Of a stretch of DNA of 57,207 nucleotides, positions 1 to 57,207 are shown piece after piece. The DNA is taken from contig NZ_JAHYSG010000082.1 in assembly GCF_022095675.1 (NCBI RefSeq), positions 1-57,207 on the forward strand. The letters are read 5' to 3'. The position numbers were made by a program, and so were the translations under genes. How positions within the stretch are numbered: position 1 is the stretch's first letter; every line of letters begins with the position of its first letter. The stretch comes from Dactylosporangium sp. AC04546 (GTDB taxonomy: Bacteria; Actinomycetota; Actinomycetes; Mycobacteriales; Micromonosporaceae). The notes under the pieces are model-generated. The model was given only the letters and a program-made list of their open reading frames with translations. It was not told the origin of the DNA and ran no database searches.

Positions 1-847
1 GGGGTGGGGCGCCGAGGTCCGACGGGCGGTAGCCCTGCGGGTAGCCCGGATAGCTGCGGTTGCGCGGGTCGACGGCGAGCTGGGACCGGCGCCGCGCCGG
101 CATGAGGCGGACGAACCGGGCGCGGGTGCGCAGGCCCAGGCGGGCGGCGGTGGACAGCCAGGCCGGTGCCGGGGCCAGGCCGAACGCCTCGCGCATCGGG
201 GCGTCGATCATGGCTCGCACGCCCAGCCGGACCGCCGGGCGCAGCGGGGCCGGGAACCAGCCCGCGAACAGGCCGATCGTGTACTGGGCGATGCGGCGGT
301 TCGGCTCGCTGTACCGGAAATGCTCGGCCTCGTAGTCGAGCTTGAACCGGTGGTACTCGGCGAAGCCGTCCGGGATCTCGCGGATGCCCATCCGCCGGCC
401 GACCGCCCGGTAGAACTCGAAGGCGGCGATCCGTTCGTGGTCGGTGAGCCGGCGCCAGCCGTACCGCTCGATCCAGTCGATCGGATCATAGACGAACGTC
501 GACAGCACGTAGCGCATGTCGTCGTTGCCGATCGCGTAGCGGCCGTGGGCGCGGTTGATCACGCGGAGGGCCTCGCGGCCGCGCTCGGAGTCGTAGCCGT
601 GCGCGGCCAGCTCGGCCATGAGCAGCGCCGTGTCGTCGTAGCGGCGTTGTGGGCGGTCGCGGAACTCGCCGGTCGCGTCCAGCAGCGCCGAGATGCTCGG
701 CACGCAGTACGTGCGGAGCAGGGCCAGCTCGAGCGCCCGCTGGTAGTCCCAGGGGAACTCGTAGCCGGCCGAGATCCGGTAGATCTCCTCGTGATCGCGT
801 ACCGGGTCGAGCTCGAGGATCCGGCGAGTCCAGCGACCGCTGGTCAC
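1..847 (-). CDS. Oxygenase MpaB family (DUF2236) protein, 3' end outside window
   Basis: The 282 codons visible read as a DUF2236/MpaB-type protein, the superfamily that also contains the latex-clearing proteins encoded at 43.6-46.1 kb. The family uses haem to oxidise hydrophobic, often isoprenoid, substrates; the fungal founder MpaB acts on a farnesyl side chain. There is no Tat or Sec signal at the N-terminus, so unlike Lcp it should be cytoplasmic. I chose the GTG at 845-847, which overlaps the stop of the upstream LLM oxidoreductase by 4 nt and so implies translational coupling. The gene is last in a racemase-LLM-MpaB operon and its C-terminus is cut off by the window edge. Family is fairly sure; substrate is inference from context. 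Confidence 0.8.
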   Translation of the reverse strand, partial: MTSGRWTRRILELDPVRDHEEIYRISAGYEFPWDYQRALELALLRTYCVPSISALLDATGEFRDRPQRRYDDTALLMAELAAHGYDSERGREALRVINRAHGRYAIGNDDMRYVLSTFVYDPIDWIERYGWRRLTDHERIAAFEFYRAVGRRMGIREIPDGFAEYHRFKLDYEAEHFRYSEPNRRIAQYTIGLFAGWFPAPLRPAVRLGVRAMIDAPMREAFGLAPAPAWLSTAARLGLRTRARFVRLMPARRRSQLAVDPRNRSYPGYPQGYRPSDLGAPP

Positions 848-1869
848 ATCAGGGCCTTGACCGCGGCGAGCTGCCGCTGCGGGTCGGGCAGCAGCGGCGT
901 CACGGTGAGCGTCGTGACGCCGGCCGCCTTGAACGCCGCGATGCGGTCCTTCACGTAGGCCTCCGGACCGATGAGGCTGGACAGCTCCAGCAGCTCGTCG
1001 GGGACAGCGGCGGCCGCGGCCTCCTTCTGCCCGGACAGGTACAGGTCCTGGATCTTGTCGGCGGCCTCGCCGAAGCCGTAGCGGGTGACGACGTCGTGGT
1101 AGAAGTTGCGGCCGCGGGCGCCCATGCCGCCGACGTAGAGCGCGATCATCGGGCGGCTGAGCTCCCGCAGGTGGGTCACGTCGTCGCCGATCGCGAGCGG
1201 GCCGCCGGCGACGATGTCGAGCGGGCCCAGCGCGGGGTCGCGCTTGGCCGCGCCGGCCGCGAGGCCGTCGCCCCAGACGTCGGCGGCGCGCTCCGGGAGG
1301 TACAGGAAGGGAAGCCAGCCCTCGGCGAGCTCGGCCGTCATCGCCACGTTGCGGTCGCCCAGGGCGGCGACGTAGATCGGGATGCGGTCGCGGACCGGGT
1401 GGGTGAGCAGCTTCAGCGGCTTGCCGAGCCCGGTGCCCAGCTCGGGCGGCAGCGGCAGCCGGTAGGTGCCGTCGTGCACGAGCGGCTCGCGGCGCCAGGC
1501 CTGCCGGCAGATCTCGATGATCTCGCGGGTGCGGGCGAGCGGCTTGTCGTACGGCACGCCGTGCCAGCCCTCGACGACCTGCGGGCCGGACGCGCCGAGG
1601 CCGAGCATCGCGCGCCCGCCGGAGAGCGCGTCGAGGCCCGCCGCGGTCTGGGCGAGCAGCGCCGGGGTGCGCGAGTAGATGGGCAGGATCGCCGAGCCGA
1701 TCGCGATCCGCTCGGTGCGGGCCGCGAGGAACCCCATGATGGTCGGGGCGTCGAAGCCGTAGGCCTCGGCGACCCAGATCGCGTCGAGCCCGGCCGCCTC
1801 CCAGCCGGCGGCCTGTTCCGCGGCCGATCGGGGATCTCCGGCGTACTGCAGTTGGGTGGCGAGTCGCAT
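844..1869 (-). CDS. LLM class F420-dependent oxidoreductase
   Basis: This 341-residue protein has the luciferase-like monooxygenase TIM-barrel layout of actinobacterial F420-dependent reductases. Visible marks are an N-terminal LATQLQYAGDP strand, TERIAIGSAILPIYSRTPAL, and ALSGGRAMLGLGASGPQVVEG, with a helical C-terminal segment. The family typically transfers hydride between coenzyme F420 and a ketone, alcohol or enoyl substrate. The start lies 1 nt beyond the stop of the alpha-methylacyl-CoA racemase and its own stop overlaps the MpaB-like gene, so the three genes form one coupled operon. A role in reducing or oxidising branched isoprenoid acyl intermediates is inferred from the neighbours only. 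Confidence 0.88.
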   Translation of the reverse strand: MRLATQLQYAGDPRSAAEQAAGWEAAGLDAIWVAEAYGFDAPTIMGFLAARTERIAIGSAILPIYSRTPALLAQTAAGLDALSGGRAMLGLGASGPQVVEGWHGVPYDKPLARTREIIEICRQAWRREPLVHDGTYRLPLPPELGTGLGKPLKLLTHPVRDRIPIYVAALGDRNVAMTAELAEGWLPFLYLPERAADVWGDGLAAGAAKRDPALGPLDIVAGGPLAIGDDVTHLRELSRPMIALYVGGMGARGRNFYHDVVTRYGFGEAADKIQDLYLSGQKEAAAAAVPDELLELSSLIGPEAYVKDRIAAFKAAGVTTLTVTPLLPDPQRQLAAVKALM

Positions 1870-1870
1870 G

Positions 1871-3034
1871 TCAGCGGACCTCCATCGGGGTGGCGTCGTG
1901 GATCGCGGCCGAGGCGAGCAGGGCGTCGGCGTCCTCGACGCCCCAGTCGGCGAGGATCTGCCGGCTGTGCTGCCCGGGCAGCGGCGGCGGGGTGGTCAGC
2001 TCGGCCGGGGTGGCCGAGAAGCGGGGCGCCGGCGCCGGCTGGACCGCGCCGTGCCGCTCGACGAACGTGCCCCGGGCGGTGAGGTGCCCGTCGCGGGTGG
2101 CCTCGCCGGGGGTGAGCACCGGCGAGACGCAGGCGTCGCCGCCGGCGAAGTGCGCCGTCCACTCGTCGCGGGTGCGGGTGGCGAACCGCTCGGCGAACCG
2201 GCGGCGCAGCTCGGGCCAGCGGTCCCGCTCGAGCTGGCCGGGCAGGTCCGGGTCGGCGTCGAGGCCGAGGCGGCGCACCAGCTCGGCGTAGAACTGCGGC
2301 TCGAGCGCGCCGACGGCCATGTGCCGGGCGTCCGCGGTCTCGTAGACGGCGTAGAACGGGGCGCCGCCGTCGAGCAGGTTCGCTCCCCGCCGGTCCTGCC
2401 ACAGCCCGCTCGAGCGCATGGCGTGGAGCATCGTGGTGAGGTGGGCGGTCCCGTCGACGATCGCGGCGTCGACGACCTGCCCGCGGCCGGTCTGCTCGGC
2501 CTCGCGCAGCGCGGCGAGGATCCCGACGACGAGGTACAGCGAGCCGCCCCCGAAGTCGCCGATCAGGTTCACCGGGATCTGCGGCGGCCCGCCGGCCGGG
2601 CCGATCGGGTCGAGCGCACCGGCGATCGCGATGTAGTCGACGTCGTGCCCGGCCGTGCTGGCGAGCGGACCCTCCTGGCCCCAGCCGGTCATCCGGCCGT
2701 AGACGAGCCTGGGGTTGCGGGCCAGGACCGCGTCCGGGCCGACGCCGAGCCGCTCGGCGACACCGGGGCGCCAGCCCTCCGTGAGGACGTGGGCCCGGGC
2801 GGCGAGGCCGAGCACGGTCTGGACGCCGGCGGGCTGCTTGAGGTCGACGGCGATCGAGCGCTTGCCGCGGTTGAGCAGGTCTCCGGAGGGTTCGGCGCCG
2901 ACCGGTGAGGCGGCGCCGATCCGGTCGACCCGGACCACGTCCGCGCCGAGGTCGGCGAGCAGCATCGCGGCGAACGGGCCCGGACCGATGCCGGCCAACT
3001 CGACGACGCGCAGCCCGTGCAGCGGGCCAGCCAT
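1871..3034 (-). CDS. Alpha-methylacyl-CoA racemase (CaiB/BaiF family)
   Basis: This 387-residue class III CoA-transferase-fold protein carries the racemase signature rather than a transferase one. GHDVDY contains His130 and LIGDFGGGS contains Asp160, matching the His126/Asp156 acid-base pair known from the mycobacterial MCR enzyme. Such enzymes interconvert R- and S-2-methylacyl-CoA so that methyl-branched chains can enter beta-oxidation. That is required for oligo-isoprenoid acids, and a racemase of this type is known in rubber-degrading Gordonia. The ATG at 3032-3034 is preceded by an AGGAG ribosome site. The gene is transcribed divergently from the GntR regulator, with the shared TTTGATA operator at 3073-3087 between them. 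Confidence 0.9.
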   Translation of the reverse strand: MAGPLHGLRVVELAGIGPGPFAAMLLADLGADVVRVDRIGAASPVGAEPSGDLLNRGKRSIAVDLKQPAGVQTVLGLAARAHVLTEGWRPGVAERLGVGPDAVLARNPRLVYGRMTGWGQEGPLASTAGHDVDYIAIAGALDPIGPAGGPPQIPVNLIGDFGGGSLYLVVGILAALREAEQTGRGQVVDAAIVDGTAHLTTMLHAMRSSGLWQDRRGANLLDGGAPFYAVYETADARHMAVGALEPQFYAELVRRLGLDADPDLPGQLERDRWPELRRRFAERFATRTRDEWTAHFAGGDACVSPVLTPGEATRDGHLTARGTFVERHGAVQPAPAPRFSATPAELTTPPPLPGQHSRQILADWGVEDADALLASAAIHDATPMEVR

Positions 3035-3072
3035 GCGTTCTCCTCTCACGGGCGACATCCGGCGCCCGATAG

Positions 3073-3087
3073 TTTGATATTTGATAT
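3073..3087. promoter_or_regulatory. TTTGATA direct-repeat operator, copy 1
   Basis: The sequence TTTGATATTTGATAT is a head-to-tail pair of TTTGATA and contains the palindrome ATAT-N3-ATAT. It is a low-GC island in very high-GC DNA, inside the divergent promoter of the racemase operon and the GntR gene. A TATAGT hexamer at 3085-3090 could be the -10 box for the GntR gene, so a bound protein would block it. Near-identical copies lie at 5242-5261 and 39607-39626. The adjacent GntR protein is the obvious candidate binder, by inference. Confidence 0.75.
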
Positions 3088-3114
3088 AGTAGGCCGCTTT
3101 CGGGAGGAGACACC

Positions 3115-3777
3115 ATGGCCGTCGAGCGGCCGCAGCTGTCCGACGAGGTGGTCGCACACCTGCGGGACCGGATCATGTCGGGCGACCTGCGCCCGGGTGA
3201 GCGGATCCGGCTGGAGGACGTCGCCGACCAGCTCGGGGTGAGCATCACCCCGGTGCGGGAGGCGCTGCTGACCCTGCGCGGCTTCGACATGGTCGAGCTC
3301 CAGCCGCGCCGGGGGTACGTGGTGGCTCCGTTGTCCCGGCAGGACATCGTCGACGTCTTCCAGCTCCAGGCGCACATCGCCGGGGAGCTGGCCGCGCGCG
3401 TCGCCCAGCGGGTGACGGCGGCCGAGCTGACCGAGCTGACCGGGGCGCACCGGGCGATCCAGCGGGCCGCGCAGGCCCGGCGGGTCGACGTCGCCGAGCT
3501 GGAGCAGCTGGAGTTCGAGTTCCACCGGGCCGGCAACCGGGTGGCCGGCGCGCGGAAGCTGTCGTGGCTGCTGCACTGGGCCACGCGGTACACGCCGGCG
3601 CGGTTCCTCGCCTCGGACCCGAGCTGGCGCGAGGGCATGCTCACCGACCACGAGGCGGTGCTGGCGGCGCTCGCGTCGCACGACGCGGGCGCCGCCCAGG
3701 CGGCGATGGCGCGGCACTTCACGGACGGCGCGGACCGCCTCGTGAAGCACCTCGACGACCTCGGTATCTGGGCCTGA
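3115..3777 (+). CDS. GntR family regulator (FadR/FCD subfamily)
   Basis: The 220-residue protein begins with a winged helix-turn-helix (about residues 8-72) that includes GVSITPVREALLTLRG and the wing PRRGYVVAPLS. A helical ligand-binding FCD-type domain follows, with the usual His-containing segments EFHRAGN near 140 and MARHFTDG near 200. FCD regulators generally repress and are released by carboxylic acids or acyl-CoAs. The ATG at 3115 has GGGAGGAG 5 to 12 nt upstream. It is divergent to the racemase operon, with the TTTGATA operator between. It probably represses itself, the racemase operon, the ALDH/ACAD pair and the distant ACAD at 39.6 kb. Confidence 0.9.
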   Translation: MAVERPQLSDEVVAHLRDRIMSGDLRPGERIRLEDVADQLGVSITPVREALLTLRGFDMVELQPRRGYVVAPLSRQDIVDVFQLQAHIAGELAARVAQRVTAAELTELTGAHRAIQRAAQARRVDVAELEQLEFEFHRAGNRVAGARKLSWLLHWATRYTPARFLASDPSWREGMLTDHEAVLAALASHDAGAAQAAMARHFTDGADRLVKHLDDLGIWA

Positions 3778-3785
3778 CCCCGCCG

Positions 3786-5228
3786 TCATCCGCGGGCGTG
3801 CCGCAGGTGGAACAGCTTCGCCGCGCGCTGCAGCGCGGCCGGTGAGCGGTCGAGGCGCAGCAGGTCGATCGGCGCGGTGAAGCGCTGCCGGGTCACCGAC
3901 TTCGGCCGGGAGAACTCGCGCAGGCCGTCGGCGCCGTGGATGCGGCCGAACCCGGAGTCGCCGACCCCGCCGAAGGGCAGCGCCGGGACCGCGGCGAAGC
4001 CGAGCACCGCGTTCACCGAGACCGCGCCGGCCCGCAGCCGGCTCGCGAGCTCGACCGCCGTGCGCCGGCTGCCGGTGAAGACCGACGCGGCCAGCCCGTA
4101 GCGGGAGGCGTTGGCCCGCTCGACCGCCTCGTCGAGGTCGCGGACCGGGTTCACCACGACCGTCGGGCCGAACGTCTCCTCGGTCACGGCCAGGCTGTCC
4201 TCCGGCACCTCGGCCAGCACCACCGGGTCGACGAACGGCGGGCGGACCGAGCCGGGACCGCCGACGACCGCCCGGCCGCCCTTGGCGATGGCGTCGTCGA
4301 TGTGGGCGGCGACGATCGCCGCCTGGGTGGGCGTGGTCATCCGGCCGTACCGCGCGTCGGGCTCCTCGCCGGGCGTGGTCCCGCGGGCGAGCTCGCCGAG
4401 CTTGGCCAGGAACGGCTCGTAGGCCGAGCGCTCGACGTACACCCGCTCGACACCCGCGCAGGTCTGCCCGGCGTTGCCGAACCCGCCGAAGGCGGCGGCC
4501 CGGGCGGCCGCGTCGAGGTCCGCGTCGGCCGCGACGATGAGCGCGTCCTTGCCGCCGGCCTCGACCACGACCGGGGTGAGCGTCTCGGCGCAGGCGGCCA
4601 TCACCTTGCGGCCGGTCGCGGTGGAGCCGGTGAACGCCAGCTTGTCGACGCCGGCCCGGCACAGCGCCGCGCCCACCTCGCCGCCGCCGGTGACCGCCTG
4701 GAACACGGCCGGGCCGTGCTCATGAGGGACGGCCTCGGCCCACGCGGCGGCCAGCCAGCGGCCGACGCCGGGGGTGTGCTCGCTCGGCTTGAACACCACC
4801 GCGTTGCCGGCGGCGAGCGCGTACGAGATCGATCCGAGCGGCGTGTACACCGGGTAGTTCCACGGCCCGATCACGCCGACGACGCCGAGCGGCTCGTAGC
4901 CGACGCTGGCCGCGTGGTTGGCGGCGAGCAGGCCCGAGGGCACCTTCCGGCGGCGCAGCACGCGCCGGGCGTTGCGGGCGGCCCAGTCGAGGTGCTCGAC
5001 GGCGAGCATCACCTCGAGCACGGCGTCGCCGTGCGGCTTGCCGGTCTCGTCGCGGATCTGGTCGGCGAGCTGCTCGATGCGGGCGGCGAGCGTGCGCTTC
5101 CAGGCGAGCAGGGCACGGCGGCGGCCGTCCCAGCCCTGCCCGGCCCACCAGGCGGCGGCCGCGCGCGCCCGCGCCACCGCGTCGGTGACGGTCGTTTCGA
5201 CGGCGACTTGCGCGGTCTGCGTTGCCAT
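3786..5228 (-). CDS. NAD(P)-dependent aldehyde dehydrogenase
   Basis: This 480-residue protein is a full-length aldehyde dehydrogenase. The oxyanion Asn124 sits in GPWNYP, the general base Glu223 in VVEAGGKD, and the nucleophile Cys257 in GNAGQTCAG. The reaction is aldehyde to carboxylic acid with NAD(P)+. The ATG at 5226-5228 follows AGAGGAG. It converges with the GntR gene (8 nt apart) and diverges from an acyl-CoA dehydrogenase across an operator copy (5242-5261), so it belongs to the same regulon. In an isoprenoid pathway it would oxidise aldehyde intermediates inside the cell, complementing the exported OxiAB pair. The exact substrate cannot be read from the sequence. Confidence 0.92.
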   Translation of the reverse strand: MATQTAQVAVETTVTDAVARARAAAAWWAGQGWDGRRRALLAWKRTLAARIEQLADQIRDETGKPHGDAVLEVMLAVEHLDWAARNARRVLRRRKVPSGLLAANHAASVGYEPLGVVGVIGPWNYPVYTPLGSISYALAAGNAVVFKPSEHTPGVGRWLAAAWAEAVPHEHGPAVFQAVTGGGEVGAALCRAGVDKLAFTGSTATGRKVMAACAETLTPVVVEAGGKDALIVAADADLDAAARAAAFGGFGNAGQTCAGVERVYVERSAYEPFLAKLGELARGTTPGEEPDARYGRMTTPTQAAIVAAHIDDAIAKGGRAVVGGPGSVRPPFVDPVVLAEVPEDSLAVTEETFGPTVVVNPVRDLDEAVERANASRYGLAASVFTGSRRTAVELASRLRAGAVSVNAVLGFAAVPALPFGGVGDSGFGRIHGADGLREFSRPKSVTRQRFTAPIDLLRLDRSPAALQRAAKLFHLRHARG

Positions 5229-5241
5229 GGCGGACTCCTCT

Positions 5242-5261
5242 GCGGATTTGATATTTGATAT
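5242..5261. promoter_or_regulatory. TTTGATA direct-repeat operator, copy 2
   Basis: This divergent promoter between the aldehyde dehydrogenase and the acyl-CoA dehydrogenase contains GCGGA followed by TTTGATATTTGATAT. The first 19 bases (5242-5260) are identical, in reverse complement, to 39608-39626 in front of the second acyl-CoA dehydrogenase. The TTTGATATTTGATAT core is also identical to copy 1 at 3073-3087. The site is 14-19 nt upstream of the aldehyde dehydrogenase start and about 40 nt upstream of the acyl-CoA dehydrogenase start, which suits repression of both. Confidence 0.78.
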
Positions 5262-5299
5262 GCTACGTTCGCTGTCAATCCCCAGGCAGGAGTGGCATC

Positions 5300-6439
5300 A
5301 TGCTGGATCTCACCGACGAGCAACGCGCGTTCGTCTCCGCCGTCACCGACTTCTGCCGCCGTGAGGCGGGCACCCGCCAGCAGCGCGACGCGCTGACCGG
5401 CGGCGGCCGTGAGGCGCACAGCCCGGAGCTCTACCGCAAGCTCGCCGACCTCGGCTGGCTCGGCGTGTCCATCCCCGAGGAGTACGGCGGTGCCGGCGGC
5501 GGCATGGTCGACACCTGCCTGTTCCTGGAGACGACCGCCCGCGGCATGGCCCCGATCGGCGGCTTCACGACGTCGATCATCGTCGCCGGGGCCTACGAGC
5601 GGTTCGGCTCGGCCGAGCAGCGCAAGACCGTGCTCGGCGGGGTGGCCGCCGGCCGGATCGAGTCGATCGCCATGTCCGAGCCGGAGGCCGGCTCCGACGT
5701 GGCGAGCCTGGCCTGCCGGGCCGAGCGCCGCGACGACGGCTGGGTCGTCAACGGGCAGAAGACCTGGTGCTCCAACGCCCACCTGGCCGACGGCATCCTG
5801 CTGGTCGCCCGCACCTCCGGCGCGCCCGGCGAGCACGCCGGCATGACGATGTTCCAGGTCCCGGCCGACGCCCCGGGCCTGCGGATCAGCGGCATCGAGA
5901 CGATGGGCGGCCGGGAGGTCAACGACCTCTACTTCACCGACTGCCACCTGCCGGCCGACGCCGTGGTCGGCACCGTCGACCAGGGCTGGAAGCAGCTGAT
6001 GGCCGGGCTCAACGTCGAGCGGCTGATCCTGGCGGCAATCATGCTCGGCACCGCGCAGCGCGCCTTCGACGACGTGCTGGACTACATCAAGCAGCGCCGC
6101 CAGTTCGGCCGCCCGATCGGCAGCTTCCAGGTGCTGCGCCACCGCATGGCCGACCTGGCGACCGAGATCGAGTGCAGCCGCCTGCTGGTGTACCGCACGG
6201 CCGAGCTCGTCGACCGCGACCCGGCCACGGTGCTGCCCCGCGAGACGTCGATGGTGAAGCTCAAGGCCACCGAGACGGCCCGCCGGATGGCGCTCGACGG
6301 CATGCAGATGATGGGCGGCTACGGCTACGCCACGGAGTACGACATGGAGCGCCTGGTCCGCTCGACGGTGGTCTCCACGGTGTACGGCGGGACGAGCGAG
6401 ATCCAGCGCGAGATCATCGGCAAGACCTACGGCCTCTGA
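5300..6439 (+). CDS. Acyl-CoA dehydrogenase (LCAD/IVD-like)
   Basis: This 379-residue flavoprotein catalyses FAD-dependent alpha,beta-desaturation of an acyl-CoA. It shows AMSEPEAGSDVASL (FAD/substrate loop), KTWCSNA, RPIGSFQ and the C-terminal YGGTSEIQ. The Gly in YGGT, where MCAD-type enzymes carry the catalytic Glu, together with a Glu at residue 240 in NVERL, places it with the long-chain/isovaleryl type in which the base sits in that helix. That type accepts branched chains. The ATG at 5300 has GGCAGGAG upstream; an in-frame upstream extension lacks a ribosome site. It lies under operator copy 2 and is probably derepressed with the racemase operon. Confidence 0.92.
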   Translation: MLDLTDEQRAFVSAVTDFCRREAGTRQQRDALTGGGREAHSPELYRKLADLGWLGVSIPEEYGGAGGGMVDTCLFLETTARGMAPIGGFTTSIIVAGAYERFGSAEQRKTVLGGVAAGRIESIAMSEPEAGSDVASLACRAERRDDGWVVNGQKTWCSNAHLADGILLVARTSGAPGEHAGMTMFQVPADAPGLRISGIETMGGREVNDLYFTDCHLPADAVVGTVDQGWKQLMAGLNVERLILAAIMLGTAQRAFDDVLDYIKQRRQFGRPIGSFQVLRHRMADLATEIECSRLLVYRTAELVDRDPATVLPRETSMVKLKATETARRMALDGMQMMGGYGYATEYDMERLVRSTVVSTVYGGTSEIQREIIGKTYGL

Positions 6440-6522
6440 GTTCGGGCCGCACGGCTGAACCACACCTGGCGGCGGGCTGCCTATCGTGCTCGGGTTGCCC
6501 GTCCCGCCTGGAGGTCGCACCC

Positions 6523-7185
6523 GTGTCCCGGCTCGCCCGCGCCCTGCTCGTCACCACGCTCACGGTCGCCGGCGCGGCGGCGTGCGGCCCGTCCGATTCC
6601 CCCGGGGCCGACGCCCCCGCGGCCGCAACCACGAGCAGCGCCCCCGCGCCGCCGGACCGGTTGCCGAGCATCACCGACGCCGACTCCGTCGAACGGGTCA
6701 TGCGTGAGCTCATCGGGCTCGCCGCCCGGCACGCCGTCGGCGCGCCCGAGGACGACCGCCACCCGGACGTCTCGGTCACCTCGGCGTCGGCCTGCGGTGT
6801 GAAGGTCAAGGCCGCCGTCTGCCCGCCGACCGGCGCGGACGCCAAGGTCACCGTCGTGCTCAACCCCGGGCTGACGTGGCAGCAGTACCGCCAGCCGGTC
6901 GGCCACGGCGGCGGCGACGAGGTGGTGCAGAACAGCGTCCTGGGCGCGTACGCGCAGTATCTCGCCTACCGCGACATCCAGCGCACCGACCCGGCCCTGC
7001 TGGACCTCTCGATGAACGACGACGCCGGGACCGCCCGCGTCGCCCAGATCATGATGTGCAAGAACGGCGAGGTCTTCGGCGGCCTGCGCACCGCCATGCC
7101 GCCGGAGCTGGCCAGGACGTGGCAGGCGAACGCGAACGGCAAGCAGGGCGCGTACTTCACCAAGGGCACCACGGGCGGCTGCTGA
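6523..7185 (+). CDS. Putative secreted lipoprotein of unknown function
   Basis: This 220-residue protein begins at a GTG with GGAG about 9 nt upstream. A short positive start (VSRLARALL) and a hydrophobic stretch end at TVAGAAAC. The Cys would be the lipidated residue, though the lipobox is weak. A Ser/Ala/Pro-rich linker follows, then a folded domain of about 170 residues with two CGVKVKAAVC-like cysteines and a C-terminal TTGGC. I do not recognise the domain. It follows the acyl-CoA dehydrogenase by 83 nt and may be transcribed with it. No function is proposed. Confidence 0.75.
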   Translation: MSRLARALLVTTLTVAGAAACGPSDSPGADAPAAATTSSAPAPPDRLPSITDADSVERVMRELIGLAARHAVGAPEDDRHPDVSVTSASACGVKVKAAVCPPTGADAKVTVVLNPGLTWQQYRQPVGHGGGDEVVQNSVLGAYAQYLAYRDIQRTDPALLDLSMNDDAGTARVAQIMMCKNGEVFGGLRTAMPPELARTWQANANGKQGAYFTKGTTGGC

Positions 7186-7191
7186 CGCCCG

Positions 7192-7341
7192 TCACCCCGA
7201 GGGGCGACGCTCGGCGACGACCTGGACGAACACGGTCAGCCCGAACAGCACCCAGAACTCGGCCTCCCGGCGCAGCAGCAGCGCCACGAGGGCGAGCAGG
7301 AAGAGCGCGACCATGGCCACGACGTGCACCGCTTCGGGCAT
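7192..7341 (-). CDS. Small two-helix membrane protein (hypothetical)
   Basis: A 49-residue open frame starts MPEAVHVVAMVALFLLALVA and then has a second hydrophobic run, EFWVLFGLTVFVQVVA, between Arg/Glu-rich ends. It would form two short membrane helices. An AGGAG lies 13 nt upstream of this ATG, which is long, and an in-frame ATG at 7377 would add 12 residues. The gene is convergent with the lipoprotein and divergent from the TetR gene at 7433. It may be a spurious frame, but the clean hydrophobic pattern favours a real peptide. Confidence 0.4.
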   Translation of the reverse strand: MPEAVHVVAMVALFLLALVALLLRREAEFWVLFGLTVFVQVVAERRPSG

Positions 7342-7408
7342 CCATGCGACGGTACTCCTGGCTAAACCGATCGGCAAGATAGGTAATAGCTCCGAATAAA
7401 CATTTCCC

Positions 7409-7420
7409 TAGCGACCGCTA
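7409..7420. promoter_or_regulatory. Palindromic operator before TetR gene
   Basis: TAGCGACCGCTA is a perfect inverted repeat (TAGCG-N2-CGCTA) ending 12 nt before the GTG start of the TetR-type gene and overlapping a TATATC stretch that could be its -10 box. This placement is typical of an autoregulatory TetR operator. The flanking region (7378-7432) is unusually AT-rich. Confidence 0.55.
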
Positions 7421-7432
7421 TATCATCGGCCC

Positions 7433-8032
7433 GTGACTTCGCGACGCGGGCGCCCCCGCCAGTTCGACCGGGACGACGCCCTGCGCACGGCCGTCATGCT
7501 CTTCTGGGAGCGCGGCTACGAGGCCACGTCGATCAACGACCTGTCCGAGGCGATGGGCATCGGCGTGCCGAGCCTGTACGCGGCGTTCGGCAGCAAGCGG
7601 GAGCTGTTCGACGAGGTCGTGGCCGAGTACACGCGGCAGTACCGCGCGTTCATGCAGACGGCGATCGCCGAGGAGCCGACCCTGACCGCGGGCGTGCGCC
7701 GCCTGCTGCACGAGGCCGCCGCGGCCGTCACGAGGCCCGGCCTGCCGCGCGGCTGCCTGGTCATCAGCGCCGCGACGAACACCACCTCGCCGGAGGTGGA
7801 GGAGGGCCTGCGCAAGCTGCGCACGGACGGGGTGGAGGTCCTGGAGTCGCTGATCCGCCGCGCGGTGGCCGCCGGTGAGCTCCCGCCGGGCACCGACGCG
7901 AGCGGCCTGGCCCACTACGTCTGCGCCACGCTGCAGGGCATCGCCCAGCAGGCCCGCGACGGCGCCGACCGCGGGACCCTGGAGACGATCGCCGCGCTGG
8001 CCATGCACGCCTGGCCCGCACCCACGCGCTGA
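7433..8032 (+). CDS. TetR/AcrR family transcriptional regulator
   Basis: The 199-residue protein has an N-terminal TetR helix-turn-helix (about residues 8-55: GRPRQFDRDDALRTAVMLFW, then MGIGVPSLYAAFGSKRELF) and an all-helical C-terminal ligand domain with GLPRGCLVISAATN. That sequence is characteristic of the YxaF/LmrA-like subgroup that often controls oxidoreductase or efflux genes. It starts at GTG 7433. A palindrome at 7409-7420 suggests autoregulation. No obvious adjacent target besides the small membrane ORF is seen; it converges with the LysR gene. Confidence 0.88.
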   Translation: MTSRRGRPRQFDRDDALRTAVMLFWERGYEATSINDLSEAMGIGVPSLYAAFGSKRELFDEVVAEYTRQYRAFMQTAIAEEPTLTAGVRRLLHEAAAAVTRPGLPRGCLVISAATNTTSPEVEEGLRKLRTDGVEVLESLIRRAVAAGELPPGTDASGLAHYVCATLQGIAQQARDGADRGTLETIAALAMHAWPAPTR

Positions 8033-8039
8033 CCCGGCG

Positions 8040-9038
8040 TCAGATCGGCAGCACACCGGGCGGGAGCGGGGCCCGCTGCTGGGCGTCGAGGAACGCCTTC
8101 ACCACGGCGCTGTCCGCGCGCCGGCGCAGCCAGAAGAGGGCGACGTTGCGGTGCGCGGTGGGGGAGTCGATGGTGCGGATGGTCAGGCCCTCGGTGCTGG
8201 TCGTCTGCAGCGCGAGACGGTTGATGACGCCGATGCCGAACGCGGCGCGCACGAGCGCCACCAGGGTCGTCGGCTGGTCGGTCAGGTAGGCGATGTTCGC
8301 CCGCCCGGCGGCCTCGCCGAGCGTGTTGCGCACGTCGAACCCGCCGCCCTCCTCCTCGGAGCCGGCCGGGTTGCCGATGAGCGGCCGGGCCAGGACGTCG
8401 TCGACGCTGACCGACGCCCGCTCGGCGAGCGGGTCGTTCTCGCGCATCACCGCGACGATGTCCTCGTGCCAGATCGTGCGATGGCACAGCGTGGTCTCGC
8501 GCATCTTCGGCAGCAGCGGCCGGAACGCGAGGTCGACGGTGCCGCCCGCGACCATCTCCTCCAGCGTCGCGGCGTTGCCCTCGTGCAGCTCGACCGTGAC
8601 GCCGGGGTGCCTGACCTGCAGTTCCTGCAGCACGCCCGGCAGGTAGGTGGAGCTGACGCTGGGGTAGCTGCCGACGGTCACGTGGGCCACGACGTTGTCC
8701 AGCGTGCTGCGGACCGCGTCGATCCCGCGCTGCAGCTCCAGCAGGGCGGCCATGGCGTGGCCGCGGAACAGCTCGCCGGCCGCGGTCGTGCGGATCGGCC
8801 GGGCCTTGCGGTCGAACAGCGTCACGCCGAGGGCGTGCTCCAGCGCCGCGATGTGGGCGCTGACCCGCGACTGGGACAGGTGCAGCGCGACGGTGGCGGC
8901 GCCGAACCCGCCCTTGTCGGCGACCGCGAGGAAGCTGCGCAGCCAGGCCGTCTGCAGGGACATGGCGTCCCGGGGGTCGCGTGGGGTCAGCTCGCCCGGC
9001 TCGAGGTCGTCGTCATCGGGGTGCGGCGGGCCGGTCAT
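8040..9038 (-). CDS. LysR family transcriptional regulator
   Basis: The 332-residue protein has a winged HTH near residues 27-85 (LSQSRVSAHIAALEHALGVT, LFDRKARPIRTTAAG) and a LysR substrate-binding domain thereafter. The start ATG (9036-9038) overlaps the TGA of the iron-sulfur subunit gene in an ATGA, giving a 25-residue acidic N-terminal extension before the HTH. An internal ATG at 8963 would give the more usual length but lacks a ribosome site. It is the last gene of a six-gene coupled operon, an uncommon place for a LysR gene, which is more often divergent. It probably controls this sugar-acid operon in response to a pathway acid. Confidence 0.88.
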   Translation of the reverse strand: MTGPPHPDDDDLEPGELTPRDPRDAMSLQTAWLRSFLAVADKGGFGAATVALHLSQSRVSAHIAALEHALGVTLFDRKARPIRTTAAGELFRGHAMAALLELQRGIDAVRSTLDNVVAHVTVGSYPSVSSTYLPGVLQELQVRHPGVTVELHEGNAATLEEMVAGGTVDLAFRPLLPKMRETTLCHRTIWHEDIVAVMRENDPLAERASVSVDDVLARPLIGNPAGSEEEGGGFDVRNTLGEAAGRANIAYLTDQPTTLVALVRAAFGIGVINRLALQTTSTEGLTIRTIDSPTAHRNVALFWLRRRADSAVVKAFLDAQQRAPLPPGVLPI

Positions 9039-10123
9039 CCGCGACCGGCCTTCGCCGAGGCGGCCCGCTGCGCGGCGGCGACGAGCTCGGCCAGGTGCAC
9101 CACCGTGGTACGCAGCCCCGCGCGACGCACCGCCGCCGTCAGCTGGCGCTGGCACCCCGGGTTCACCACGACCAGGAAGTCTAGGTCGAGCTCCGCCAGC
9201 GCGGCCAGCTTCGCGGCGAGGACCCGCCGGCTGTCGCGCGGGCGCAGGATGGCGTACGTGCCGGCAGCCCCGCAGCAGTCGGCGGCGCCGGGGACCTCGA
9301 CGTAGTCGCCGAGCGCACCGAGCACCGTCCGGGGTGCGGCGCTGACGCCCAGCCCGTTGCGCAGGTGGCAGGAGTCCTGCAGGCCGATGCGGGCCGGCCG
9401 GCCGCCGACCATGATCGGGCCCGGCGCCGGGCCCCGTTCCAGCAGCGCCTCGGAGTAGTCCACGACCCGGTCGCGGCCGGCGACCGCGGCGATATGGGCG
9501 GCGCAGCCGCCGGCGGTGGAGATGATCCGCCCGGGCCGCTCGGCGAGCTCGGCGGCGAGCCGCTCGCCGCGGGCCAGGTCCCCGTTGTGGGCGTGCAGCG
9601 CGCCGCAGCAGCCCTGGTCGGGGTCCACCCGCACGCCGGGCAGCGTGCCGGCGGCGGCGCGGCTCACCCCCGGGAACAGGACCCGCTCGAAGCAGCCGAG
9701 CATGAGTGTGTCGCCGGCCTCCGGCGACGGTGGCGTGAAGCGGGCGTGCCGGCGCAGCCGGCCCGCGAGCCGGATGAGCCGGCGGCGCCTGGCGAACGCC
9801 AGCAGCGGCCGGATTCGCAGCGGCCGGCGCCGGCCCGCCCACTGCGCGTCGCGGAGGTGTTCCAGCAGCCGGCCGTAGGGGACGCCGGCGGGGCACGCGG
9901 GCTCGCAGGCGCGGCAGCCGAGGCAGAACGAGCCCTGGTGGCGGGCGGCGGCGTCGAAGACGTCGACGGTGCCGTCGTCGACGGCGCGCATCAGGGCGAT
10001 CCGCCCGCGCGGCGAGGACGCCTCGTCGCCGGTCAGCCGGTACGTGGGGCACGAGGGCAGGCAGAAGCCGCAGGAGATGCACGTGCCGAGGTCCGCGGGG
10101 TCGAAGATGCGCCCGGCCGTCAT
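9035..10123 (-). CDS. GlcF-like 4Fe-4S subunit of 2-hydroxyacid oxidase
   Basis: This 362-residue protein has two CxxCxxCxxxCP ferredoxin motifs (CISCGFCLPSCPTY near residue 15 and CLGCRACEPACPAGV near residue 70). Two CCG cysteine-rich domains follow (GCCGALHAHNGD and DCCGAAGTY), the architecture of GlcF/LldE-type heterodisulfide-reductase-like subunits. It passes electrons from the flavin subunit encoded just upstream towards quinone. Start and stop each overlap the neighbouring genes by 4 nt. No GlcE-like small flavin subunit is present, so the enzyme would be a two-subunit form, as in several D-lactate or glycolate oxidases. Confidence 0.9.
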   Translation of the reverse strand: MTAGRIFDPADLGTCISCGFCLPSCPTYRLTGDEASSPRGRIALMRAVDDGTVDVFDAAARHQGSFCLGCRACEPACPAGVPYGRLLEHLRDAQWAGRRRPLRIRPLLAFARRRRLIRLAGRLRRHARFTPPSPEAGDTLMLGCFERVLFPGVSRAAAGTLPGVRVDPDQGCCGALHAHNGDLARGERLAAELAERPGRIISTAGGCAAHIAAVAGRDRVVDYSEALLERGPAPGPIMVGGRPARIGLQDSCHLRNGLGVSAAPRTVLGALGDYVEVPGAADCCGAAGTYAILRPRDSRRVLAAKLAALAELDLDFLVVVNPGCQRQLTAAVRRAGLRTTVVHLAELVAAAQRAASAKAGRG

Positions 10124-11517
10124 GATCCGAGCTTTCCGGGGTTGAGGATGCCGGCCGGGTCGAACGCCCGCTTGATCCGGGCCAGCAGCGCGGTCTGCGG
10201 CCGGCCGAGCTGCGCCTCCAGGTACGGCAGCTTCGCCGCGCCGATGCCGTGCTCGCCGGTGATGGTGCCGCCCAGTTCCACGGCGGCGGCGAAGACGTCG
10301 TCGAACGCGGCCGCGACCCGGGCCCGCTGCCCGGCGTCGCGGGGGTCGAAGCAGCCGACCGGGTGCGCGTTGCCGTCGCCGGCGTGGCCGAAGGTCGCCA
10401 TGGTGACCTTGTGCCGCGCGGCGATCGCGTCGATGCGGCGCACCAGCTCGGGCAGGCGCGAGCGCGGTACGCCGACGTCCTCCAGCACCGTCGCCCCGCC
10501 GAGCCGCGACAGCGCCGGCAGCGCGCAGCGGCGGGCCGCCAGCAGCGCCTGCGACTCCGCGGCCGCCGTGGCGACCTGCACCGAGGAGGCGGCGTGCTCG
10601 CGCATGACCGCCGCCATCGCCGGTACCGTCCGCTGTACCTCCGCGTCGCTGCCGTCGTCGCCGAACAGCAGCATCGCCCCGGCCGTCGTGTCCAGGCCCA
10701 GGTTCGCGTACGCCTCGACGGACCGGATGCAGCTGGCGTCGAGGAACTCGAGGGTCGCGGGGAGGATGCCGGCGCCGACGACGCCCCGCACGGCGTCGCC
10801 GGCCGACTCCAGGTCGGCGAAGTACGCCAGCCCGGTGGTGCTCGCCGCCGGCGCCGGGCGCAGGGCCAGTGTCAGCTCGGTCAGCACCGCCAGCGTGCCC
10901 TCCGAACCGGTGAGCAGGCGGACGAGGTCGTAGCCGGCGACGTCCTTGAGCAGCCGCCCGCCCGCGCGGATGACCTCGCCGCCGGCGAGGACGGCCTGCA
11001 CGCCGAGGACGTAACCGCCGGTGTTGCCGTACTTGAGCCCGTGCAGCCCGCCGGCGTTGGTGGCGACGTTGCCGCCCAGCGTGGACACCCGCTGGCTGCC
11101 GGGGTCGGGCGGGTAGTGCAGCCCGTGCGCGCCCGCGGCCCGCGCCAGCTCCTGGGTGGTGACGCCGGGCTGCGCGACCGCGGTGAGGTCGACCGGGTCG
11201 ATCGACAGGATGCGGTTCATCCGGGTCAGCGCGAGCACGATGCCGCCGCGGATCGGGACCGCGCCGGCGGCGAGGCTGGTGCCCGCGCCGCGCGGCACGA
11301 CGGGGACGCCGCGCCCGTTCGCCCAGGCGAGGATCCGCGACACCTCGTCCACGCCGCCGGGCCGGGCGACGGCCCACGGTGTGCCGGAGAAGCCGAACGT
11401 GGCGTCCGTCCGGTAGGGCACGAGGGCCGCCGGGCGGACCTCCACGTTCGCCGCCCCGACGATGCGGGCGAGGTCCGCGGCGATCGCCGGGGCGGCGGCG
11501 CCGGTCATCGCGGTCAC
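10120..11517 (-). CDS. GlcD-like FAD-linked 2-hydroxyacid (lactate/glycolate) dehydrogenase
   Basis: The 465-residue protein has the PCMH-type FAD domain (VPRGAGTSLAAGAVP near residue 85, STLGGNVATNAGGLHGLKYG near residue 145) and the FAD-oxidase C-terminal domain ending GEHGIGAAKLPYL and FDPAGILNPGK. This is the GlcD/D-lactate dehydrogenase family that oxidises 2-hydroxy acids to 2-oxo acids. I took the GTG at 11515-11517, which overlaps the SDR stop (GTGA); an ATG three codons later is the alternative. In this operon it would oxidise the lactate or related acid released by sugar-acid cleavage, by inference. Confidence 0.9.
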   Translation of the reverse strand: MTAMTGAAAPAIAADLARIVGAANVEVRPAALVPYRTDATFGFSGTPWAVARPGGVDEVSRILAWANGRGVPVVPRGAGTSLAAGAVPIRGGIVLALTRMNRILSIDPVDLTAVAQPGVTTQELARAAGAHGLHYPPDPGSQRVSTLGGNVATNAGGLHGLKYGNTGGYVLGVQAVLAGGEVIRAGGRLLKDVAGYDLVRLLTGSEGTLAVLTELTLALRPAPAASTTGLAYFADLESAGDAVRGVVGAGILPATLEFLDASCIRSVEAYANLGLDTTAGAMLLFGDDGSDAEVQRTVPAMAAVMREHAASSVQVATAAAESQALLAARRCALPALSRLGGATVLEDVGVPRSRLPELVRRIDAIAARHKVTMATFGHAGDGNAHPVGCFDPRDAGQRARVAAAFDDVFAAAVELGGTITGEHGIGAAKLPYLEAQLGRPQTALLARIKRAFDPAGILNPGKLGS

Positions 11518-12266
11518 GCCGCGGTCATCCCGCCGTCGACGACGAGGGCCGTCCCGTTGACGAACCGGCCCTCCGGGCCGGCGACGAAGGAGACCATGGC
11601 GGCGATCTCGTCCGGCGTGCCCATGCGGCCGTCGAGCTGCCGCGCCGCCATCGCCTCCCGGGCGGCCGCCGGATCGGGGGCGTTGGCGAGGATCTTGCCG
11701 ATCCACTCGGTCTCCACCGTACCGGGGCAGATCGCCACGCAGCGGATGCCCTGCCGGGCGTGGTCCACGGCGATCGCCTTGGTGAGCCCGATGAGGCCCG
11801 CCTTGGAGGCGCAGTAGGCGGCGCGGCGGGCGAGCCCGACCAGGCCCCCCACCGAGGCGACGTTGACGATCACTCCGCTGCCCCGGTCGAGCATCAACGG
11901 CAGCGTCGCCCGGGTCGTGAGGAACGGCCCCGTGAGGTTCACCGCCAGGACGCGGCTCCAGTCCTCGTCGCTGGTCTCCAGGACGGTCGCGGCCACACCG
12001 ACGCCGGCGACGTTCACCAGCACGTCCGGGGCGCCGACGGTGACGGCGATCTCCCGGGTCACCGAGCCGACCGCGAGCGGGTCGCACAGGTCCACCGTGA
12101 ACCGGTGCGCCTTGCCGCCGACGTCCTCGACCTGCCGCAGCGTCTCGATCAGGCCGGCGGTGTCGAGGTCCAGCATGGCGACCTGGTAGCCGTCGCGGGC
12201 CAGCCACACCGCGGTGGCGCGGCCGATGCCGGAGGCGGCCCCGGTCACCACGGCGACGGGGCTCAT
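11514..12266 (-). CDS. SDR family oxidoreductase (sugar-acid or sugar dehydrogenase)
   Basis: The 250-residue classical short-chain dehydrogenase has TGAASGIGRA (cofactor loop, residues 8-17), NVAGVG, the Ser near VNVASVGG and the YCASKAG active-site Tyr/Lys. The Asp at the end of beta-2 (MLDLD) favours NAD+. It overlaps both neighbours by 4 nt. Together with the second SDR, the UxaA-type dehydratase and the distant lactonase it fits a non-phosphorylative deoxysugar pathway. One SDR would oxidise the sugar and the other the 2-keto-3-deoxy acid, but which does which cannot be told from the sequence. Confidence 0.9.
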   Translation of the reverse strand: MSPVAVVTGAASGIGRATAVWLARDGYQVAMLDLDTAGLIETLRQVEDVGGKAHRFTVDLCDPLAVGSVTREIAVTVGAPDVLVNVAGVGVAATVLETSDEDWSRVLAVNLTGPFLTTRATLPLMLDRGSGVIVNVASVGGLVGLARRAAYCASKAGLIGLTKAIAVDHARQGIRCVAICPGTVETEWIGKILANAPDPAAAREAMAARQLDGRMGTPDEIAAMVSFVAGPEGRFVNGTALVVDGGMTAA

Positions 12267-13039
12267 GAGTACGCCGTCCCGGGCAGTGAGCCGTCCATGG
12301 CGTATCCGCCGTCGACGTCCAGGCAGGCACCGGTGGTGTAGCAGGCCTCGTCGGACGCGAGGTAGCAGATGGCCGAGGCCACCCACTCCGGCGGCGCGAT
12401 CTTGCCCAGCGGGATCTTCGCCCGCAGCGACCGCACGATCTCCGGCGTGTAGATCGGCTCGCTCATCCGGGTCCGGGTGGCGCCGGGGCGCACGCAGTTC
12501 ACGGTGATGCCGTGCGGGGCGAGCTCGGAGGCCATCGTGCGGGTCATGGCCTCGAGGCCGCCCTTGGTCGCCGTGTAGGGCGCCGCGTTCGGCTCGGAGA
12601 CCACGGCGTGGACCGACGAGACGTTGACGATGCGCCCGGCCGTCCCGGTCTCGACCATGATGCGGGCGGCGGCCTGGCTCAGGAAGAACACGCCGGTCAG
12701 GTTCACCGCGAGCACGCGGTCCCAGTCGCCGCGGCCGACCTCCAGGAAGGGGGCGATGTGCAGGATGCCGGCGACGTTGGCCAGCACGTCGACGCGGCCG
12801 GCCGCGGTGCGCAGCCGGGCCTCCAGCTGCCCGGGCGCGGCGGGGTCGGCCACGTCGAGCTCGACCAGGTGCAGGCGCCCGGCGTCGGCGCCGGGCCACG
12901 GGTCGCGGTGGGTCACGTCGACGGCGAAGACGGTGGCGCCCTCGGCGAGCAGCCGCGTGGCGGTCGCCCGGCCGATGCCGGAGTCGGCGCCGGTGACCAC
13001 GGCGACCTTGTTCACGAATCGCATACCCTGACCTGTCAT
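12263..13039 (-). CDS. SDR family oxidoreductase
   Basis: The 258-residue classical SDR has TGADSGIGRATA near residue 16, NVAGIL, VNVSSVHAVVSEPNAAPYTA and the catalytic YTATKGG, with Asp in VFAVDVTH suggesting NAD+. The C-terminus DGGYAMDGS is typical of sugar and deoxysugar-acid dehydrogenases. The ATG at 13037-13039 overlaps the stop of the UxaA-type gene by 4 nt; a methionine five codons later is possible. It is the second gene of the operon and the partner of the SDR that follows. Confidence 0.9.
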   Translation of the reverse strand: MTGQGMRFVNKVAVVTGADSGIGRATATRLLAEGATVFAVDVTHRDPWPGADAGRLHLVELDVADPAAPGQLEARLRTAAGRVDVLANVAGILHIAPFLEVGRGDWDRVLAVNLTGVFFLSQAAARIMVETGTAGRIVNVSSVHAVVSEPNAAPYTATKGGLEAMTRTMASELAPHGITVNCVRPGATRTRMSEPIYTPEIVRSLRAKIPLGKIAPPEWVASAICYLASDEACYTTGACLDVDGGYAMDGSLPGTAYS

Positions 13040-14568
13040 ACGACGGCTCCCATCTGCCACGGCACGATCTCCTCGGTGCCGAAACCGAGTGTCTCGGACT
13101 TGCTCGCCGTCCCCGAGGCCATGTCGACCAGGGCCTCGAACAGCCGGACGCCATACCGGATCTGGTCGTCGCGCGTCATCGCGGGGCCGGCGTCGAAGTC
13201 CATGTCGCCGCGCATGCGTTCGTACAACCGGGACGTGGTGCTGATCTTGAGGCACGGCGTGGGACGGGACCCGAACACCGAGCCCCGGCCGGTCGTGAAG
13301 GCGAGCAGGTTCGCACCGCCGGCCACCATGCCGGTCGCCGACACCGGGTCGTAGCCGGGGGTGTCCATGAAGGTCAGCCCGCGGGCGGTGACCGGTTCGG
13401 CGTAGGCGACGACGTCGTTGAGCGGGCTGGTGCCGGCCTTGAGGACCGCGCCCAGCGACTTCTCCCAGATCGTGGTGATGCCGCCCGCCTTGTTGCCCGT
13501 GGACGGGTTGCTGTCCAGCGCGGCGTCGTTGCGGGCCGTGTACTGCTGCCACCACGAGATCAGTTCGTCGATGCGCCGGCCGACCCCGGGTGCGGCGGCC
13601 CTGTCGCGCAGCAGGTGCTCGGCGCCGTAGATCTCCGGGGTCTCACCGAGGATGACCCGGCCGCCGGCGGCGACCAGCAGGTCGGCGGCCACGCCGAGCG
13701 TCGGGTTGGCGGTCAGGCCCGAGTACGCGTCGCTGCCACCGCACTGCAGGCCCAGCACCAGATCGGAGACCGCGATGGGCTCGCGCCGCAGCGCCGCGAC
13801 GCCCGGCACCATCGCCGCGATCCGGTCGAGGGCGGCGTTGACCGTGGCGGCCGTCCCGCCCAGGTCCTGGATGCCGAGCGTCTCGGCGGGGACGTCCGCG
13901 CCGAAGACGTGCTCCGGCTGGTTGACCTCGCAGCCGAGGCTGATCGTCAGCACCGCGGCGATGTTGGCGTGCCCGGCGTAGCCGCGCAGCGTGCGCCGCA
14001 GGATGTCGTCGCCGGCGGTACCCTCGGCCAGGCCGCAGCCCAGGCCGTGCGTCAGCGCGATCACGCCGTCGAGCCCCGCCACGCCGGCATGCCTGGCGTT
14101 GGCGGCCTGCGCGACCATGCGGGCCACCGTGGCCGAGCAGTTGACGGTCGGCAGCACGGCGATGTAGTTGCGCGTGGCCGCCCGGCCGTCGGCGCGGCGG
14201 TAGCCCAGGAAGTGCTCGCGTGTCGGCGCGGCCGGCGGGCTCCACGCCACCGGCGCACCGCGGAACCCGCCGCCACCGGCGGTGTGCTCACCGACCCCGA
14301 GGTTGTGCAGGTGGACGTGGGCGCCCGGCGCGATGTCCTGCCGGGCCCGGCCGATCACCTCGCCGTACTTGTGCACCGCCGCGCCCGCGGCGACGGGCCG
14401 GACGGCGACCTTGTGACCGGCCGGGATGTCCTCGACGGCGGCGACCACGCCGGCCGCGGTCCGCACGGGCGTCCCCCGGCTGACGTCGCCGAGGACCAGG
14501 CCGACGTCGTCCAGCTCCGCCATCGCCACCAGCGGCTCCACGACGTCGGCCGGCGCGGTCGTCGTCAT
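13036..14568 (-). CDS. UxaA family sugar-acid dehydratase
   Basis: The 510-residue protein joins an N-terminal SAF-type domain (about residues 20-95, VLGDVSRGTPVRT) to the UxaA/GarD catalytic domain (GYRRADGRAATRNYIAVLPT, NCSATVARM, THGLGCGL, LTISLGCEVN, GLQCGGSDAYSG, ending in the TPCLKISTTSRLY segment). The conserved Cys/His positions match iron-dependent altronate/galactarate dehydratases, which make 2-keto-3-deoxy sugar acids. A GGAG lies before the ATG at 14568. A UxaA-type enzyme also occurs in the Campylobacter jejuni L-fucose locus with an SDR and an amidohydrolase, the same combination as here. The exact acid is inference. Confidence 0.9.
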   Translation of the reverse strand: MTTTAPADVVEPLVAMAELDDVGLVLGDVSRGTPVRTAAGVVAAVEDIPAGHKVAVRPVAAGAAVHKYGEVIGRARQDIAPGAHVHLHNLGVGEHTAGGGGFRGAPVAWSPPAAPTREHFLGYRRADGRAATRNYIAVLPTVNCSATVARMVAQAANARHAGVAGLDGVIALTHGLGCGLAEGTAGDDILRRTLRGYAGHANIAAVLTISLGCEVNQPEHVFGADVPAETLGIQDLGGTAATVNAALDRIAAMVPGVAALRREPIAVSDLVLGLQCGGSDAYSGLTANPTLGVAADLLVAAGGRVILGETPEIYGAEHLLRDRAAAPGVGRRIDELISWWQQYTARNDAALDSNPSTGNKAGGITTIWEKSLGAVLKAGTSPLNDVVAYAEPVTARGLTFMDTPGYDPVSATGMVAGGANLLAFTTGRGSVFGSRPTPCLKISTTSRLYERMRGDMDFDAGPAMTRDDQIRYGVRLFEALVDMASGTASKSETLGFGTEEIVPWQMGAVV

Positions 14569-14898
14569 GCACGCTCCAGCCGGCCGGCGTCGGCGCCGAA
14601 TGCGGCCGCGGTGCTTTCATGCTCGTCCGGAAATCGACCGGGCCCGGATTCGCAGAATCGTGGCGGGAGTGTCATGCGACCGACCATAGGTCGCCCGGTT
14701 GTCCCGGCGAAGCGTGACTAACGAAACGCCATCATCCGTAACGCGAATCGTCGCGGCGGGCCCGCCCGGACCGATCCGAATTCCGGATGGTCTCCTGCTG
14801 AAACACGCGCTTCACCGGCATGATCGCCGGTTGTAACGTCTGCGGCACCTCGAGCCCGGATGCGGCTGAAATCCCCCGACGTGCAGTGGAGGCATGTG
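14569..14898. other. Intergenic divergent promoter region
   Basis: This 330-nt gap separates the dehydratase operon (leftward) from the sugar ABC transporter operon (rightward) and must hold both promoters. I see the inverted repeat GCGACC-N7-GGTCGC at 14676-14694 and, beside it, TCGCC-N10-GGCGA. Further right (14711-14750) is a looser AT-richer patch with repeated TAACG motifs. No clear -10/-35 pair or coding frame stands out. Confidence 0.5.
14676..14694. promoter_or_regulatory. Inverted repeat, candidate operator
   Basis: GCGACC and GGTCGC flank a 7-nt spacer in the middle of the divergent region between the sugar-acid operon and the ABC transporter. Its position fits an operator serving both directions, perhaps for the LysR protein encoded at the end of the leftward operon, though the arms are GC-rich and could arise by chance. 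Confidence 0.35.
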
Positions 14899-16473
14899 AT
14901 GGTCGAGCCGACCGTGGTACCCGCGGCGCCGGCGATCGCGGTCGGCAACGTGTCGAAGTCGTTCGGCGGCATCACCGCCGTGGACGGCGTCTCGTTCACC
15001 GTCTCCGGCGGCGAGGTCGTCGCGCTGGTCGGGGAGAACGGCGCCGGCAAGTCCACCGTCAAGAACATCATCGGCGGGACCCTGCGGCCCGACGCCGGCC
15101 AGGTGAGCTTCGGCGGCGCCCCGGCCGTCGCCGGTCCGGCCGGCGCCAGGCACTCCGGCGTGGTCACGGTGCACCAGGAGACCAGCCTGTTCCCCGACCT
15201 CACCGTCGCGGAGAACATTCTCGTCGACCGGCTCCGGTCCCCGGGGCGTGCGACGGTCAGCCCCGGCCGGCTGCGCCGCGCCGCCGCACCCGTGCTCGAC
15301 CGGGTCGGGGCCGGCTTCGGCCCGGACGCGGTCGTGCGTGACCTGTCCGCCGGGCAGCGCCAGCTGGTGGAGATCGCCAAGGCGCTGGCCGCCGGCCCGC
15401 GCGCGATCGTCTTCGACGAGCCGACCGCGTCGCTGAACCTCGCCGAGCGGGAGCTGGTCATGGGGATCGTGGAACAGCTGCGCGCCGGCGGCGTCGCCGT
15501 GCTCTACATCTCGCACTACCTCGAGGAGATCGCCAGGCTCAGCCAGCGTGTCGTGGTCATGCGCGACGGGCGCGTCGTCGCGGACCGGCCGACCGGCGAG
15601 CTCGACCGCGCCGCGCTCGAGTCGCTCATGGTGGGGCGGGAGCTCGCCCGCGGCTACCCGCCGCTGCCGCCGCCCCGCGCCGCGACGACGCTGTCGGTGC
15701 GCGACCTGGGCGACGGCGCCAGGATCTCGGGGGTCTCGTTCGACATCGCCGAGGGGGAGATCTTCGGCCTGGGCGGCCTGATGGGCTCGGGCCGCACCGA
15801 GGTCGCTCGCGCGATCTTCGGTCTCGCCGGCCAGGCGGGCCAGGCGGGCCAGGCGGGCAAGGCGGGCAAGGCCGGACCTGCCGGCCGGACCGGCCGCGTC
15901 GAGGTGGGCGGCCGGCCGCTGCGCCGTGGCGACGTCCGCGCATGTATCGAGGCCGGCATGGCGTTCGTGACCGAGGACCGGCGGCACGAGGGGCTGTTCC
16001 TCGACCGGCCCATCCGCGAGAGCCTGTCGATCGTCGACCTCGGCTCGGTCTGCCGGCCCCGCCGGAGCGGATGGCTCGACGCGGGCGGCGAGCGGCGCCT
16101 GACCGCGCAGCTGGCGAGCCGGGTGCGGCTGGTCGCCCGTGGCGGGCTCGGCGCCGACGGCGGCTCGCTGAGCGGCGGCAACCAGCAGAAGGTGGTGCTC
16201 GGCAAGTGGCTGGTGCGCCGGCCCCGGCTGATCATCCTCGACGAGCCGACCCGCGGCATCGACGTGGGCGCGAAGGCCGAGATCTACCGCCTGCTCGTCG
16301 ACCTGGCCCGCGACGGCACGTCGATCCTGCTCATCAGTTCGGAGATGGAGGAGGTACTGGGGCTCAGCCATCGCGTCGGCGTCATGCACGACGGCCGCCT
16401 CGCCGGCATCCTCGACCGCTCGCAGGCCACCCAGGAGTCCGTGATCCGGCTCGCCACGGGCGGTGCCGCATGA
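14899..16473 (+). CDS. Sugar ABC transporter ATPase, two nucleotide-binding domains (RbsA-like)
   Basis: The 524-residue protein has a first ATPase domain with Walker A GENGAGKST (about residue 47), signature LSAGQRQLVE and Walker B IVFDEPTAS. The second domain has a degenerate P-loop (GLMGSGRTEVARAIFG), LSGGNQQKVVLGKWL and IILDEPTRGID. That asymmetry is standard in RbsA/AraG/XylG carbohydrate ATPases. The ATG at 14899 follows GTGGAGG by 6 nt. It is the first gene of the ATPase-permease-SBP-permease operon. A Gly-Gln-Ala/Gly-Lys-Ala tandem repeat (about residues 311-329) interrupts the second domain. Substrate is presumably a monosaccharide feeding the divergent pathway. Confidence 0.93.
   Translation: MVEPTVVPAAPAIAVGNVSKSFGGITAVDGVSFTVSGGEVVALVGENGAGKSTVKNIIGGTLRPDAGQVSFGGAPAVAGPAGARHSGVVTVHQETSLFPDLTVAENILVDRLRSPGRATVSPGRLRRAAAPVLDRVGAGFGPDAVVRDLSAGQRQLVEIAKALAAGPRAIVFDEPTASLNLAERELVMGIVEQLRAGGVAVLYISHYLEEIARLSQRVVVMRDGRVVADRPTGELDRAALESLMVGRELARGYPPLPPPRAATTLSVRDLGDGARISGVSFDIAEGEIFGLGGLMGSGRTEVARAIFGLAGQAGQAGQAGKAGKAGPAGRTGRVEVGGRPLRRGDVRACIEAGMAFVTEDRRHEGLFLDRPIRESLSIVDLGSVCRPRRSGWLDAGGERRLTAQLASRVRLVARGGLGADGGSLSGGNQQKVVLGKWLVRRPRLIILDEPTRGIDVGAKAEIYRLLVDLARDGTSILLISSEMEEVLGLSHRVGVMHDGRLAGILDRSQATQESVIRLATGGAA
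15829..15875 (+). repeat. In-frame 9-nt tandem repeats inside the RbsA-like gene
   Basis: GGCCAGGCG occurs three times head to tail, then GGCAAGGCG-type units, encoding GQA-GQA-GQA-GKA-GKA. The array keeps the reading frame and falls in a surface loop of the second ATPase domain right after its degenerate P-loop helix. Such arrays expand and contract by slippage, so length may vary between strains. Confidence 0.8.
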
Positions 16474-17462
16474 CGCGGGTGACCTCCTGGCGGCTGTGGG
16501 CGGCCGTCCGGCGCGAGCCGCTGCTGCCGGTGCTCGCGATCCTGCTGCTCGCGCTGGCCGGCGCGTACCCCGAGTTCGCCACCGTCGCCAACCTGCGCAA
16601 CATCGCGATGCAGGCGAGCCCGCTCGTGATCGCCGCCGTCGGCATGACCTTCGTGATCATGACGGGCGGGATCGACCTGTCCGTCGGGTCGATGCTGTTC
16701 CTCGCGGCGGCGATCGAGACCACCCGGGCCGTCGTCGGCCTGCCCACCGCCGTGGTCTTCGCCGTGGTCTGCGCGGCCGGCGTCGGCATGGGCCTGCTCA
16801 ACGGCGCCGCGGTCGCGTTCACCCAGGTACCCGCGCTCGTCGTCACCCTCGCCGCGATGCAGGTGTTCCGCGGTGCGGGCGGCCACGTCACCGGCCAGCA
16901 GAACATCGACCTGCCGGCGAACCTGCGCGGCATCGGCACCGCAACCCTGCTCGGCGTGCCGGCGCCGGTCCTGCTCGCCGCGGCCGTCGCCCTCACCGGG
17001 GGCGTCGTCTTCCGCCGCACGACGTTCGGCCGGTACGTGCAGGCCGTGGGCTCCAGCCCCGGCGCGGCGCTCGACGCCGGCCTGCCGGTGCGTGGCGTGC
17101 TCGTCGGCGTGTACGCGCTGGCCGGTCTGCTCGCCGCGTTCGCCTCCCTCACCCAGACCGCGCGCCTCGGCGCCGTGCAGCCGTCCATCGGCCAGGGCTA
17201 CGAGCTGACGGTCATCACCGCCGTGGTCCTCGGTGGCACGGCCCTGTTCGGCGGGCGGGGCAGCATCGGCGGCACCGTCCTGGGCGCCCTGGTGCTCACG
17301 ACCGTCCAGACCGGCCTGGTCTTCTCCGGCGCCTCGCCCTACGTCTTCGACATCGTCCGCGGCGGCGTGCTGCTCGCCGCCGTCCTGGCCGCCGGCGCGC
17401 GGTGGCGAACCGTCGCGCACGCACTGCGGCTGACCGGCCGCGGCCGCCCGTCATCGGCCTGA
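16470..17462 (+). CDS. Sugar ABC transporter permease (RbsC-like)
   Basis: This 330-residue protein is hydrophobic throughout with about eight to ten membrane helices. It carries the RbsC family landmarks VGMTFVIMTGGIDLSVGS (about residues 57-74) and VLGGTALFGGRGSIGGTVLG near 255. It forms half of the membrane channel for a ribose-type importer. The ATG overlaps the TGA of the ATPase gene by 4 nt. The operon has a second permease after the binding-protein gene, so the channel is probably a heterodimer. Confidence 0.93.
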   Translation: MTRVTSWRLWAAVRREPLLPVLAILLLALAGAYPEFATVANLRNIAMQASPLVIAAVGMTFVIMTGGIDLSVGSMLFLAAAIETTRAVVGLPTAVVFAVVCAAGVGMGLLNGAAVAFTQVPALVVTLAAMQVFRGAGGHVTGQQNIDLPANLRGIGTATLLGVPAPVLLAAAVALTGGVVFRRTTFGRYVQAVGSSPGAALDAGLPVRGVLVGVYALAGLLAAFASLTQTARLGAVQPSIGQGYELTVITAVVLGGTALFGGRGSIGGTVLGALVLTTVQTGLVFSGASPYVFDIVRGGVLLAAVLAAGARWRTVAHALRLTGRGRPSSA

Positions 17463-17501
17463 GGCCCGACCAATCACCTGTACACCCCGAAGGGAATTGC
17501 C

Positions 17502-18509
17502 GTGAAAACGCTCGGTGTTGCCCGTTGCCTGGCCGCGGTCGCCGCGGCGTCGTTGATGCTCACCGCGTGCGGTTCGGCCGGGAACGGATCCGGCTCGGAC
17601 GGGTCCGCGGCCGGCAAGAAGCGCACGATCGGCGTGAGCTTCGACCTGCTCAACGCGATCCGCCAGGCCGAGAAGGCCTCGATCCAGCGCGCCGCCGACG
17701 CCGCCGGATACTCCGTGATCTTCAACGTCGCCGATCAGGACGTGCAGAAGCAGGCGTCCCAGATCCAGGACCTGATCCAGACGAAGAAGGTCGACGCGGT
17801 GATCGTCATCGCCCAGGACGGCCAGCAGATCGCCGCGTCGGCCAGCCTGGCCAAGGCCCACAACGTGCCGTTCCTCGCGATCGACCGCGCTGTCGCCGAC
17901 CAGCAGAACGTCACGTTCCAGATCACCGGTGACCCCGTGGAGGACGGCAAGGCGGTCGCGGCCGAGTTCATCGCGGCGGCCGGGACCACGCCGCTACGGG
18001 TGCTGGAGCTCGTGGGCGGGCTGACCGACCAGAACGCGATCGGCCGGCGCGACGGGTTCAACGCCGCGGTCGCCGGGCAGCCGAACATCACGGTGGTCAG
18101 CCAGGTCCCCACCGACTGGAACCCGGCCCAGGCCCTGGACGGTACCTCGAACGCGCTGCAGAAGGACCCGACGATCAACGCGATCTACGTACCGTCCGAC
18201 TTCCTCCTGCCGTCCGTGCAGTCCGCGCTGACCGCGGCCGGCCGGCTCGCGCCGATCGGCGACCCCAAGCACGTGTTCATGGTGACCATCGACGGCGACC
18301 AGAACGGCTGCAAGGCCATCCAGGCCAGGACACTGGACGCCGACATCGCCACGCCCGTCGAGGAGTTCGGCAAGCAGGCCGTGGCGGCGGTCACCACGGC
18401 GGTGAGCGGCCAGCCGGTCGCCCCGAAGTCCGTCCAGGCCAAGGGCCTGACCCTCAACCAGGCCAACTACGCCACGACCAGCTCGCAGGTGTGGGGCTGT
18501 GCGGCCTGA
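17502..18509 (+). CDS. Sugar ABC transporter substrate-binding lipoprotein
   Basis: The 335-residue protein starts at a GTG with GAAGGGAA upstream. The signal peptide ends in a good lipobox LTAC (Cys23), followed by a Gly/Ser-rich tether. The mature part is a periplasmic-binding-protein type I fold of the RbsB type, with TIGVSFDLLNAIRQAEKASI, LIQTKKVDAVIVIAQDG, PFLAIDR and LVGGLTDQNAIGRRDGFN. It captures the sugar outside the membrane for the two permeases. Its 3' end overlaps the second permease by 11 nt. Ligand identity is not readable. Confidence 0.93.
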   Translation: MKTLGVARCLAAVAAASLMLTACGSAGNGSGSDGSAAGKKRTIGVSFDLLNAIRQAEKASIQRAADAAGYSVIFNVADQDVQKQASQIQDLIQTKKVDAVIVIAQDGQQIAASASLAKAHNVPFLAIDRAVADQQNVTFQITGDPVEDGKAVAAEFIAAAGTTPLRVLELVGGLTDQNAIGRRDGFNAAVAGQPNITVVSQVPTDWNPAQALDGTSNALQKDPTINAIYVPSDFLLPSVQSALTAAGRLAPIGDPKHVFMVTIDGDQNGCKAIQARTLDADIATPVEEFGKQAVAAVTTAVSGQPVAPKSVQAKGLTLNQANYATTSSQVWGCAA

Positions 18510-19536
18510 GCCCGTCGCGGTGGAGGGCTGCGCCGCGGCGCCCTCCACCACCCCGCTGTCCCGGCTGGCCCGGCTGCGCGCCCGGGCCGGTCACGCCGGC
18601 TGGCTCGGCGACCTCGCGATGCTGCCGGCCCTCGTCCTGCTGATCGTCGTGCTGAGCACGATGACCGACGGCCTCCTCACGTCGTCGAACCTGATCAACG
18701 TGCTGAGCCAGTCCGCCGTCGTCGGCATCGCGGCGATCGGCGCGACGTTCGTGATCCTCACCGGCGGGATCGACCTGTCGACCGGCAGCGTCATCGGTGC
18801 CGGCGGTGTCGCCGGCGCGTGGGTCATCACCAGCAGCGGCAGCCTGGTGGCCGGCATCGCCGCGGGGCTGGGCACCGGCACCGCGATCGGGCTGGTGGTC
18901 GGGCTCGTCGTGGCGCGGCTCAACGTGGTGCCGTTCGCGGTGACGCTCGCCGCGCTGTACGTCGTGAGCGGCTGCGTCACCCTGCTCAGCCACGGCCGCA
19001 CGATCGCGCCGGTGCCGGTCGAGTTCGTCCGCTTCAGCATCGCCGGGCCCGGCGGCGTGCCGTACGCGGTGTGGCTGACCGTCGTGCTGTACGTCCTCGC
19101 GCAGGTCGTGCTGACACGCACCGCCTGGGGCCGCCGCGTCGTGCACGTGGGCGCCAACGTCGAGGTCGCGCGCATCAGCGGCGTCGACGTGGTCCGCACG
19201 ACGGCCGCCGTCTACGCGGTCGCCGGCCTGTTCTCGGCGACGGCCGGCATCGTGCTGACCTCCGGGCTCGCCGGAGCGGGCGCGAGCATGGGCGGCCCGC
19301 TCCTGCTCAACATCGTCGGCGCCGTCGTGCTCGGCGGCACCCGGCTCACCGGCGGGCGCGGCAGCCTGCTGCGGACCGGTATCGGCGTGCTGTTCCTGGG
19401 ATTCCTGTCCAACGGGATGAGCCTGCTCGGACTGCAGAGTTTCGACCAGCAGATCGTCACCGGATCGTGCATTTTCCTGGCGGCCGCCGCGGACGGACTC
19501 CTGCGCCGGCGGCGGCGGCGATCCAGCCGCGCATAG
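18499..19536 (+). CDS. Sugar ABC transporter permease, second (RbsC-like)
   Basis: The 345-residue permease has about ten hydrophobic helices and the family motifs IGATFVILTGGIDLSTGS and GAVVLGGTRLTGGRGS. The GTG start at 18499 lies inside the end of the binding-protein gene (11-nt overlap), which implies coupled translation. An N-terminal Arg-rich cytoplasmic tail of about 35 residues precedes the first helix and an Arg cluster ends the protein. It is the partner of the permease at 16470. The order ATPase-permease-SBP-permease is seen in rhamnose-type importers, which fits a deoxysugar substrate. Confidence 0.92.
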   Translation: MRPEPVAVEGCAAAPSTTPLSRLARLRARAGHAGWLGDLAMLPALVLLIVVLSTMTDGLLTSSNLINVLSQSAVVGIAAIGATFVILTGGIDLSTGSVIGAGGVAGAWVITSSGSLVAGIAAGLGTGTAIGLVVGLVVARLNVVPFAVTLAALYVVSGCVTLLSHGRTIAPVPVEFVRFSIAGPGGVPYAVWLTVVLYVLAQVVLTRTAWGRRVVHVGANVEVARISGVDVVRTTAAVYAVAGLFSATAGIVLTSGLAGAGASMGGPLLLNIVGAVVLGGTRLTGGRGSLLRTGIGVLFLGFLSNGMSLLGLQSFDQQIVTGSCIFLAAAADGLLRRRRRRSSRA

Positions 19537-19687
19537 GCATTCGTCATACAGATCGATGAGTTCCGAAAGACACGATCGACGCGTCCGGTAAGCCTCGCTA
19601 GTTTCATTTCTGGCTGATGACAGCAGCGTTACCGGCCATCCAATCCCGCCCTGGCCGGCGGCGCACGACGAGCTGGAGAGGAACGCC

Positions 19688-21574
19688 ATGTCCCGCACCA
19701 ACGCATTGACGTATCTCGACGGAGAGGTTGATTTCAGACGCCGCCTGCTGGCGTGGCTGGCCGCCGTGCTGACCACGCTGGCCGCGGTCACGATCATGGT
19801 GGTGGCCGGCGCGCCGAAGGCCCACGCCGCCCCCGGCTTCGACCCCAGCCAGTTCCGCGGCGTGCACTGGTCCCGGCTCGGCGACAACTTCACCGCCGAC
19901 CGCCTCGTCCTGCAGGGGCTGTCCGCGAGCGACGACTACAACACCACCCGCAGCAAGGCCGACGCCATGTTCGCGGCGTTCCAGAGCGACCTGGGCGCCA
20001 ACACCGTCCGGCTGCCGATCAACCCCGCCACCACGGCCTGGACCGCCTACAACGGCGTGATCGACGCCGCCACCGCCCGGGGCTTCCGGGTCATCCTGTG
20101 CTACTGGGTGCAGGACGGCACCAACATGGTCCCGCCCAGCTTCGTGCCCACCTTCAACCAGATGTGGGACACCCTGGCCGCCAGGTACCTGTCCAACCCC
20201 CTCGTCTACTTCGACCCGGTCAACGAGCCCATCGGGTTCACCACCCCCCAGTGGCTGGACTTCGCCGCCGCCTGGGTCGCCCGCATGAACGCGGCCGGCA
20301 TCCCCGGCAACCGGCTGTTCGTCGAGGGCGCCCAGCTCGACGGCGGCGGCTGGGGCAGCGACCTGCGGCCGCTGTGCAACGACGCCCGGTTCAACGGGGT
20401 CTATCTCGGCATGCACCGCTACGCGTTCCCGTACGGCTCGCGGACCTACGAGCAGTGGGTCACCGACATCACGACCCTCATGGGCAACTGCGCCGCCCGC
20501 ACCGTCATCGAGGAGTTCGGCGCGTCGGCGGACACCGGCGTCGACTTCAACGCCGCCCCCACCGCCACCTCCGACAAGGAGGTCGCGTACCTGCGCGCGA
20601 TCACCGACGTCGCCCGCAATTACCACCTGGGCGCGATCTGGTGCCACGTCATCGGGGGCAGGACCACCAGCCCGGACCACGACACGCTCAACATTCTGCG
20701 CCTCGCCGGCGGATTCGACGGCAGCACCGCCAACCTGCCGCTGTGGACGCCCAACCCCTCCGCCGTCGACCGGCTCAAGTACGCCTGGGGTGCGCTCGGC
20801 TCGGGCACGACCGAGCTGCGTAACGTCGGCTTCAACGCGTGCCTCGAGGTGCCCGGCTCGTCCCAGGCCAACGACGTGCAGACGGCGGCCCGCAGCTGCG
20901 CGAACGGCGCCAACCAGCGCTGGACCAGACAGGCCAACGGGACGATCACCGTCTACAACGGCACGAAGTGCCTGGACGCGTTCGGCTTCGGCAAGACCAA
21001 CGGCACCCGGGTCGTGATCCATGACTGCCTGGGCAACGCCAACCAGCGGTGGCGCTTCTTCTCCGACGGGACGATCCGCGGCGTCGACTCCCGCCTCTGC
21101 CTGGACGCCGACCTGGCCAACCCGCAGAACGTCCAGCTCTGGTCGTGCGGCGGCGGCAACAACCAGAAGTGGCGCCGCTTCGGCTCTCCGGTCGGCCTGC
21201 GCTCCTACGCCAACGGCCAGATCGTGGCCGCCGAGTCCGCCGGTGCGCAGCCCCTGATCGCCGACCGGCCCGCCGTCGACCCCTGGGAGCGCTTCGACGT
21301 CGTCGACAACCCCGACGGCAGCGTGAGCCTGCGCGCCCAGGCCAACAACCGCTACGTCAGCGCCCCCAACGGCGGTGCGTCGCCGCTGATCGCCGACAGC
21401 ACCACCATCGGCCCGGCCCAGACGTTCGACCTCATCTACAACCCCGACGGCAGCCTCAGCTTCCGCGCGCGTGTCAACGGCCGGATCGTGGCCGCCGAGT
21501 CGGCCGGTGCGCAGCCGCTGATCGCCAACCGCACCGCCGTCGGCACGTGGGAGAAGTTCGACCTGCTCGTCTAG
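19688..21574 (+). CDS. Secreted GH5-type glycoside hydrolase with beta-trefoil lectin and fascin-like repeats
   Basis: The 628-residue protein has a long signal peptide (hydrophobic residues 19-41, cleavage near AHAA at 48). A (beta/alpha)8 glycosidase domain spans about 50-370, with the acid/base Glu180 in DPVNEP and the nucleophile Glu276 in VIEEFG. A ricin-type beta-trefoil lectin domain runs about 378-500 with repeated NQRW/NQKW. Two fascin-like repeats (IVAAESAGAQPLIA at both ends) close the protein. It should be exported and bind and hydrolyse a beta-linked polysaccharide. GGAGAGGAA lies before ATG 19688. It sits directly after the sugar importer and before a lactonase, so it may release the sugar they use. 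The polysaccharide is unknown. Confidence 0.88.
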   Translation: MSRTNALTYLDGEVDFRRRLLAWLAAVLTTLAAVTIMVVAGAPKAHAAPGFDPSQFRGVHWSRLGDNFTADRLVLQGLSASDDYNTTRSKADAMFAAFQSDLGANTVRLPINPATTAWTAYNGVIDAATARGFRVILCYWVQDGTNMVPPSFVPTFNQMWDTLAARYLSNPLVYFDPVNEPIGFTTPQWLDFAAAWVARMNAAGIPGNRLFVEGAQLDGGGWGSDLRPLCNDARFNGVYLGMHRYAFPYGSRTYEQWVTDITTLMGNCAARTVIEEFGASADTGVDFNAAPTATSDKEVAYLRAITDVARNYHLGAIWCHVIGGRTTSPDHDTLNILRLAGGFDGSTANLPLWTPNPSAVDRLKYAWGALGSGTTELRNVGFNACLEVPGSSQANDVQTAARSCANGANQRWTRQANGTITVYNGTKCLDAFGFGKTNGTRVVIHDCLGNANQRWRFFSDGTIRGVDSRLCLDADLANPQNVQLWSCGGGNNQKWRRFGSPVGLRSYANGQIVAAESAGAQPLIADRPAVDPWERFDVVDNPDGSVSLRAQANNRYVSAPNGGASPLIADSTTIGPAQTFDLIYNPDGSLSFRARVNGRIVAAESAGAQPLIANRTAVGTWEKFDLLV

Positions 21575-21582
21575 CACAGCCC

Positions 21583-21613
21583 GGCGGGCCCGGTGGACGT
21601 CACCGGGCCCGCC
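21583..21613 (+). terminator. Terminator hairpin after the glycosidase gene
   Basis: A perfect 13-bp stem, GGCGGGCCCGGTG paired with CACCGGGCCCGCC, encloses the 5-nt loop GACGT beginning 8 nt after the stop codon. There is no U-tract, which is common for actinobacterial terminators. It separates the glycosidase from the lactonase gene, which starts 34 nt later with its own strong ribosome site. Confidence 0.75.
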
Positions 21614-21647
21614 GTACCATCCTGACGGCGCACATGAAGGAGGCACG

Positions 21648-22499
21648 GTGAGGATCGATGCCCACCAGCACTTCTGGGACCCCGCGCGGTACTCCTACCC
21701 GTGGATGGCCGGTGCGGCCATGGACCCCGTGCGCCGCGCGTTCGGTCCGGACGACCTCGTGCCCAGCCTGCGGGCCGCGCGGATCGACGCGACCGTCCTC
21801 GTCCAGACGCTGTCCAGCCGCGCCGAGACCCGCGAGTTCCTGCGGTTGGCGGCGGCGACCGAAGCCGTCCGCGGCGTGGTCGGCTGGGTCGACCTGACCG
21901 CGCCGTCCGTGGGCGACGACCTCGACGAGCTGCTCGACGGCCCGGACGGCCCCCTGCTGGTCGGCATCCGCCACCAGGTGCACGACGAGCCGGACCCGGA
22001 CTGGCTGCGCCGCGGCGACGTCCGGCGCGGCCTCGCCGCCGTGCAGCGCCGGGGCCTCACGTACGACCTGCTGATCCGGGCCCGGGAGCTGCCCGCCGCG
22101 ACCGACACCGTCCGGGCACTGCCCGAGCTGCGGTTCGTCCTCGACCACATCGCGAAGCCGCGCATCGCCGTCGGCCGCGACGCGTCCTGGACGGCGGGCA
22201 TGCCGGCGCTCGCCGCCCAGCCGAACGTGTCGGTCAAGCTGTCCGGCATGGTCACCGAGGCCGACTGGGCCTCGTGGACGCCCGGCGACCTGCGTCCGTT
22301 CGTCGGACGGGTCGTGGAGTGGTTCACGCCGCAACGGCTCATGTTCGGCTCGGACTGGCCCGTGTGCCTGCTCGCCGGCTCCTACGACGCGGTGCTGGCC
22401 GGCCTCGCCGGCGCCCTGCCCGAGCTGAGCCCGGACGAGCTCGACCAGGTCTACGGCGGCAACGCGGCGCGCACGTACGGCATCGGCGACGGGACGTAG
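21648..22499 (+). CDS. Amidohydrolase-family sugar lactonase (COG3618 type)
   Basis: The 283-residue protein has the amidohydrolase metal motif DAHQHFWDP at the N-terminus, LDHIAKP in the middle and MFGSDWPVC near the C-terminus. These are diagnostic for the L-fucono/L-rhamnono-lactonase and dicarboxylate-lactonase group. It would open the sugar lactone formed by an SDR to the aldonic acid used by the UxaA-type dehydratase. The GTG start at 21648 is preceded by GAAGGAGG. The combination with UxaA and SDRs is the main reason for proposing a deoxyhexose pathway. Substrate specificity is inferred. Confidence 0.88.
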   Translation: MRIDAHQHFWDPARYSYPWMAGAAMDPVRRAFGPDDLVPSLRAARIDATVLVQTLSSRAETREFLRLAAATEAVRGVVGWVDLTAPSVGDDLDELLDGPDGPLLVGIRHQVHDEPDPDWLRRGDVRRGLAAVQRRGLTYDLLIRARELPAATDTVRALPELRFVLDHIAKPRIAVGRDASWTAGMPALAAQPNVSVKLSGMVTEADWASWTPGDLRPFVGRVVEWFTPQRLMFGSDWPVCLLAGSYDAVLAGLAGALPELSPDELDQVYGGNAARTYGIGDGT

Positions 22500-22653
22500 C
22501 CGGGCCGGCACGCATCGTGGGACGACCATCACCGATGCCTGTTCAGCTCGACGGCTCGTGCGGGTGTGACGGCGGTCATGTGCCGGCGGCCGTGAGTAAC
22601 ACGTGCGTGCGGCAGGCCGCCCCTTCCCCGTGGTGAACGTGACGGGAGGTTCG

Positions 22654-24150
22654 GTGATCGCCGGCCGCTACCGGCTCCAGACGGTGCTCGGCCGTGGTGG
22701 CATGGCCAGCGTCTGGCGGGCGGTCGACGACCGCCTCGGCCGGGAGGTCGCGGTCAAGGTCCTGCCCGCCGGTGCCGGCGTCGCCGAGCCCACCGTGGTG
22801 CGGCGCTTCGAACGGGAGGCGCAGTCGGCCGCCCGGCTCAGCCACCCGAACATCGTCGCGGTGCACGACGTCGGGCGTGACCAGGACCTGGCGTACCTGG
22901 TGATGGAGCTCGTCGACGGCACCAGCCTGGCCGACCATCTCGGCCGCGGCCCGCTGCCCGCCGACCGCGTGGTGGCGATCGGTACGCAGGTCAGCGACGC
23001 GCTCGCCGCCGCGCACCGTGCCGGCGTGATCCACCGCGACGTCACGCCCGGGAACATCCTGCTCGGGTCCGGCGGCACGGTGAAGGTCTGCGACTTCGGC
23101 ATCGCCCGGCTCACCGAGCACCACCAGGCCGGCCTCACCGCCGCCCACGCGGTGGTCGGCACGAGCACGTACATGGCGCCCGAGCAGGCGACCGGCGGGC
23201 CGGTCGACGGCCGCACCGATCTGTACGCACTCGGTTGCGTGCTGTACGCCATGCTGGCCGGCCGGCCGCCGTTCACCGGGGAGAACCCGATGATCGTGCT
23301 CCACCGGCATGTGCACGAGCCGCCGGTACCGCTGCGGACCGTCCGGCGCGACGTACCGGCCGAACTGGACCGACTCGTCACCGACCTGCTCGCCAAGCGG
23401 CCCGGGGACCGGCCGGCGACCGCCGACGCCGTCCGCGACCGGCTCGTCGCGGTCGCGGCGGACCCGGCGAACCCGACCCTCCTGGCGAACCCGGCCCTCC
23501 CGGCGAACCCGGCCCTCCCGGCGAACCCGGCCCTCCTGGCGGACCCGGTCGTCCCGGCGGACGCGGAGGGCCCGGCCGGCCGGCTCCCGGGCCGGGTGCG
23601 TGCCTCCGCCGGCGTCGTGTCGCGGACCCAGGCCCTGCCCGTCCTCGACGAGTTCGCCGCGCCGGTCGCTCCCCGGCAGCGCCGCCCGATCGGCGCGCTC
23701 CTCGTCGTCGCCGTCACCGCGGTCGTCCTCACCGCGCTGGGCATCGCGGCGTTCCTCGCGTCCCGGCCACCCGCGACCGACGCCGGCGCCGGCACCCCCA
23801 CCCCGGCCGTGACCGCCACGACGGCTCCGACGACCGCAGCGCCGAGCAGCCCGGCCGCCTCCCCGGCCGGCCTGGTCGCCGGACTGCGCGACACGATCGA
23901 CGAGCAGGCGCGCGCCGGTGAGCTCGACACCCGCACCGCGAACCAGCTCAGCGGCAGGCTGGACGATGTCGAGCGGGAGATCGCCCGCAACCGCGCCGAA
24001 CGTGCGGCCGGCAAGGTCGCCGACCTGCGCGACACGCTCGACAAACTGCACGACGACGGCAAGATCGGCAGTGCCGGGTATCAGACCATCCGGGCCGGCC
24101 TGGACCAGCTCGCCGGCACCCTCCCACGTGTCGACAAGGGCGAGAACTAG
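22654..24150 (+). CDS. Transmembrane Ser/Thr protein kinase with extracellular helical domain
   Basis: I placed the start at the GTG 22654, 4 nt after GGGAGG, giving 498 residues. The kinase domain (about 5-265) has GRGGMASV, Lys35 in VAVKVL, HRDVTPGN, DFGIARL and APEQ, so it looks active. A juxtamembrane linker contains an Ala-Asn-Pro repeat, and a single membrane helix follows (about 346-369). The outside part is a Thr/Pro/Ala linker and an amphipathic helical domain (about 405-495) resembling the FIMAH-type sensor found on actinobacterial kinases. Upstream GTG codons in frame exist but lack ribosome sites. Its signal and targets are unknown. Confidence 0.9.
   Translation: MIAGRYRLQTVLGRGGMASVWRAVDDRLGREVAVKVLPAGAGVAEPTVVRRFEREAQSAARLSHPNIVAVHDVGRDQDLAYLVMELVDGTSLADHLGRGPLPADRVVAIGTQVSDALAAAHRAGVIHRDVTPGNILLGSGGTVKVCDFGIARLTEHHQAGLTAAHAVVGTSTYMAPEQATGGPVDGRTDLYALGCVLYAMLAGRPPFTGENPMIVLHRHVHEPPVPLRTVRRDVPAELDRLVTDLLAKRPGDRPATADAVRDRLVAVAADPANPTLLANPALPANPALPANPALLADPVVPADAEGPAGRLPGRVRASAGVVSRTQALPVLDEFAAPVAPRQRRPIGALLVVAVTAVVLTALGIAAFLASRPPATDAGAGTPTPAVTATTAPTTAAPSSPAASPAGLVAGLRDTIDEQARAGELDTRTANQLSGRLDDVEREIARNRAERAAGKVADLRDTLDKLHDDGKIGSAGYQTIRAGLDQLAGTLPRVDKGEN
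23466..23555 (+). repeat. 18-nt tandem repeats in the kinase juxtamembrane linker
   Basis: Units of GGCGAACCCGGCCCTCCC repeat about four and a half times with small variations, encoding ANPALP-like hexapeptides between the kinase domain and the membrane helix. The frame is kept. Such Pro-rich spacers act as flexible stalks and their copy number may vary between strains. Confidence 0.8.
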
Positions 24151-24152
24151 CC

Positions 24153-24180
24153 GCCCGGCCCACCCCAAGGCGGGCCGGGC
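24153..24180. terminator. Bidirectional terminator hairpin
   Basis: GCCCGGCCC and GGGCCGGGC form a perfect 9-bp stem around a 10-nt loop in the 42-nt gap between the kinase gene (rightward) and the acyl-CoA ligase gene (leftward), which converge here. It can serve both. Confidence 0.7.
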
Positions 24181-24192
24181 GCCGCGGGGCGG

Positions 24193-26022
24193 TCAGGCGT
24201 ACAGCGCGTCGATGACCTCCGCGTAGCGTTCGGTGATCACGCGGCGGCGGAGTTTCAGCGTCGGGGTCACCTCGCCCGACACCGGGGACCAGGCCGACGG
24301 CAGGACGCGGAACGTCTTGATCTGCTCCGGCCGCGACAGCTTCGCGTTCGCGGCGTCCACCGCGGCCTGGATCTCGGCCAGCAGCACCGGGTCCGCCGAC
24401 AGTTCGGCCAGGTCCGGGGTCAGGTCGCGGGCGCGGGCCCAGACCGGCGTCATCTCCTCGTCGAGGGCGACCAGTGCGGTCACGTACGGGCGGCGGTCGC
24501 CGATCGCCACCGCCTGGCCGATCAGCGGGTGGGCCCGCAGCAGGTTCTCGATCTGGGCCGGCGCGATGTTCTTGCCGCTCGACGTGATGATGAGTTCCTT
24601 CTTGCGGTCCGTGATGGTGAGGAACCCGTCGTCGATCGTGCCGACGTCGCCCGTGGGCAGCCAGCCGTCGGCGTCGGCCGGGGACTCCACGCCGCCGTCG
24701 GGCTGCAGGTAGCCCAGGCAGACCAGCGGGCCGCGGACCAGGATCTCGCCGTCCTCGGCCAGCCGCAGCTGCATGCCCGGGTTGATCCGCCCGACGGTGC
24801 CGGTGCGGAACGCGTCGGGGGCGTTGATCGTGGCGGTACCGGTGGTCTCGGTCATGCCCCAGACCTCCAGCACGTCGAGCCCGCAGCCGGCCAGGAACCG
24901 CAGCACCGCCACCGGGATCGGGGCGGAGCCGCTGCCGGCCCACACCACCCGGTCCAGGCCGAGGCGGGCCCGCACCGGCTTGAGGACCTTCTCGTCGAGC
25001 ACGGCGAGGCGGGCCGCGAGCTCGGCGGGCACCGGCTGGCCGGCCTCGCGCAGCTCGTAGGCCTCCAGGGCGGCCGCGCTGGCCGCCTCGAACGCGGCGC
25101 GGACGGCCGGGTCGGCGGCGGCGAGGAACCCCTGGATGCCGGCGACCATCTTCTCCCAGACGCGGGGCACGCCGAAGAACGACAACGGGCGCACCGCCGC
25201 CAGCCCGGCGGCGAGCTGGGCCGGGTCGGCGCAGATCGTGACGTGCCCGGCCCGGTACACCACGTTGTAGATGCCCAGCATCCGCTCGGCGATGTGGGCC
25301 AGCGGCAGGTACGCGAGCGCGGGGGACTGGTCCGGCACCGGCACCGTCGCCTCCAGCACGACCGCCTGGTACACCACGTTGTGGTGGCTGAGCAGCACGC
25401 CCTTCGGGTCGCCGGTGGTGCCCGACGTGTAGAGCAGCGTGACCGGCTGCTCCGGCCGCACGGCGCGCCACAGCTGCTCGAAGCGGGCCGGGTCGGACGC
25501 GAGGGCCGCGGCTCCCGCCGCCTGCAGGTCATCCAGCAGTACCGTGGAATCCTCGGCCGGACCGTCGACCGTCACGATCCGGTGCAGCGACGGCAGCTCC
25601 GCGAGGAAGGGCCGGATCCGGTCGAGCTGGGCGCGGTTCTCCACCACGATCACGCGGGCCTGGCTGTGCTGGGCGAGGTAGCGCAGCTGGTCGCCGCTCA
25701 GCGTGGCGTAGGCCGTCGAGGGCACCGCGCCGAGGTGCACCGCGGCCAGGTCGACCAGCCAGTGCTCGGGGCGGCTGGACATGAGCATCAGCATGCGGTC
25801 GCCGGGGCGCAGGCCGGCCTCGGCGAGGCCGAGGGTGAGCGCGGCGACCCGGTCGCGCAGCTGCGCCCAGGTCAGCGTGTCGGTGGACCCCAGGGCGCCG
25901 AGGGCGGGCAGGTCGCCGAACTCGCGGGCGTTGCGGTCGAGCAGGGAAGGAATGGTCAGACCGGCGGCGGTCGCGGCGAACCGCTGCGCCAGGTCGTCCT
26001 GGGTGTCGGTGGCAGGGGTCAT
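24193..26022 (-). CDS. Long-chain acyl-CoA ligase (AMP-forming)
   Basis: The 609-residue adenylate-forming enzyme has the P-loop-like LLYTSGTTGDPKG, YLPLAHIAERM, GVPRVWEKM, WGMTETTGT and GWLPTGDVG, the layout of FadD15-type ligases. It would activate fatty or isoprenoid acids to acyl-CoA with ATP. I chose the ATG at 26020-26022 because GGGAGG lies 7 nt upstream; a start 15 codons earlier has none. It is transcribed from the conserved promoter at 26123-26160, with a hairpin in the leader. A second full ligase (30945) and a truncated one (41468) are clear relatives. The chain specificity is unknown. Confidence 0.92.
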   Translation of the reverse strand: MTPATDTQDDLAQRFAATAAGLTIPSLLDRNAREFGDLPALGALGSTDTLTWAQLRDRVAALTLGLAEAGLRPGDRMLMLMSSRPEHWLVDLAAVHLGAVPSTAYATLSGDQLRYLAQHSQARVIVVENRAQLDRIRPFLAELPSLHRIVTVDGPAEDSTVLLDDLQAAGAAALASDPARFEQLWRAVRPEQPVTLLYTSGTTGDPKGVLLSHHNVVYQAVVLEATVPVPDQSPALAYLPLAHIAERMLGIYNVVYRAGHVTICADPAQLAAGLAAVRPLSFFGVPRVWEKMVAGIQGFLAAADPAVRAAFEAASAAALEAYELREAGQPVPAELAARLAVLDEKVLKPVRARLGLDRVVWAGSGSAPIPVAVLRFLAGCGLDVLEVWGMTETTGTATINAPDAFRTGTVGRINPGMQLRLAEDGEILVRGPLVCLGYLQPDGGVESPADADGWLPTGDVGTIDDGFLTITDRKKELIITSSGKNIAPAQIENLLRAHPLIGQAVAIGDRRPYVTALVALDEEMTPVWARARDLTPDLAELSADPVLLAEIQAAVDAANAKLSRPEQIKTFRVLPSAWSPVSGEVTPTLKLRRRVITERYAEVIDALYA

Positions 26023-26039
26023 CGTGGTGCCTCCCTTAC

Positions 26040-26070
26040 CCGGTGACCGTGATCGGGGTGTGGTCACCGG
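26040..26070 (-). promoter_or_regulatory. Leader hairpin just upstream of the ligase ribosome site
   Basis: CCGGTGACC and GGTCACCGG make a perfect 9-bp inverted repeat with a 13-nt spacer, 4 nt upstream of the ligase Shine-Dalgarno and within its predicted transcript. It could be an RNA element modulating translation or a DNA operator. Sequence alone does not decide. Confidence 0.45.
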
Positions 26071-26122
26071 AGCGTCGTGACGTCGCCGGAGCGAGGCACG
26101 GGCACACCGCCGCCGCTCCTGT

Positions 26123-26160
26123 CGGCACTGTAAACCACGGTTAACTTATTGGGAAGGCCG
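26123..26160 (-). promoter_or_regulatory. Conserved promoter/operator before the acyl-CoA ligase
   Basis: Read on the minus strand, TTCCCA and TACAGT are 17 nt apart, a good -35/-10 pair, with the palindrome GTTAAC in the spacer. The 38-nt block matches 39483-39520, which precedes the Liv-type importer, at 33 positions. The outer segments CGGCACTGTAAA and TTGGGAAG are fully conserved. Transcription would start near 26120, leaving a leader of about 100 nt. GTTAAC in the spacer is a likely repressor site, perhaps for the tandem TetR protein encoded next door. Confidence 0.75.
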
Positions 26161-26171
26161 GCGGGCGGGTC

Positions 26172-27407
26172 TCAGGCCGCCAGGGCGACGAGCGCGAGGC
26201 GGGTGACGAACGCGGGGGCGCCGCCGGAGCGGGTGAAGCGCACCGCCCGGCCCAGGTCGGTGACCAGGTTGATGGCGGCGTGCACGAGCACCCGGGCCTC
26301 GGCGGGCGGCAGCTCGGGCCGCGTCTGCACGAGCAGCCGCACCCACTCCTCGACGTGCAGCCGCTGCACCTTGCGCAGCTCGTGCCGGTCGGGCTCGGGC
26401 AGGTTGCTGTTCTCGGCGAGGTACACCGAGACCAGGTCGCTCTCGCCGAACGCGAACCCGGTGTAGGCCTCGGCGAGGCGGCGCAGGGCGTCGTCCGGCT
26501 CGGCGGTGCCCCGCAGCGCCGCCGCGGCCGACGCGGCGAGCCGGTCCGACGCCCGGTAGTACGCGGCGGCGAGCAGGTCGGCCTTGCTCGGGAAGTAGCG
26601 GTACACGCTGGAGGCGTTGATCCCGGCGGCGCCGCCGATGTCCTCCATGCCGACCGCGTGGTACCCGAGCCGGTGGAACAGCCGGATCGCCGCGGCGAGC
26701 AGCAGCTCCCGGCGCGGCTCGAGCCCGCCGGGCGCGGGCTCGGCGGCGCGCTCGGCCGCGGCGCCGCGCGCGGAGCGGACCAGCGCCGCCGTCGGGGCGT
26801 CCGCGCGCAGCATCGCCCAGCCGAGGCGGTGCAGCGTCGCCTCGGTCCGGGCCTTCGGCGCGGCGGCCCGGTGGGTGGTCAGGCTGCCGAAGGTGCTCAG
26901 CGCGGCGCGCACCAGGAACTCGGCGCCGGCCGGGGACAGCTCCGGGCGCAGCCGCCGCAGCGGCTCGGCGAACCGGCGGACCAGGGTGGCGAGGGCCGCA
27001 CGGAACTCGGCGCGGTGCTCGTCGGCCAGGTAGCGCCACTCCCACTGGTACAGCGCGCCGACCTTGCGCCGCTCGACGGTGAACCGGGCCATCGACGTGA
27101 GCAGGCCCTCGAGCTCGGCCTGCGGGTCTGCGGCCAGCACGTGCTCGGGCTCCGGCTCGGTCGCGGCGAGCGCCGCCTCGACCAGCTCGCGGGTGGCGTG
27201 GACGAGGATCGCGTACTTGTTGGGGAAGTGCCGGTACACCGCCGGGCCGCTGATCCCGACCGCCGCGGCGATCTCGTCGATGCCGACCAGGTGGTAGCCG
27301 CGGGCGCAGAACAGCTCCGCCGCCACCAGCGCGATCTGCGCCTTGCGGTTCTTCGGCCGCTTGCGGGGCGGGTCGGTCGCGGCGACGTCGGCGGCGTTGG
27401 CGTGCAC
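26172..27407 (-). CDS. Tandem TetR regulator (two complete TetR modules in one chain)
   Basis: The 411-residue protein contains two TetR-type units. The first HTH is at about residues 22-70 (ELFCARGYHLVGIDEIAAAV, SGPAVYRHFPNKYAIL) and the second at about 231-282 (LFHRLGYHAVGMEDIGGAAG, ASSVYRYFPSKADLL). Each is followed by its own helical ligand domain. A normal TetR protein is about 200 residues and binds as a dimer; this one would be an intramolecular pair or a dimer with four HTHs. The start is GTG 27405-27407 with a poor ribosome site. It lies between the ligase and the thiolase operon, both of which have GTTAAC sites in their promoters. Confidence 0.88.
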   Translation of the reverse strand: MHANAADVAATDPPRKRPKNRKAQIALVAAELFCARGYHLVGIDEIAAAVGISGPAVYRHFPNKYAILVHATRELVEAALAATEPEPEHVLAADPQAELEGLLTSMARFTVERRKVGALYQWEWRYLADEHRAEFRAALATLVRRFAEPLRRLRPELSPAGAEFLVRAALSTFGSLTTHRAAAPKARTEATLHRLGWAMLRADAPTAALVRSARGAAAERAAEPAPGGLEPRRELLLAAAIRLFHRLGYHAVGMEDIGGAAGINASSVYRYFPSKADLLAAAYYRASDRLAASAAAALRGTAEPDDALRRLAEAYTGFAFGESDLVSVYLAENSNLPEPDRHELRKVQRLHVEEWVRLLVQTRPELPPAEARVLVHAAINLVTDLGRAVRFTRSGGAPAFVTRLALVALAA

Positions 27408-27501
27408 AAACGCAGAGCCTACTGCCCCGGGCCGCCGCGGTTGCCGGATGTATCACAGCCGATTCGCCGCGACGGCCTTGACGTGCACGGAAAACGTCGG
27501 A

Positions 27502-27518
27502 GAAAGTTAACGCAGATT
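27502..27518. promoter_or_regulatory. GTTAAC operator before the thiolase operon
   Basis: The segment contains AAAGTTAAC followed by GCAGATT, about 50 nt upstream of the thiolase start and downstream of a TTGACG at 27478-27483 that could be a -35 box. AAGTTAAC is shared with the conserved promoters at 26123-26160 and 39483-39520. The overlapping AACGCAGATT (27509-27518) is identical to the reverse complement of 43509-43518 in the first lcp promoter. Confidence 0.55.
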
Positions 27519-27564
27519 CGCACGCCGGCGCGCTGGAGCGGCGGCGTCGGCCGGAGAGGTTGCG

Positions 27565-28776
27565 ATGACACAAGAGGCTTACGTATTCGACGCGGTGCGG
27601 ACACCGCGCGGGCGCGGGAAGCAGAACGGTTCCCTGCACGGGGTGAAGCCCGTGTCGCTGGTCGTGGGGCTGCTCGACGAGCTCCGCGCCCGCCACCCCG
27701 GCCTGGACCCGGCCGCGATCGACGACATCGTGCTGGGTGTCGTCTCGCCCGTCGGCGACCAGGGCGCGGACATCGCCCGGACCGCCGCGATCGCGGCCGG
27801 GCTGCCGGAGACCGTCGCCGGCGTGCAGCTGAACCGCTTCTGCGCCTCGGGCCTGGAGGCGGTGAACATGGCCGCGCAGAAGGTCCGGGCCGGCTGGGAG
27901 GACCTGGTCGTGGCCGGCGGGGTCGAGTCGATGTCGCGGGTGCCGATGGGCTCCGACGGCGGCGCCTGGGCGCTCGACCCGGAGACGAACTACACCACGC
28001 AGTTCATCCCGCAGGGCGTGGGCGCGGACCTGATCGCGACCATGGAGGGCTTCAGCCGCGAGGACGTCGACGCGTACGCCCTCGAGTCGCAGACCCGCGC
28101 CGCCAAGGCCTGGGCGGGCGGCTACTTCGCCCGGTCGGTGGTCCCCGTCCGCGACCGCAACGGCCTGCTGGTCCTGGACCGCGACGAGCACGTCCGCTCC
28201 TCGACGATGGAGGGCCTCGGGTCGCTCCCGGCGTCGTTCGGGGTGATCGGCGACCTCGCCGGGTTCGACGCGGTGGCGCTGCAGAAGTACCACTGGATCG
28301 AGCGCATCGACCACGTGCACACGGCCGGCAACTCGTCCGGCATCGTCGACGGCGCGTCGCTGGTGCTGGTCGGCTCGGAGCGGGCCGGGCAGGAGGCCGG
28401 GCTCACGCCGCGGGCGCGGATCGTGGCCGCGGCGGTGTCCGGCGCCGACCCGACGATCATGTTGACGGGTCCCGCGCCGGCCAGCCGCAAGGCCCTCGCG
28501 AAGGCGGGGCTGACCGTGGACGACATCGATCTGGTGGAGATGAACGAGGCGTTCGCGGCGGTGGTGCTGCGCTACGCCAAGGACATGGGCTTCAGCCTCG
28601 ACAAGGTCAACGTCAACGGTGGCGCGATCGCGATGGGTCACCCGCTCGGCGCGACCGGCGGCATGCTGCTCGGCACCATCGTCGACGAGCTGGAGCGCCG
28701 CCAGCTCCGGTACGGCCTTGTCACCCTGTGCATCGGCGGTGGCATGGGCATCGCCACGATTGTGGAGCGGATCTGA
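27565..28776 (+). CDS. fadA: Acetyl-CoA acyltransferase (thiolase, FadA-like)
   Basis: The 403-residue thiolase has the acylated Cys93 in [21 protein letters not shown] (His near 359) and the C-terminal [11 protein letters not shown], so all catalytic residues are present. It cleaves 3-ketoacyl-CoA with CoA to release acetyl-CoA or propionyl-CoA. GGAGAGG precedes the ATG at 27565. The FadB-like gene starts 2 nt after its stop, so the pair probably forms a trifunctional-type complex. It diverges from the tandem TetR gene. For isoprenoid chains, alternate rounds would release acetyl- and propionyl-CoA. Confidence 0.93.
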
Positions 28777-28778
28777 TC

Positions 28779-30890
28779 ATGACTGAGGCCATTCGTTATG
28801 ACCGGGGGGCCGACGGCGTCGTCGTGCTGACCCTCGACGACCCGAGCCGCGGCGCGAACACCATGAACCAGGCGTTCCTGTCGAGCCTGGACACCGTCCT
28901 GGACCGCCTTGAGGCGGAGCGGGCCGACGTCACGGGCGTGATCATCACCTCGGCGAAGAAGACCTGGTTCGCCGGCGGCGACCTGGACATGCTCGGCAGC
29001 ATCGGCGCGGACCAGGCCGAGCAGGCCTACGCGGCGGGGATGCGGGTGAAGGCCCAGCTGCGCCGCCTGGAGACCCTCGGCCGGCCGGTCGTCGCCGCGA
29101 TCAACGGCTCGGCGCTCGGTGGCGGCCTGGAGTTGGCCCTCGCGTGCCACCATCGGATCGTCGCCGACGACCGGAAGATCGAGATCGGCTTCCCCGAGGT
29201 CACCCTGGGCCTGCTGCCGGGCGGTGGCGGCGTCGTGCGCACGGTGCGGCTGCTGGGCATCACGGAGGCGCTGCTGCACGTGTTGCTGAAGGGCCAGCGG
29301 CACAAGCCCGCGAAGGCCCTGGAGATCGGGCTGGTGCACGAGGTCGTGCCGGCTGAGGAGCTTGAAGGCAAAGCCCGCGCGTGGATCGCTGCCAACCCGG
29401 ACGCCGTGCAGCCGTGGGACGTCAAGGGCTACAAGATTCCGGGTGGCACGCCGAGCGACCCCAGGTTCGCCGTCAACCTGCCCGCGTTCCCCGCCACGCT
29501 GCGCAAGGAGCTCAAGGGCGCCCCGTACCCGGCGCCGCGCAACATTCTCGCCGCCGCCGTCGAAGGTGCCCAGGTGGACCTGGCGACCGCGTTCGACATC
29601 GAAGGGCGCTACTTCACCGAGCTCGCCACGGGGCAGATCGCGAAGAACATGATCCAGGCGTTCTTCTTCGACCTGCAGGCGGCCAACGCCCGCGGCTCGC
29701 AGGCGGCGCCGTTCCAGAAGGTCGCTGTACTCGGCGCGGGCATGATGGGCGCCGGTATCGCCTACGTGTGCGCGCGGGCGGGCATGCAGGTGCTGCTCAA
29801 GGACGTCACCATCGAGGCCGCGCAGAAAGGCAAGGCCTACTCGGAACGCCTGGTCCAGAAGGGGCGTGGCGGGCCGGACCTCCTCGACCGGATCACGCCG
29901 ACCGCGGACCCGGCGGATCTCGCCGGCGCCGACCTGGTCATCGAGGCCGTCTTCGAGGACCCGGGGTTGAAGCACAAGGTGTTCGCCGAGATCGAGCATC
30001 TGGTATCTCCCGGCGCGCTGCTGTGCTCCAACACGTCCACGCTGCCGATCTCGATGCTCGCCGACGGCGTGCAGCGCCGTGAGGACTTCGTCGGCCTGCA
30101 CTTCTTCTCACCCGTCGACAAGATGCCCCTGGTCGAGATCATCCGCGGGCAGGCGACCACCGACGAGACCGTCGAACGCGCCCTCGGCGTCGTGCGGCAG
30201 CTGCGCAAGACACCGATCGTCGTCAACGACAGCCGCGGGTTCTTCACCAGCCGGGTCATCGGCACGTTCACCAACGAGGGCATCGCCATGCTCGCCGAGG
30301 GGATCGCGCCCGCCTCGATCGAGCAGGCCAGCCTCCAGGCCGGCTACCCCGCCCCCGTCCTGCAGCTCATGGACGAGCTGACCCTCACCCTGCCGCGCAA
30401 GATCCGGCAGGAGACGGCCGCCGCGGTCGTGGCCGCCGGCGGCACGTGGACGCCACACCCCGCCGACGCCGTCATCGACCGCATGATCGACGAGTTCGGG
30501 CGGCCCGGCCGGTCCGGCGGTGCCGGGTTCTACGAGTACGTCGACGGCAAGCGCACCCGGCTCTGGCCCGGCCTGCGCTTCGCCGACGAGAACCACACGG
30601 TGCCGTTCGTCGACATGCAGGAGCGGATGCTCTTCGCCGAGGCCATCGAGTCCGTCAAGTGCCTCGACGAAGGGGTCCTCACCAGCGTCGCCGACGCGAA
30701 TGTCGGGTCGATCCTCGGCATCGGGTTCCCCGGCTGGACCGGCGGCGTCCTGCAGTACATCAACCAGTACGAGGGCGGCCTGAACGGCTTCGTGGCCCGG
30801 GCCCGCGAGCTCGCCGCCCGCTACGGGACCCGCTTCGAACCGCCGCAGCTGCTGCTCGACAAGGCCGCCCGCGGCGAGCAGTTCCGCTGA
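28779..30890 (+). CDS. fadB: Bifunctional enoyl-CoA hydratase / 3-hydroxyacyl-CoA dehydrogenase (FadB-like)
   Basis: The 703-residue protein has an N-terminal crotonase domain (about 1-190, oxyanion segment INGSALGGGLELALACHH). The dehydrogenase part begins with the NAD-binding VLGAGMMGAGIAYV near residue 317. HFFSPVDKMPLVEII near 440 holds the catalytic His, and two C-terminal helical domains follow. It hydrates enoyl-CoA and oxidises the 3-hydroxy product for the thiolase. The ATG at 28779 is 2 nt after the thiolase stop. A strong hairpin follows the stop codon. Confidence 0.93.
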   Translation: MTEAIRYDRGADGVVVLTLDDPSRGANTMNQAFLSSLDTVLDRLEAERADVTGVIITSAKKTWFAGGDLDMLGSIGADQAEQAYAAGMRVKAQLRRLETLGRPVVAAINGSALGGGLELALACHHRIVADDRKIEIGFPEVTLGLLPGGGGVVRTVRLLGITEALLHVLLKGQRHKPAKALEIGLVHEVVPAEELEGKARAWIAANPDAVQPWDVKGYKIPGGTPSDPRFAVNLPAFPATLRKELKGAPYPAPRNILAAAVEGAQVDLATAFDIEGRYFTELATGQIAKNMIQAFFFDLQAANARGSQAAPFQKVAVLGAGMMGAGIAYVCARAGMQVLLKDVTIEAAQKGKAYSERLVQKGRGGPDLLDRITPTADPADLAGADLVIEAVFEDPGLKHKVFAEIEHLVSPGALLCSNTSTLPISMLADGVQRREDFVGLHFFSPVDKMPLVEIIRGQATTDETVERALGVVRQLRKTPIVVNDSRGFFTSRVIGTFTNEGIAMLAEGIAPASIEQASLQAGYPAPVLQLMDELTLTLPRKIRQETAAAVVAAGGTWTPHPADAVIDRMIDEFGRPGRSGGAGFYEYVDGKRTRLWPGLRFADENHTVPFVDMQERMLFAEAIESVKCLDEGVLTSVADANVGSILGIGFPGWTGGVLQYINQYEGGLNGFVARARELAARYGTRFEPPQLLLDKAARGEQFR

Positions 30891-30898
30891 AAAGAGCC

Positions 30899-30940
30899 CC
30901 GCGCCGGGTCCGGAGCCTCGACGGCCCGGGCCCGGCGCGG
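30899..30940. terminator. Bidirectional terminator between FadB and second ligase genes
   Basis: CCGCGCCGGG (30899-30908) pairs perfectly with CCCGGCGCGG (30931-30940); smaller GC pairings are possible in the 22-nt loop. The hairpin sits between two convergent stop codons, preceded by AAAAGAG. Confidence 0.75.
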
Positions 30941-30944
30941 CACG

Positions 30945-32732
30945 TCAGGACCGGTACATCTCGTCGATGACGGCGGCGTGCTGCTCGGCGATGACCCGGC
31001 GGCGCAGCTTCAGCGACGGCGTCAGCTCGCCCGACTCCGGCGTCCACGCGGACGGCATGATGCGGAACGCCTTGATCTGCTCCGGGCGGGACAGCCGCTC
31101 GTTCACCGCCGACACCGCCGACGCGATCGCGGTGTGCACCATGGGGTCCTCGGCGAGGGCGGCCAGCCGCCGGTCGGGCAGCCCGTACGAGCCGGCCCAG
31201 ATCGGCGCCACCTCCTCGTCGAGCACGATCAGCGCGGTGAGGTACGGCCGGCGGTCACCGATCGCCGCCGCCTGCCCGATGAGCGGGTTGGCCCGCAGCA
31301 GGTTCTCGATCTGCGCCGGGGAGATGTTCTTGCCGCTGGAGTTGATGATGAGGTCCTTCTTGCGGTCCGTGATCCGCAGGAAGCCGTCGCCGTCCAGCTC
31401 GCCGACGTCGCCGGTGGACAGCCACCCGTCCGCGTCGACGACCGGCTCGACCACGCCGCCGGGCCGCAGGTAGCCCTGGCACACCAGCGGGCCGCGCACC
31501 TGGATCTCGCCGTCGTCGAGCAGCCGCAGCTCCATGCCGGTGTTGACCCGCCCGACGGTGCCGGGCCGGAACGCCGCCGGGGTGTTGATGGTGGTGGTGC
31601 CGGTCGTCTCGGTCATGCCCCACACCTCCAGCACGTCGACGCCCAGGCCGGCCAGGAACAGCAGCACGTCGACCGGGATCGGCGCGGCGCCGCTGCCGGC
31701 CCACCGCATGTCGTCGAGGCCGAGCATGGCGCGCATCGGCCGCAGTACCGCCGCGTCCACCTCGGCCAGGCGGGCCGCCTGCTCGCCGGTGAGCGCCCGG
31801 CCCTCGGCCCGGGCCAGGTAGTGCTCGCGGGCCAGGGCGCTCGCCGCGTCGAACGCCTCCCGCACCGCCGGGTCGGCGGCGTCGAGGTACGACTGCACGC
31901 CGGCGGCCAGCTTCTCCCACACCCGGGGCACGCCGAAGAACGAGTGCGGCCGGACCGTGCGCAGCGCGGCGGTGAGCTGCCGCTGGTCCGGCACGATCGT
32001 GACGTGCCCGGCCCGGTAGACCACGTTGTAGATGCCCAGCATCCGCTCGGCGATGTGGGCCAGGGGCAGGTAGGCGAGGGTGCGCGGATGGTCGGGCACG
32101 GCCACCGTGTCCTTCAGGACGGCGGCCTGGTGGACCACGTTGCGGTGGGTCAGCAGCACGCCCTTCGGGTCGCCGGTCGTGCCCGAGGTGTACAGCAGGG
32201 TCACCGGCTGGTCGGCGCGGACCTGCCGCCACAGCGCCTCGAACACCCAGGGTTCGGTGCCGTGCGCCACGGCCCCGCCGGCCTCGACCGCCGACAGCGG
32301 CGTCGTGCCCGGCTCGGCCGCCTCCGGGTCGACGACCACGAGGTGGCGGAGCTCGGGCAGGTCGCCGAGCACGCCGACCCAGCGCCGCAGCTCCTCCCAC
32401 CCGTCCAGGACCAGCACCTTGGCCGCGCTGTGCTGGGCGACGTAGCGCAGCTGGCTCGTGCTCAGCGTGGCGTAGATCGTGCAGGGGACCGCGCCGAGAT
32501 GCACGGCGGCCAGGTCGAGCACCCAGTGCTCGACCCGGCTCGGCATCATCATGATCATGCGGTCGCCCGGCCCGAGGCCCAGGCCGCTCAGCCCGCGGGC
32601 CAGCGCGGCGACCCGGTCGCGCAGCTCCCGCCAGGTGACGACGGCGTCGAGGCCGAAGGTGGTCAGCGCCGCGTGGCCGGGGTACTCGGTCGCGTTGCGG
32701 TGCAGCAGGTGCGGGATGGTGATGTCCTCCAC
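30945..32732 (-). CDS. Long-chain acyl-CoA ligase (AMP-forming), second copy
   Basis: The 595-residue enzyme parallels the ligase at 24193, with LLYTSGTTGDPKG, YLPLAHIAERM, GVPRVWEKL, WGMTETTGTTTIN and GWLSTGDVG. I chose the GTG at 32730-32732 because AGGAGG lies 5 nt upstream; the GTG five codons earlier has no ribosome site. It is the last gene of the leftward operon SBP-permease-ATPase-ATPase-GMC oxidase-ligase, following the GMC gene by 19 nt. Its product would activate the acid imported by the ABC system, so transport and activation appear coupled. The ligand is unknown. Confidence 0.92.
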   Translation of the reverse strand: MEDITIPHLLHRNATEYPGHAALTTFGLDAVVTWRELRDRVAALARGLSGLGLGPGDRMIMMMPSRVEHWVLDLAAVHLGAVPCTIYATLSTSQLRYVAQHSAAKVLVLDGWEELRRWVGVLGDLPELRHLVVVDPEAAEPGTTPLSAVEAGGAVAHGTEPWVFEALWRQVRADQPVTLLYTSGTTGDPKGVLLTHRNVVHQAAVLKDTVAVPDHPRTLAYLPLAHIAERMLGIYNVVYRAGHVTIVPDQRQLTAALRTVRPHSFFGVPRVWEKLAAGVQSYLDAADPAVREAFDAASALAREHYLARAEGRALTGEQAARLAEVDAAVLRPMRAMLGLDDMRWAGSGAAPIPVDVLLFLAGLGVDVLEVWGMTETTGTTTINTPAAFRPGTVGRVNTGMELRLLDDGEIQVRGPLVCQGYLRPGGVVEPVVDADGWLSTGDVGELDGDGFLRITDRKKDLIINSSGKNISPAQIENLLRANPLIGQAAAIGDRRPYLTALIVLDEEVAPIWAGSYGLPDRRLAALAEDPMVHTAIASAVSAVNERLSRPEQIKAFRIMPSAWTPESGELTPSLKLRRRVIAEQHAAVIDEMYRS

Positions 32733-32751
32733 GGGAACCTCCTCCACGGGT

Positions 32752-34698
32752 TCACAGGCGTGCTGCGAGGCGTTGCGCGTTCATGTGGGCGATGGCCTGG
32801 ATCGAGATCATCGGGTTGACGCCCGAGGACGTCGGGAACGTGGACGCGTCGGCGACGACCAGGTTCGGCACCTCCCACGTCGCGCCGTCCGGGTTCGCGG
32901 CCGACGTCGCGCGGCTGCCGCCCATCCGGGCCGCGCCCATGATGTGCAGCGCCGCCATGGCGATCTCGCCGGGTGCGGTACCGAGGGCGGTCGCGTGCTG
33001 GATGAAGTCGTCGATCGAGCCCTTGCCGCGCTCCCAGGTCAGCCCCCGCTGGTGGCCGGAGAAGACGCTCGCCGCGCCGGCCGCCTCGACGATGCGGGCG
33101 GCGCCGTCGATGCCGGCGCGCATGTGCGCCGCGTCGTAGGGGGAGAGGCGGTAGTGCACGACGGGCTCGCCGTCGCGGCCGACGCGGACCTGGCCGCTGT
33201 CGCGGTCGCGGGTGATGATGCCGACCCCGCTCAGGTGCGGCAGGGACCGCATCCGATCGAAGTGCGCCCGGGCGCCGGTCCAGCTCATGAACGACACGGC
33301 GATCGCCGGGTTGGTCGCGGCGGTCTCGTAGATGACGCCGTAGCCGCGGCCGTCGAGGTCGGCGTGCTCGGTGGAGTACCGGGTCTGCATGCCGCCCTCC
33401 CACGGGCGGACCTCCTCGGGGAAGACGCCCCACACGCCGGTGGCCGGGTGCAGGCGCAGGTGCCGGCCGATGTTCGGGTTGGTGAGCCCGGACCGGCGCA
33501 GCAGGGCCGGGGTCTGCACGCTGCCCGCCGCGGCGACCACGGCGCGGGCCCGGACCGTCACCGGGTGCCCGCCGGCGGCCGTGCCTTCCACGCCGGTGGC
33601 CCGGCCGCCCGCGACCGTCACGGTGCGCACGTCGACGCCGACGAGCAGGCGCGCGCCCGCCTCCTGGGCGTCGACGAGCCACGTCTTGGCGGTGGACTGC
33701 TTGGCGCCGAGCCGGCAGCCCAGGCCGCACCGGCCGCAGTCGACGCCGGTGTCGCAGCCCTCGACGTTGCGGGGCATCGCCTCGACGTGCCAGCCGAGCT
33801 TCTCCAGGCCGCGCTCCAAGAGCTCGTCGCGCGAGGAGATCCGGTTGTGCCGGAGGTTGACGCCGAGGCGGGTCCACACGGCGTCGAGGCTGCGGTCGTA
33901 CTCGTCGGTGGTGAACTGCGCGGCGCCGAGGGCGCCCCACTCCTTGCGCACGTTCGCCGGGGTCTTGAACGACGTGGAGTAGTTCACCACCGTGCCGCCG
34001 CCGACGCACTGGCCCTGCAGCAGGCTCAGCTGACCCTCGGCGGTGACGGCCGGGCCGGGCGCGTAGAGGCGGGACAGGCCGGACAGCTCGCCGCCGTCGA
34101 AGTCCCGGTCGTCGTAGTACTCGCCCTTCTCCACGACGACGACGTCGAGGCCGGCGGCGGCGAGGACGGCGGCCGCGGTACCCCCACCGGCACCGGATCC
34201 GACGACGACCACGTCACAGTCGAGGACGGTCGGGCCGGACGGGCGGATCGCGGTCAGCGGCGGCTCGGGTGCGTCGGCGCGGGGGCCGAGCGGGCCGGGG
34301 TAGCCGATGGCGTCCCAGACCGGCGAGTGCCCCGTCGGGCCGGGCGTCATGTAGTAGGCGAGGGTGGCCGCGCCCTTGAGCGCCTGGAACAGCGCGCGCT
34401 TCTGGGTGACGCCGGACTCGGCCAGGGCCAGCAGCATCTGCTCGCGGCGCTGCTGCGGCTGGCGGGAGAACCGCCGCGCGCCGCCGCCGAGCAGCAGCCG
34501 CACGGCCGGCGAGTCCCAGGCGGACAGCAGCTGCTGGAACTGCCGCACCTCGGCGGCGCGCGGGTTGTGCAGGACGAGCGCGGCCATGACGTCGACGGCG
34601 CCGAGCCGGCTGGCCGGCGGGACGCCGTCGCCGTCACCCGGTGTGAAGGTGTCGCAGATGCTCACCAGGGCGGCGCGCTGCTTGGCGGTCAGTTCCAT
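32752..34698 (-). CDS. GMC oxidoreductase, long-chain alcohol oxidase type
   Basis: The 648-residue flavoprotein has an N-terminal helical region of about 160 residues. A Rossmann FAD motif VVVGSGAGGGTAA follows near residue 175, then GGGTVVNYSTSFKTP, the Cys-rich CGRCGLGCRLGAKQSTAKTW typical of long-chain fatty alcohol oxidases, and C-terminal SGVNPMISIQA. It would oxidise a hydrophobic primary alcohol to the aldehyde with O2 or another acceptor. GGAGG lies 9 nt before ATG 34698. The start lies 65 nt inside the upstream ATPase gene in a different frame. It may handle alcohol forms of isoprenoid oligomers, by inference. Confidence 0.88.
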   Translation of the reverse strand: MELTAKQRAALVSICDTFTPGDGDGVPPASRLGAVDVMAALVLHNPRAAEVRQFQQLLSAWDSPAVRLLLGGGARRFSRQPQQRREQMLLALAESGVTQKRALFQALKGAATLAYYMTPGPTGHSPVWDAIGYPGPLGPRADAPEPPLTAIRPSGPTVLDCDVVVVGSGAGGGTAAAVLAAAGLDVVVVEKGEYYDDRDFDGGELSGLSRLYAPGPAVTAEGQLSLLQGQCVGGGTVVNYSTSFKTPANVRKEWGALGAAQFTTDEYDRSLDAVWTRLGVNLRHNRISSRDELLERGLEKLGWHVEAMPRNVEGCDTGVDCGRCGLGCRLGAKQSTAKTWLVDAQEAGARLLVGVDVRTVTVAGGRATGVEGTAAGGHPVTVRARAVVAAAGSVQTPALLRRSGLTNPNIGRHLRLHPATGVWGVFPEEVRPWEGGMQTRYSTEHADLDGRGYGVIYETAATNPAIAVSFMSWTGARAHFDRMRSLPHLSGVGIITRDRDSGQVRVGRDGEPVVHYRLSPYDAAHMRAGIDGAARIVEAAGAASVFSGHQRGLTWERGKGSIDDFIQHATALGTAPGEIAMAALHIMGAARMGGSRATSAANPDGATWEVPNLVVADASTFPTSSGVNPMISIQAIAHMNAQRLAARL

Positions 34699-35416
34699 CG
34701 GGTGGTGCCTCCAGGTTGGTCGGGGTGGTGCCGAAGTACGCCTCGGCGACGGCGTGCCGGTCGGCGCGCAGGCGGGCGGCCGGTCCGGTGAGCGCGACGC
34801 GGCCGTGGTGCAGCACGATCGCCCGGTCGGCGACGGACAGCGCCAGGTCGATGTGCTGCTCGACGAGCACGACACCGACGCCGAAGCGGTCGGCGAGGGA
34901 CCGCACCGCCGGCAGCAGGGCCTGGACCGCGACGGGGGCCAGGCCCATGCTCATCTCGTCGACGAGCAGGACGCGGGGCCGCCCGGCGAGGGCCTTGGCG
35001 ATGGCGAGCATCTGCTGCTCGCCGCCCGACAGCAGCCCGCACCGGCGCGACATCAGCCCGGTCAGCGCCGGGAACAGCTCTTCGTGGATCTGGTCGCGGC
35101 CGCCGCGGCGGGCGAGGGCGAGGTTCTCGCGGACGGTCAGGCCGTGGAACACGCCCCTGGTGTCGGGCACCAGGATCAGCCCGGCACGTGCGTTGCGCTC
35201 CAGCCGGCGATGCAGCGGCCGGCCGAACGCCTCGACCGAGCCGCGCATCGGGCGGATGACCCCCGCCGCGGTGAGCAGCGTGGTCGTCTTGCCCGCGCCG
35301 TTGGGACCGAGCAGGGCGAGCACCTCGCCCTCCCCGACCTCGAGGTCGAGGTCCCGGACGGCCGGGATCCCGGCATAGCCGCTGGTGATGCCGTGCAGGC
35401 GCAGGAGCGCGGTCAT
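34634..35416 (-). CDS. Branched-chain-type ABC transporter ATPase (LivF-like)
   Basis: The 260-residue ATPase has Walker A GPNGAGKTT, signature LLSGGEQQMLAIAKAL, Walker B VLLVDEMSMGLAP and the LivF-type VEQHIDLALSVADRA. It energises the Liv-type importer encoded upstream. Start and upstream stop overlap by 4 nt (ATGA). Its C-terminal tail of about 22 residues after EAYFG is longer than usual, poorly conserved-looking, and runs 65 nt into the GMC oxidase gene. The stop codon may have drifted downstream. Confidence 0.92.
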   Translation of the reverse strand: MTALLRLHGITSGYAGIPAVRDLDLEVGEGEVLALLGPNGAGKTTTLLTAAGVIRPMRGSVEAFGRPLHRRLERNARAGLILVPDTRGVFHGLTVRENLALARRGGRDQIHEELFPALTGLMSRRCGLLSGGEQQMLAIAKALAGRPRVLLVDEMSMGLAPVAVQALLPAVRSLADRFGVGVVLVEQHIDLALSVADRAIVLHHGRVALTGPAARLRADRHAVAEAYFGTTPTNLEAPPDGTDRQAARRPGEHLRHLHTG

Positions 35417-36159
35417 GGCGCCAGCTCCGATCCCAGGTAGGCCCGGCGGACGGCCGGGTCGGCGAGCACCGCCTGTGGCGTCCCCTCGGCGATGACGACC
35501 CCGTAGTCCAGGACGTAGGCCCGGTCGCAGACGTCCGCCACGAGGGTCATGTCGTGGTCGATCAGCAGTACCGCCAGGCCCGTCGCGGCGACCGCGCGCA
35601 CGTGCCGGCCGAACTCGGCGCTCTCGTCGGTGTCCAGCCCGGCGGCCGGCTCGTCGAGCAGCACGACCCGGGTGCCGCCGACCAGCGCCCGGGCCACGCC
35701 GGCGATCTTCTGCCGGCCCAGGCTCAGCTCGCCGGGCCGCCGGTCGGCGACGAAGTGCAGGCCGAACAGCTCCAGGACCTCGTCGACGTCGCGGCCGGGC
35801 CGGCGGCGGCCGGTGAGGTCGGCCCACAGGTTGCGCAACGGCCCGGGGCCGGTGGCGACGCCGACGTTCTGGCGGACCGTCAGGTCGGCGAACAGCTCGC
35901 CGGCCTGCCAGGTGCGGGCCAGGCCGGCGCGGCGGCGCTCGTGCGGGGCGAGCCGGTCGATGCGCCGCCCGGCCAGGCTGACGGTGCCGCCGGCCGGGGT
36001 GAAGCCGGTGACCGCGTCGACGAGGCTGGTCTTGCCGGCGCCGTTCGGGCCGATCAGCCCGACGACCTCGCCCTCGCCGACGGTGAGGCTGACGTCGTCG
36101 TTGGCCAGGACGCCGCCGTACCGCACGGTCAGCCCCTCGGTTGAAAGCAGCGTGCTCAT
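35413..36159 (-). CDS. Branched-chain-type ABC transporter ATPase (LivG-like)
   Basis: The 248-residue ATPase has GPNGAGKTSLVDAVTGF, ELSLGRQKIAGVARAL (a slightly unusual signature, LSLGR instead of LSGGQ), VVLLDEPAAGLD and LIDHDMTLVADVCDR, the last typical of LivG. It overlaps both neighbours by 4 nt. It pairs with the LivF-like protein to drive one importer. The signature variant is seen in other Liv-type ATPases and does not by itself argue for inactivity. Confidence 0.92.
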   Translation of the reverse strand: MSTLLSTEGLTVRYGGVLANDDVSLTVGEGEVVGLIGPNGAGKTSLVDAVTGFTPAGGTVSLAGRRIDRLAPHERRRAGLARTWQAGELFADLTVRQNVGVATGPGPLRNLWADLTGRRRPGRDVDEVLELFGLHFVADRRPGELSLGRQKIAGVARALVGGTRVVLLDEPAAGLDTDESAEFGRHVRAVAATGLAVLLIDHDMTLVADVCDRAYVLDYGVVIAEGTPQAVLADPAVRRAYLGSELAP

Positions 36160-38072
36160 GCGGTCGCCTTTCTCCGCACCAGGTGCGCGATCCCGGACGG
36201 GTTGAGCACCGCCGTCACCACGAGCGCGCAGGCCGCGATGAGCGTGTAGTAGCGGCCGAGGCCGAACGTCGTGCCGAGCAGCGTGTAGAGCACGCCGAGC
36301 GGGGCGATCAGCCCGGCGATGACGGCGCCGCCGATGCGGGTGATGCCGCCCACGTAGGCCATGCACAGCACGCTGAGCCCGACGACGACGTTGAACGACT
36401 CGACCGACAGCTGGGAGCGGCTGTACCCGATGAGGCACCCGCCGACGCCGGCGAGGAACGCCGACAGCGCGAAGCCGGCCAGCTTGGTGCGGGCCACGTC
36501 GATGCCGGCGCTGGCCGCGGCCCGCTCGTTGGAGCGGATCGCCAGGAACGACTGGCCGGTCGCCCCGCCCAGCAGCCGGGCGACGACGGCGACGAGCAGC
36601 CCGACGATGACGATCACCGTGGCGGAGAACGCCGCGGTGGTCAGGTCGGTGCCGCGGCGCACCTCGAGGTCCCAGCCGAACAGCGTCGGGCCGTCGATGA
36701 GGTTGCCCTCGAACGGGGTCAGCGCCGGGTTGGCGAACACGAGCTGCTGCAGGGCGACGGCCCCGGCCAGGGTCACCACCGCGAGCTGCGCGCCCCGGAT
36801 CCGCAGCGCCGGCAGGCCCACGGCGACGCCGACGAGTGTGGCCACGCCGGCGGACAGCAGGATCGACAGCGGGAACGGCACGCCCCAGGCGACCGTGGCC
36901 CGGGACAGCACGAACCCGCCGGTGCCGGCGAAGGCCATCGAGGCGAGCGAGATCTGCCCGAGGTAGCCGGTGAGCACCACCAGCGACAGGGCGATGAGCC
37001 CCATGATGACCGACGTGACGACGCCGAAGCGCCAGCTGCCGGAGGTGAACGCGACGGCGACGGCGGCCGCCGCCGCGAGCCCGGCGGCCGCCGTCCACGG
37101 GCGGCGGGGCAGGGTCACGGCCGGCATCCGGACCGTGCCCAGCGCGCCGCGCGCCGGGATGTGCCGGCCCAGCACGACCAGGGCGACGACGACGAGGACG
37201 AACGGCAGCGCCTCGCCGAAGCCGGCCTGGGCCCAGGTGGGCCAGCCGTCGTTGGTGCTCAGCAGCATCAGGATCGACTGGAGGCAGCCGATCGCCAGCC
37301 CGGCCGCGCAGGCGGTGACGACCGAGGTCAGCCGGGCCAGCAGCGCGGCGGCGAGGCCGGGCAGGACGTAGAACATGTAGCCGATCGGGTCGAGGCCGAG
37401 CGTCGGGGCGGCGAGCACCGCCACGACCGACGTCGCCGCGCCGGTGATCACCCACATGACGCCGGCGAGCCGGTCGGGCGACAGCCCGGTCAGCCGGGCG
37501 GCGCGTTCGTCCTCCGCGCTCGCCCGGGTGGCGACGCCCCATCGGGTGAACCGGAAGTACGCCGAGAGGGCCGCCGCCACCGTGACCGCGACGCCGAGCA
37601 GGACCAGGTCGCTGACGTTGAGGAACGTGCCGCCCACCGCCAGGGTGCGGTCGGTGAGCAGCGGCTCCGCGAGGGCGCCGCTGGTCGGGAACCGCAGCGG
37701 CACCAGCGCGGCGATCGCCAGCATGAGCCCGACCGACGCCACCACCTGCGACAGCGGTGGCGCCGAGCGCAGCGGCCGGAACACCAGCCAGTGGGCGGCC
37801 AGCGCGAGCGCGGCGGTGTACAGCACGCCGATCGCGACGGCCGCCCAGGCCGTCATGGGCGCCGTGCCGAGCGGCACCGAGCCGGCGGGCAGCACGAGGG
37901 TGCCGCTGCGCCGCAGCTCGGCGACGACCCACACGCCCCACAGGGCGAACGAGCCCTGCGCGAAGTTGAGGACTCCGGTGGCGGCGTGCAGGGACACGAT
38001 CGACGCGGCGATCACGGCGTAGACCGAGCCGGCCGCGAAGCCCAGGGTGACGAAGAGCAGGACCTGGTCCAT
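36156..38072 (-). CDS. Fused LivH-LivM type ABC permease
   Basis: At 638 residues this single protein covers both Liv-type permeases. The N-terminal half (about 1-300) has the LivH start GFAAGSVYAVIAASIVSLHA and GLSPDRLAGVMWVITGAATS. The C-terminal half (about 320-630) has LivM features LVVLTGYLGQISLASMAFAG, AIRSNERAAASAGIDVARTK and GGITRIGGAVIAGLIAPLG. Each is about 300 residues with 8-10 helices in the usual systems, and here they are joined by a short loop. The fusion fixes a heterodimeric channel. The start is 8 nt after the binding-protein stop. Confidence 0.92.
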   Translation of the reverse strand: MDQVLLFVTLGFAAGSVYAVIAASIVSLHAATGVLNFAQGSFALWGVWVVAELRRSGTLVLPAGSVPLGTAPMTAWAAVAIGVLYTAALALAAHWLVFRPLRSAPPLSQVVASVGLMLAIAALVPLRFPTSGALAEPLLTDRTLAVGGTFLNVSDLVLLGVAVTVAAALSAYFRFTRWGVATRASAEDERAARLTGLSPDRLAGVMWVITGAATSVVAVLAAPTLGLDPIGYMFYVLPGLAAALLARLTSVVTACAAGLAIGCLQSILMLLSTNDGWPTWAQAGFGEALPFVLVVVALVVLGRHIPARGALGTVRMPAVTLPRRPWTAAAGLAAAAAVAVAFTSGSWRFGVVTSVIMGLIALSLVVLTGYLGQISLASMAFAGTGGFVLSRATVAWGVPFPLSILLSAGVATLVGVAVGLPALRIRGAQLAVVTLAGAVALQQLVFANPALTPFEGNLIDGPTLFGWDLEVRRGTDLTTAAFSATVIVIVGLLVAVVARLLGGATGQSFLAIRSNERAAASAGIDVARTKLAGFALSAFLAGVGGCLIGYSRSQLSVESFNVVVGLSVLCMAYVGGITRIGGAVIAGLIAPLGVLYTLLGTTFGLGRYYTLIAACALVVTAVLNPSGIAHLVRRKATA

Positions 38073-38080
38073 GGTTCGGG

Positions 38081-39304
38081 TTACACCGCTCCGGGGATGG
38101 CGGCGAGCACCTGCGGTACCGGCGCGATCCAGCTGCCGGTGACGGGCTTGGCCGTGCCGTCGGGCTGCACCACGAACAGCAGCATCTGGGTCGTGCAGTT
38201 CGGCGACGTGGCACTGCCGCAGGTGAGCTTCGGGCCGAGGAAGCTCGGGAAGTCCTTCAGCGCCTTGAGCGTCTTGAGCACACCCGCCCCGGTGAGGTCA
38301 CTGTCGGGCGCCGTGGCCAGGGCCTTGGCGAACGTGACGAACAGCGAGAACTCGCCGTAGGCGTAGTAGCCGGGGGTGCCGCCGGAGACGCCGGAGATGT
38401 ACTTCTCGGCCAGCGTCAGCTCGGCCTGCACGTCGGCCGGCGCGTACTTCGCCGCGGCGGGCAGCCAGTTCGACGAGTAGAGCGCACCGCCGGCGGCCTG
38501 CGCGGGGGAGCTCTTGATGTAGTCGGTGCAGGCGGCGGTGAAGATCTCGCCCTTGTACTGCAGCTGCCGCAGCGCCTTGACGAGGGCCGAGCAGACCGCC
38601 TCGCTCGGCGAGGCCACCAGGCCGCCGACGTCGGGGTTGGCCTGGGCGATGGTCGAGGCCAGGGCGGTGAAGTTCGGGTTGGTGGCCGAGAAGTAGATGC
38701 CCTTGGCGTCGATGCCGAGCGTCCTGGCGAGCACGGGCAGCAGGTTGTCGATGGTCTGGTGCGACGACGGGGTGTCGACCAGGGCCAGGGTCACCGACTT
38801 CTTGCCCTCGGACTTGAAGGCCTGCAGCGCGCCGATGAGGAACGACGCCTGCGGCGCGGCGAAGAAGACCCGGTTCTCGGCCTTGGCGCCGGTCACCGAG
38901 TCGAACGGGATCATGCCGACGAGCGGGATCTGGGCGGCGGTGAGGGCGGGCAGGGCCGCGCTCGACGAGAGGTTGTAGCCGTCCATGACGGCCACCACCT
39001 TCTTCTCGACGAACGTGTTGGCGCACGACTGGGCCCGCTCCGGCGTCGTGTCGGTGTCGCACGACACGACCTCGAGCGGGTGGCCGTTGATGCCGCCGAG
39101 CTCGCCGTTGATGTAGGCGACGGCCGCCTTGACGCCGGTGTCGGTGCCGGGCTGCGGGACCGGCCCGCCGGACGGGTTGAGGAAGCCGACGACGATCGGC
39201 GGCTTGGAGAAGGTGGCTGACGCTGACGGTGCAGGCGTTTCCGAGGCGCAGCCGGCGGCCGTCGCCAGGAGCGCGACAAGGAGGACCGCGGGAGACCGGC
39301 GCAT
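38081..39304 (-). CDS. Branched-chain-type ABC transporter substrate-binding lipoprotein
   Basis: The 407-residue protein has a signal peptide with lipobox ATAAGC (Cys19) and an Ala/Ser/Pro linker. A type I binding fold of the LivK group follows (PIVVGFLNPSGGPVPQPGTD, AVAYINGELGGINGHPLEVV). The ligand pocket should be tuned to something other than amino acids, given the neighbouring ligases and alcohol oxidase. A hydrophobic carboxylic acid is plausible. GAGGAA precedes the ATG. Its promoter (39483-39520) is nearly the same as that of the acyl-CoA ligase at 24193, which supports a role in acid uptake. Confidence 0.92.
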   Translation of the reverse strand: MRRSPAVLLVALLATAAGCASETPAPSASATFSKPPIVVGFLNPSGGPVPQPGTDTGVKAAVAYINGELGGINGHPLEVVSCDTDTTPERAQSCANTFVEKKVVAVMDGYNLSSSAALPALTAAQIPLVGMIPFDSVTGAKAENRVFFAAPQASFLIGALQAFKSEGKKSVTLALVDTPSSHQTIDNLLPVLARTLGIDAKGIYFSATNPNFTALASTIAQANPDVGGLVASPSEAVCSALVKALRQLQYKGEIFTAACTDYIKSSPAQAAGGALYSSNWLPAAAKYAPADVQAELTLAEKYISGVSGGTPGYYAYGEFSLFVTFAKALATAPDSDLTGAGVLKTLKALKDFPSFLGPKLTCGSATSPNCTTQMLLFVVQPDGTAKPVTGSWIAPVPQVLAAIPGAV

Positions 39305-39392
39305 GGGTTCCTCATTTCGAAGACGTGGTCGCCGCCCGCAGGGGTGGGGGCGGTCGACGGACAGCTCGCGTGCAGAAGGCGCGGGATGGCGC

Positions 39393-39429
39393 GTACCGCC
39401 GGGCCGGTGTGCGGCCGGCTCGGCGGTAC
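39393..39429 (-). promoter_or_regulatory. Large hairpin in the leader of the ABC importer operon
   Basis: GTACCGCCGGGCCGG (39393-39407) can pair with CCGGCTCGGCGGTAC (39415-39429) except at one position, giving a 15-bp stem with a 7-nt loop. It lies about 50 nt into the predicted transcript and about 90 nt before the start codon. It may attenuate transcription or just stabilise the leader. Confidence 0.45.
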
Positions 39430-39482
39430 CGGACGTGCCAGGCTGATCGGCCCGCGCTCGCGCGGACCCTCGTCGTTCTGCA

Positions 39483-39520
39483 CGGCACTGTAAAGCAGCG
39501 TTAACTTCTTGGGAAGACCG
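39483..39520 (-). promoter_or_regulatory. Conserved promoter/operator before the ABC importer operon
   Basis: On the minus strand TTCCCA and TACAGT are 17 nt apart with GTTAAC inside the spacer, exactly as at 26123-26160. The two 38-nt blocks differ at only 5 positions, 3 of them in the short segment between GTTAAC and the -10. The importer transcript would start near 39480 with a leader of about 175 nt. Confidence 0.75.
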
Positions 39521-39606
39521 CCCGTTGGTACCAGCCCGTCCGCTGCTCAGCCATGAGAATCCTGACTAACAAAATGGGACTTGCCCCGGAGTGGTCGCAG
39601 GAGTCA

Positions 39607-39626
39607 GTATCAAATATCAAATCCGC
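39607..39626. promoter_or_regulatory. TTTGATA direct-repeat operator, copy 3
   Basis: The reverse complement of 39608-39626 is GCGGATTTGATATTTGATA, identical over 19 nt to 5242-5260. The site ends 17 nt before the start of the acyl-CoA dehydrogenase, close enough to block transcription. It is 34 kb from the GntR gene whose own promoter carries the same core. Confidence 0.78.
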
Positions 39627-39643
39627 GCACCGATGGAGCCGAC

Positions 39644-40777
39644 GTGAGCCGCACGATCCACACCGACGAGCACCGGGCGTTCAGCGAGCTGGTCCGGGCG
39701 TTCGTCGACAAGGAGATCGCCCCGCACCACGAGCGCTGGGAGCAGGACGGGATCGTCGACCGCGAGGTGTGGCGCGCGGCCGGCCGCGCCGGGCTGCTCG
39801 GCTTCTTCGTCGACCCGAGCTACGGCGGGGCCGGCGTGACGGACCGGCGCTTCAACGCCGTCCTCACCGAGGGGCTGGCCCGGGCCGGCGCCAGCGGTCC
39901 AGCGTTCGGGCTGCACAACGACATCATCGGGCCGTACCTGACCGACCTGACCACCGAGGAGCAGCGCGAGCGGTGGCTGCCCGGGTTCTGCTCCGGCGAG
40001 ATCATCACGGCGATCGCCATGTCGGAGCCGGGCGCCGGCAGCGACCTGCAGGGCATCACCACCACCGCCGTGCGCGACGGCGAGCACTACGTGCTCAACG
40101 GGCAGAAGACCTTCATCAGCAACGGCATCCTGGCGGACCTGGTCATCGTCGTGGCCCGCACCGACCCGGCGGCCGGCCACCGCGGCATCAGCCTGCTGGT
40201 GGTCGAGCGGGGGATGGCCGGCTTCGACCGGGGCCGCAACCTCGACAAGATCGGCCAGAAGGCGCAGGACACGGCCGAGCTGTTCTTCTCCGACGTGCGC
40301 GTGCCGGTGGCCAACCTGCTCGGCGCGGAGGGCCAGGGCTTCGCCTACCTGATGCGCAACCTGCCCTACGAGCGGCTCTCCATCGCCGTCGCGGCCCTCG
40401 CCGGGGCCGAGACGGTGTTCGAGCAGACCGTCGCCTACTGCAAGCAGCGCCACGCCTTCGGCTCGCCGATCGGCAGCTTCCAGCACAACCGGTTCGTGCT
40501 GGCGGAGCTGGCCACCGAGCTGCGCATCGGCCGCGTGTTCATCGACCAGTGCCTGGTCGAGCCGCAGCTCACCGCGGAGACCGCGGCGATGGCGAAGTGG
40601 TGGTGCACGGAGCTGCAGCAGCGCACCGTCGACCGCTGCCTGCAGCTGCACGGCGGCTACGGCTACATGCGCGAGTACCCGGTGGCCCGCGCGTTCCTGG
40701 ACGCCCGGGTGCAGACGATCTACGGCGGGACGACCGAGATCATGAAGGAGGTCGTCGGCCGGTCACTCGGCCTGTGA
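39644..40777 (+). CDS. Acyl-CoA dehydrogenase (LCAD/IVD-like), second copy
   Basis: The 377-residue flavoprotein has AMSEPGAGSDLQG, NGQKTFISNG, GSPIGSFQ and C-terminal YGGTTEIMKEVVGRSLGL. A Glu at residue 243 in LPYERL and Gly in YGGT again match the long-chain/isovaleryl subtype. The GTG at 39644 has GGAG upstream. It lies under operator copy 3, so it should respond to the same regulator as the acyl-CoA dehydrogenase at 5300. Two such enzymes could serve different chain lengths or the two methyl-branch positions met in alternate rounds. Its 3' end overlaps the convergent TetR gene by 15 nt. Confidence 0.92.
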   Translation: MSRTIHTDEHRAFSELVRAFVDKEIAPHHERWEQDGIVDREVWRAAGRAGLLGFFVDPSYGGAGVTDRRFNAVLTEGLARAGASGPAFGLHNDIIGPYLTDLTTEEQRERWLPGFCSGEIITAIAMSEPGAGSDLQGITTTAVRDGEHYVLNGQKTFISNGILADLVIVVARTDPAAGHRGISLLVVERGMAGFDRGRNLDKIGQKAQDTAELFFSDVRVPVANLLGAEGQGFAYLMRNLPYERLSIAVAALAGAETVFEQTVAYCKQRHAFGSPIGSFQHNRFVLAELATELRIGRVFIDQCLVEPQLTAETAAMAKWWCTELQQRTVDRCLQLHGGYGYMREYPVARAFLDARVQTIYGGTTEIMKEVVGRSLGL

Positions 40778-41434
40778 CAGCATCGGCACCAGGAACTGCC
40801 GGGCGATCGCGCGCAGCTGCTCGTCGTCGTCGAGGTCGACGATCTGGCTCGGGGTGATGAGGAACGAGGAGGAGATCCGGGTCCACAGCTCGGCCACGAG
40901 CTCCACGTCCACGCCGGCGGAGATGGTGCCGGCGTGCTGCTCGCTGCGCAGCTGGCCGGCGACGAAGCGCTGCACGGTGCCCTGGGTGCGGCCGCCGTCG
41001 CTGATCATCGACGGGATGACCAGCTCGGGCTCGGCGCTCATCAGCCCGCCGATGAGCGGGTTGCGCCGGATCGCCTGCAGCGCGCTGACGAAGCCGAGCA
41101 CCACCCGGTCGGCGACCGTCTCGGCCTGCACGATGTCGACGAGGAACTGGTCGAAGTATCGCCGGAACTCGCGCCGCACCACCTGCTCGACCAGGGCGTC
41201 CTTGGTGGCGAAGCGCCGGTAGGCGGTGATGCGGGAGACCCCGGCCCGCCGGGCGACCTCCTCCATCGTGGAGCGGCGGATGCCCATGCGGCAGAACTGC
41301 TCGTAGGCGGCGTCGAGCAGGCGCGTGGTGATCTCGTCGTTGTCCCCGGTGCGCTCGACCGCGTCCGCGAACGCCCGGTCGAGCAGCGAGTCCGAGTCGG
41401 GGGCCGCGACCAGGGCCGACAACAACGGTTCCAC
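40763..41434 (-). CDS. TetR family regulator (LcpR-like paralogue 1)
   Basis: The 223-residue protein has an HTH at about residues 38-88 (LLDAAYEQFCRMGIRRSTME, AGVSRITAYRRFATKDALVE) and a helical ligand domain with NPLIGGLMSAEPELVIPSMI. It is highly similar along its whole length to the TetR protein encoded at 42790, so the two are recent paralogues. TetR regulators of this kind (LcpR) control lcp genes in Gordonia and Streptomyces. It starts at GTG 41432-41434 with a weak ribosome site. The truncated ligase and SDR genes lie between the paralogues. Confidence 0.88.
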   Translation of the reverse strand: MEPLLSALVAAPDSDSLLDRAFADAVERTGDNDEITTRLLDAAYEQFCRMGIRRSTMEEVARRAGVSRITAYRRFATKDALVEQVVRREFRRYFDQFLVDIVQAETVADRVVLGFVSALQAIRRNPLIGGLMSAEPELVIPSMISDGGRTQGTVQRFVAGQLRSEQHAGTISAGVDVELVAELWTRISSSFLITPSQIVDLDDDEQLRAIARQFLVPMLSQAE

Positions 41435-41467
41435 GGCCCGCCTTTCCCCGACGCCGGAATCGCATCA

Positions 41468-41878
41468 TCATACCGGCGTCCACCGCCGTCCCGGGTCGGC
41501 CCGCCGGGCGAGCGCACCGGCCGAGCGGACGTGGGCCAGCGACACGGTGGCCAGGCTCAGGTCGTCCGGCGCCGGCTCGCCGACCAGCACGATCCGCCGC
41601 AGGCTGGGCAGGTCGGGCAGGATCGGCCGCCAGCGGGCGAGGTCGGCCGGGCTCGCCAGCACGAGCACCTGCGCGGCGCTGTGCCGGGCCAGCTGCCGCA
41701 GCTGGTCGGTGCCGAGCGTGGGGGGCACCGCCAGCGGCGTCGCGCCCGCCTGCACCGCGGCGACGTCGATCAGCCACTGCTCGGGCCGGCCGGACAGCAT
41801 GATCAGGACGCGGCCGCCGGGCCGCAGGCCGATCTCGGTGAGGCCGCGGGCGAGGACGCCCGCCTCGTCAGCATCCAC
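41468..41878 (-). pseudogene. Truncated acyl-CoA ligase (N-domain fragment)
   Basis: A 136-residue frame from GTG 41878 (AGGGGG 6 nt upstream) reads GLRPGGRVLIMLSGRPEQWL, LGTDQLRQLARHSAAQVLVL and PSLRRIVLVGEPAPDD. This aligns with about residues 45-175 of the two full ligases in this window. It stops before the TSGTTG ATP-binding loop and lacks the whole remainder, so it cannot be a ligase. It still has a start with a good ribosome site 17 nt after the SDR stop. It may be a decaying duplicate or a retained small protein. Confidence 0.75.
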
Positions 41879-41894
41879 GACGTGCCCCCTCAGC

Positions 41895-42653
41895 TCATTG
41901 AGCGGTCCAACCCCCGTCGACGTGCAGCACGCTGCCGGTGACGTAGCTCGCCGCGTCGGAGGCGAGGAACGCGACCGCGCCGACGACCTCCTCCGGACGA
42001 CCGAACCGGCCCATCGGGATCCGGTCACGCAGCCGCTTCGACCACACCTCGTGGTTGCGCAGCCCCTCGGTCATCTGGGTCTCCAGGTAGCCGGGCGCCA
42101 CCGCGTTGACCCGCACGCCGGTCGGCGCCCACTCCAGGGCCAGGGCCCGGGTGAGCTGCTCGACGCCGCCCTTGCTGGCGCTGTAGGCGGCCAGCCGGGG
42201 CAGGCCGACCTGGCCGTGCACCGACGAGATGTTGACGATGCTGCCGGCGCCCTGGCCCAGCATGACGGCGCCGGCCGCGCGGGAGCACAGGAAGACGCCG
42301 GACAGGTTGGTGTCGAGCACCCGCTGCCAGTCGGCCGTGGGGAGCCGCTCGCTGCGCTCCAGCACCGGGCTGATGCCGGCGTTGTTGACGAGCACGTCGA
42401 GGCGGCCCCAGCGCTGCCGGGCCAGGTCGACGGCCGCGTCGGCGGCGGCCTCGTCGGTCACGTCGCCCAGGACGGTCTCCGCCCGGCCGCCAGCGGCGAC
42501 GATCCGGTCGCGGACCGCCTGCAGCGCGTCGGCGGCGCGGCCCTGGAGGATCACCGTCGCGCCGTGCCCGGCGAGCCCCTCGGCGAGCGCGGCGCCGAGC
42601 CCGCGGCCGGCACCGGTGACCCAGGCGACCTTGCCCTCGAGCGTCGCGGTCAC
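41895..42653 (-). CDS. SDR family oxidoreductase in the lcp cluster
   Basis: The 252-residue classical SDR has TGAGRGLGAAL (cofactor loop near residue 14), NNAGISPV, NISSVHGQVG, catalytic YSASKGG and C-terminal VDGGWTAQ. Arg in LQGRAADA at the end of beta-2 allows NADP(H). The GTG start has GGAGG upstream and overlaps the stop of the 47-residue ORF by 4 nt. It is part of the leftward operon TetR-small ORF-SDR-truncated ligase, divergent from lcp. It may reduce or oxidise keto/hydroxy ends of isoprenoid oligomers, by inference. Confidence 0.9.
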   Translation of the reverse strand: MTATLEGKVAWVTGAGRGLGAALAEGLAGHGATVILQGRAADALQAVRDRIVAAGGRAETVLGDVTDEAAADAAVDLARQRWGRLDVLVNNAGISPVLERSERLPTADWQRVLDTNLSGVFLCSRAAGAVMLGQGAGSIVNISSVHGQVGLPRLAAYSASKGGVEQLTRALALEWAPTGVRVNAVAPGYLETQMTEGLRNHEVWSKRLRDRIPMGRFGRPEEVVGAVAFLASDAASYVTGSVLHVDGGWTAQ

Positions 42654-42793
42654 CGCGGTCCTCCGTCGCCCTCGCCGGGTGCCGCACAGTTGGTGACGAG
42701 CGGCCCGTCATCGAGGCCGCCGTTCTCGACCCGCGCGGCCGGGGCGAAGGTCCCGCCGGCGTGGGCCGCCGCGGGCCGCTCCACGACGGTCAT
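42650..42793 (-). CDS. 47-residue ORF coupled on both sides (hypothetical)
   Basis: Read leftward, ATG 42791-42793 overlaps the TGA of the TetR gene (ATGA) and its own TGA 42650-42652 overlaps the GTG of the SDR gene (GTGA). The peptide begins MTVVERPAAAHAGGTFAP and ends GEGDGGPR. It has one Cys in VTNCAAP and no membrane segment or known domain. The double 4-nt overlap is the same arrangement used by real genes elsewhere in this window. It could also serve only to carry ribosomes from the regulator to the SDR. I do not recognise it. Confidence 0.5.
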   Translation of the reverse strand: MTVVERPAAAHAGGTFAPAARVENGGLDDGPLVTNCAAPGEGDGGPR

Positions 42794-43443
42794 GACGCCG
42801 TCCCCGTCCGGGGCGCCGGCGCCTGCAGCATCGGGACCAGGAACTGCCGGGCCACGGCGGCGAGCTGTGCCTCGTCGTCGAGGTCGACGACCTGGCTGGG
42901 GATCGCCAGGAACGACGCCGAGATCCGGACCATCAGCTCCGCGGCGAGGTCGGTGTCGAGCTCGCGCGGCACGTTGCCGGCGCGCTGCTCGCGGCGCAGC
43001 TGCCCGGCCAGGAAGCGGCGCACGGTGGCGAGGGTCTGCCCGCCGTCGCTGATCATGGACGGCGCGACCAGGTCCGGCTCCGCGGCCATCAGGCCGCCGA
43101 TGAGCGGGTTGTGCCGCAGCGCGCGCAGCGAGCTCGCGAACCCGGCCACGACCCGGTCGGCGACGGTGTCGGCGCGGCCGATGTCGACCAGGAACTGGTC
43201 GAAGTACCGCCGGAACTCCCGCCGCACCACCTGCTCGACGAGCGCGTTCTTGGTCGCGAAGCGCCGGTACACGGTGATGCGCGAGACCCGGGCCTGGCGG
43301 GCCACGTCCTCCATGGTGCAGCGCTGGATGCCCACCCGGCAGAACTGCTCATAGGCCGCGTCGAGCAGTCGTGTCTTGGATTCGTCCTCGTCATCGACAC
43401 CTTCGACAGCGTCAATGTATGCACTTTCGACGAGTGACGTCAC
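42790..43443 (-). CDS. TetR family regulator (LcpR-like paralogue 2), divergent from lcp
   Basis: The 217-residue protein shares its HTH (AAYEQFCRVGIQRCTMEDVA, SRITVYRRFATKNALVEQVV) and ligand domain (NPLIGGLMAAEPDLVAPSMI) with the paralogue at 40763. I chose the GTG at 43441-43443 because AGGAGG lies 5 nt upstream. It is divergent from the first lcp gene with a 118-nt spacer holding the GAAACAC/ATCTGCGT element. This is the arrangement expected for a repressor of rubber cleavage, by analogy with LcpR. It heads the operon with the small ORF and the SDR. Confidence 0.9.
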   Translation of the reverse strand: MTSLVESAYIDAVEGVDDEDESKTRLLDAAYEQFCRVGIQRCTMEDVARQARVSRITVYRRFATKNALVEQVVRREFRRYFDQFLVDIGRADTVADRVVAGFASSLRALRHNPLIGGLMAAEPDLVAPSMISDGGQTLATVRRFLAGQLRREQRAGNVPRELDTDLAAELMVRISASFLAIPSQVVDLDDEAQLAAVARQFLVPMLQAPAPRTGTAS

Positions 43444-43489
43444 GATCACCTCCTGAACCGTCTTGTGATGGCCGACACAGTGTGGTCTC

Positions 43490-43532
43490 ATACGTGAAAC
43501 ACCGAGGCAATCTGCGTTTCATCGTATCAGAT
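43490..43532. promoter_or_regulatory. Operator region of the first lcp gene
   Basis: ATACGTGAAAC (43490-43500) and GTTTCATCGTAT (43516-43527) form an inverted repeat with one bulged base. ATCTG/CAGAT (43510-43514, 43528-43532) forms a second one interleaved with it. Inside, GAAACAC-N7-ATCTGCGTTTCAT (43496-43522) matches 44808-44834 before the second lcp gene at 19 of 20 specified bases with the same spacing. A TetR-type dimer site is likely, with the divergent LcpR-like protein the prime candidate. Confidence 0.7.
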
Positions 43533-43561
43533 CTGCTCTCGACCTCAAGGAGGGGCGACGC

Positions 43562-44770
43562 ATGGAGCGTCTCAGCAGACGAAACGTGTTGGTGGCGGGC
43601 GGGGCGCTGGGCGCACTGGGCGCGCTGGGGGTGGCGACCCCCGCGTGGACCTGGGCGCCGAGCGGCTCGGTCGCCGGAGCGGGCGCGGGCCTCGACCCGC
43701 GCTGGGTGTGGGACGACGAGGCCGACCCGCTGGTCGCCTCGCTCATCGACCGCGGCGACGTGCCGCGGGTCAACGCGCTGCTGCGGACCTGGACCAAGAA
43801 CGGCCAGGCGCTGCCCGCCGGGCTGCCGGCGGACCTGCGCGACTTCATGGAGCACGCGCGGCAGCTGCCGGCCTGGACCGACCAGCGCAAGCTGTCGCTG
43901 GCCGTCGAGTTCAACACCAAGCGGGGGCTGTACCTCGGCGTCCTCTACGGGCTGGCCAGCGGCATGATGAGCACGGTCATCCCCAAGGAGGCGCGGGCGG
44001 TCTACTACTCGCAGGGCGGCGCCGACATGAAGGACCGCATCTCCAAGACCGCCAAGCTCGGCTACGACATCGGCGCGTACAACGCCTACCAGCCCGACGG
44101 CGAGATGATCGTGACCTGCGTCAAGACCCGTCTCGTCCACGCCGCGGTGCGCCACCTGCTGCCGCAGTCGCCGTACTGGGCGGCGGTCGCCGACGAGGAG
44201 ATCCCGATCAGCCAGCGGGACATGATGGTCACCTGGCACAGCCTGCCCACGACGGTCATGCAGAAGCTGACCGCCTGGAAGGTGCCGATCCCGGCCGCCG
44301 AGTCCGAGGCGTTCCTGCACTCGTGGCAGCTCGGCGCGCACATGCTCGGCATCAAGGACGAGTACATCCCGGCCTCGTGGTCGGAGGCCAACGCCCAGGC
44401 CGCGCAGGTGCTCACCCCGGTGCTGGCCCCGACCCCGGAGGGCATCAAGCTCGCCGACATCCTGCTCAACCTCGGCTCGGTGGTCGACGCCGGCATCCTG
44501 TCCAAGCCGATCCTCGGCGCGTTCACCCGGTTCATGCTCGGCGACCAGATCGCCGGGTGGCTGAAGATCGACCGGGAGCCGGTCTGGGACACGCTGCTGC
44601 GCACGGCCTGGGGCCCGTTCGTCGCCGTCCGGGAGGGGCTGCTGCCGTTCCCGCTCGCGCCCGCGGCGTACTGGCTGTTCGACGAGTTCCTCCGCAAGGC
44701 GGCGCTGCTGTTCCTGTCCGAGGCCCGGCCGATCAGCATCGAGATCCCGGTCGCCAACCGCCCGTCCTGA
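43562..44770 (+). CDS. lcp: Latex-clearing protein (Lcp), poly(cis-1,4-isoprene) oxygenase
   Basis: The 402-residue protein starts with a Tat signal (LSRRNVLVAGGALGALGALG) and belongs to the DUF2236/Lcp family of haem b dioxygenases that cleave rubber outside the cell into oligo-isoprenoids with aldehyde and ketone ends. The core CVKTRLVHAAVRHLLPQSPY contains His198, at the position of the haem-proximal His of the Streptomyces K30 enzyme as I recall it. PKEARAVYYSQGGADM and ISKTAKLGYDIGAY are also typical. AAGGAGGGG precedes ATG 43562. It is followed by a close paralogue and by the Oxi pair. Confidence 0.92.
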   Translation: MERLSRRNVLVAGGALGALGALGVATPAWTWAPSGSVAGAGAGLDPRWVWDDEADPLVASLIDRGDVPRVNALLRTWTKNGQALPAGLPADLRDFMEHARQLPAWTDQRKLSLAVEFNTKRGLYLGVLYGLASGMMSTVIPKEARAVYYSQGGADMKDRISKTAKLGYDIGAYNAYQPDGEMIVTCVKTRLVHAAVRHLLPQSPYWAAVADEEIPISQRDMMVTWHSLPTTVMQKLTAWKVPIPAAESEAFLHSWQLGAHMLGIKDEYIPASWSEANAQAAQVLTPVLAPTPEGIKLADILLNLGSVVDAGILSKPILGAFTRFMLGDQIAGWLKIDREPVWDTLLRTAWGPFVAVREGLLPFPLAPAAYWLFDEFLRKAALLFLSEARPISIEIPVANRPS

Positions 44771-44807
44771 CCATTCGACATCTACGGACGTCTTGTTCAG
44801 GTACAAA

Positions 44808-44834
44808 GAAACACTTAACGTATCTGCGTATCAT
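44808..44834. promoter_or_regulatory. Operator element of the second lcp gene
   Basis: GAAACAC-N7-ATCTGCGTATCAT lies 28 nt before the second lcp start and matches 43496-43522 at 19 of 20 specified positions. The inverted-repeat character is weaker than at the first gene (GAAAC/GTATC). Its presence suggests that the second lcp gene has its own regulated promoter rather than relying on readthrough. Confidence 0.65.
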
Positions 44835-44861
44835 TCGATGCGTACGAGGAGGGTTCGAGGG

Positions 44862-46061
44862 ATGGCGGAGCTCAGCAGGAGAAAGATTCTGATCTCGGGC
44901 GGGGCGCTGGGCGCGCTGGGCGCCCTCGGGGTGGCCACCCCGGCCTGGAGCTGGTCGCCGAGCGGCTCGATCGCCGGCGCCGGCGCGGGTGCCGACCCGC
45001 GCTGGGTGTGGGACGCGGAGGCCGACCCGCTGGTCGCCGCGCTCATCGACCGCGGCGACGTGCCGCTGGTCAACGAGCTGCTGTGGGACTGGAACCGCAA
45101 CGACCAGCCGCTGCCCGCCGGGCTGCCGGCGGACCTGCGCGACTTCATGGAGCAGGCCCGGCAGCTGCCCACGTGGGCGGACCGGGTGAAGCTCGAGCGG
45201 GCGGCCCAGTTCAACAAGTCCCGGGGCATCTACCTCAACCTGCTCAACGGCGTGGGCGGCGGCATGCTGAGCACCGCCATCCCGAAGGAGGCCCGGGCGG
45301 TCTACTACTCCAAGGGCGGTGCGGACATGGAGGACCGCGTCGCCAAGACCAGCATCCTCGGGTTCGCCGTCGGCGCCCTCAACGCCTACCGGCCCGACGG
45401 CGACTGCGTCGTCCAGGCGGTCAAGACCCGCCTGGTGCACGCGGCGGTGCGCCACCTGCTCCAGCAGTCGCCGCACTGGGACGGCACGATCCCGATCAGC
45501 CAGGAGGACATGCTGGTCACCTGGCACACGCTGCCGACGTTCGCCATGCGCCGGATGCGTGACTGGCAGGTGCCGATGACCACCGCCGACACCGACGCCT
45601 ACCTGCACGTGTGGCAGGTGACGGCGCACATGCTCGGCATCCGCGACGAGTACATCCCGGCCACCTGGGCCGCCGCCAACGCCCAGTCCGACCAGGTCCT
45701 GCCGCGCAACATGGGCCCGACGCCCGAGGGCGTCATCCTCACCGACATCCTGCTGGGCCAGCTCGCCGAGCAGACCAGCCCCGGCAGCATCAGCCGGCCG
45801 CTGGTCAACGCCCTGGCCCGCTACCTCGTCGGCGACCAGGTCGCCGACTGGGACAAGATCCGCCGCGAGCCGGTGTGGGGCCCGCTCATCAGCACCGTCT
45901 GGCCGCTCCTGGTCAAGTTCCGCGAGGGCCTCATCCCGCTGCCGCTGGTGCCCGAGACCGCCTGGGTCATCGACGAGGCCGCCCGCCAGTACATCCTCTT
46001 CTACCTCACCAAGGGCAAGGAAACGAAGATCGTCATCCCCACCATGAACCGCCCCGAGTGA
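44862..46061 (+). CDS. lcp: Latex-clearing protein (Lcp), second tandem copy
   Basis: The 399-residue protein has the Tat signal LSRRKILISGGALGALGALG and the same core AVKTRLVHAAVRHLLQQSPH with His198. It is clearly paralogous to the preceding gene. The signal region and first 100 residues are nearly identical; the middle (SILGFAVGALNAYRPDGD) and C-terminal third have diverged, so cleavage pattern or chain preference may differ. ATG 44862 follows AGGAGGG; an upstream in-frame ATG at 44793 is before the operator and is unlikely. The OxiB-like gene starts 8 nt after its stop, so these form an operon. Confidence 0.92.
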   Translation: MAELSRRKILISGGALGALGALGVATPAWSWSPSGSIAGAGAGADPRWVWDAEADPLVAALIDRGDVPLVNELLWDWNRNDQPLPAGLPADLRDFMEQARQLPTWADRVKLERAAQFNKSRGIYLNLLNGVGGGMLSTAIPKEARAVYYSKGGADMEDRVAKTSILGFAVGALNAYRPDGDCVVQAVKTRLVHAAVRHLLQQSPHWDGTIPISQEDMLVTWHTLPTFAMRRMRDWQVPMTTADTDAYLHVWQVTAHMLGIRDEYIPATWAAANAQSDQVLPRNMGPTPEGVILTDILLGQLAEQTSPGSISRPLVNALARYLVGDQVADWDKIRREPVWGPLISTVWPLLVKFREGLIPLPLVPETAWVIDEAARQYILFYLTKGKETKIVIPTMNRPE

Positions 46062-46069
46062 GCCCGGTG

Positions 46070-48352
46070 ATGCCCGAACCCATCCCGCGGCGGCGGTTCC
46101 TCGGCTACGTGCTGGCCGCCCCGGTCCTGGTGACCGCGGCCGACCTCAGCCTGGAGCCGGAGACCGCCGCCGCCGCCCAGGTCCCGTCGCCCGAGATCAC
46201 CGACCTGCTCGACCTCAACGACATGATGACCGTCGCCGCCCTGCCGACGTCCGGCCTGATCACCGTCGAGGTCGGCCCGGACGGCACGGTGTCGTTCGCC
46301 CTGCCCCGGGCCGAGGTGGGGCAGGGCATCACCACCTCGACCGCCATGCTCATCGCCGAGGAGCTGACCGTGCCGCTGGAGCGGGTGCGGGTCACGCTCG
46401 CCGACGCCCGGCCGGAGCTGATCTTCAACCAGCTCACCGGGGGCTCGAACACGACCATCGCCACCTACACCCCGATCCGGGTCGCCGCCGCCGTCGCCCG
46501 CCAGCGACTGCTCCAGGCGGCGGCGACCGAGCTCGGCGCCGCACCCGCCGACCTGCGGCTGCGCGCCGGGGTGGTCACCGACCGCTCCGGGCGCGGCATC
46601 CCCATCGGCGACCTCGCCGAGAAGGCCGCGAGCACGTGGACCGCGCCGGTCGCGGTGGAGCTCGCCCCCCGCGAGTCCTTCACCGTGATCGGCCGGCCCA
46701 CCAACCGCGTCGACGCCCTCGACGCGGTGACCGGGCGCAAGAAGTTCGCCATGGACCTCGACGTCGCGGGCGCCATGCCGGCGATGGTGTGCCGCCCGCC
46801 CACCATCAACGGCAAGGTCGGCTCGGTCGCCAACGCCGCCGAGGTCCGGGCCATGCCCGGCGTCACCGACGTCGTGGTCGTCTCCACCGGCGTGGCCGTG
46901 CGCGCCGGCACCTTCGGCCAGTGCATCGACGCGGTCCGCGCGCTGCGGGTGACCTGGCGCTCCGGCACCGCCGAGGGCAAGTCCGACGAGACGGTGCTGC
47001 GGTCCCTGGCCGCCGCCGAGATCCCGCTCGGGCTGCGGCCGCCGACCCCGGTCGTCGAGGGCAAGTTCACCTTCCAGTTCCGCAGCAACAGCGCGCTGGA
47101 GCCCAACTGCGCGATCGCCGACGTCCGCCCCGGCCGGGCCGAGATCTGGTCGGCGCTGAAGTCGCCGATCGTGGCCAAGCAGGCGATCGCGGCCAAGCTC
47201 GGGCTGCCGGTCGGCAGCGTCACCGTGCACGTCACGGAGGGCGGCGGGTCGTTCGGCCGCAAGCTGTTCTTCGACGCCGCCCTGGAGGCGGCCGAGATCT
47301 CCCAGAAGACCGGCAAACCCGTCAAGCTCATGTGGCACCGGGCCGACGACTCCCGCCAGGGGCGCGTGCACCCGATGGCCACGTCGCGGGTCCGCATCGC
47401 GTACCTCGGCGGCACCGTGCTGAGCTACACCCAGCGGCACACCAGCGTCGCCACCGACCTCAGCCACGGTCTCGGCGAGATCATCACCGCCATGGCCGCC
47501 CGGCTGCCGGTCGGCGACATCGGCTTCTCCGAGACGTTCTTCCAGCTCAGCCAGCAGATGTCGTACAACTTCGGGGCCAACAGCCGGCTGCTCGCCGAGA
47601 CCGACAAGAGCTTCAACACCGGCAGCATGCGCAACGTCTACTCGCCCGACGTGACGTGCGCCCGCGAGCTGGTCGTCGACCGGCTCGCGGCGGCCATGGG
47701 CAAGGACCCGTACCGGTTCCGCCGCGACTTCCTGCGCGACGAGCGCTGCCGCGCGGTCCTCGAGGCGGCCGCCACCGCCGGCGGCTGGGGCCGGGCGATG
47801 CCGGCCGGCACCGCCCAGGGCATCGCGTTCCACGCCGAGTACAAGGCGGTCAGCGCCGCCCTGGTGGAGATCGACTGCCGGCCGGCCACCGTCAACCGGC
47901 CGGTCCGCGACGGCGTCGCCGGCCCGCGGGTCACCAAGGTCGTCTTCGCGGTCGACGTCGGGCTCGCCGTCAACCCGCGCGGCCTGGAGGCCCAGATGAT
48001 GGGCGGCGTCATGGACGGCATCGCCCTCGCCCTGACCTCCAGCCTGCACCTGCGCGACGGGTACTTCCTCGAGGCCAGCTGGGACAACTACTTCTACACC
48101 CGGCAGTGGAACACCCCGCCCGACCTGCGGGTCATCGTCATGCCCAGCACCTCCGAGCAGCCCGGCGGCGCGGGCGAGCTGGGCGTGGCCGCGTCGATGG
48201 CCGCGGTCGCCTGCGCCTACGGCCGCGCCACCGGCACGATGCCGACCACCTTCCCGATCAACCACGGCACGCTGTCGTTCACGCCCAAGCCGACCGTCCC
48301 GCCCATCCCGCCGTCGCCGTCCGACGGCCTCGCGCACCCCTGGGAGCCCTGA
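46070..48352 (+). CDS. oxiB: Molybdopterin-binding subunit of aldehyde oxidoreductase (OxiB / isoquinoline oxidoreductase beta type)
   Basis: The 760-residue protein opens with a Tat motif PRRRFLGYVLAAPVLV, so it is exported, probably carrying its small subunit along. It has the IorB/xanthine-dehydrogenase-type molybdenum domains: LPRAEVGQGITTSTAMLIAE, VTEGGGSFGRK, and the C-terminal EQPGGAGELGVAAS holding the catalytic Glu. In Streptomyces K30 an OxiAB pair next to lcp oxidises the aldehyde ends of rubber fragments to acids. Here it directly follows lcp and abuts the iron-sulfur subunit gene, which supports the same role. Confidence 0.9.
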   Translation: MPEPIPRRRFLGYVLAAPVLVTAADLSLEPETAAAAQVPSPEITDLLDLNDMMTVAALPTSGLITVEVGPDGTVSFALPRAEVGQGITTSTAMLIAEELTVPLERVRVTLADARPELIFNQLTGGSNTTIATYTPIRVAAAVARQRLLQAAATELGAAPADLRLRAGVVTDRSGRGIPIGDLAEKAASTWTAPVAVELAPRESFTVIGRPTNRVDALDAVTGRKKFAMDLDVAGAMPAMVCRPPTINGKVGSVANAAEVRAMPGVTDVVVVSTGVAVRAGTFGQCIDAVRALRVTWRSGTAEGKSDETVLRSLAAAEIPLGLRPPTPVVEGKFTFQFRSNSALEPNCAIADVRPGRAEIWSALKSPIVAKQAIAAKLGLPVGSVTVHVTEGGGSFGRKLFFDAALEAAEISQKTGKPVKLMWHRADDSRQGRVHPMATSRVRIAYLGGTVLSYTQRHTSVATDLSHGLGEIITAMAARLPVGDIGFSETFFQLSQQMSYNFGANSRLLAETDKSFNTGSMRNVYSPDVTCARELVVDRLAAAMGKDPYRFRRDFLRDERCRAVLEAAATAGGWGRAMPAGTAQGIAFHAEYKAVSAALVEIDCRPATVNRPVRDGVAGPRVTKVVFAVDVGLAVNPRGLEAQMMGGVMDGIALALTSSLHLRDGYFLEASWDNYFYTRQWNTPPDLRVIVMPSTSEQPGGAGELGVAASMAAVACAYGRATGTMPTTFPINHGTLSFTPKPTVPPIPPSPSDGLAHPWEP

Positions 48353-48829
48353 GTGCCCGAGCACACCTTCCGCGTCAACGGCGAGCAGGTCACCGTCGAC
48401 GTCGCCGACGACGTGCGCCTGCTGTGGGTGCTGCGTGACGTGCTCGGCATCACGGGGCCGAAGTACGGCTGCGGCATCGCCGTGTGCAAGGCCTGCACCA
48501 GCCACCTCAACGGCAAGGGCATCACGCCCTGCGCGGTGCCCGTCAAGGACCTGGGCCCCGCCGACGAGGTGACCACCATCGAGGGGCTGGCCGCCACCGC
48601 CGGGCAGGACCTGCACCCGATGCAGCAGGCCTGGCTCGACCACGACGTGGCCCAGTGCGGGTACTGCCAGCCCGGCCAGATCATGGCCGCGGTCGCGCTG
48701 GTCCGCCGGGTGGCCGCCGAGGGCCGCGCGATCACCGACGCCGACCTGGACACGCTGCGCAACGTCTGCCGGTGCGGCACGTACCCGCGGATCCGCGCCG
48801 CCATCCGCACCGGCGCCGCGAACATGTGA
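48353..48829 (+). CDS. oxiA: 2Fe-2S subunit of aldehyde oxidoreductase (OxiA)
   Basis: The 158-residue protein has the plant-type 2Fe-2S cluster ligands GCGIAVCKACTSHLNGKGIT plus PC near residue 60. The second cluster is in QCGYCQPGQIM and NVCRCGTYPRIRAAI. This two-cluster layout is that of IorA/CoxS subunits, which pass electrons from the molybdenum centre. It lacks its own signal and should be exported by hitchhiking on the Tat signal of the large subunit. GTG 48353 follows the large-subunit TGA immediately, with no spacer. An AT-rich palindrome follows 29 nt after its stop. Confidence 0.9.
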   Translation: MPEHTFRVNGEQVTVDVADDVRLLWVLRDVLGITGPKYGCGIAVCKACTSHLNGKGITPCAVPVKDLGPADEVTTIEGLAATAGQDLHPMQQAWLDHDVAQCGYCQPGQIMAAVALVRRVAAEGRAITDADLDTLRNVCRCGTYPRIRAAIRTGAANM

Positions 48830-48857
48830 GCCGCGGGGGAGGGGGTGTGCCGGCGAA

Positions 48858-48899
48858 CGATATTCCGCTCAGGAATATTTATTCCCCACAGGAATATCG
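48858..48899. repeat. AT-rich double palindrome between convergent genes
   Basis: Four half-sites alternate: TATTCC, GGAATA, TATTCC, GGAATA. They form two head-to-tail 19-bp palindromes (ATATTCC-N5-GGAATAT at 48860-48878 and TTATTCC-N5-GGAATAT at 48879-48897), and the central pair forms GGAATA-TT-TATTCC. CGATATTCC and GGAATATCG close the ends. The AT content is far above the surroundings. It could be a terminator, a tandem operator or a protein-binding landmark. Confidence 0.7.
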
Positions 48900-48935
48900 C
48901 GTGCCGAGACACCCCGGCGCGCCGCGGTCCTCGCG

Positions 48936-51074
48936 TCAGCGGGTGCCGGCCTTCACGCGGTACATCGCGGCATCGGCGGCCGACAGGATCTCGTCGGCGG
49001 TGTCGCGGTTGTCGCGGGTGGTCGCGCCGATGCTCACCCCGATCCGGACCATCCGGCCGGCCAGGTGGAACGGGGCGGCGATGGCGGCCCGCAGCCGCTC
49101 GGCGATCTCGTCGAGCTGCGGCTGGGCCGTCACCTCGTCGAGGAACACCACGAACTCGTCGCCGCCGAAGCGGGCGGCGACGTCCCCGGAGCGCAGCGAC
49201 CGGCGGATCCGTTCGGCCACGTGGACCAGCAGCTCGTCGCCGGCCGCGTGGCCGAACGTGTCGTTGACCTGCTTGAACCCGTCGAGGTCGAGGAACAGCA
49301 CCGCGAAGTGCCGGCTCGGCGTGCTCGCCGCGCCCTGGAGGGTCTCCACGAACGCGGCCCGGTTGGGCAGGCCGGTGAGCGTGTCGGACAGCGCCGCCTG
49401 GCGCAGCCGCTCCTCCTGCTCGCGCAGGTCCAGGGCGACGGTGAACAGCGCCGCGCACTGGTTCACCAGCTCCCGGCCGTCCTCGACCCGGCTGTCGACG
49501 ACGTCGACGATCGCGAGCAGCCCGCGGTCGCTCCCGCCGACCTTCGCCGGTACCACGAACACCGTCTCGTCCGCCCCGGCCGCCGCGACGAGCTCCGCCG
49601 GCGGGAACTGCGCGACGCGCAGCACCGAAGGGCCGATCGGCGGTCCGGGCCGGCGCCGCCAGGCCGGCGGGACCCGCAGCTGCCGGTCGGAGGTCCACAG
49701 GCCGACCGCGCCGCTGCTGGCCGGGGTCGCCGCCAGCCACGTCAGGGTCGCCGGGTCGGTGCCCCGCTCGTACAGCAGCGCCATGCTCAGCTCGTAGTGC
49801 GCGCTGATCGTCGAGCGCAGCCGCCACCGCTCGCCGAACTGCGCCCGATGGTGCAGCCGCGCGGTGGCCAGGATCAGGTCCTGCACGCAGATGTCGACCC
49901 GGCGGGCCGCGGCCGGCACGGGAAGATCGAGACTCTGGGTGTACTCCTGGACCGCCCGGGACAGCACCCGCAGGCTCTCCGGCGCGGGCCGCAGCTCGTA
50001 GATCCGCATCAGCGCCCGCGCCGCCGGCACCAGGTCGGGCCGGTCCCCGGCCGCGGCGGCCGCCATGACCGCCTTGGTCAGCACGGCGGCGTCGCGCAGG
50101 GCGTCGAGGTCGTCGGGGGTGCGGAACGCCTCGGGCGGCAGCAGCACCGAGAACCGCTCGACGAGCCGGTCCGGCGCGCCCGGGGCGGCGCCGGCCGGGT
50201 GCGCGGTCGTGCTCGCGCAGCCGCACGACGGGCGCGGCACGAACGCCGTGGGGATGCGGGGCCGGGCCGGGGGCGTGCCCGGCTCGGCGACGGCGCGCAG
50301 CAGCAGGCCGACCGCCTCGGCCGCCATCTCGCCCAGCAGCTGCCGGACGCTGGCCAGGCCCGGCTCCTGGAACGCGGCGACCTCGAGGTCGTCGAACCCG
50401 GTGATCACGTAGTCGTCGGGGCAGCGCAGCCCGGCCTCGGTCATCGCCCGCACGACGCCGATCGCGTTACGGTCGGTCGCCGCCACGATCGCCGGCGCGG
50501 GCGGCCCGCCGCGCAGCGCCTCGGGCGTGGCCCAGGTCACACCGCTCTCCAGGTTGTCGACCGCGGGCAGGAACAGCTCCGGGTCGGGGGTGATGCCGTG
50601 GGCCAGGAGCGTTTCGCGGTACGCCCGGTAGCGCTCGGCGACGTCCGTCACGTTGATGTTGCCGGTGAACGCGATCCGCCGGTGCCCGTGCGCGACGAGG
50701 TGCGCGACGGCCTCGCGGATCCCGGCGCCGTTGTCGGCGAGCACGGCCGGCAGCCCGGCCTGCCCTTTGTCGTGGCCCTCGTCGTGGCCCAGCAGCACCA
50801 CGGGCTTCCCCGAGGCGCGGAAGCGTTCGATGTACCGGCTGGTCACGGCGTCGGCGAGCACGACGAACCCGGCGACGTGGTCCCAGGCGACGGGCGCGTC
50901 GAACTCGGGCGACCCGCCGTTGACCGTGATGGAGGCGGCCGCGTCGAGCGTCTGGACCACGATCGTGCGGCTCCCGGCCCGGGCCGCGGCGGCGCAGATC
51001 CCGGCCAGCAGCGTGCCGTAGTAGACACCACCCGCGAACGGGGACAGCACCCCTACCACCGGACCGTCGAGCAT
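48936..51074 (-). CDS. LacI-type sensor domain fused to GGDEF diguanylate cyclase
   Basis: The 712-residue protein starts with a periplasmic-binding/LacI-like domain (about 1-275: VVGVLSPFAGGVYYGTLLAG, HGHRRIAFTGNINVTD, YVITGFDDLEVAAFQEPGLA) but has neither HTH nor signal peptide, so it is cytoplasmic. A helical middle region and a GAF-like segment lead to a GGDEF domain (about 545-712) with SDTLTGLPNR and RFGGDEFVVF, the active diguanylate cyclase signature. It should make c-di-GMP in response to a small ligand. GGAGG lies 5 nt before ATG 51074. No EAL domain is present. Confidence 0.9.
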   Translation of the reverse strand: MLDGPVVGVLSPFAGGVYYGTLLAGICAAAARAGSRTIVVQTLDAAASITVNGGSPEFDAPVAWDHVAGFVVLADAVTSRYIERFRASGKPVVLLGHDEGHDKGQAGLPAVLADNGAGIREAVAHLVAHGHRRIAFTGNINVTDVAERYRAYRETLLAHGITPDPELFLPAVDNLESGVTWATPEALRGGPPAPAIVAATDRNAIGVVRAMTEAGLRCPDDYVITGFDDLEVAAFQEPGLASVRQLLGEMAAEAVGLLLRAVAEPGTPPARPRIPTAFVPRPSCGCASTTAHPAGAAPGAPDRLVERFSVLLPPEAFRTPDDLDALRDAAVLTKAVMAAAAAGDRPDLVPAARALMRIYELRPAPESLRVLSRAVQEYTQSLDLPVPAAARRVDICVQDLILATARLHHRAQFGERWRLRSTISAHYELSMALLYERGTDPATLTWLAATPASSGAVGLWTSDRQLRVPPAWRRRPGPPIGPSVLRVAQFPPAELVAAAGADETVFVVPAKVGGSDRGLLAIVDVVDSRVEDGRELVNQCAALFTVALDLREQEERLRQAALSDTLTGLPNRAAFVETLQGAASTPSRHFAVLFLDLDGFKQVNDTFGHAAGDELLVHVAERIRRSLRSGDVAARFGGDEFVVFLDEVTAQPQLDEIAERLRAAIAAPFHLAGRMVRIGVSIGATTRDNRDTADEILSAADAAMYRVKAGTR

Positions 51075-51146
51075 CATCACCTCCGTGTACTCCATCGGTA
51101 GCAGATCGCCCGACCTTCGCGGAAGCCACCGTTTCGTCGAGCGCCA

Positions 51147-51173
51147 TGTCACAACCGGCAGAGCTGCGTTGTC
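51147..51173 (+). promoter_or_regulatory. ECF41-type promoter of the sigma factor gene
   Basis: TGTCACA-N13-CGTTGTC precedes the sigma gene by about 33 nt. The TGTCACA -35 is the known hallmark of ECF41 promoters. The same motif and spacing occur at 52889-52915 on the other strand before the SDR gene, so the sigma factor probably transcribes itself and the SDR. Confidence 0.75.
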
Positions 51174-51206
51174 ATGGGTCCGGGTCCCGGTGGAAGGTGG
51201 GTCGTC

Positions 51207-52121
51207 ATGGAGGAGTTCGAGGAGCTGCGGCCGCTGCTCTTCTCGATCGCGTACCGCATTCTCGGCAGCGTCAGCGAGGCGGAGGACGCGGTGCAGGAGA
51301 CGTGGCTGCGGTACCGGACCTCCGGGACCGAGCCCGAGTCGGCCCGGGCGTTCCTGTCGGCGGTGGTGACCCGCGTCTCGATCAACGTGCTGCGCTCGGC
51401 GCGCGTGCGGCGGGAGGCGTACGTCGGGGAATGGTTCCCGGAGCCGCTGCTCACCGACCCGTACGAGGACCCGGAGCGGGCCGCCGAGCTGGCCGACTCG
51501 GTGTCGATGGCGGCGCTGCTGCTGCTCGAACGGCTCAGCCCGCTCGAACGGGCGGTGTTCGTGCTGCGGGAGGTCTTCGGGTTCGGCTTCCCGGAGATCG
51601 CGTCGGCGGTCGGCCGGTCCGAGGCGGCGTGCCGGCAGCTGGCGGTGCGGGCCCGCCGGCACATGGACGCCGGCCGTCCCCGGTTCGAGGCCGACCGGCG
51701 CGAGCGCGACGAGCTCGCCGGGCGGTTCTTCGAGGCCTTCCGGGAGGGCGACCTCGACGGCCTGCGCGAGCTGCTGGCCGCCGACGTCCAGCTGACCAGC
51801 GACGGCGGCGGCAAGGCCCCGCAGCTGCAGCGCCCCATCCTCGGCGCGGACCACGTGGCCCGGCTGCTCGCCGCGGTCGCCGCGCCGCTGGCCCACATCG
51901 GCGTCACGCTCGAGCCGCACGCGCTCAACGGCCAGCCGGGCGCTCTCTTCCGCGACGCGGACGGCAAGGTCCTCAACGCCTTCGCGCTCGACGTGGCGGA
52001 CGGTCAGGTCCAGGCGATCCGCCTGGTGATCAACCCCGACAAGCTGCGCCACCTCGGCCCGGTCGCCGACGCCTGGGCCCTGTCCCACGCGTTCACCCAG
52101 GCGCGGCGATCGGCTCGGTAG
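51207..52121 (+). CDS. ECF sigma factor with SnoaL-like C-terminal domain (SigJ/ECF41 group)
   Basis: The 304-residue protein has sigma region 2 (LFSIAYRILGSVSEAEDAVQ, ETWLRYR) and region 4 (LSPLERAVFVLREVFGFGFP, RSEAACRQLAVRARRHM). A SnoaL-like C-terminal extension from about 175 (FFEAFREGDLDGLRELLAAD) ends with NPDKLRHLGP, close to the NPDKL motif known to matter in ECF41 regulation. ECF41 proteins lack an anti-sigma factor and use this domain instead. ATG 51207 follows GGAAGGTGGG; an ATG at 51174 lies upstream of the expected transcription start. The promoter at 51147 fits autoregulation. Confidence 0.92.
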   Translation: MEEFEELRPLLFSIAYRILGSVSEAEDAVQETWLRYRTSGTEPESARAFLSAVVTRVSINVLRSARVRREAYVGEWFPEPLLTDPYEDPERAAELADSVSMAALLLLERLSPLERAVFVLREVFGFGFPEIASAVGRSEAACRQLAVRARRHMDAGRPRFEADRRERDELAGRFFEAFREGDLDGLRELLAADVQLTSDGGGKAPQLQRPILGADHVARLLAAVAAPLAHIGVTLEPHALNGQPGALFRDADGKVLNAFALDVADGQVQAIRLVINPDKLRHLGPVADAWALSHAFTQARRSAR

Positions 52122-52136
52122 CCAGCTACCGGCGGG

Positions 52137-52880
52137 CTACCAGGCGATGCGGCCGAGGCGGTCGACGAAGATGCCCGACGGGCCGTCCGGGGGCAGGGTC
52201 GCCAGGCGGACGATCGGGTCGGCGCCCTGGGTGGCCGTGAGCTGGCCGCGGTGGCCGTTCATGTCGGTCGCGGCGAACGTGTGGTTGACCACCTCGCCGG
52301 GCGTCACCGCGTTGAACCGGACGCGGGGGAGGGCCTGGGCGTAGCGGACGGTGAGCATGTTCAGCGCCGCCTTCGAGGAGCTGTAGGCCAGCTCGTGCAT
52401 CCTCGAGACGGGCTGCGACGGGTCGGTCACCACCGCGAACGAGCCGCCGGCGCTGGTCACCATCACGACCCGCGGGTGCTCGGCGGCGAGCAGCAGGGGC
52501 AGGAACGCGTGCGTGACCCGGACCGGGCCGTAGACGTTCGTGTCGTAGACCGCGTGCAGGTCGGCGGCCGTGGCGTCGGCGGGCGGGACGGCGTGGCCCG
52601 GCGCGCCGGCGTTGTTGACCAGCACGTCCAGGCGGTCGGTGTGCGCGCGCACCTGCAGTACCGCCGAATCCACCGAGGCGTCGGAGGTCACGTCCAGGGT
52701 GACCGGGACCACCGCCACGCCCTCGGCGGCCAGCTTCGCGGCAGCGGTCCGGCCCCGCTCCTCGTCCCGCGAGCCGAGGAAGACCGTCCAGCCCAGCGCG
52801 CCGAGCCGGCGGGCCGTCTCCAGGCCCAGTCCCTTGTTCGCCCCGGTGACCAGCACCGAGGTCCGTTGCGAGTTCGTCAT
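52137..52880 (-). CDS. SDR family oxidoreductase, ECF41 target
   Basis: The 247-residue SDR has TGANKGLGLETARRL, a NADP-type Arg in LGSRDEERG, NNAGAPGH, VTSAGGSFA and catalytic YSSSKAAL. It resembles the carbonyl-reductase-like SDRs often found near ECF41 sigma genes. The ATG at 52880 sits only about 8 nt downstream of the promoter's -10 element, so the transcript may be leaderless. No ribosome site is seen. It converges with the sigma gene (15 nt between stops). Substrate is unknown. Confidence 0.9.
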   Translation of the reverse strand: MTNSQRTSVLVTGANKGLGLETARRLGALGWTVFLGSRDEERGRTAAAKLAAEGVAVVPVTLDVTSDASVDSAVLQVRAHTDRLDVLVNNAGAPGHAVPPADATAADLHAVYDTNVYGPVRVTHAFLPLLLAAEHPRVVMVTSAGGSFAVVTDPSQPVSRMHELAYSSSKAALNMLTVRYAQALPRVRFNAVTPGEVVNHTFAATDMNGHRGQLTATQGADPIVRLATLPPDGPSGIFVDRLGRIAW

Positions 52881-52888
52881 GTCTCTGG

Positions 52889-52915
52889 GACAACGCAGCC
52901 CGGCCGGCTGTGACA
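52889..52915 (-). promoter_or_regulatory. ECF41-type promoter of the SDR gene
   Basis: On the minus strand TGTCACA-N13-CGTTGTC matches the sigma gene promoter at 51147-51173 at all motif bases, and at 10 of the 13 spacer positions. The -10 ends 8 nt before the SDR start codon, so initiation would be at or next to the ATG. Confidence 0.75.
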
Positions 52916-52951
52916 CGCCCTGCGGCGGTGGTGGGGGCCGGGCCACGGCAA

Positions 52952-52975
52952 CGTTCCCGCACCGCGGCGGGAACG
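52952..52975. repeat. Inverted repeat upstream of the glucosaminidase gene
   Basis: CGTTCCCGC and GCGGGAACG form a perfect 9-bp inverted repeat around ACCGCG, 58 nt before the start of the secreted hydrolase gene. It could be an operator or a leader hairpin. Confidence 0.45.
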
Positions 52976-53033
52976 GCGGGGCTCCGCGGCCCGCGGACGG
53001 TGGTTGGACCGGCCACCGTCCGAAGGGGGACCC

Positions 53034-53940
53034 ATGTTCAAGCACACGCTCGTCACCGCGCTGGCGGCGGTGATCTGCGCCGCCGGCACGCTCGTGGTCG
53101 GGGCCGCACCCGCCGACGCCGCGGTGACCCGGGTGCGGGTCAAGGGGTCCCTCGCGGTGCGCGGCGGCGCGGCGACCTGGTGGGCGCCGACCCGCTACCT
53201 GCGCAACAACACCGCTGTCACGGTCACGTACAGGTTCACCGGGCAGTACATCCGCGGGACGGTGCGCCGCACCGCGCAGTGGGACCCGGCTGCTGCTCGG
53301 CGACTACATCCCGCACGCCAACGTGGTCGGCAACCCGAAGCTGCCCGCCTGCGTCCTGCCGGCGCCGGCCACGCCGCCCCCGCTCGTATCGGTCGTCGCG
53401 CCGCCGGTGGTGCCGCCGTCGCAGCCCTCGCAGCCCTCACTGCCCGCACTGCCCGAGCCGAACGGCACGATGACGCAGGCCGAGTTCATCGCCGCGTCGG
53501 TGCCGGGCGCCCAGCAGAGCCGGCGCGAGCACGGCGTGCCGGCGTCGGTCACGATCGCCCAGGCGATCCTGGAGACGGGCTGGGGCAAGAGCGCCCTGTC
53601 GACGTTCGACCGCAACTTCTTCGGCATGAAGTGCTACGGCCAGGGCGTCTACGCCAACGGCTGCAGGTCGCACTCCACCGCCGAGTGCACGCCGGCCGGG
53701 GCCTGCTTCACGACCACGGCGTCGTTTCGCACCTACGCCAACGCCGCGAACTCGTTCCGCGACCACGGCGCGTCGCTCGCCACGAACAGCCGCTACGCCG
53801 TGGCGTTCCAGCACCGCGGCAACCCCGACCGGTTCGCGGCGGAGATGCACAAGGCCGGCTACGCGACCGACCCGCAGTACACCGTGAAACTCACGGGCAT
53901 CATGGCCAAGTACAACCTGTACCGTTACGATCTGGCCTGA
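53034..53940 (+). pseudogene. Secreted glucosaminidase with SH3-like N-domain, frameshifted
   Basis: The frame from ATG 53034 (AAGGGGG upstream) encodes a signal peptide ending PADAA and an SH3-like region (LAVRGGAATWWAPTRYLRNN, YIRGTVRRTAQW). Near 53280 the homology moves to the +1 frame: LLLGDYIPHANVVGNPKLP, a Pro-rich linker, then a glucosaminidase/FlgJ-type domain with AQAILETGWGKSALS, NFFGMKC and AFQHRGNPDRFAAEMHKAGY. Removing one G from TGGGACC at about 53280 would join them as RTAQWTRLLLGDY. An intact protein would be about 300 residues and cut peptidoglycan. Either the gene is broken or the base is a sequencing error. Confidence 0.82.
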
Positions 53941-53981
53941 GACGGTTGTACGGGTGCAATTGTCAGGGCAGGAGTCACCAG

Positions 53982-54386
53982 ATGCTCCCCCTCGCGCGGA
54001 TCCTGCTGGTTGAGGACGATCCCGGCGACGTCGCCTACGCCCTCGACGAGTTCGCCGCGCATGAGCTGCGCAACCCGGTGACCGTGCTCGGCGACGGCGC
54101 CGCGGCGCTGGAGTATCTGGCGCGCGGGCCGGTGCCCGACATCCTGCTGCTCGACCTGAACCTGCCCGGCGTCGACGGCCGCGTGGTGCTCGACCACGTG
54201 GTCGTCGACCCGGCCCTGGCCAGGCTCGTGGTGGTCGTGCTCACCGGCGTTGACGTCGAGGAGCGGACGCTGCGCGACTTCGGCGTCCCGTCGGCGTACC
54301 ACTTCCGCAAGCCGGTCGACGTCGCGCAGCTCGCGGGCCTGATCCGCAGCGTCGAGCAGTTCTCGATCGGCGCCGGCGGCGCGTAG
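53982..54386 (+). CDS. Stand-alone response regulator receiver domain
   Basis: The 134-residue protein is a lone REC domain with the acidic pair in ILLVEDDPGD, the phospho-acceptor Asp in LLLDLNLPGVDG, Thr in VVVLTGVD and Lys in YHFRKPVD. It resembles Rcp1-type regulators that receive phosphate from hybrid or phytochrome-like kinases and have no output domain. No cognate kinase is adjacent. GGCAGGAG lies upstream of ATG 53982. Confidence 0.92.
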   Translation: MLPLARILLVEDDPGDVAYALDEFAAHELRNPVTVLGDGAAALEYLARGPVPDILLLDLNLPGVDGRVVLDHVVVDPALARLVVVVLTGVDVEERTLRDFGVPSAYHFRKPVDVAQLAGLIRSVEQFSIGAGGA

Positions 54387-54429
54387 ACCCGGTCCCGGCC
54401 ACCAGGACGGCCGCGTCGACTTCCGGGTG

Positions 54430-54435
54430 TAGAAT
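54430..54435 (+). promoter_or_regulatory. TAGAAT -10 box, probable leaderless promoter
   Basis: TAGAAT lies 6 nt upstream of ATG 54442 and no ribosome site is present between them. Transcription would start at or next to the ATG, giving a leaderless mRNA, which is common in actinobacteria. No convincing -35 box is seen. Confidence 0.5.
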
Positions 54436-54441
54436 TTGAAC

Positions 54442-54930
54442 ATGTTCAAAGAGGGTTGGCTACTGGGTGGTCTGGTCGCGTCCGTCCTCCTGCGCGGCGC
54501 GGTGTGGCTGTTCAGCTTCTGCCTCGTCGGCCCGGTGCTCGGCCCGCTCGACCTCGTCCTCGCGGTGCCGCTCACGGCCGTCGCCGGTCACGACGGCGCC
54601 GTGGCGATCTGGGTCGGCGAGGCCGTGGCCGGCATCGGGCTGGCCGTCGTGACCGGGCTGGCGTGCGACGGCCTGCGGCGGGACCAGCTGTGGGCGTGGC
54701 GGCTGGGCCTGGGCCTCGCCCGCTGCTACGTCGTGCTCAACGCCGTGACCGCTCTGGGGTCTGTCGCGCTGGTCCTGATCTGGGGCTGGTGGGTGGCCCT
54801 CGTCGGCGCGGGGTTCTACCTGGCGTCGCTGGCCGCCGCCGCGCTCGCCTGGCGCGACCTGGCGTCCGGCCCCCGGGTCCGGGTCGTGACGGGCCTCGCC
54901 ACCCTGCGCCGCCTGGCCGCCGATGCCTGA
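54442..54930 (+). CDS. Small integral membrane protein, unknown function
   Basis: The 162-residue protein has four hydrophobic segments (about residues 8-32, 38-55, 88-112 and 114-136) separated by short loops with Arg-rich turns (CDGLRRDQLWAWRLG), and a basic C-terminal tail. No known domain is recognised. The ATG at 54442 sits just after the -10 box TAGAAT, so it is probably a leaderless gene. Codon use matches its neighbours. Its job is unknown. Confidence 0.7.
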   Translation: MFKEGWLLGGLVASVLLRGAVWLFSFCLVGPVLGPLDLVLAVPLTAVAGHDGAVAIWVGEAVAGIGLAVVTGLACDGLRRDQLWAWRLGLGLARCYVVLNAVTALGSVALVLIWGWWVALVGAGFYLASLAAAALAWRDLASGPRVRVVTGLATLRRLAADA

Positions 54931-54964
54931 CCCGGCCGTGTCGGCCTCACGCTGGCCGGCCGGG
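54931..54964. terminator. Possible bidirectional terminator hairpin
   Basis: CCCGGCC (54931-54937) can pair with GGCCGGG (54958-54964) around a 20-nt loop that itself contains smaller pairings. It lies in the gap between the convergent membrane protein and SRPBCC genes. The stem is short, so confidence is limited. Confidence 0.4.
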
Positions 54965-55005
54965 GGCCCGACCTCCACGCGTTCGACGACACGACGTGGT
55001 ACCGG

Positions 55006-55395
55006 CTAAGCCTCCAGGACCTGCTTGAGCAGCGCCAGGTCGCTCGTGACCAGGCCGGTGTCGCGGTCGAACTCGGCGTCGGTCATGCCCGGGGTGCGGC
55101 GCAGCGTGAAGACGACCTCCGTCGCCGGGCCGTCGGCGACCGCCCGCAGCGGGACGTACACCGTGTCGCCCGACGGGGTCACGACCTCGTGGTCCAGGAC
55201 GCCGTACTCGTTCGGCGGGGCGAACGTGACCTTCACGCGGCCCTCCGCGGTCTCGACGTACCACTGGCCGTCCGCGTGCACCACCGAGGTGCCGAGGCCG
55301 GGCGCCCAGCGGGGGAGGTTGGCCGGGTCGGACGCGAACGCGTACACCTCGGCCACCGGGCGGTCGATGTGCACGCTCAGGTGACGGGACTCCAT
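55006..55395 (-). CDS. SRPBCC family protein
   Basis: The 129-residue protein shows the START/SRPBCC fold pattern, with SVHIDRPVAEVYAFASDPAN and LPRWAPGLG at the start and a long final helix (DRDTGLVTSDLALLKQVLEA). These small helix-grip proteins bind hydrophobic ligands or act as polyketide-cyclase-like enzymes. It begins 7 nt after the stop of the aldo/keto reductase gene and is probably cotranscribed with it under the palindromic operators at 56465-56510. Ligand unknown. Confidence 0.85.
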   Translation of the reverse strand: MESRHLSVHIDRPVAEVYAFASDPANLPRWAPGLGTSVVHADGQWYVETAEGRVKVTFAPPNEYGVLDHEVVTPSGDTVYVPLRAVADGPATEVVFTLRRTPGMTDAEFDRDTGLVTSDLALLKQVLEA

Positions 55396-55402
55396 CGACC
55401 GA

Positions 55403-56431
55403 TCATGTCATGCGGCGGCGGCGCAGAGCCGGGTCGAGCAGGGCCGGCGGGGTGTCGAACTTCTCCTCCGGAGCCAGGTCGACGCCCGGCGCGACGACGG
55501 CGTCGATCGCGTCGAGGACGTCGTCCCGCAGTACCGTGTCCGCCGCATCCAGCTGGGAACGCAGGTGCTCGATCGTCCGCGGGCCGACGATCGCGCTGGT
55601 CACGGCCGGGTGCGCGGTGACGAACCCGAGCGCGAGCTGGATCAGGGTCAGGCCGGCCTCGTCGGCGACCCCGGCCAGCCGCTCGACGGCGTCCAGGCGC
55701 GCCTGGTTGGCGGGGCGGGTGAGGTCGAAGCGCTGCGGCATGAACGCCGAGCGGCTTGTGGTGATGTCCCGGCCGGCGCGGACCGCGCCCGACAGCCAGC
55801 CCGACGCGAGCGGGCTCCAGGCGAGCACGCCCAGGCCGTACCGCTCGGCGACGGGCAGGACGTGGGCCTCGATCCCGCGCTGGAGGATCGAGTAGCTGGG
55901 CTGCTCGGTGACGTAGCGGCTGAGCCGGTGCTCGCGGGCGGCCCACTCGGCCTGCACCATGCGGTACGCGGGGAAGGTGGAGCTGCCGAAGTACCGGATC
56001 TTGCCGGCCCGCTGCAGGTCGGTGAGCGCCGACAGGGTCTCCTCGTCGCTCGTGGCCGGGTCCCAGCGGTGCAGCTGGTAGAGGTCGACGTGCTCGACGC
56101 CCATCCGGCGCAGGCTCGCCTCCAGCGCGGTCACCAGCCAGCGGCGCGAGCCGCCCCGGTGGTTGCGCTCGTCGCCCATCGGCATGCCGGCCTTCGTGGC
56201 CAGCACGATGTCGTCGCGGCGGCCGGCGATCGCCTTGCCGACGAGCTCCTCGGACTCGCCCTGGCCGTACATGTCGGCGGTGTCGATGAGGTTGACTCCC
56301 GCGTCGAGGGCGGTGTCGACCATCGCCGTGACCTCGTCCGCGCTGGTGCGGCCCAGCCGGCCGAAGTTCATGGCGCCGAGCACGAGCGAGCTGACCTGGA
56401 CGCCGGTGGTGCCGAGGCTGCGGTACTGCAT
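55403..56431 (-). CDS. Aldo/keto reductase
   Basis: The 342-residue TIM-barrel reductase has NLIDTADMYGQGESEELVGK (catalytic Asp and Tyr), ATKAGM (Lys), VDLYQLHRWD (His) and SAIVGPRTIEHL (NADPH-binding region). All four catalytic residues are present. It reduces aldehydes or ketones with NADPH. GGGAGG precedes ATG 56431. It is divergent from a TetR gene with two perfect palindromic operators between them, so it is probably induced by the ligand of that repressor. Confidence 0.93.
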   Translation of the reverse strand: MQYRSLGTTGVQVSSLVLGAMNFGRLGRTSADEVTAMVDTALDAGVNLIDTADMYGQGESEELVGKAIAGRRDDIVLATKAGMPMGDERNHRGGSRRWLVTALEASLRRMGVEHVDLYQLHRWDPATSDEETLSALTDLQRAGKIRYFGSSTFPAYRMVQAEWAAREHRLSRYVTEQPSYSILQRGIEAHVLPVAERYGLGVLAWSPLASGWLSGAVRAGRDITTSRSAFMPQRFDLTRPANQARLDAVERLAGVADEAGLTLIQLALGFVTAHPAVTSAIVGPRTIEHLRSQLDAADTVLRDDVLDAIDAVVAPGVDLAPEEKFDTPPALLDPALRRRRMT

Positions 56432-56464
56432 GATGCCTCCCGATCTGGCATGCTTGAACGACAA

Positions 56465-56481
56465 GCGGAACCATGTTCCGC
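56465..56481. promoter_or_regulatory. Palindromic TetR operator 1
   Basis: GCGGAAC-CAT-GTTCCGC is a perfect inverted repeat with 7-bp arms in the divergent region between the aldo/keto reductase and the TetR gene. It lies closer to the reductase start (about 34 nt). Confidence 0.75.
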
Positions 56482-56493
56482 TACTTTGAACAT

Positions 56494-56510
56494 ACGGAAC
56501 ACGGTTCCGT
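56494..56510. promoter_or_regulatory. Palindromic TetR operator 2
   Basis: ACGGAAC-ACG-GTTCCGT is a second perfect inverted repeat with the same CGGAAC-N3-GTTCCG core as operator 1, 29 bp away centre to centre. It lies 21 nt before the TetR start. Two sites nearly three helical turns apart suit cooperative binding of two dimers. Confidence 0.75.
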
Positions 56511-56531
56511 TTGCCAAGCGGGGAGGTCGCA

Positions 56532-57065
56532 GTGGCCGGGAAGCGGGCCGACGCGCGGCGCAACGAGGCGACCCTGCTCGACGCGGCGGCCGCCGCCTTC
56601 GTCGCGTCGGGCGTCGACGCGCCCGTGCGCGACATCGCCGCACGGGCCGGCGTCGGGGTCGGCACGATCTACCGGCACTTCCCGACACGGGCGGACCTCA
56701 TCGTGGCGGTGTATCGCCACCAGATCGAGGCGTGCGCGGCCGCCGGCCCCGAGCTGCTCAACGCGAGCGACAGCCCGCGCGCCGCGCTGGCCCGCTGGAT
56801 CGACCTGTTCGTCGACTTCCTGGTCACCAAGCACGGCCTCGCCGAGGCGCTGCGCTCCGACGACGCCGCGTTCGAGAGCCTGCACGCGGCGTTCCTCGAC
56901 CGCCTGCTCCCGGTCTGCGCGGCGCTGCTGGACGCCTGTGAGATCCGGGCGGTCGACGCGTACCAGCTGCTGCGCGCGGTCGGCAACCTGTGCATCGGCG
57001 CGGGCAGCGACGCGCGGTACGACGCCCGCCGGATGGTGGGGATCCTCGTCGCGGGACTCTCCTAA
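56532..57065 (+). CDS. TetR family regulator divergent from aldo/keto reductase
   Basis: The 177-residue protein has an HTH at about residues 8-55 (TLLDAAAAAFVASGVDAPVR, AGVGVGTIYRHFPTRADLIV) and a TetR C-terminal domain of the type with AALARWIDLFVDFLVTKHG. GGGGAGG lies 5 nt before GTG 56532. It should bind the two palindromes and repress itself, the reductase and the SRPBCC gene. The stop TAA directly abuts the end of an IS5-like remnant, so the last residues may have been altered by the insertion. Length is at the short end for the family. Confidence 0.88.
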   Translation: MAGKRADARRNEATLLDAAAAAFVASGVDAPVRDIAARAGVGVGTIYRHFPTRADLIVAVYRHQIEACAAAGPELLNASDSPRAALARWIDLFVDFLVTKHGLAEALRSDDAAFESLHAAFLDRLLPVCAALLDACEIRAVDAYQLLRAVGNLCIGAGSDARYDARRMVGILVAGLS

Positions 57066-57161
57066 GGCGTGTTTGGTAAGTCGGGTCAGAGCCATTCGTT
57101 GATCGCAGTGATGGTGACGGTGGCCTGGTAGCGCACGGCCAGTTTGATGCCCCTATGGATG
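57066..57161 (-). mobile_element. IS5-family remnant: terminal inverted repeat and transposase C-terminus
   Basis: The left end GGCGTGTTTGGTAAGTCGGG looks like an IS5-type terminal repeat. Leftward from about 57154, one frame reads HRGIKLAVRYQATVTITAIN then EWL and stop at 57086-57088, the usual C-terminus of IS5-type transposases. Going further upstream, the frame meets a stop within about 15 codons and the family similarity ends, so only some 25 codons survive. The element begins right after the TetR stop codon. Confidence 0.7.
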
Positions 57162-57207
57162 TCAAGCGGTTGAAAGCTGGCCTTTGGTGATCAGTTGATA
57201 GAGCTCG
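57162..57207 (-). CDS. C-terminal end of an unidentified gene, cut by window edge
   Basis: A second leftward frame reads ELYQLITKGQLSTA and stops at TGA 57162-57164, immediately beside the IS5 remnant but in another frame. It may be the end of another transposase or of a host gene into which the IS fragment is joined. Too little is visible to name it. Confidence 0.3.
   Translation of the reverse strand, partial: ELYQLITKGQLSTA

Follow-up and report, generated by a model that had tools for sequence, protein, structure and literature searches.

A tandem heptamer as the predicted operator of an FCD-type GntR regulator and its putative three-promoter isoprenoid-acid regulon in Dactylosporangium sp. 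AC04546

In Dactylosporangium sp. AC04546, the same word, TTTGATATTTGATA, stands in three promoters spread over 34 kb, which raises the question of which protein reads this word and which pathway it would control. The stretch analysed, here called the window, comprises 57,207 nucleotides (contig NZ_JAHYSG010000082.1). As one whole, the best explanation, and one that we consider highly likely, is that TTTGATATTTGATA is a tandem-heptamer operator of the adjacent FCD-type GntR protein, with a predicted three-promoter isoprenoid-acid regulon. The computed results cover the site and its rarity, the co-occurrence, the geometry of the promoters, the conserved targets and the link to the rubber oxygenase Lcp within the family.

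The word and its three promoters

A scan of the window located exact matches to TTTGATATTTGATA at 3073–3086 (+), 5247–5260 (+) and 39608–39621 (−) and, at up to three mismatches, these three only, against an expectation of 0.02 from 100 shuffles. All copies claimed by the sequence-only reading were found exact, in ranges that it had drawn one base too long because the core has 14 bases. The heptamer TTTGATA is confined in the window to the three tandem pairs, and all six occurrences of TTTGAYA lie inside them. The 19 identical bases described earlier for sites 2 (5247) and 3 (39608) are exactly GCGGATTTGATATTTGATA. The features are as follows.

2–847, minus strand: MPAB/Lcp-catalytic-domain protein (PF09995), third operon gene, at the contig end
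844–1869, minus strand: LLM-class F420-dependent oxidoreductase (TIGR03559, above cut-off)
1871–3034, minus strand: CoA-transferase family III, alpha-methylacyl-CoA racemase-like (PF02515), first gene of the divergent operon
3073–3086, plus strand: predicted operator 1, TTTGATA-TTTGATA, between divergent gntR and the CoA-transferase-III operon
3115–3777, plus strand: GntR-family regulator (gntR) with FCD domain, 220 aa (PF00392, PF07729), predicted operator binder
3786–5228, minus strand: aldehyde dehydrogenase (ALDH), divergent from ACD1 at operator 2
5247–5260, plus strand: predicted operator 2, TTTGATA-TTTGATA, between divergent ALDH and ACD1
5300–6439, plus strand: acyl-CoA dehydrogenase 1 (ACD1)
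39608–39621, minus strand: predicted operator 3, upstream of ACD2
39644–40777, plus strand: acyl-CoA dehydrogenase 2 (ACD2), GTG start
43562–46061, plus strand: two Lcp-type rubber oxygenases (43562–44770, 44862–46061), genomic partner of the regulon
46058–48829, plus strand: oxiB/oxiA-like genes after lcp, without operator (46058–48352 by family search; 48353–48829 named from gene order in the accessible text of PMC8538451)

Operator 1 lies 28 nt from the predicted gntR start (ATG 3115) and 38 nt from the CoA-transferase/racemase-like start (ATG 3034), operator 2 lies 18 nt from ALDH (ATG 5228) and 39 nt from ACD1 (ATG 5300), and operator 3 is 22 nt away from ACD2 (GTG 39644); these gaps of 18–39 nt agree with the earlier claim that all sites are within 60 nt of a start codon. 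No weaker site was detected in the window at up to three mismatches, the region before the lcp genes included, so that thiolase/fadB (27565–30890), the CoA ligases, the Liv-type transporter, lcp and the oxi genes were kept out of the regulon. The name racemase stands as a family-level call, as PF02515 passes, and no NCBIfam model reached its cut-off. Among solved structures, the top match of the 2–847 protein was trans-anethole oxygenase 8s1j.

The genome-wide scan proposed by the sequence-only reading found that the word is not common elsewhere: at up to one mismatch, the 13.0-Mb genome holds the three window copies and no other, and the reversed control pattern gave zero matches. With TTTGAYATTTGATA at up to three mismatches, 29 matches were obtained (three exact, one with two mismatches on another contig, C17, and 25 with three). 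The 3-mismatch matches look like background, as the reversed control yielded 21. A literature search for the string TTTGATATTTGA gave a match in one unrelated paper.

Conservation with gntR and form of the site

The protein encoded at 3115 has the architecture of the FadR (FCD) subfamily of GntR regulators, with an N-terminal GntR winged helix (PF00392, 60.3 bits, cut-off 27) and a C-terminal FCD domain (PF07729, 51.9 bits, cut-off 24.3). In this domain, His137, His179 and His201 are kept in 31 of 31 homologs of at least 60% identity; the conserved histidine cluster of FCD domains has a metal/carboxylate role.

Among 150 genomes of the family, the motif (up to one mismatch) was present in 21 of 22 with a gntR ortholog (at least 65% identity) vs seven of the 128 without, an overlap reached by none of 200,000 within-genus permutations. 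The remaining ortholog genome (G048) has sites with two and three mismatches only. Forty of the 48 motif places collected are in ortholog genomes, and 38 of these 40 are at gntR, ACD1/ALDH, ACD2 or MPAB promoters, one of them preceding an ACD1 remnant. One of the two others is 39 bp behind gntR in G071, where the following 4.3 kb yielded no ACD1; the second is at G042:6969341 (L154), in a 3.9-kb locus whose sole likeness to window genes is a weak LivF-like homolog.

A site with zero to three mismatches precedes gntR in 25 of 25 ortholog loci, namely the 22 of the family plus L086, L129 and L130 (the Frankia-like L087, L088 and L131–L134 were left out), and sites recur at the ACD1/ALDH promoter. 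Together with 19 ACD1-type sites (17 before ACD1, one before the 81-residue remnant in G001 and one without ACD1 in G071; G042, G043 and G084 not among them) they form a set of 44. Matching was the criterion for collecting the ACD1-type sites, which therefore characterise the word and are no test of it. For three ACD1/ALDH sites whose placement had at first relied on spacing, fetched sequence confirmed the assignment.

In genus g7, the left heptamer at gntR loses conservation in its first three bases, and mainly the right unit is kept in the four Frankia-like loci L131–L134. Zero sites within three mismatches were found in 20 kb at two Frankia/Parafrankia loci beside lcp, and zero in the fetched loci of the G007 and G059 homologs (45–48% identity). 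The co-occurrence, the sites in front of gntR and a related word at some more distant homologs support the GntR/FCD protein as the binder proposed earlier, and it very probably binds the TTTGATATTTGATA copies.

The consensus of the 44 sites is TTTGAYA-TTTGATA. In all 44, the second heptamer continues as TAnnnT to give an extended −10 (TGATAnnnT or near-identical spacing). Operator 1 runs into TATAGT (3085–3090), the proposed extended −10 of gntR, and operator 2 into TATGCT (5259–5264), the proposed −10 of ACD1. An in-frame start follows TAnnnT by 6–7 nt in 17 of 25 gntR promoters, as in leaderless mRNAs, which supports the assigned −10. At ACD2, no TAnnnT is present on the motif strand; the orthologous promoter of D. 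sucinum has three heptamers, the extra one in register. The site overlaps promoters of the regulator and of its targets, as expected of an autoregulating local repressor.

From these data we infer operator binding, repression, inducer and substrate as follows. The FCD-subfamily GntR would recognise TTTGAYA in tandem, as two and sometimes three copies with a 7-bp period. Because the second heptamer merges with the extended −10 and would supply its TGATA at gntR and ACD1, repression by occlusion is predicted, with bound GntR expected to shut out RNA polymerase. The placement of the sites could let GntR cover both directions at two divergent promoters and the single ACD2 promoter. The putative regulon comprises gntR with the CoA-transferase/racemase-like–LLM–MPAB operon, ALDH with ACD1, and ACD2. 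Its role would be to oxidise and beta-oxidise the methyl-branched, isoprenoid-like acids that come from Lcp-cut rubber. GntR is predicted to be released by an intermediate of the catabolism, perhaps an isoprenoid carboxylate or CoA ester bound at the histidine cluster.

Alternative readings and the link to rubber

Another regulator of the cluster could own the word, such as the TetR at 40763–41434 or the two-domain TetR at 26172. Both belong to the same cluster, the two-domain protein is found in many of the same loci, and the lcp regulators in the accessible text of PMC7413915 are TetR-type. However, the sites described there at lcp are unrelated palindromes, and the word precedes gntR in all 25 loci and no TetR gene in the window. 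TetR 40763 was rejected as binder: 12 of 22 ortholog genomes gave no match to it (E≤1e-25), although some first-look candidates went unscored in a few of them, and the word is present at up to one mismatch in each of these 12. We regard a TetR operator as very improbable, and give as little credence to a promoter element alone, an extended −10 for a sigma factor. The latter would account for the TAnnnT geometry of all 44 sites, but three places in 13 Mb that track GntR presence are unlike a general promoter element. Moreover, the −10 does not include the left heptamer, the additional D. sucinum heptamer is in register, and the word is kept yet inverted relative to the gene at ACD2 and at the lone MPAB gene in G104. 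Somewhat less remote, but still unlikely, is an imperfect palindrome of classical GntR form (GATAT-TTG-ATATC), suggested by the Frankia-like locus L133, which reads GATATTTGATATC, and by the palindrome TTTGATCAAA within the related word of genus g51. Conservation disfavours it: at gntR, the two outermost positions of the right arm show next to no conservation (0.25 and 0.16 bits), the left GAT changes to GAC without a matching change, and the three-unit D. sucinum array fits a direct repeat.

Within the family, Lcp occurs in 18 of 22 ortholog genomes and in none of the other 128, so that all 18 Lcp genomes have the ortholog, also within genera; none of 200,000 within-genus permutations reached this overlap, and the polyisoprene link hinted at earlier is strongly backed there. 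The 34-kb split is explained by the varying place of ACD2: D. aurantiacum, G060 and others have it inside the racemase-like operon, whereas in this genome and D. sucinum it is near lcp with its own operator. The regulon and operator could nevertheless be right and the pathway a general branched or terpenoid acyl-CoA catabolism, with rubber as one use among several. The lcp and oxi genes are without operator, and the four ortholog genomes lacking Lcp at E≤1e-40 still carry the word, among them D. siamense (G004), which keeps gntR, ALDH and ACD1 with both operators. Against this, the other three have neither intact ACD1 nor ALDH beside gntR (a remnant in G001, no ACD1 found in G060 and G071). 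Outside the family, the rubber link across the whole order is weak: in the order sample, Lcp occurs in eight of 11 genomes with an ortholog of at least 60% identity, and 40 of 48 Lcp genomes are without one. In favour of the link, gntR is near lcp in the two Frankia/Parafrankia loci. The general pathway is a considerable possibility, well below even.

Under a wider joint reading, tentative and not far short of even, Micromonosporaceae and some Frankia-like bacteria would use this GntR as a switch dedicated to the intracellular half of rubber (oligo-isoprenoid) breakdown. The protein would sense an isoprenoid acid or CoA ester and use a variable-copy heptamer array without a NanR-type N-terminal arm. 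Its core target would be an intracellular MPAB/Lcp-type oxygenase cutting imported oligo-isoprenoids again, and the TTTGA-based code might extend to Mce1R-type lipid-uptake regulators.

Comparison with known systems

The literature searched (mostly without subscription journals) yielded no regulator for the downstream part of rubber catabolism. The operator and its predicted three-promoter regulon offer a way into the steps of this pathway about which least is known; they point to candidate enzymes, among them an MPAB-type oxygenase, and could be turned into a sensor for products of rubber breakdown. In LcpR (VH2) and LcpRB (A3(2)), rubber degradation is likewise regulated in actinobacteria, but these have a TetR fold and palindromic sites and act on lcp itself, according to the accessible text of PMC7413915, whereas the present operator type is absent at lcp.

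A further likeness concerns Mce1R. The related word TTTGAYATTTGATCAAA (up to one mismatch) lies upstream of nine of 40 homologs in the Mycobacterium-like genus g51; in 397 genomes it had 10 matches, nine of them 114–155 bp from an aligned homolog start. From gene order, these homologs are probably Mce1R-type regulators: in the one locus checked (L175), the homolog and an AMP-binding gene diverge, and MlaE- and Mce-domain genes come after the latter. The nine with sites show 47–51% identity, and TTTGAYATTTGATCAAA and the present word have TTTGAYATTTGAT in common. In contrast, their third FCD histidine is replaced in six of six aligned, and the 3115 gene has CoA-transferase III, LLM, MPAB, ALDH and ACD neighbours instead of a divergent fadD5-like gene and an mce operon. 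The Mce1R site was not deciphered as of 2010, according to the accessible part of PMC2867952; the common core suggests a candidate site for this regulator.

FadR-subfamily operators resemble the present one in protein subfamily and in their position within divergent promoters. Their consensus is the palindrome NyGTNxACNy, with exceptions recorded such as NanR (accessible text of PMC4494728), and TTTGAYA-TTTGATA is without this GT-N-AC palindrome. The direct-repeat form, described earlier as differing from the classical palindromes, therefore has a precedent in the subfamily, and the three-unit D. sucinum array fits it. NanR of E. coli, also a GntR-family protein, has a (GGTATA)3 operator of which two or more units are needed, and a 32-residue N-terminal extension gives cooperativity (PMC8012715). 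Both are GntR proteins at tandem direct-repeat operators over catabolic promoters. The present unit differs, being TTTGAYA with a 7-bp period, and the 3115 protein is without a long N-terminal extension, its GntR domain starting at residue 8 with an upstream stop within about 10 codons; it is also no NanR by sequence (NCBIfam NanR model, 42.6 bits vs a cut-off of 260).

The putative operator word and its promoters

The sequence-only reading had placed one operator in three promoters 34 kb apart, and all three copies of this 14-base word, two tandem copies of the heptamer TTTGATA, were found in the window among the following features:

2-847: MPAB/Lcp-catalytic-domain protein (MPAB), regulon member
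3073-3086, plus strand: site 1, TTTGATATTTGATA, between gntR and the leftward CoA-transferase family III operon
3115-3777, plus strand: gntR, regulator gene (PF00392 and PF07729)
5247-5260, plus strand: site 2, TTTGATATTTGATA, between aldehyde dehydrogenase (ALDH) and acyl-CoA dehydrogenase 1 (ACD1)
26172-27407: protein of TetR type, TetR_N present in two stretches; transcribed divergently from thiolase/fadB
39608-39621, minus strand: site 3, TTTGATATTTGATA, 22 nt ahead of acyl-CoA dehydrogenase 2 (ACD2)

The leftward operon at site 1 encodes a CoA-transferase family III protein, an F420-dependent LLM oxidoreductase (TIGR03559) and MPAB. The rest of the window holds thiolase, FadB-like, CoA ligase, GMC oxidase, Liv-type transporter and TetR genes, together with two Lcp rubber oxygenases with oxi-type genes.

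No match to TTTGATATTTGATA beyond the three sites was found in the window at up to three mismatches (0.02 expected), and TTTGATA, also as the looser TTTGAYA, occurs there in six copies, all within the three tandem pairs. Nor is the word common elsewhere, as the genome-wide scan proposed with the earlier reading (13,024,294 bases, 348 contigs) returned only these three sites at up to one mismatch. At up to three mismatches, TTTGAYATTTGATA gave 29 genomic matches (three exact, one with two mismatches and 25 with three) versus 21 for its reversed control; the strong sites are therefore three, all on the window's contig. A second conserved block (5264-5276, TACG...TGTC) lies downstream of the ACD1 operator, and its TGTC bases are present in 18-19 of 19 collected sites.

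The second heptamer continues into TAnnnT at all 44 collected sites (25 gntR, 19 ACD1-type), and at most of them an extended -10 element, TGATAnnnT, is formed. An in-frame start follows 6-7 nt beyond the -10 in 17 of the 25 gntR promoters, a leaderless-mRNA geometry, and the first one lies at 20-24 nt in the other eight. Because the operator overlies the promoter core, bound GntR would be predicted to repress by occlusion. At ACD2, and at a solitary MPAB gene in one relative (G104), the word runs opposite to the gene it precedes, so a -10 role alone does not explain its conservation. The direct-repeat form proposed earlier gains support from D. sucinum, whose ACD2 site reads TTTGATA-TTTGACA-TTTGATA with units in register, and from looser third units in other genomes. 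It is weakened by one genus in which positions 1-3 of the left heptamer have decayed at gntR, and by four Frankia-like loci with such decay.

The predicted binding protein

The GntR protein at 3115 had been named as the binder, and co-occurrence supports it as the predicted one. Among seven genomes of the genus, the word was present in all four with a GntR ortholog (84-100% identity) and in none of the three without. In a family sample of 150 genomes, a GntR match (E<=1e-40) was found in 24, of which 22 with at least 65% identity were taken as orthologs and two (45 and 48%) kept apart. At up to one mismatch, TTTGATATTTGATA occurred at 48 places in 28 of the 150 genomes and its reversed control at one. 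It was present in 21/22 ortholog genomes versus 7/128 others (Fisher p ~1e-18), an overlap reached by 0 of 200,000 within-genus permutations; for the exact word the figures were 16/22 versus 3/128, with 31 of 200,000 permutations.

Ortholog genomes hold 40 of the 48 places, and 38 of these 40 are at gntR, ACD1/ALDH, ACD2 or MPAB promoters, including one ahead of an ACD1 remnant (G001). One further place lies just behind gntR in G071, with no ACD1 found within 4.3 kb, and one lies away from the regulon in G042 (TTTGACATTTGATA, around 1942 of locus L154), where the sole resemblance to window genes nearby is a weak LivF-like homolog. Ahead of gntR, the best match in 25 ortholog loci had no mismatch in 11, one in seven, two in three and three in four; G060 has the gntR site alone. 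The conserved His137, His179 and His201 of the FCD domain, kept in 31/31 homologs of at least 60% identity, would fit a carboxylate ligand bound through a metal, the role of such His clusters.

The TetR protein at 40763 was rejected as binder, as 12 of the 22 ortholog genomes are without a match (E<=1e-25) and all 12 carry the word. Two loci, L062 and L073 in G148 and G059, have exact TTTGATATTTGATA about 0.2-0.5 kb downstream of GntR-type genes other than gntR (32-33% identity, tblastn); the word may be shared by related regulators, or it may be there by chance.

Rubber oxygenase and the proposed split regulon

Dactylosporangium sp. AC04546 degrades rubber and has a genome of 13.08 Mb, as stated in a passage of PMC11169899, and the window's gene order matches that given for this strain in part of PMC8538451. 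With the protein at 43562 as query (E<=1e-40), Lcp was found in 18 of the 150 family genomes, all 18 with the GntR ortholog, and in 0/128 non-ortholog genomes (p ~1e-19; 0/200,000 within-genus permutations). In genus g30, Lcp and ortholog occur in the same six of 14 sampled genomes. Four ortholog genomes are without Lcp, three of them with neither intact ACD1 nor ALDH beside gntR. In two Frankia/Parafrankia loci, neither of which has a site within three mismatches, gntR is no more than 10 kb away from lcp (L087) or from lcp plus oxi genes (L088). In an order sample of 397 genomes, Lcp was present in 8/11 genomes with an ortholog of at least 60% identity, and 40/48 Lcp genomes had no such ortholog; the link is weaker across the order than within the family.

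The substrate in this family is best read as rubber-derived oligo-isoprenoids, and a broader branched-acyl use of the pathway is possible. The top solved-structure match of MPAB is trans-anethole oxygenase (8s1j, E 6e-7), and MPAB is possibly an intracellular oxygenase cleaving C=C bonds of oligo-isoprenoids. Alpha-methylacyl-CoA racemase (Mcr) is a member of CoA-transferase family III. Another actinobacterium that had lost Mcr could no longer use polyisoprene, as stated in a passage of PMC8538451 citing Arenskotter 2008.

D. aurantiacum (L083) has the order CoA-transferase-LLM-ACD2-MPAB and G060 (L181) CoA-transferase-ACD2-MPAB; L086 likewise has ACD2 inside this operon, as do L082 and L161 judging from partial matches. 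In the window and in D. sucinum, ACD2 is near lcp with its own operator, and the solitary MPAB gene of G104 has its own site (one mismatch). These arrangements suggest that genes may have been relocated while control was retained. A D. aurantiacum locus (L180, 3652-3900) in a genome without Lcp keeps the operator directly before an 81-residue C-terminal ACD1 remnant and is a regulon in decay.

Comparison with known systems

The lcp regulators already known are TetR proteins, as described in a passage of PMC7413915. Two TetR paralogs (40763-41434 and 42823-43437, 72% identity) precede lcp in the window, and likewise in D. sucinum; a duplicated TetR regulator of lcp similar to the 26172-27407 protein appears in a paper on Actinoplanes OR16. 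In the literature searched, no GntR regulator of rubber catabolism was described, and GntR was met once, in a reference title only.

A related word, TTTGAYATTTGATCAAA, was present at up to one mismatch in 10 of the 397 genomes of the order, all of genus g51 (reversed control: 0). In nine of them the distance to the start of the alignment with a GntR homolog is 114-155 bp, and the tenth has the word elsewhere. The homolog occurs in 40 g51 genomes, nine of which show TTTGAYATTTGATCAAA with up to one mismatch. The single locus examined (L175) has the regulator transcribed divergently from an AMP-binding gene, with MlaE- and Mce-domain genes next in line. This layout was taken for a putative mce1R arrangement, from which g51 is read as a Mycobacterium-like genus. 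A passage of PMC2867952 called the Mce1R site undeciphered in 2010, and no site is named in the passages where two later papers treat Mce1R.

The operator and its regulator, with binding predicted, are well supported as a real finding with a useful biological assignment. Direct-repeat operators are already known within the GntR family: part of PMC4494728 lists NanR (FadR subfamily) and FarR and NagQ (HutC subfamily) as exceptions to the palindrome rule. NanR, as described in a passage of PMC8012715, places three dimers on (GGTATA)3, helped by a 32-residue N-terminal extension. The present GntR is without such an extension; the direct-repeat operator proposed for it is of the kind used by NanR.
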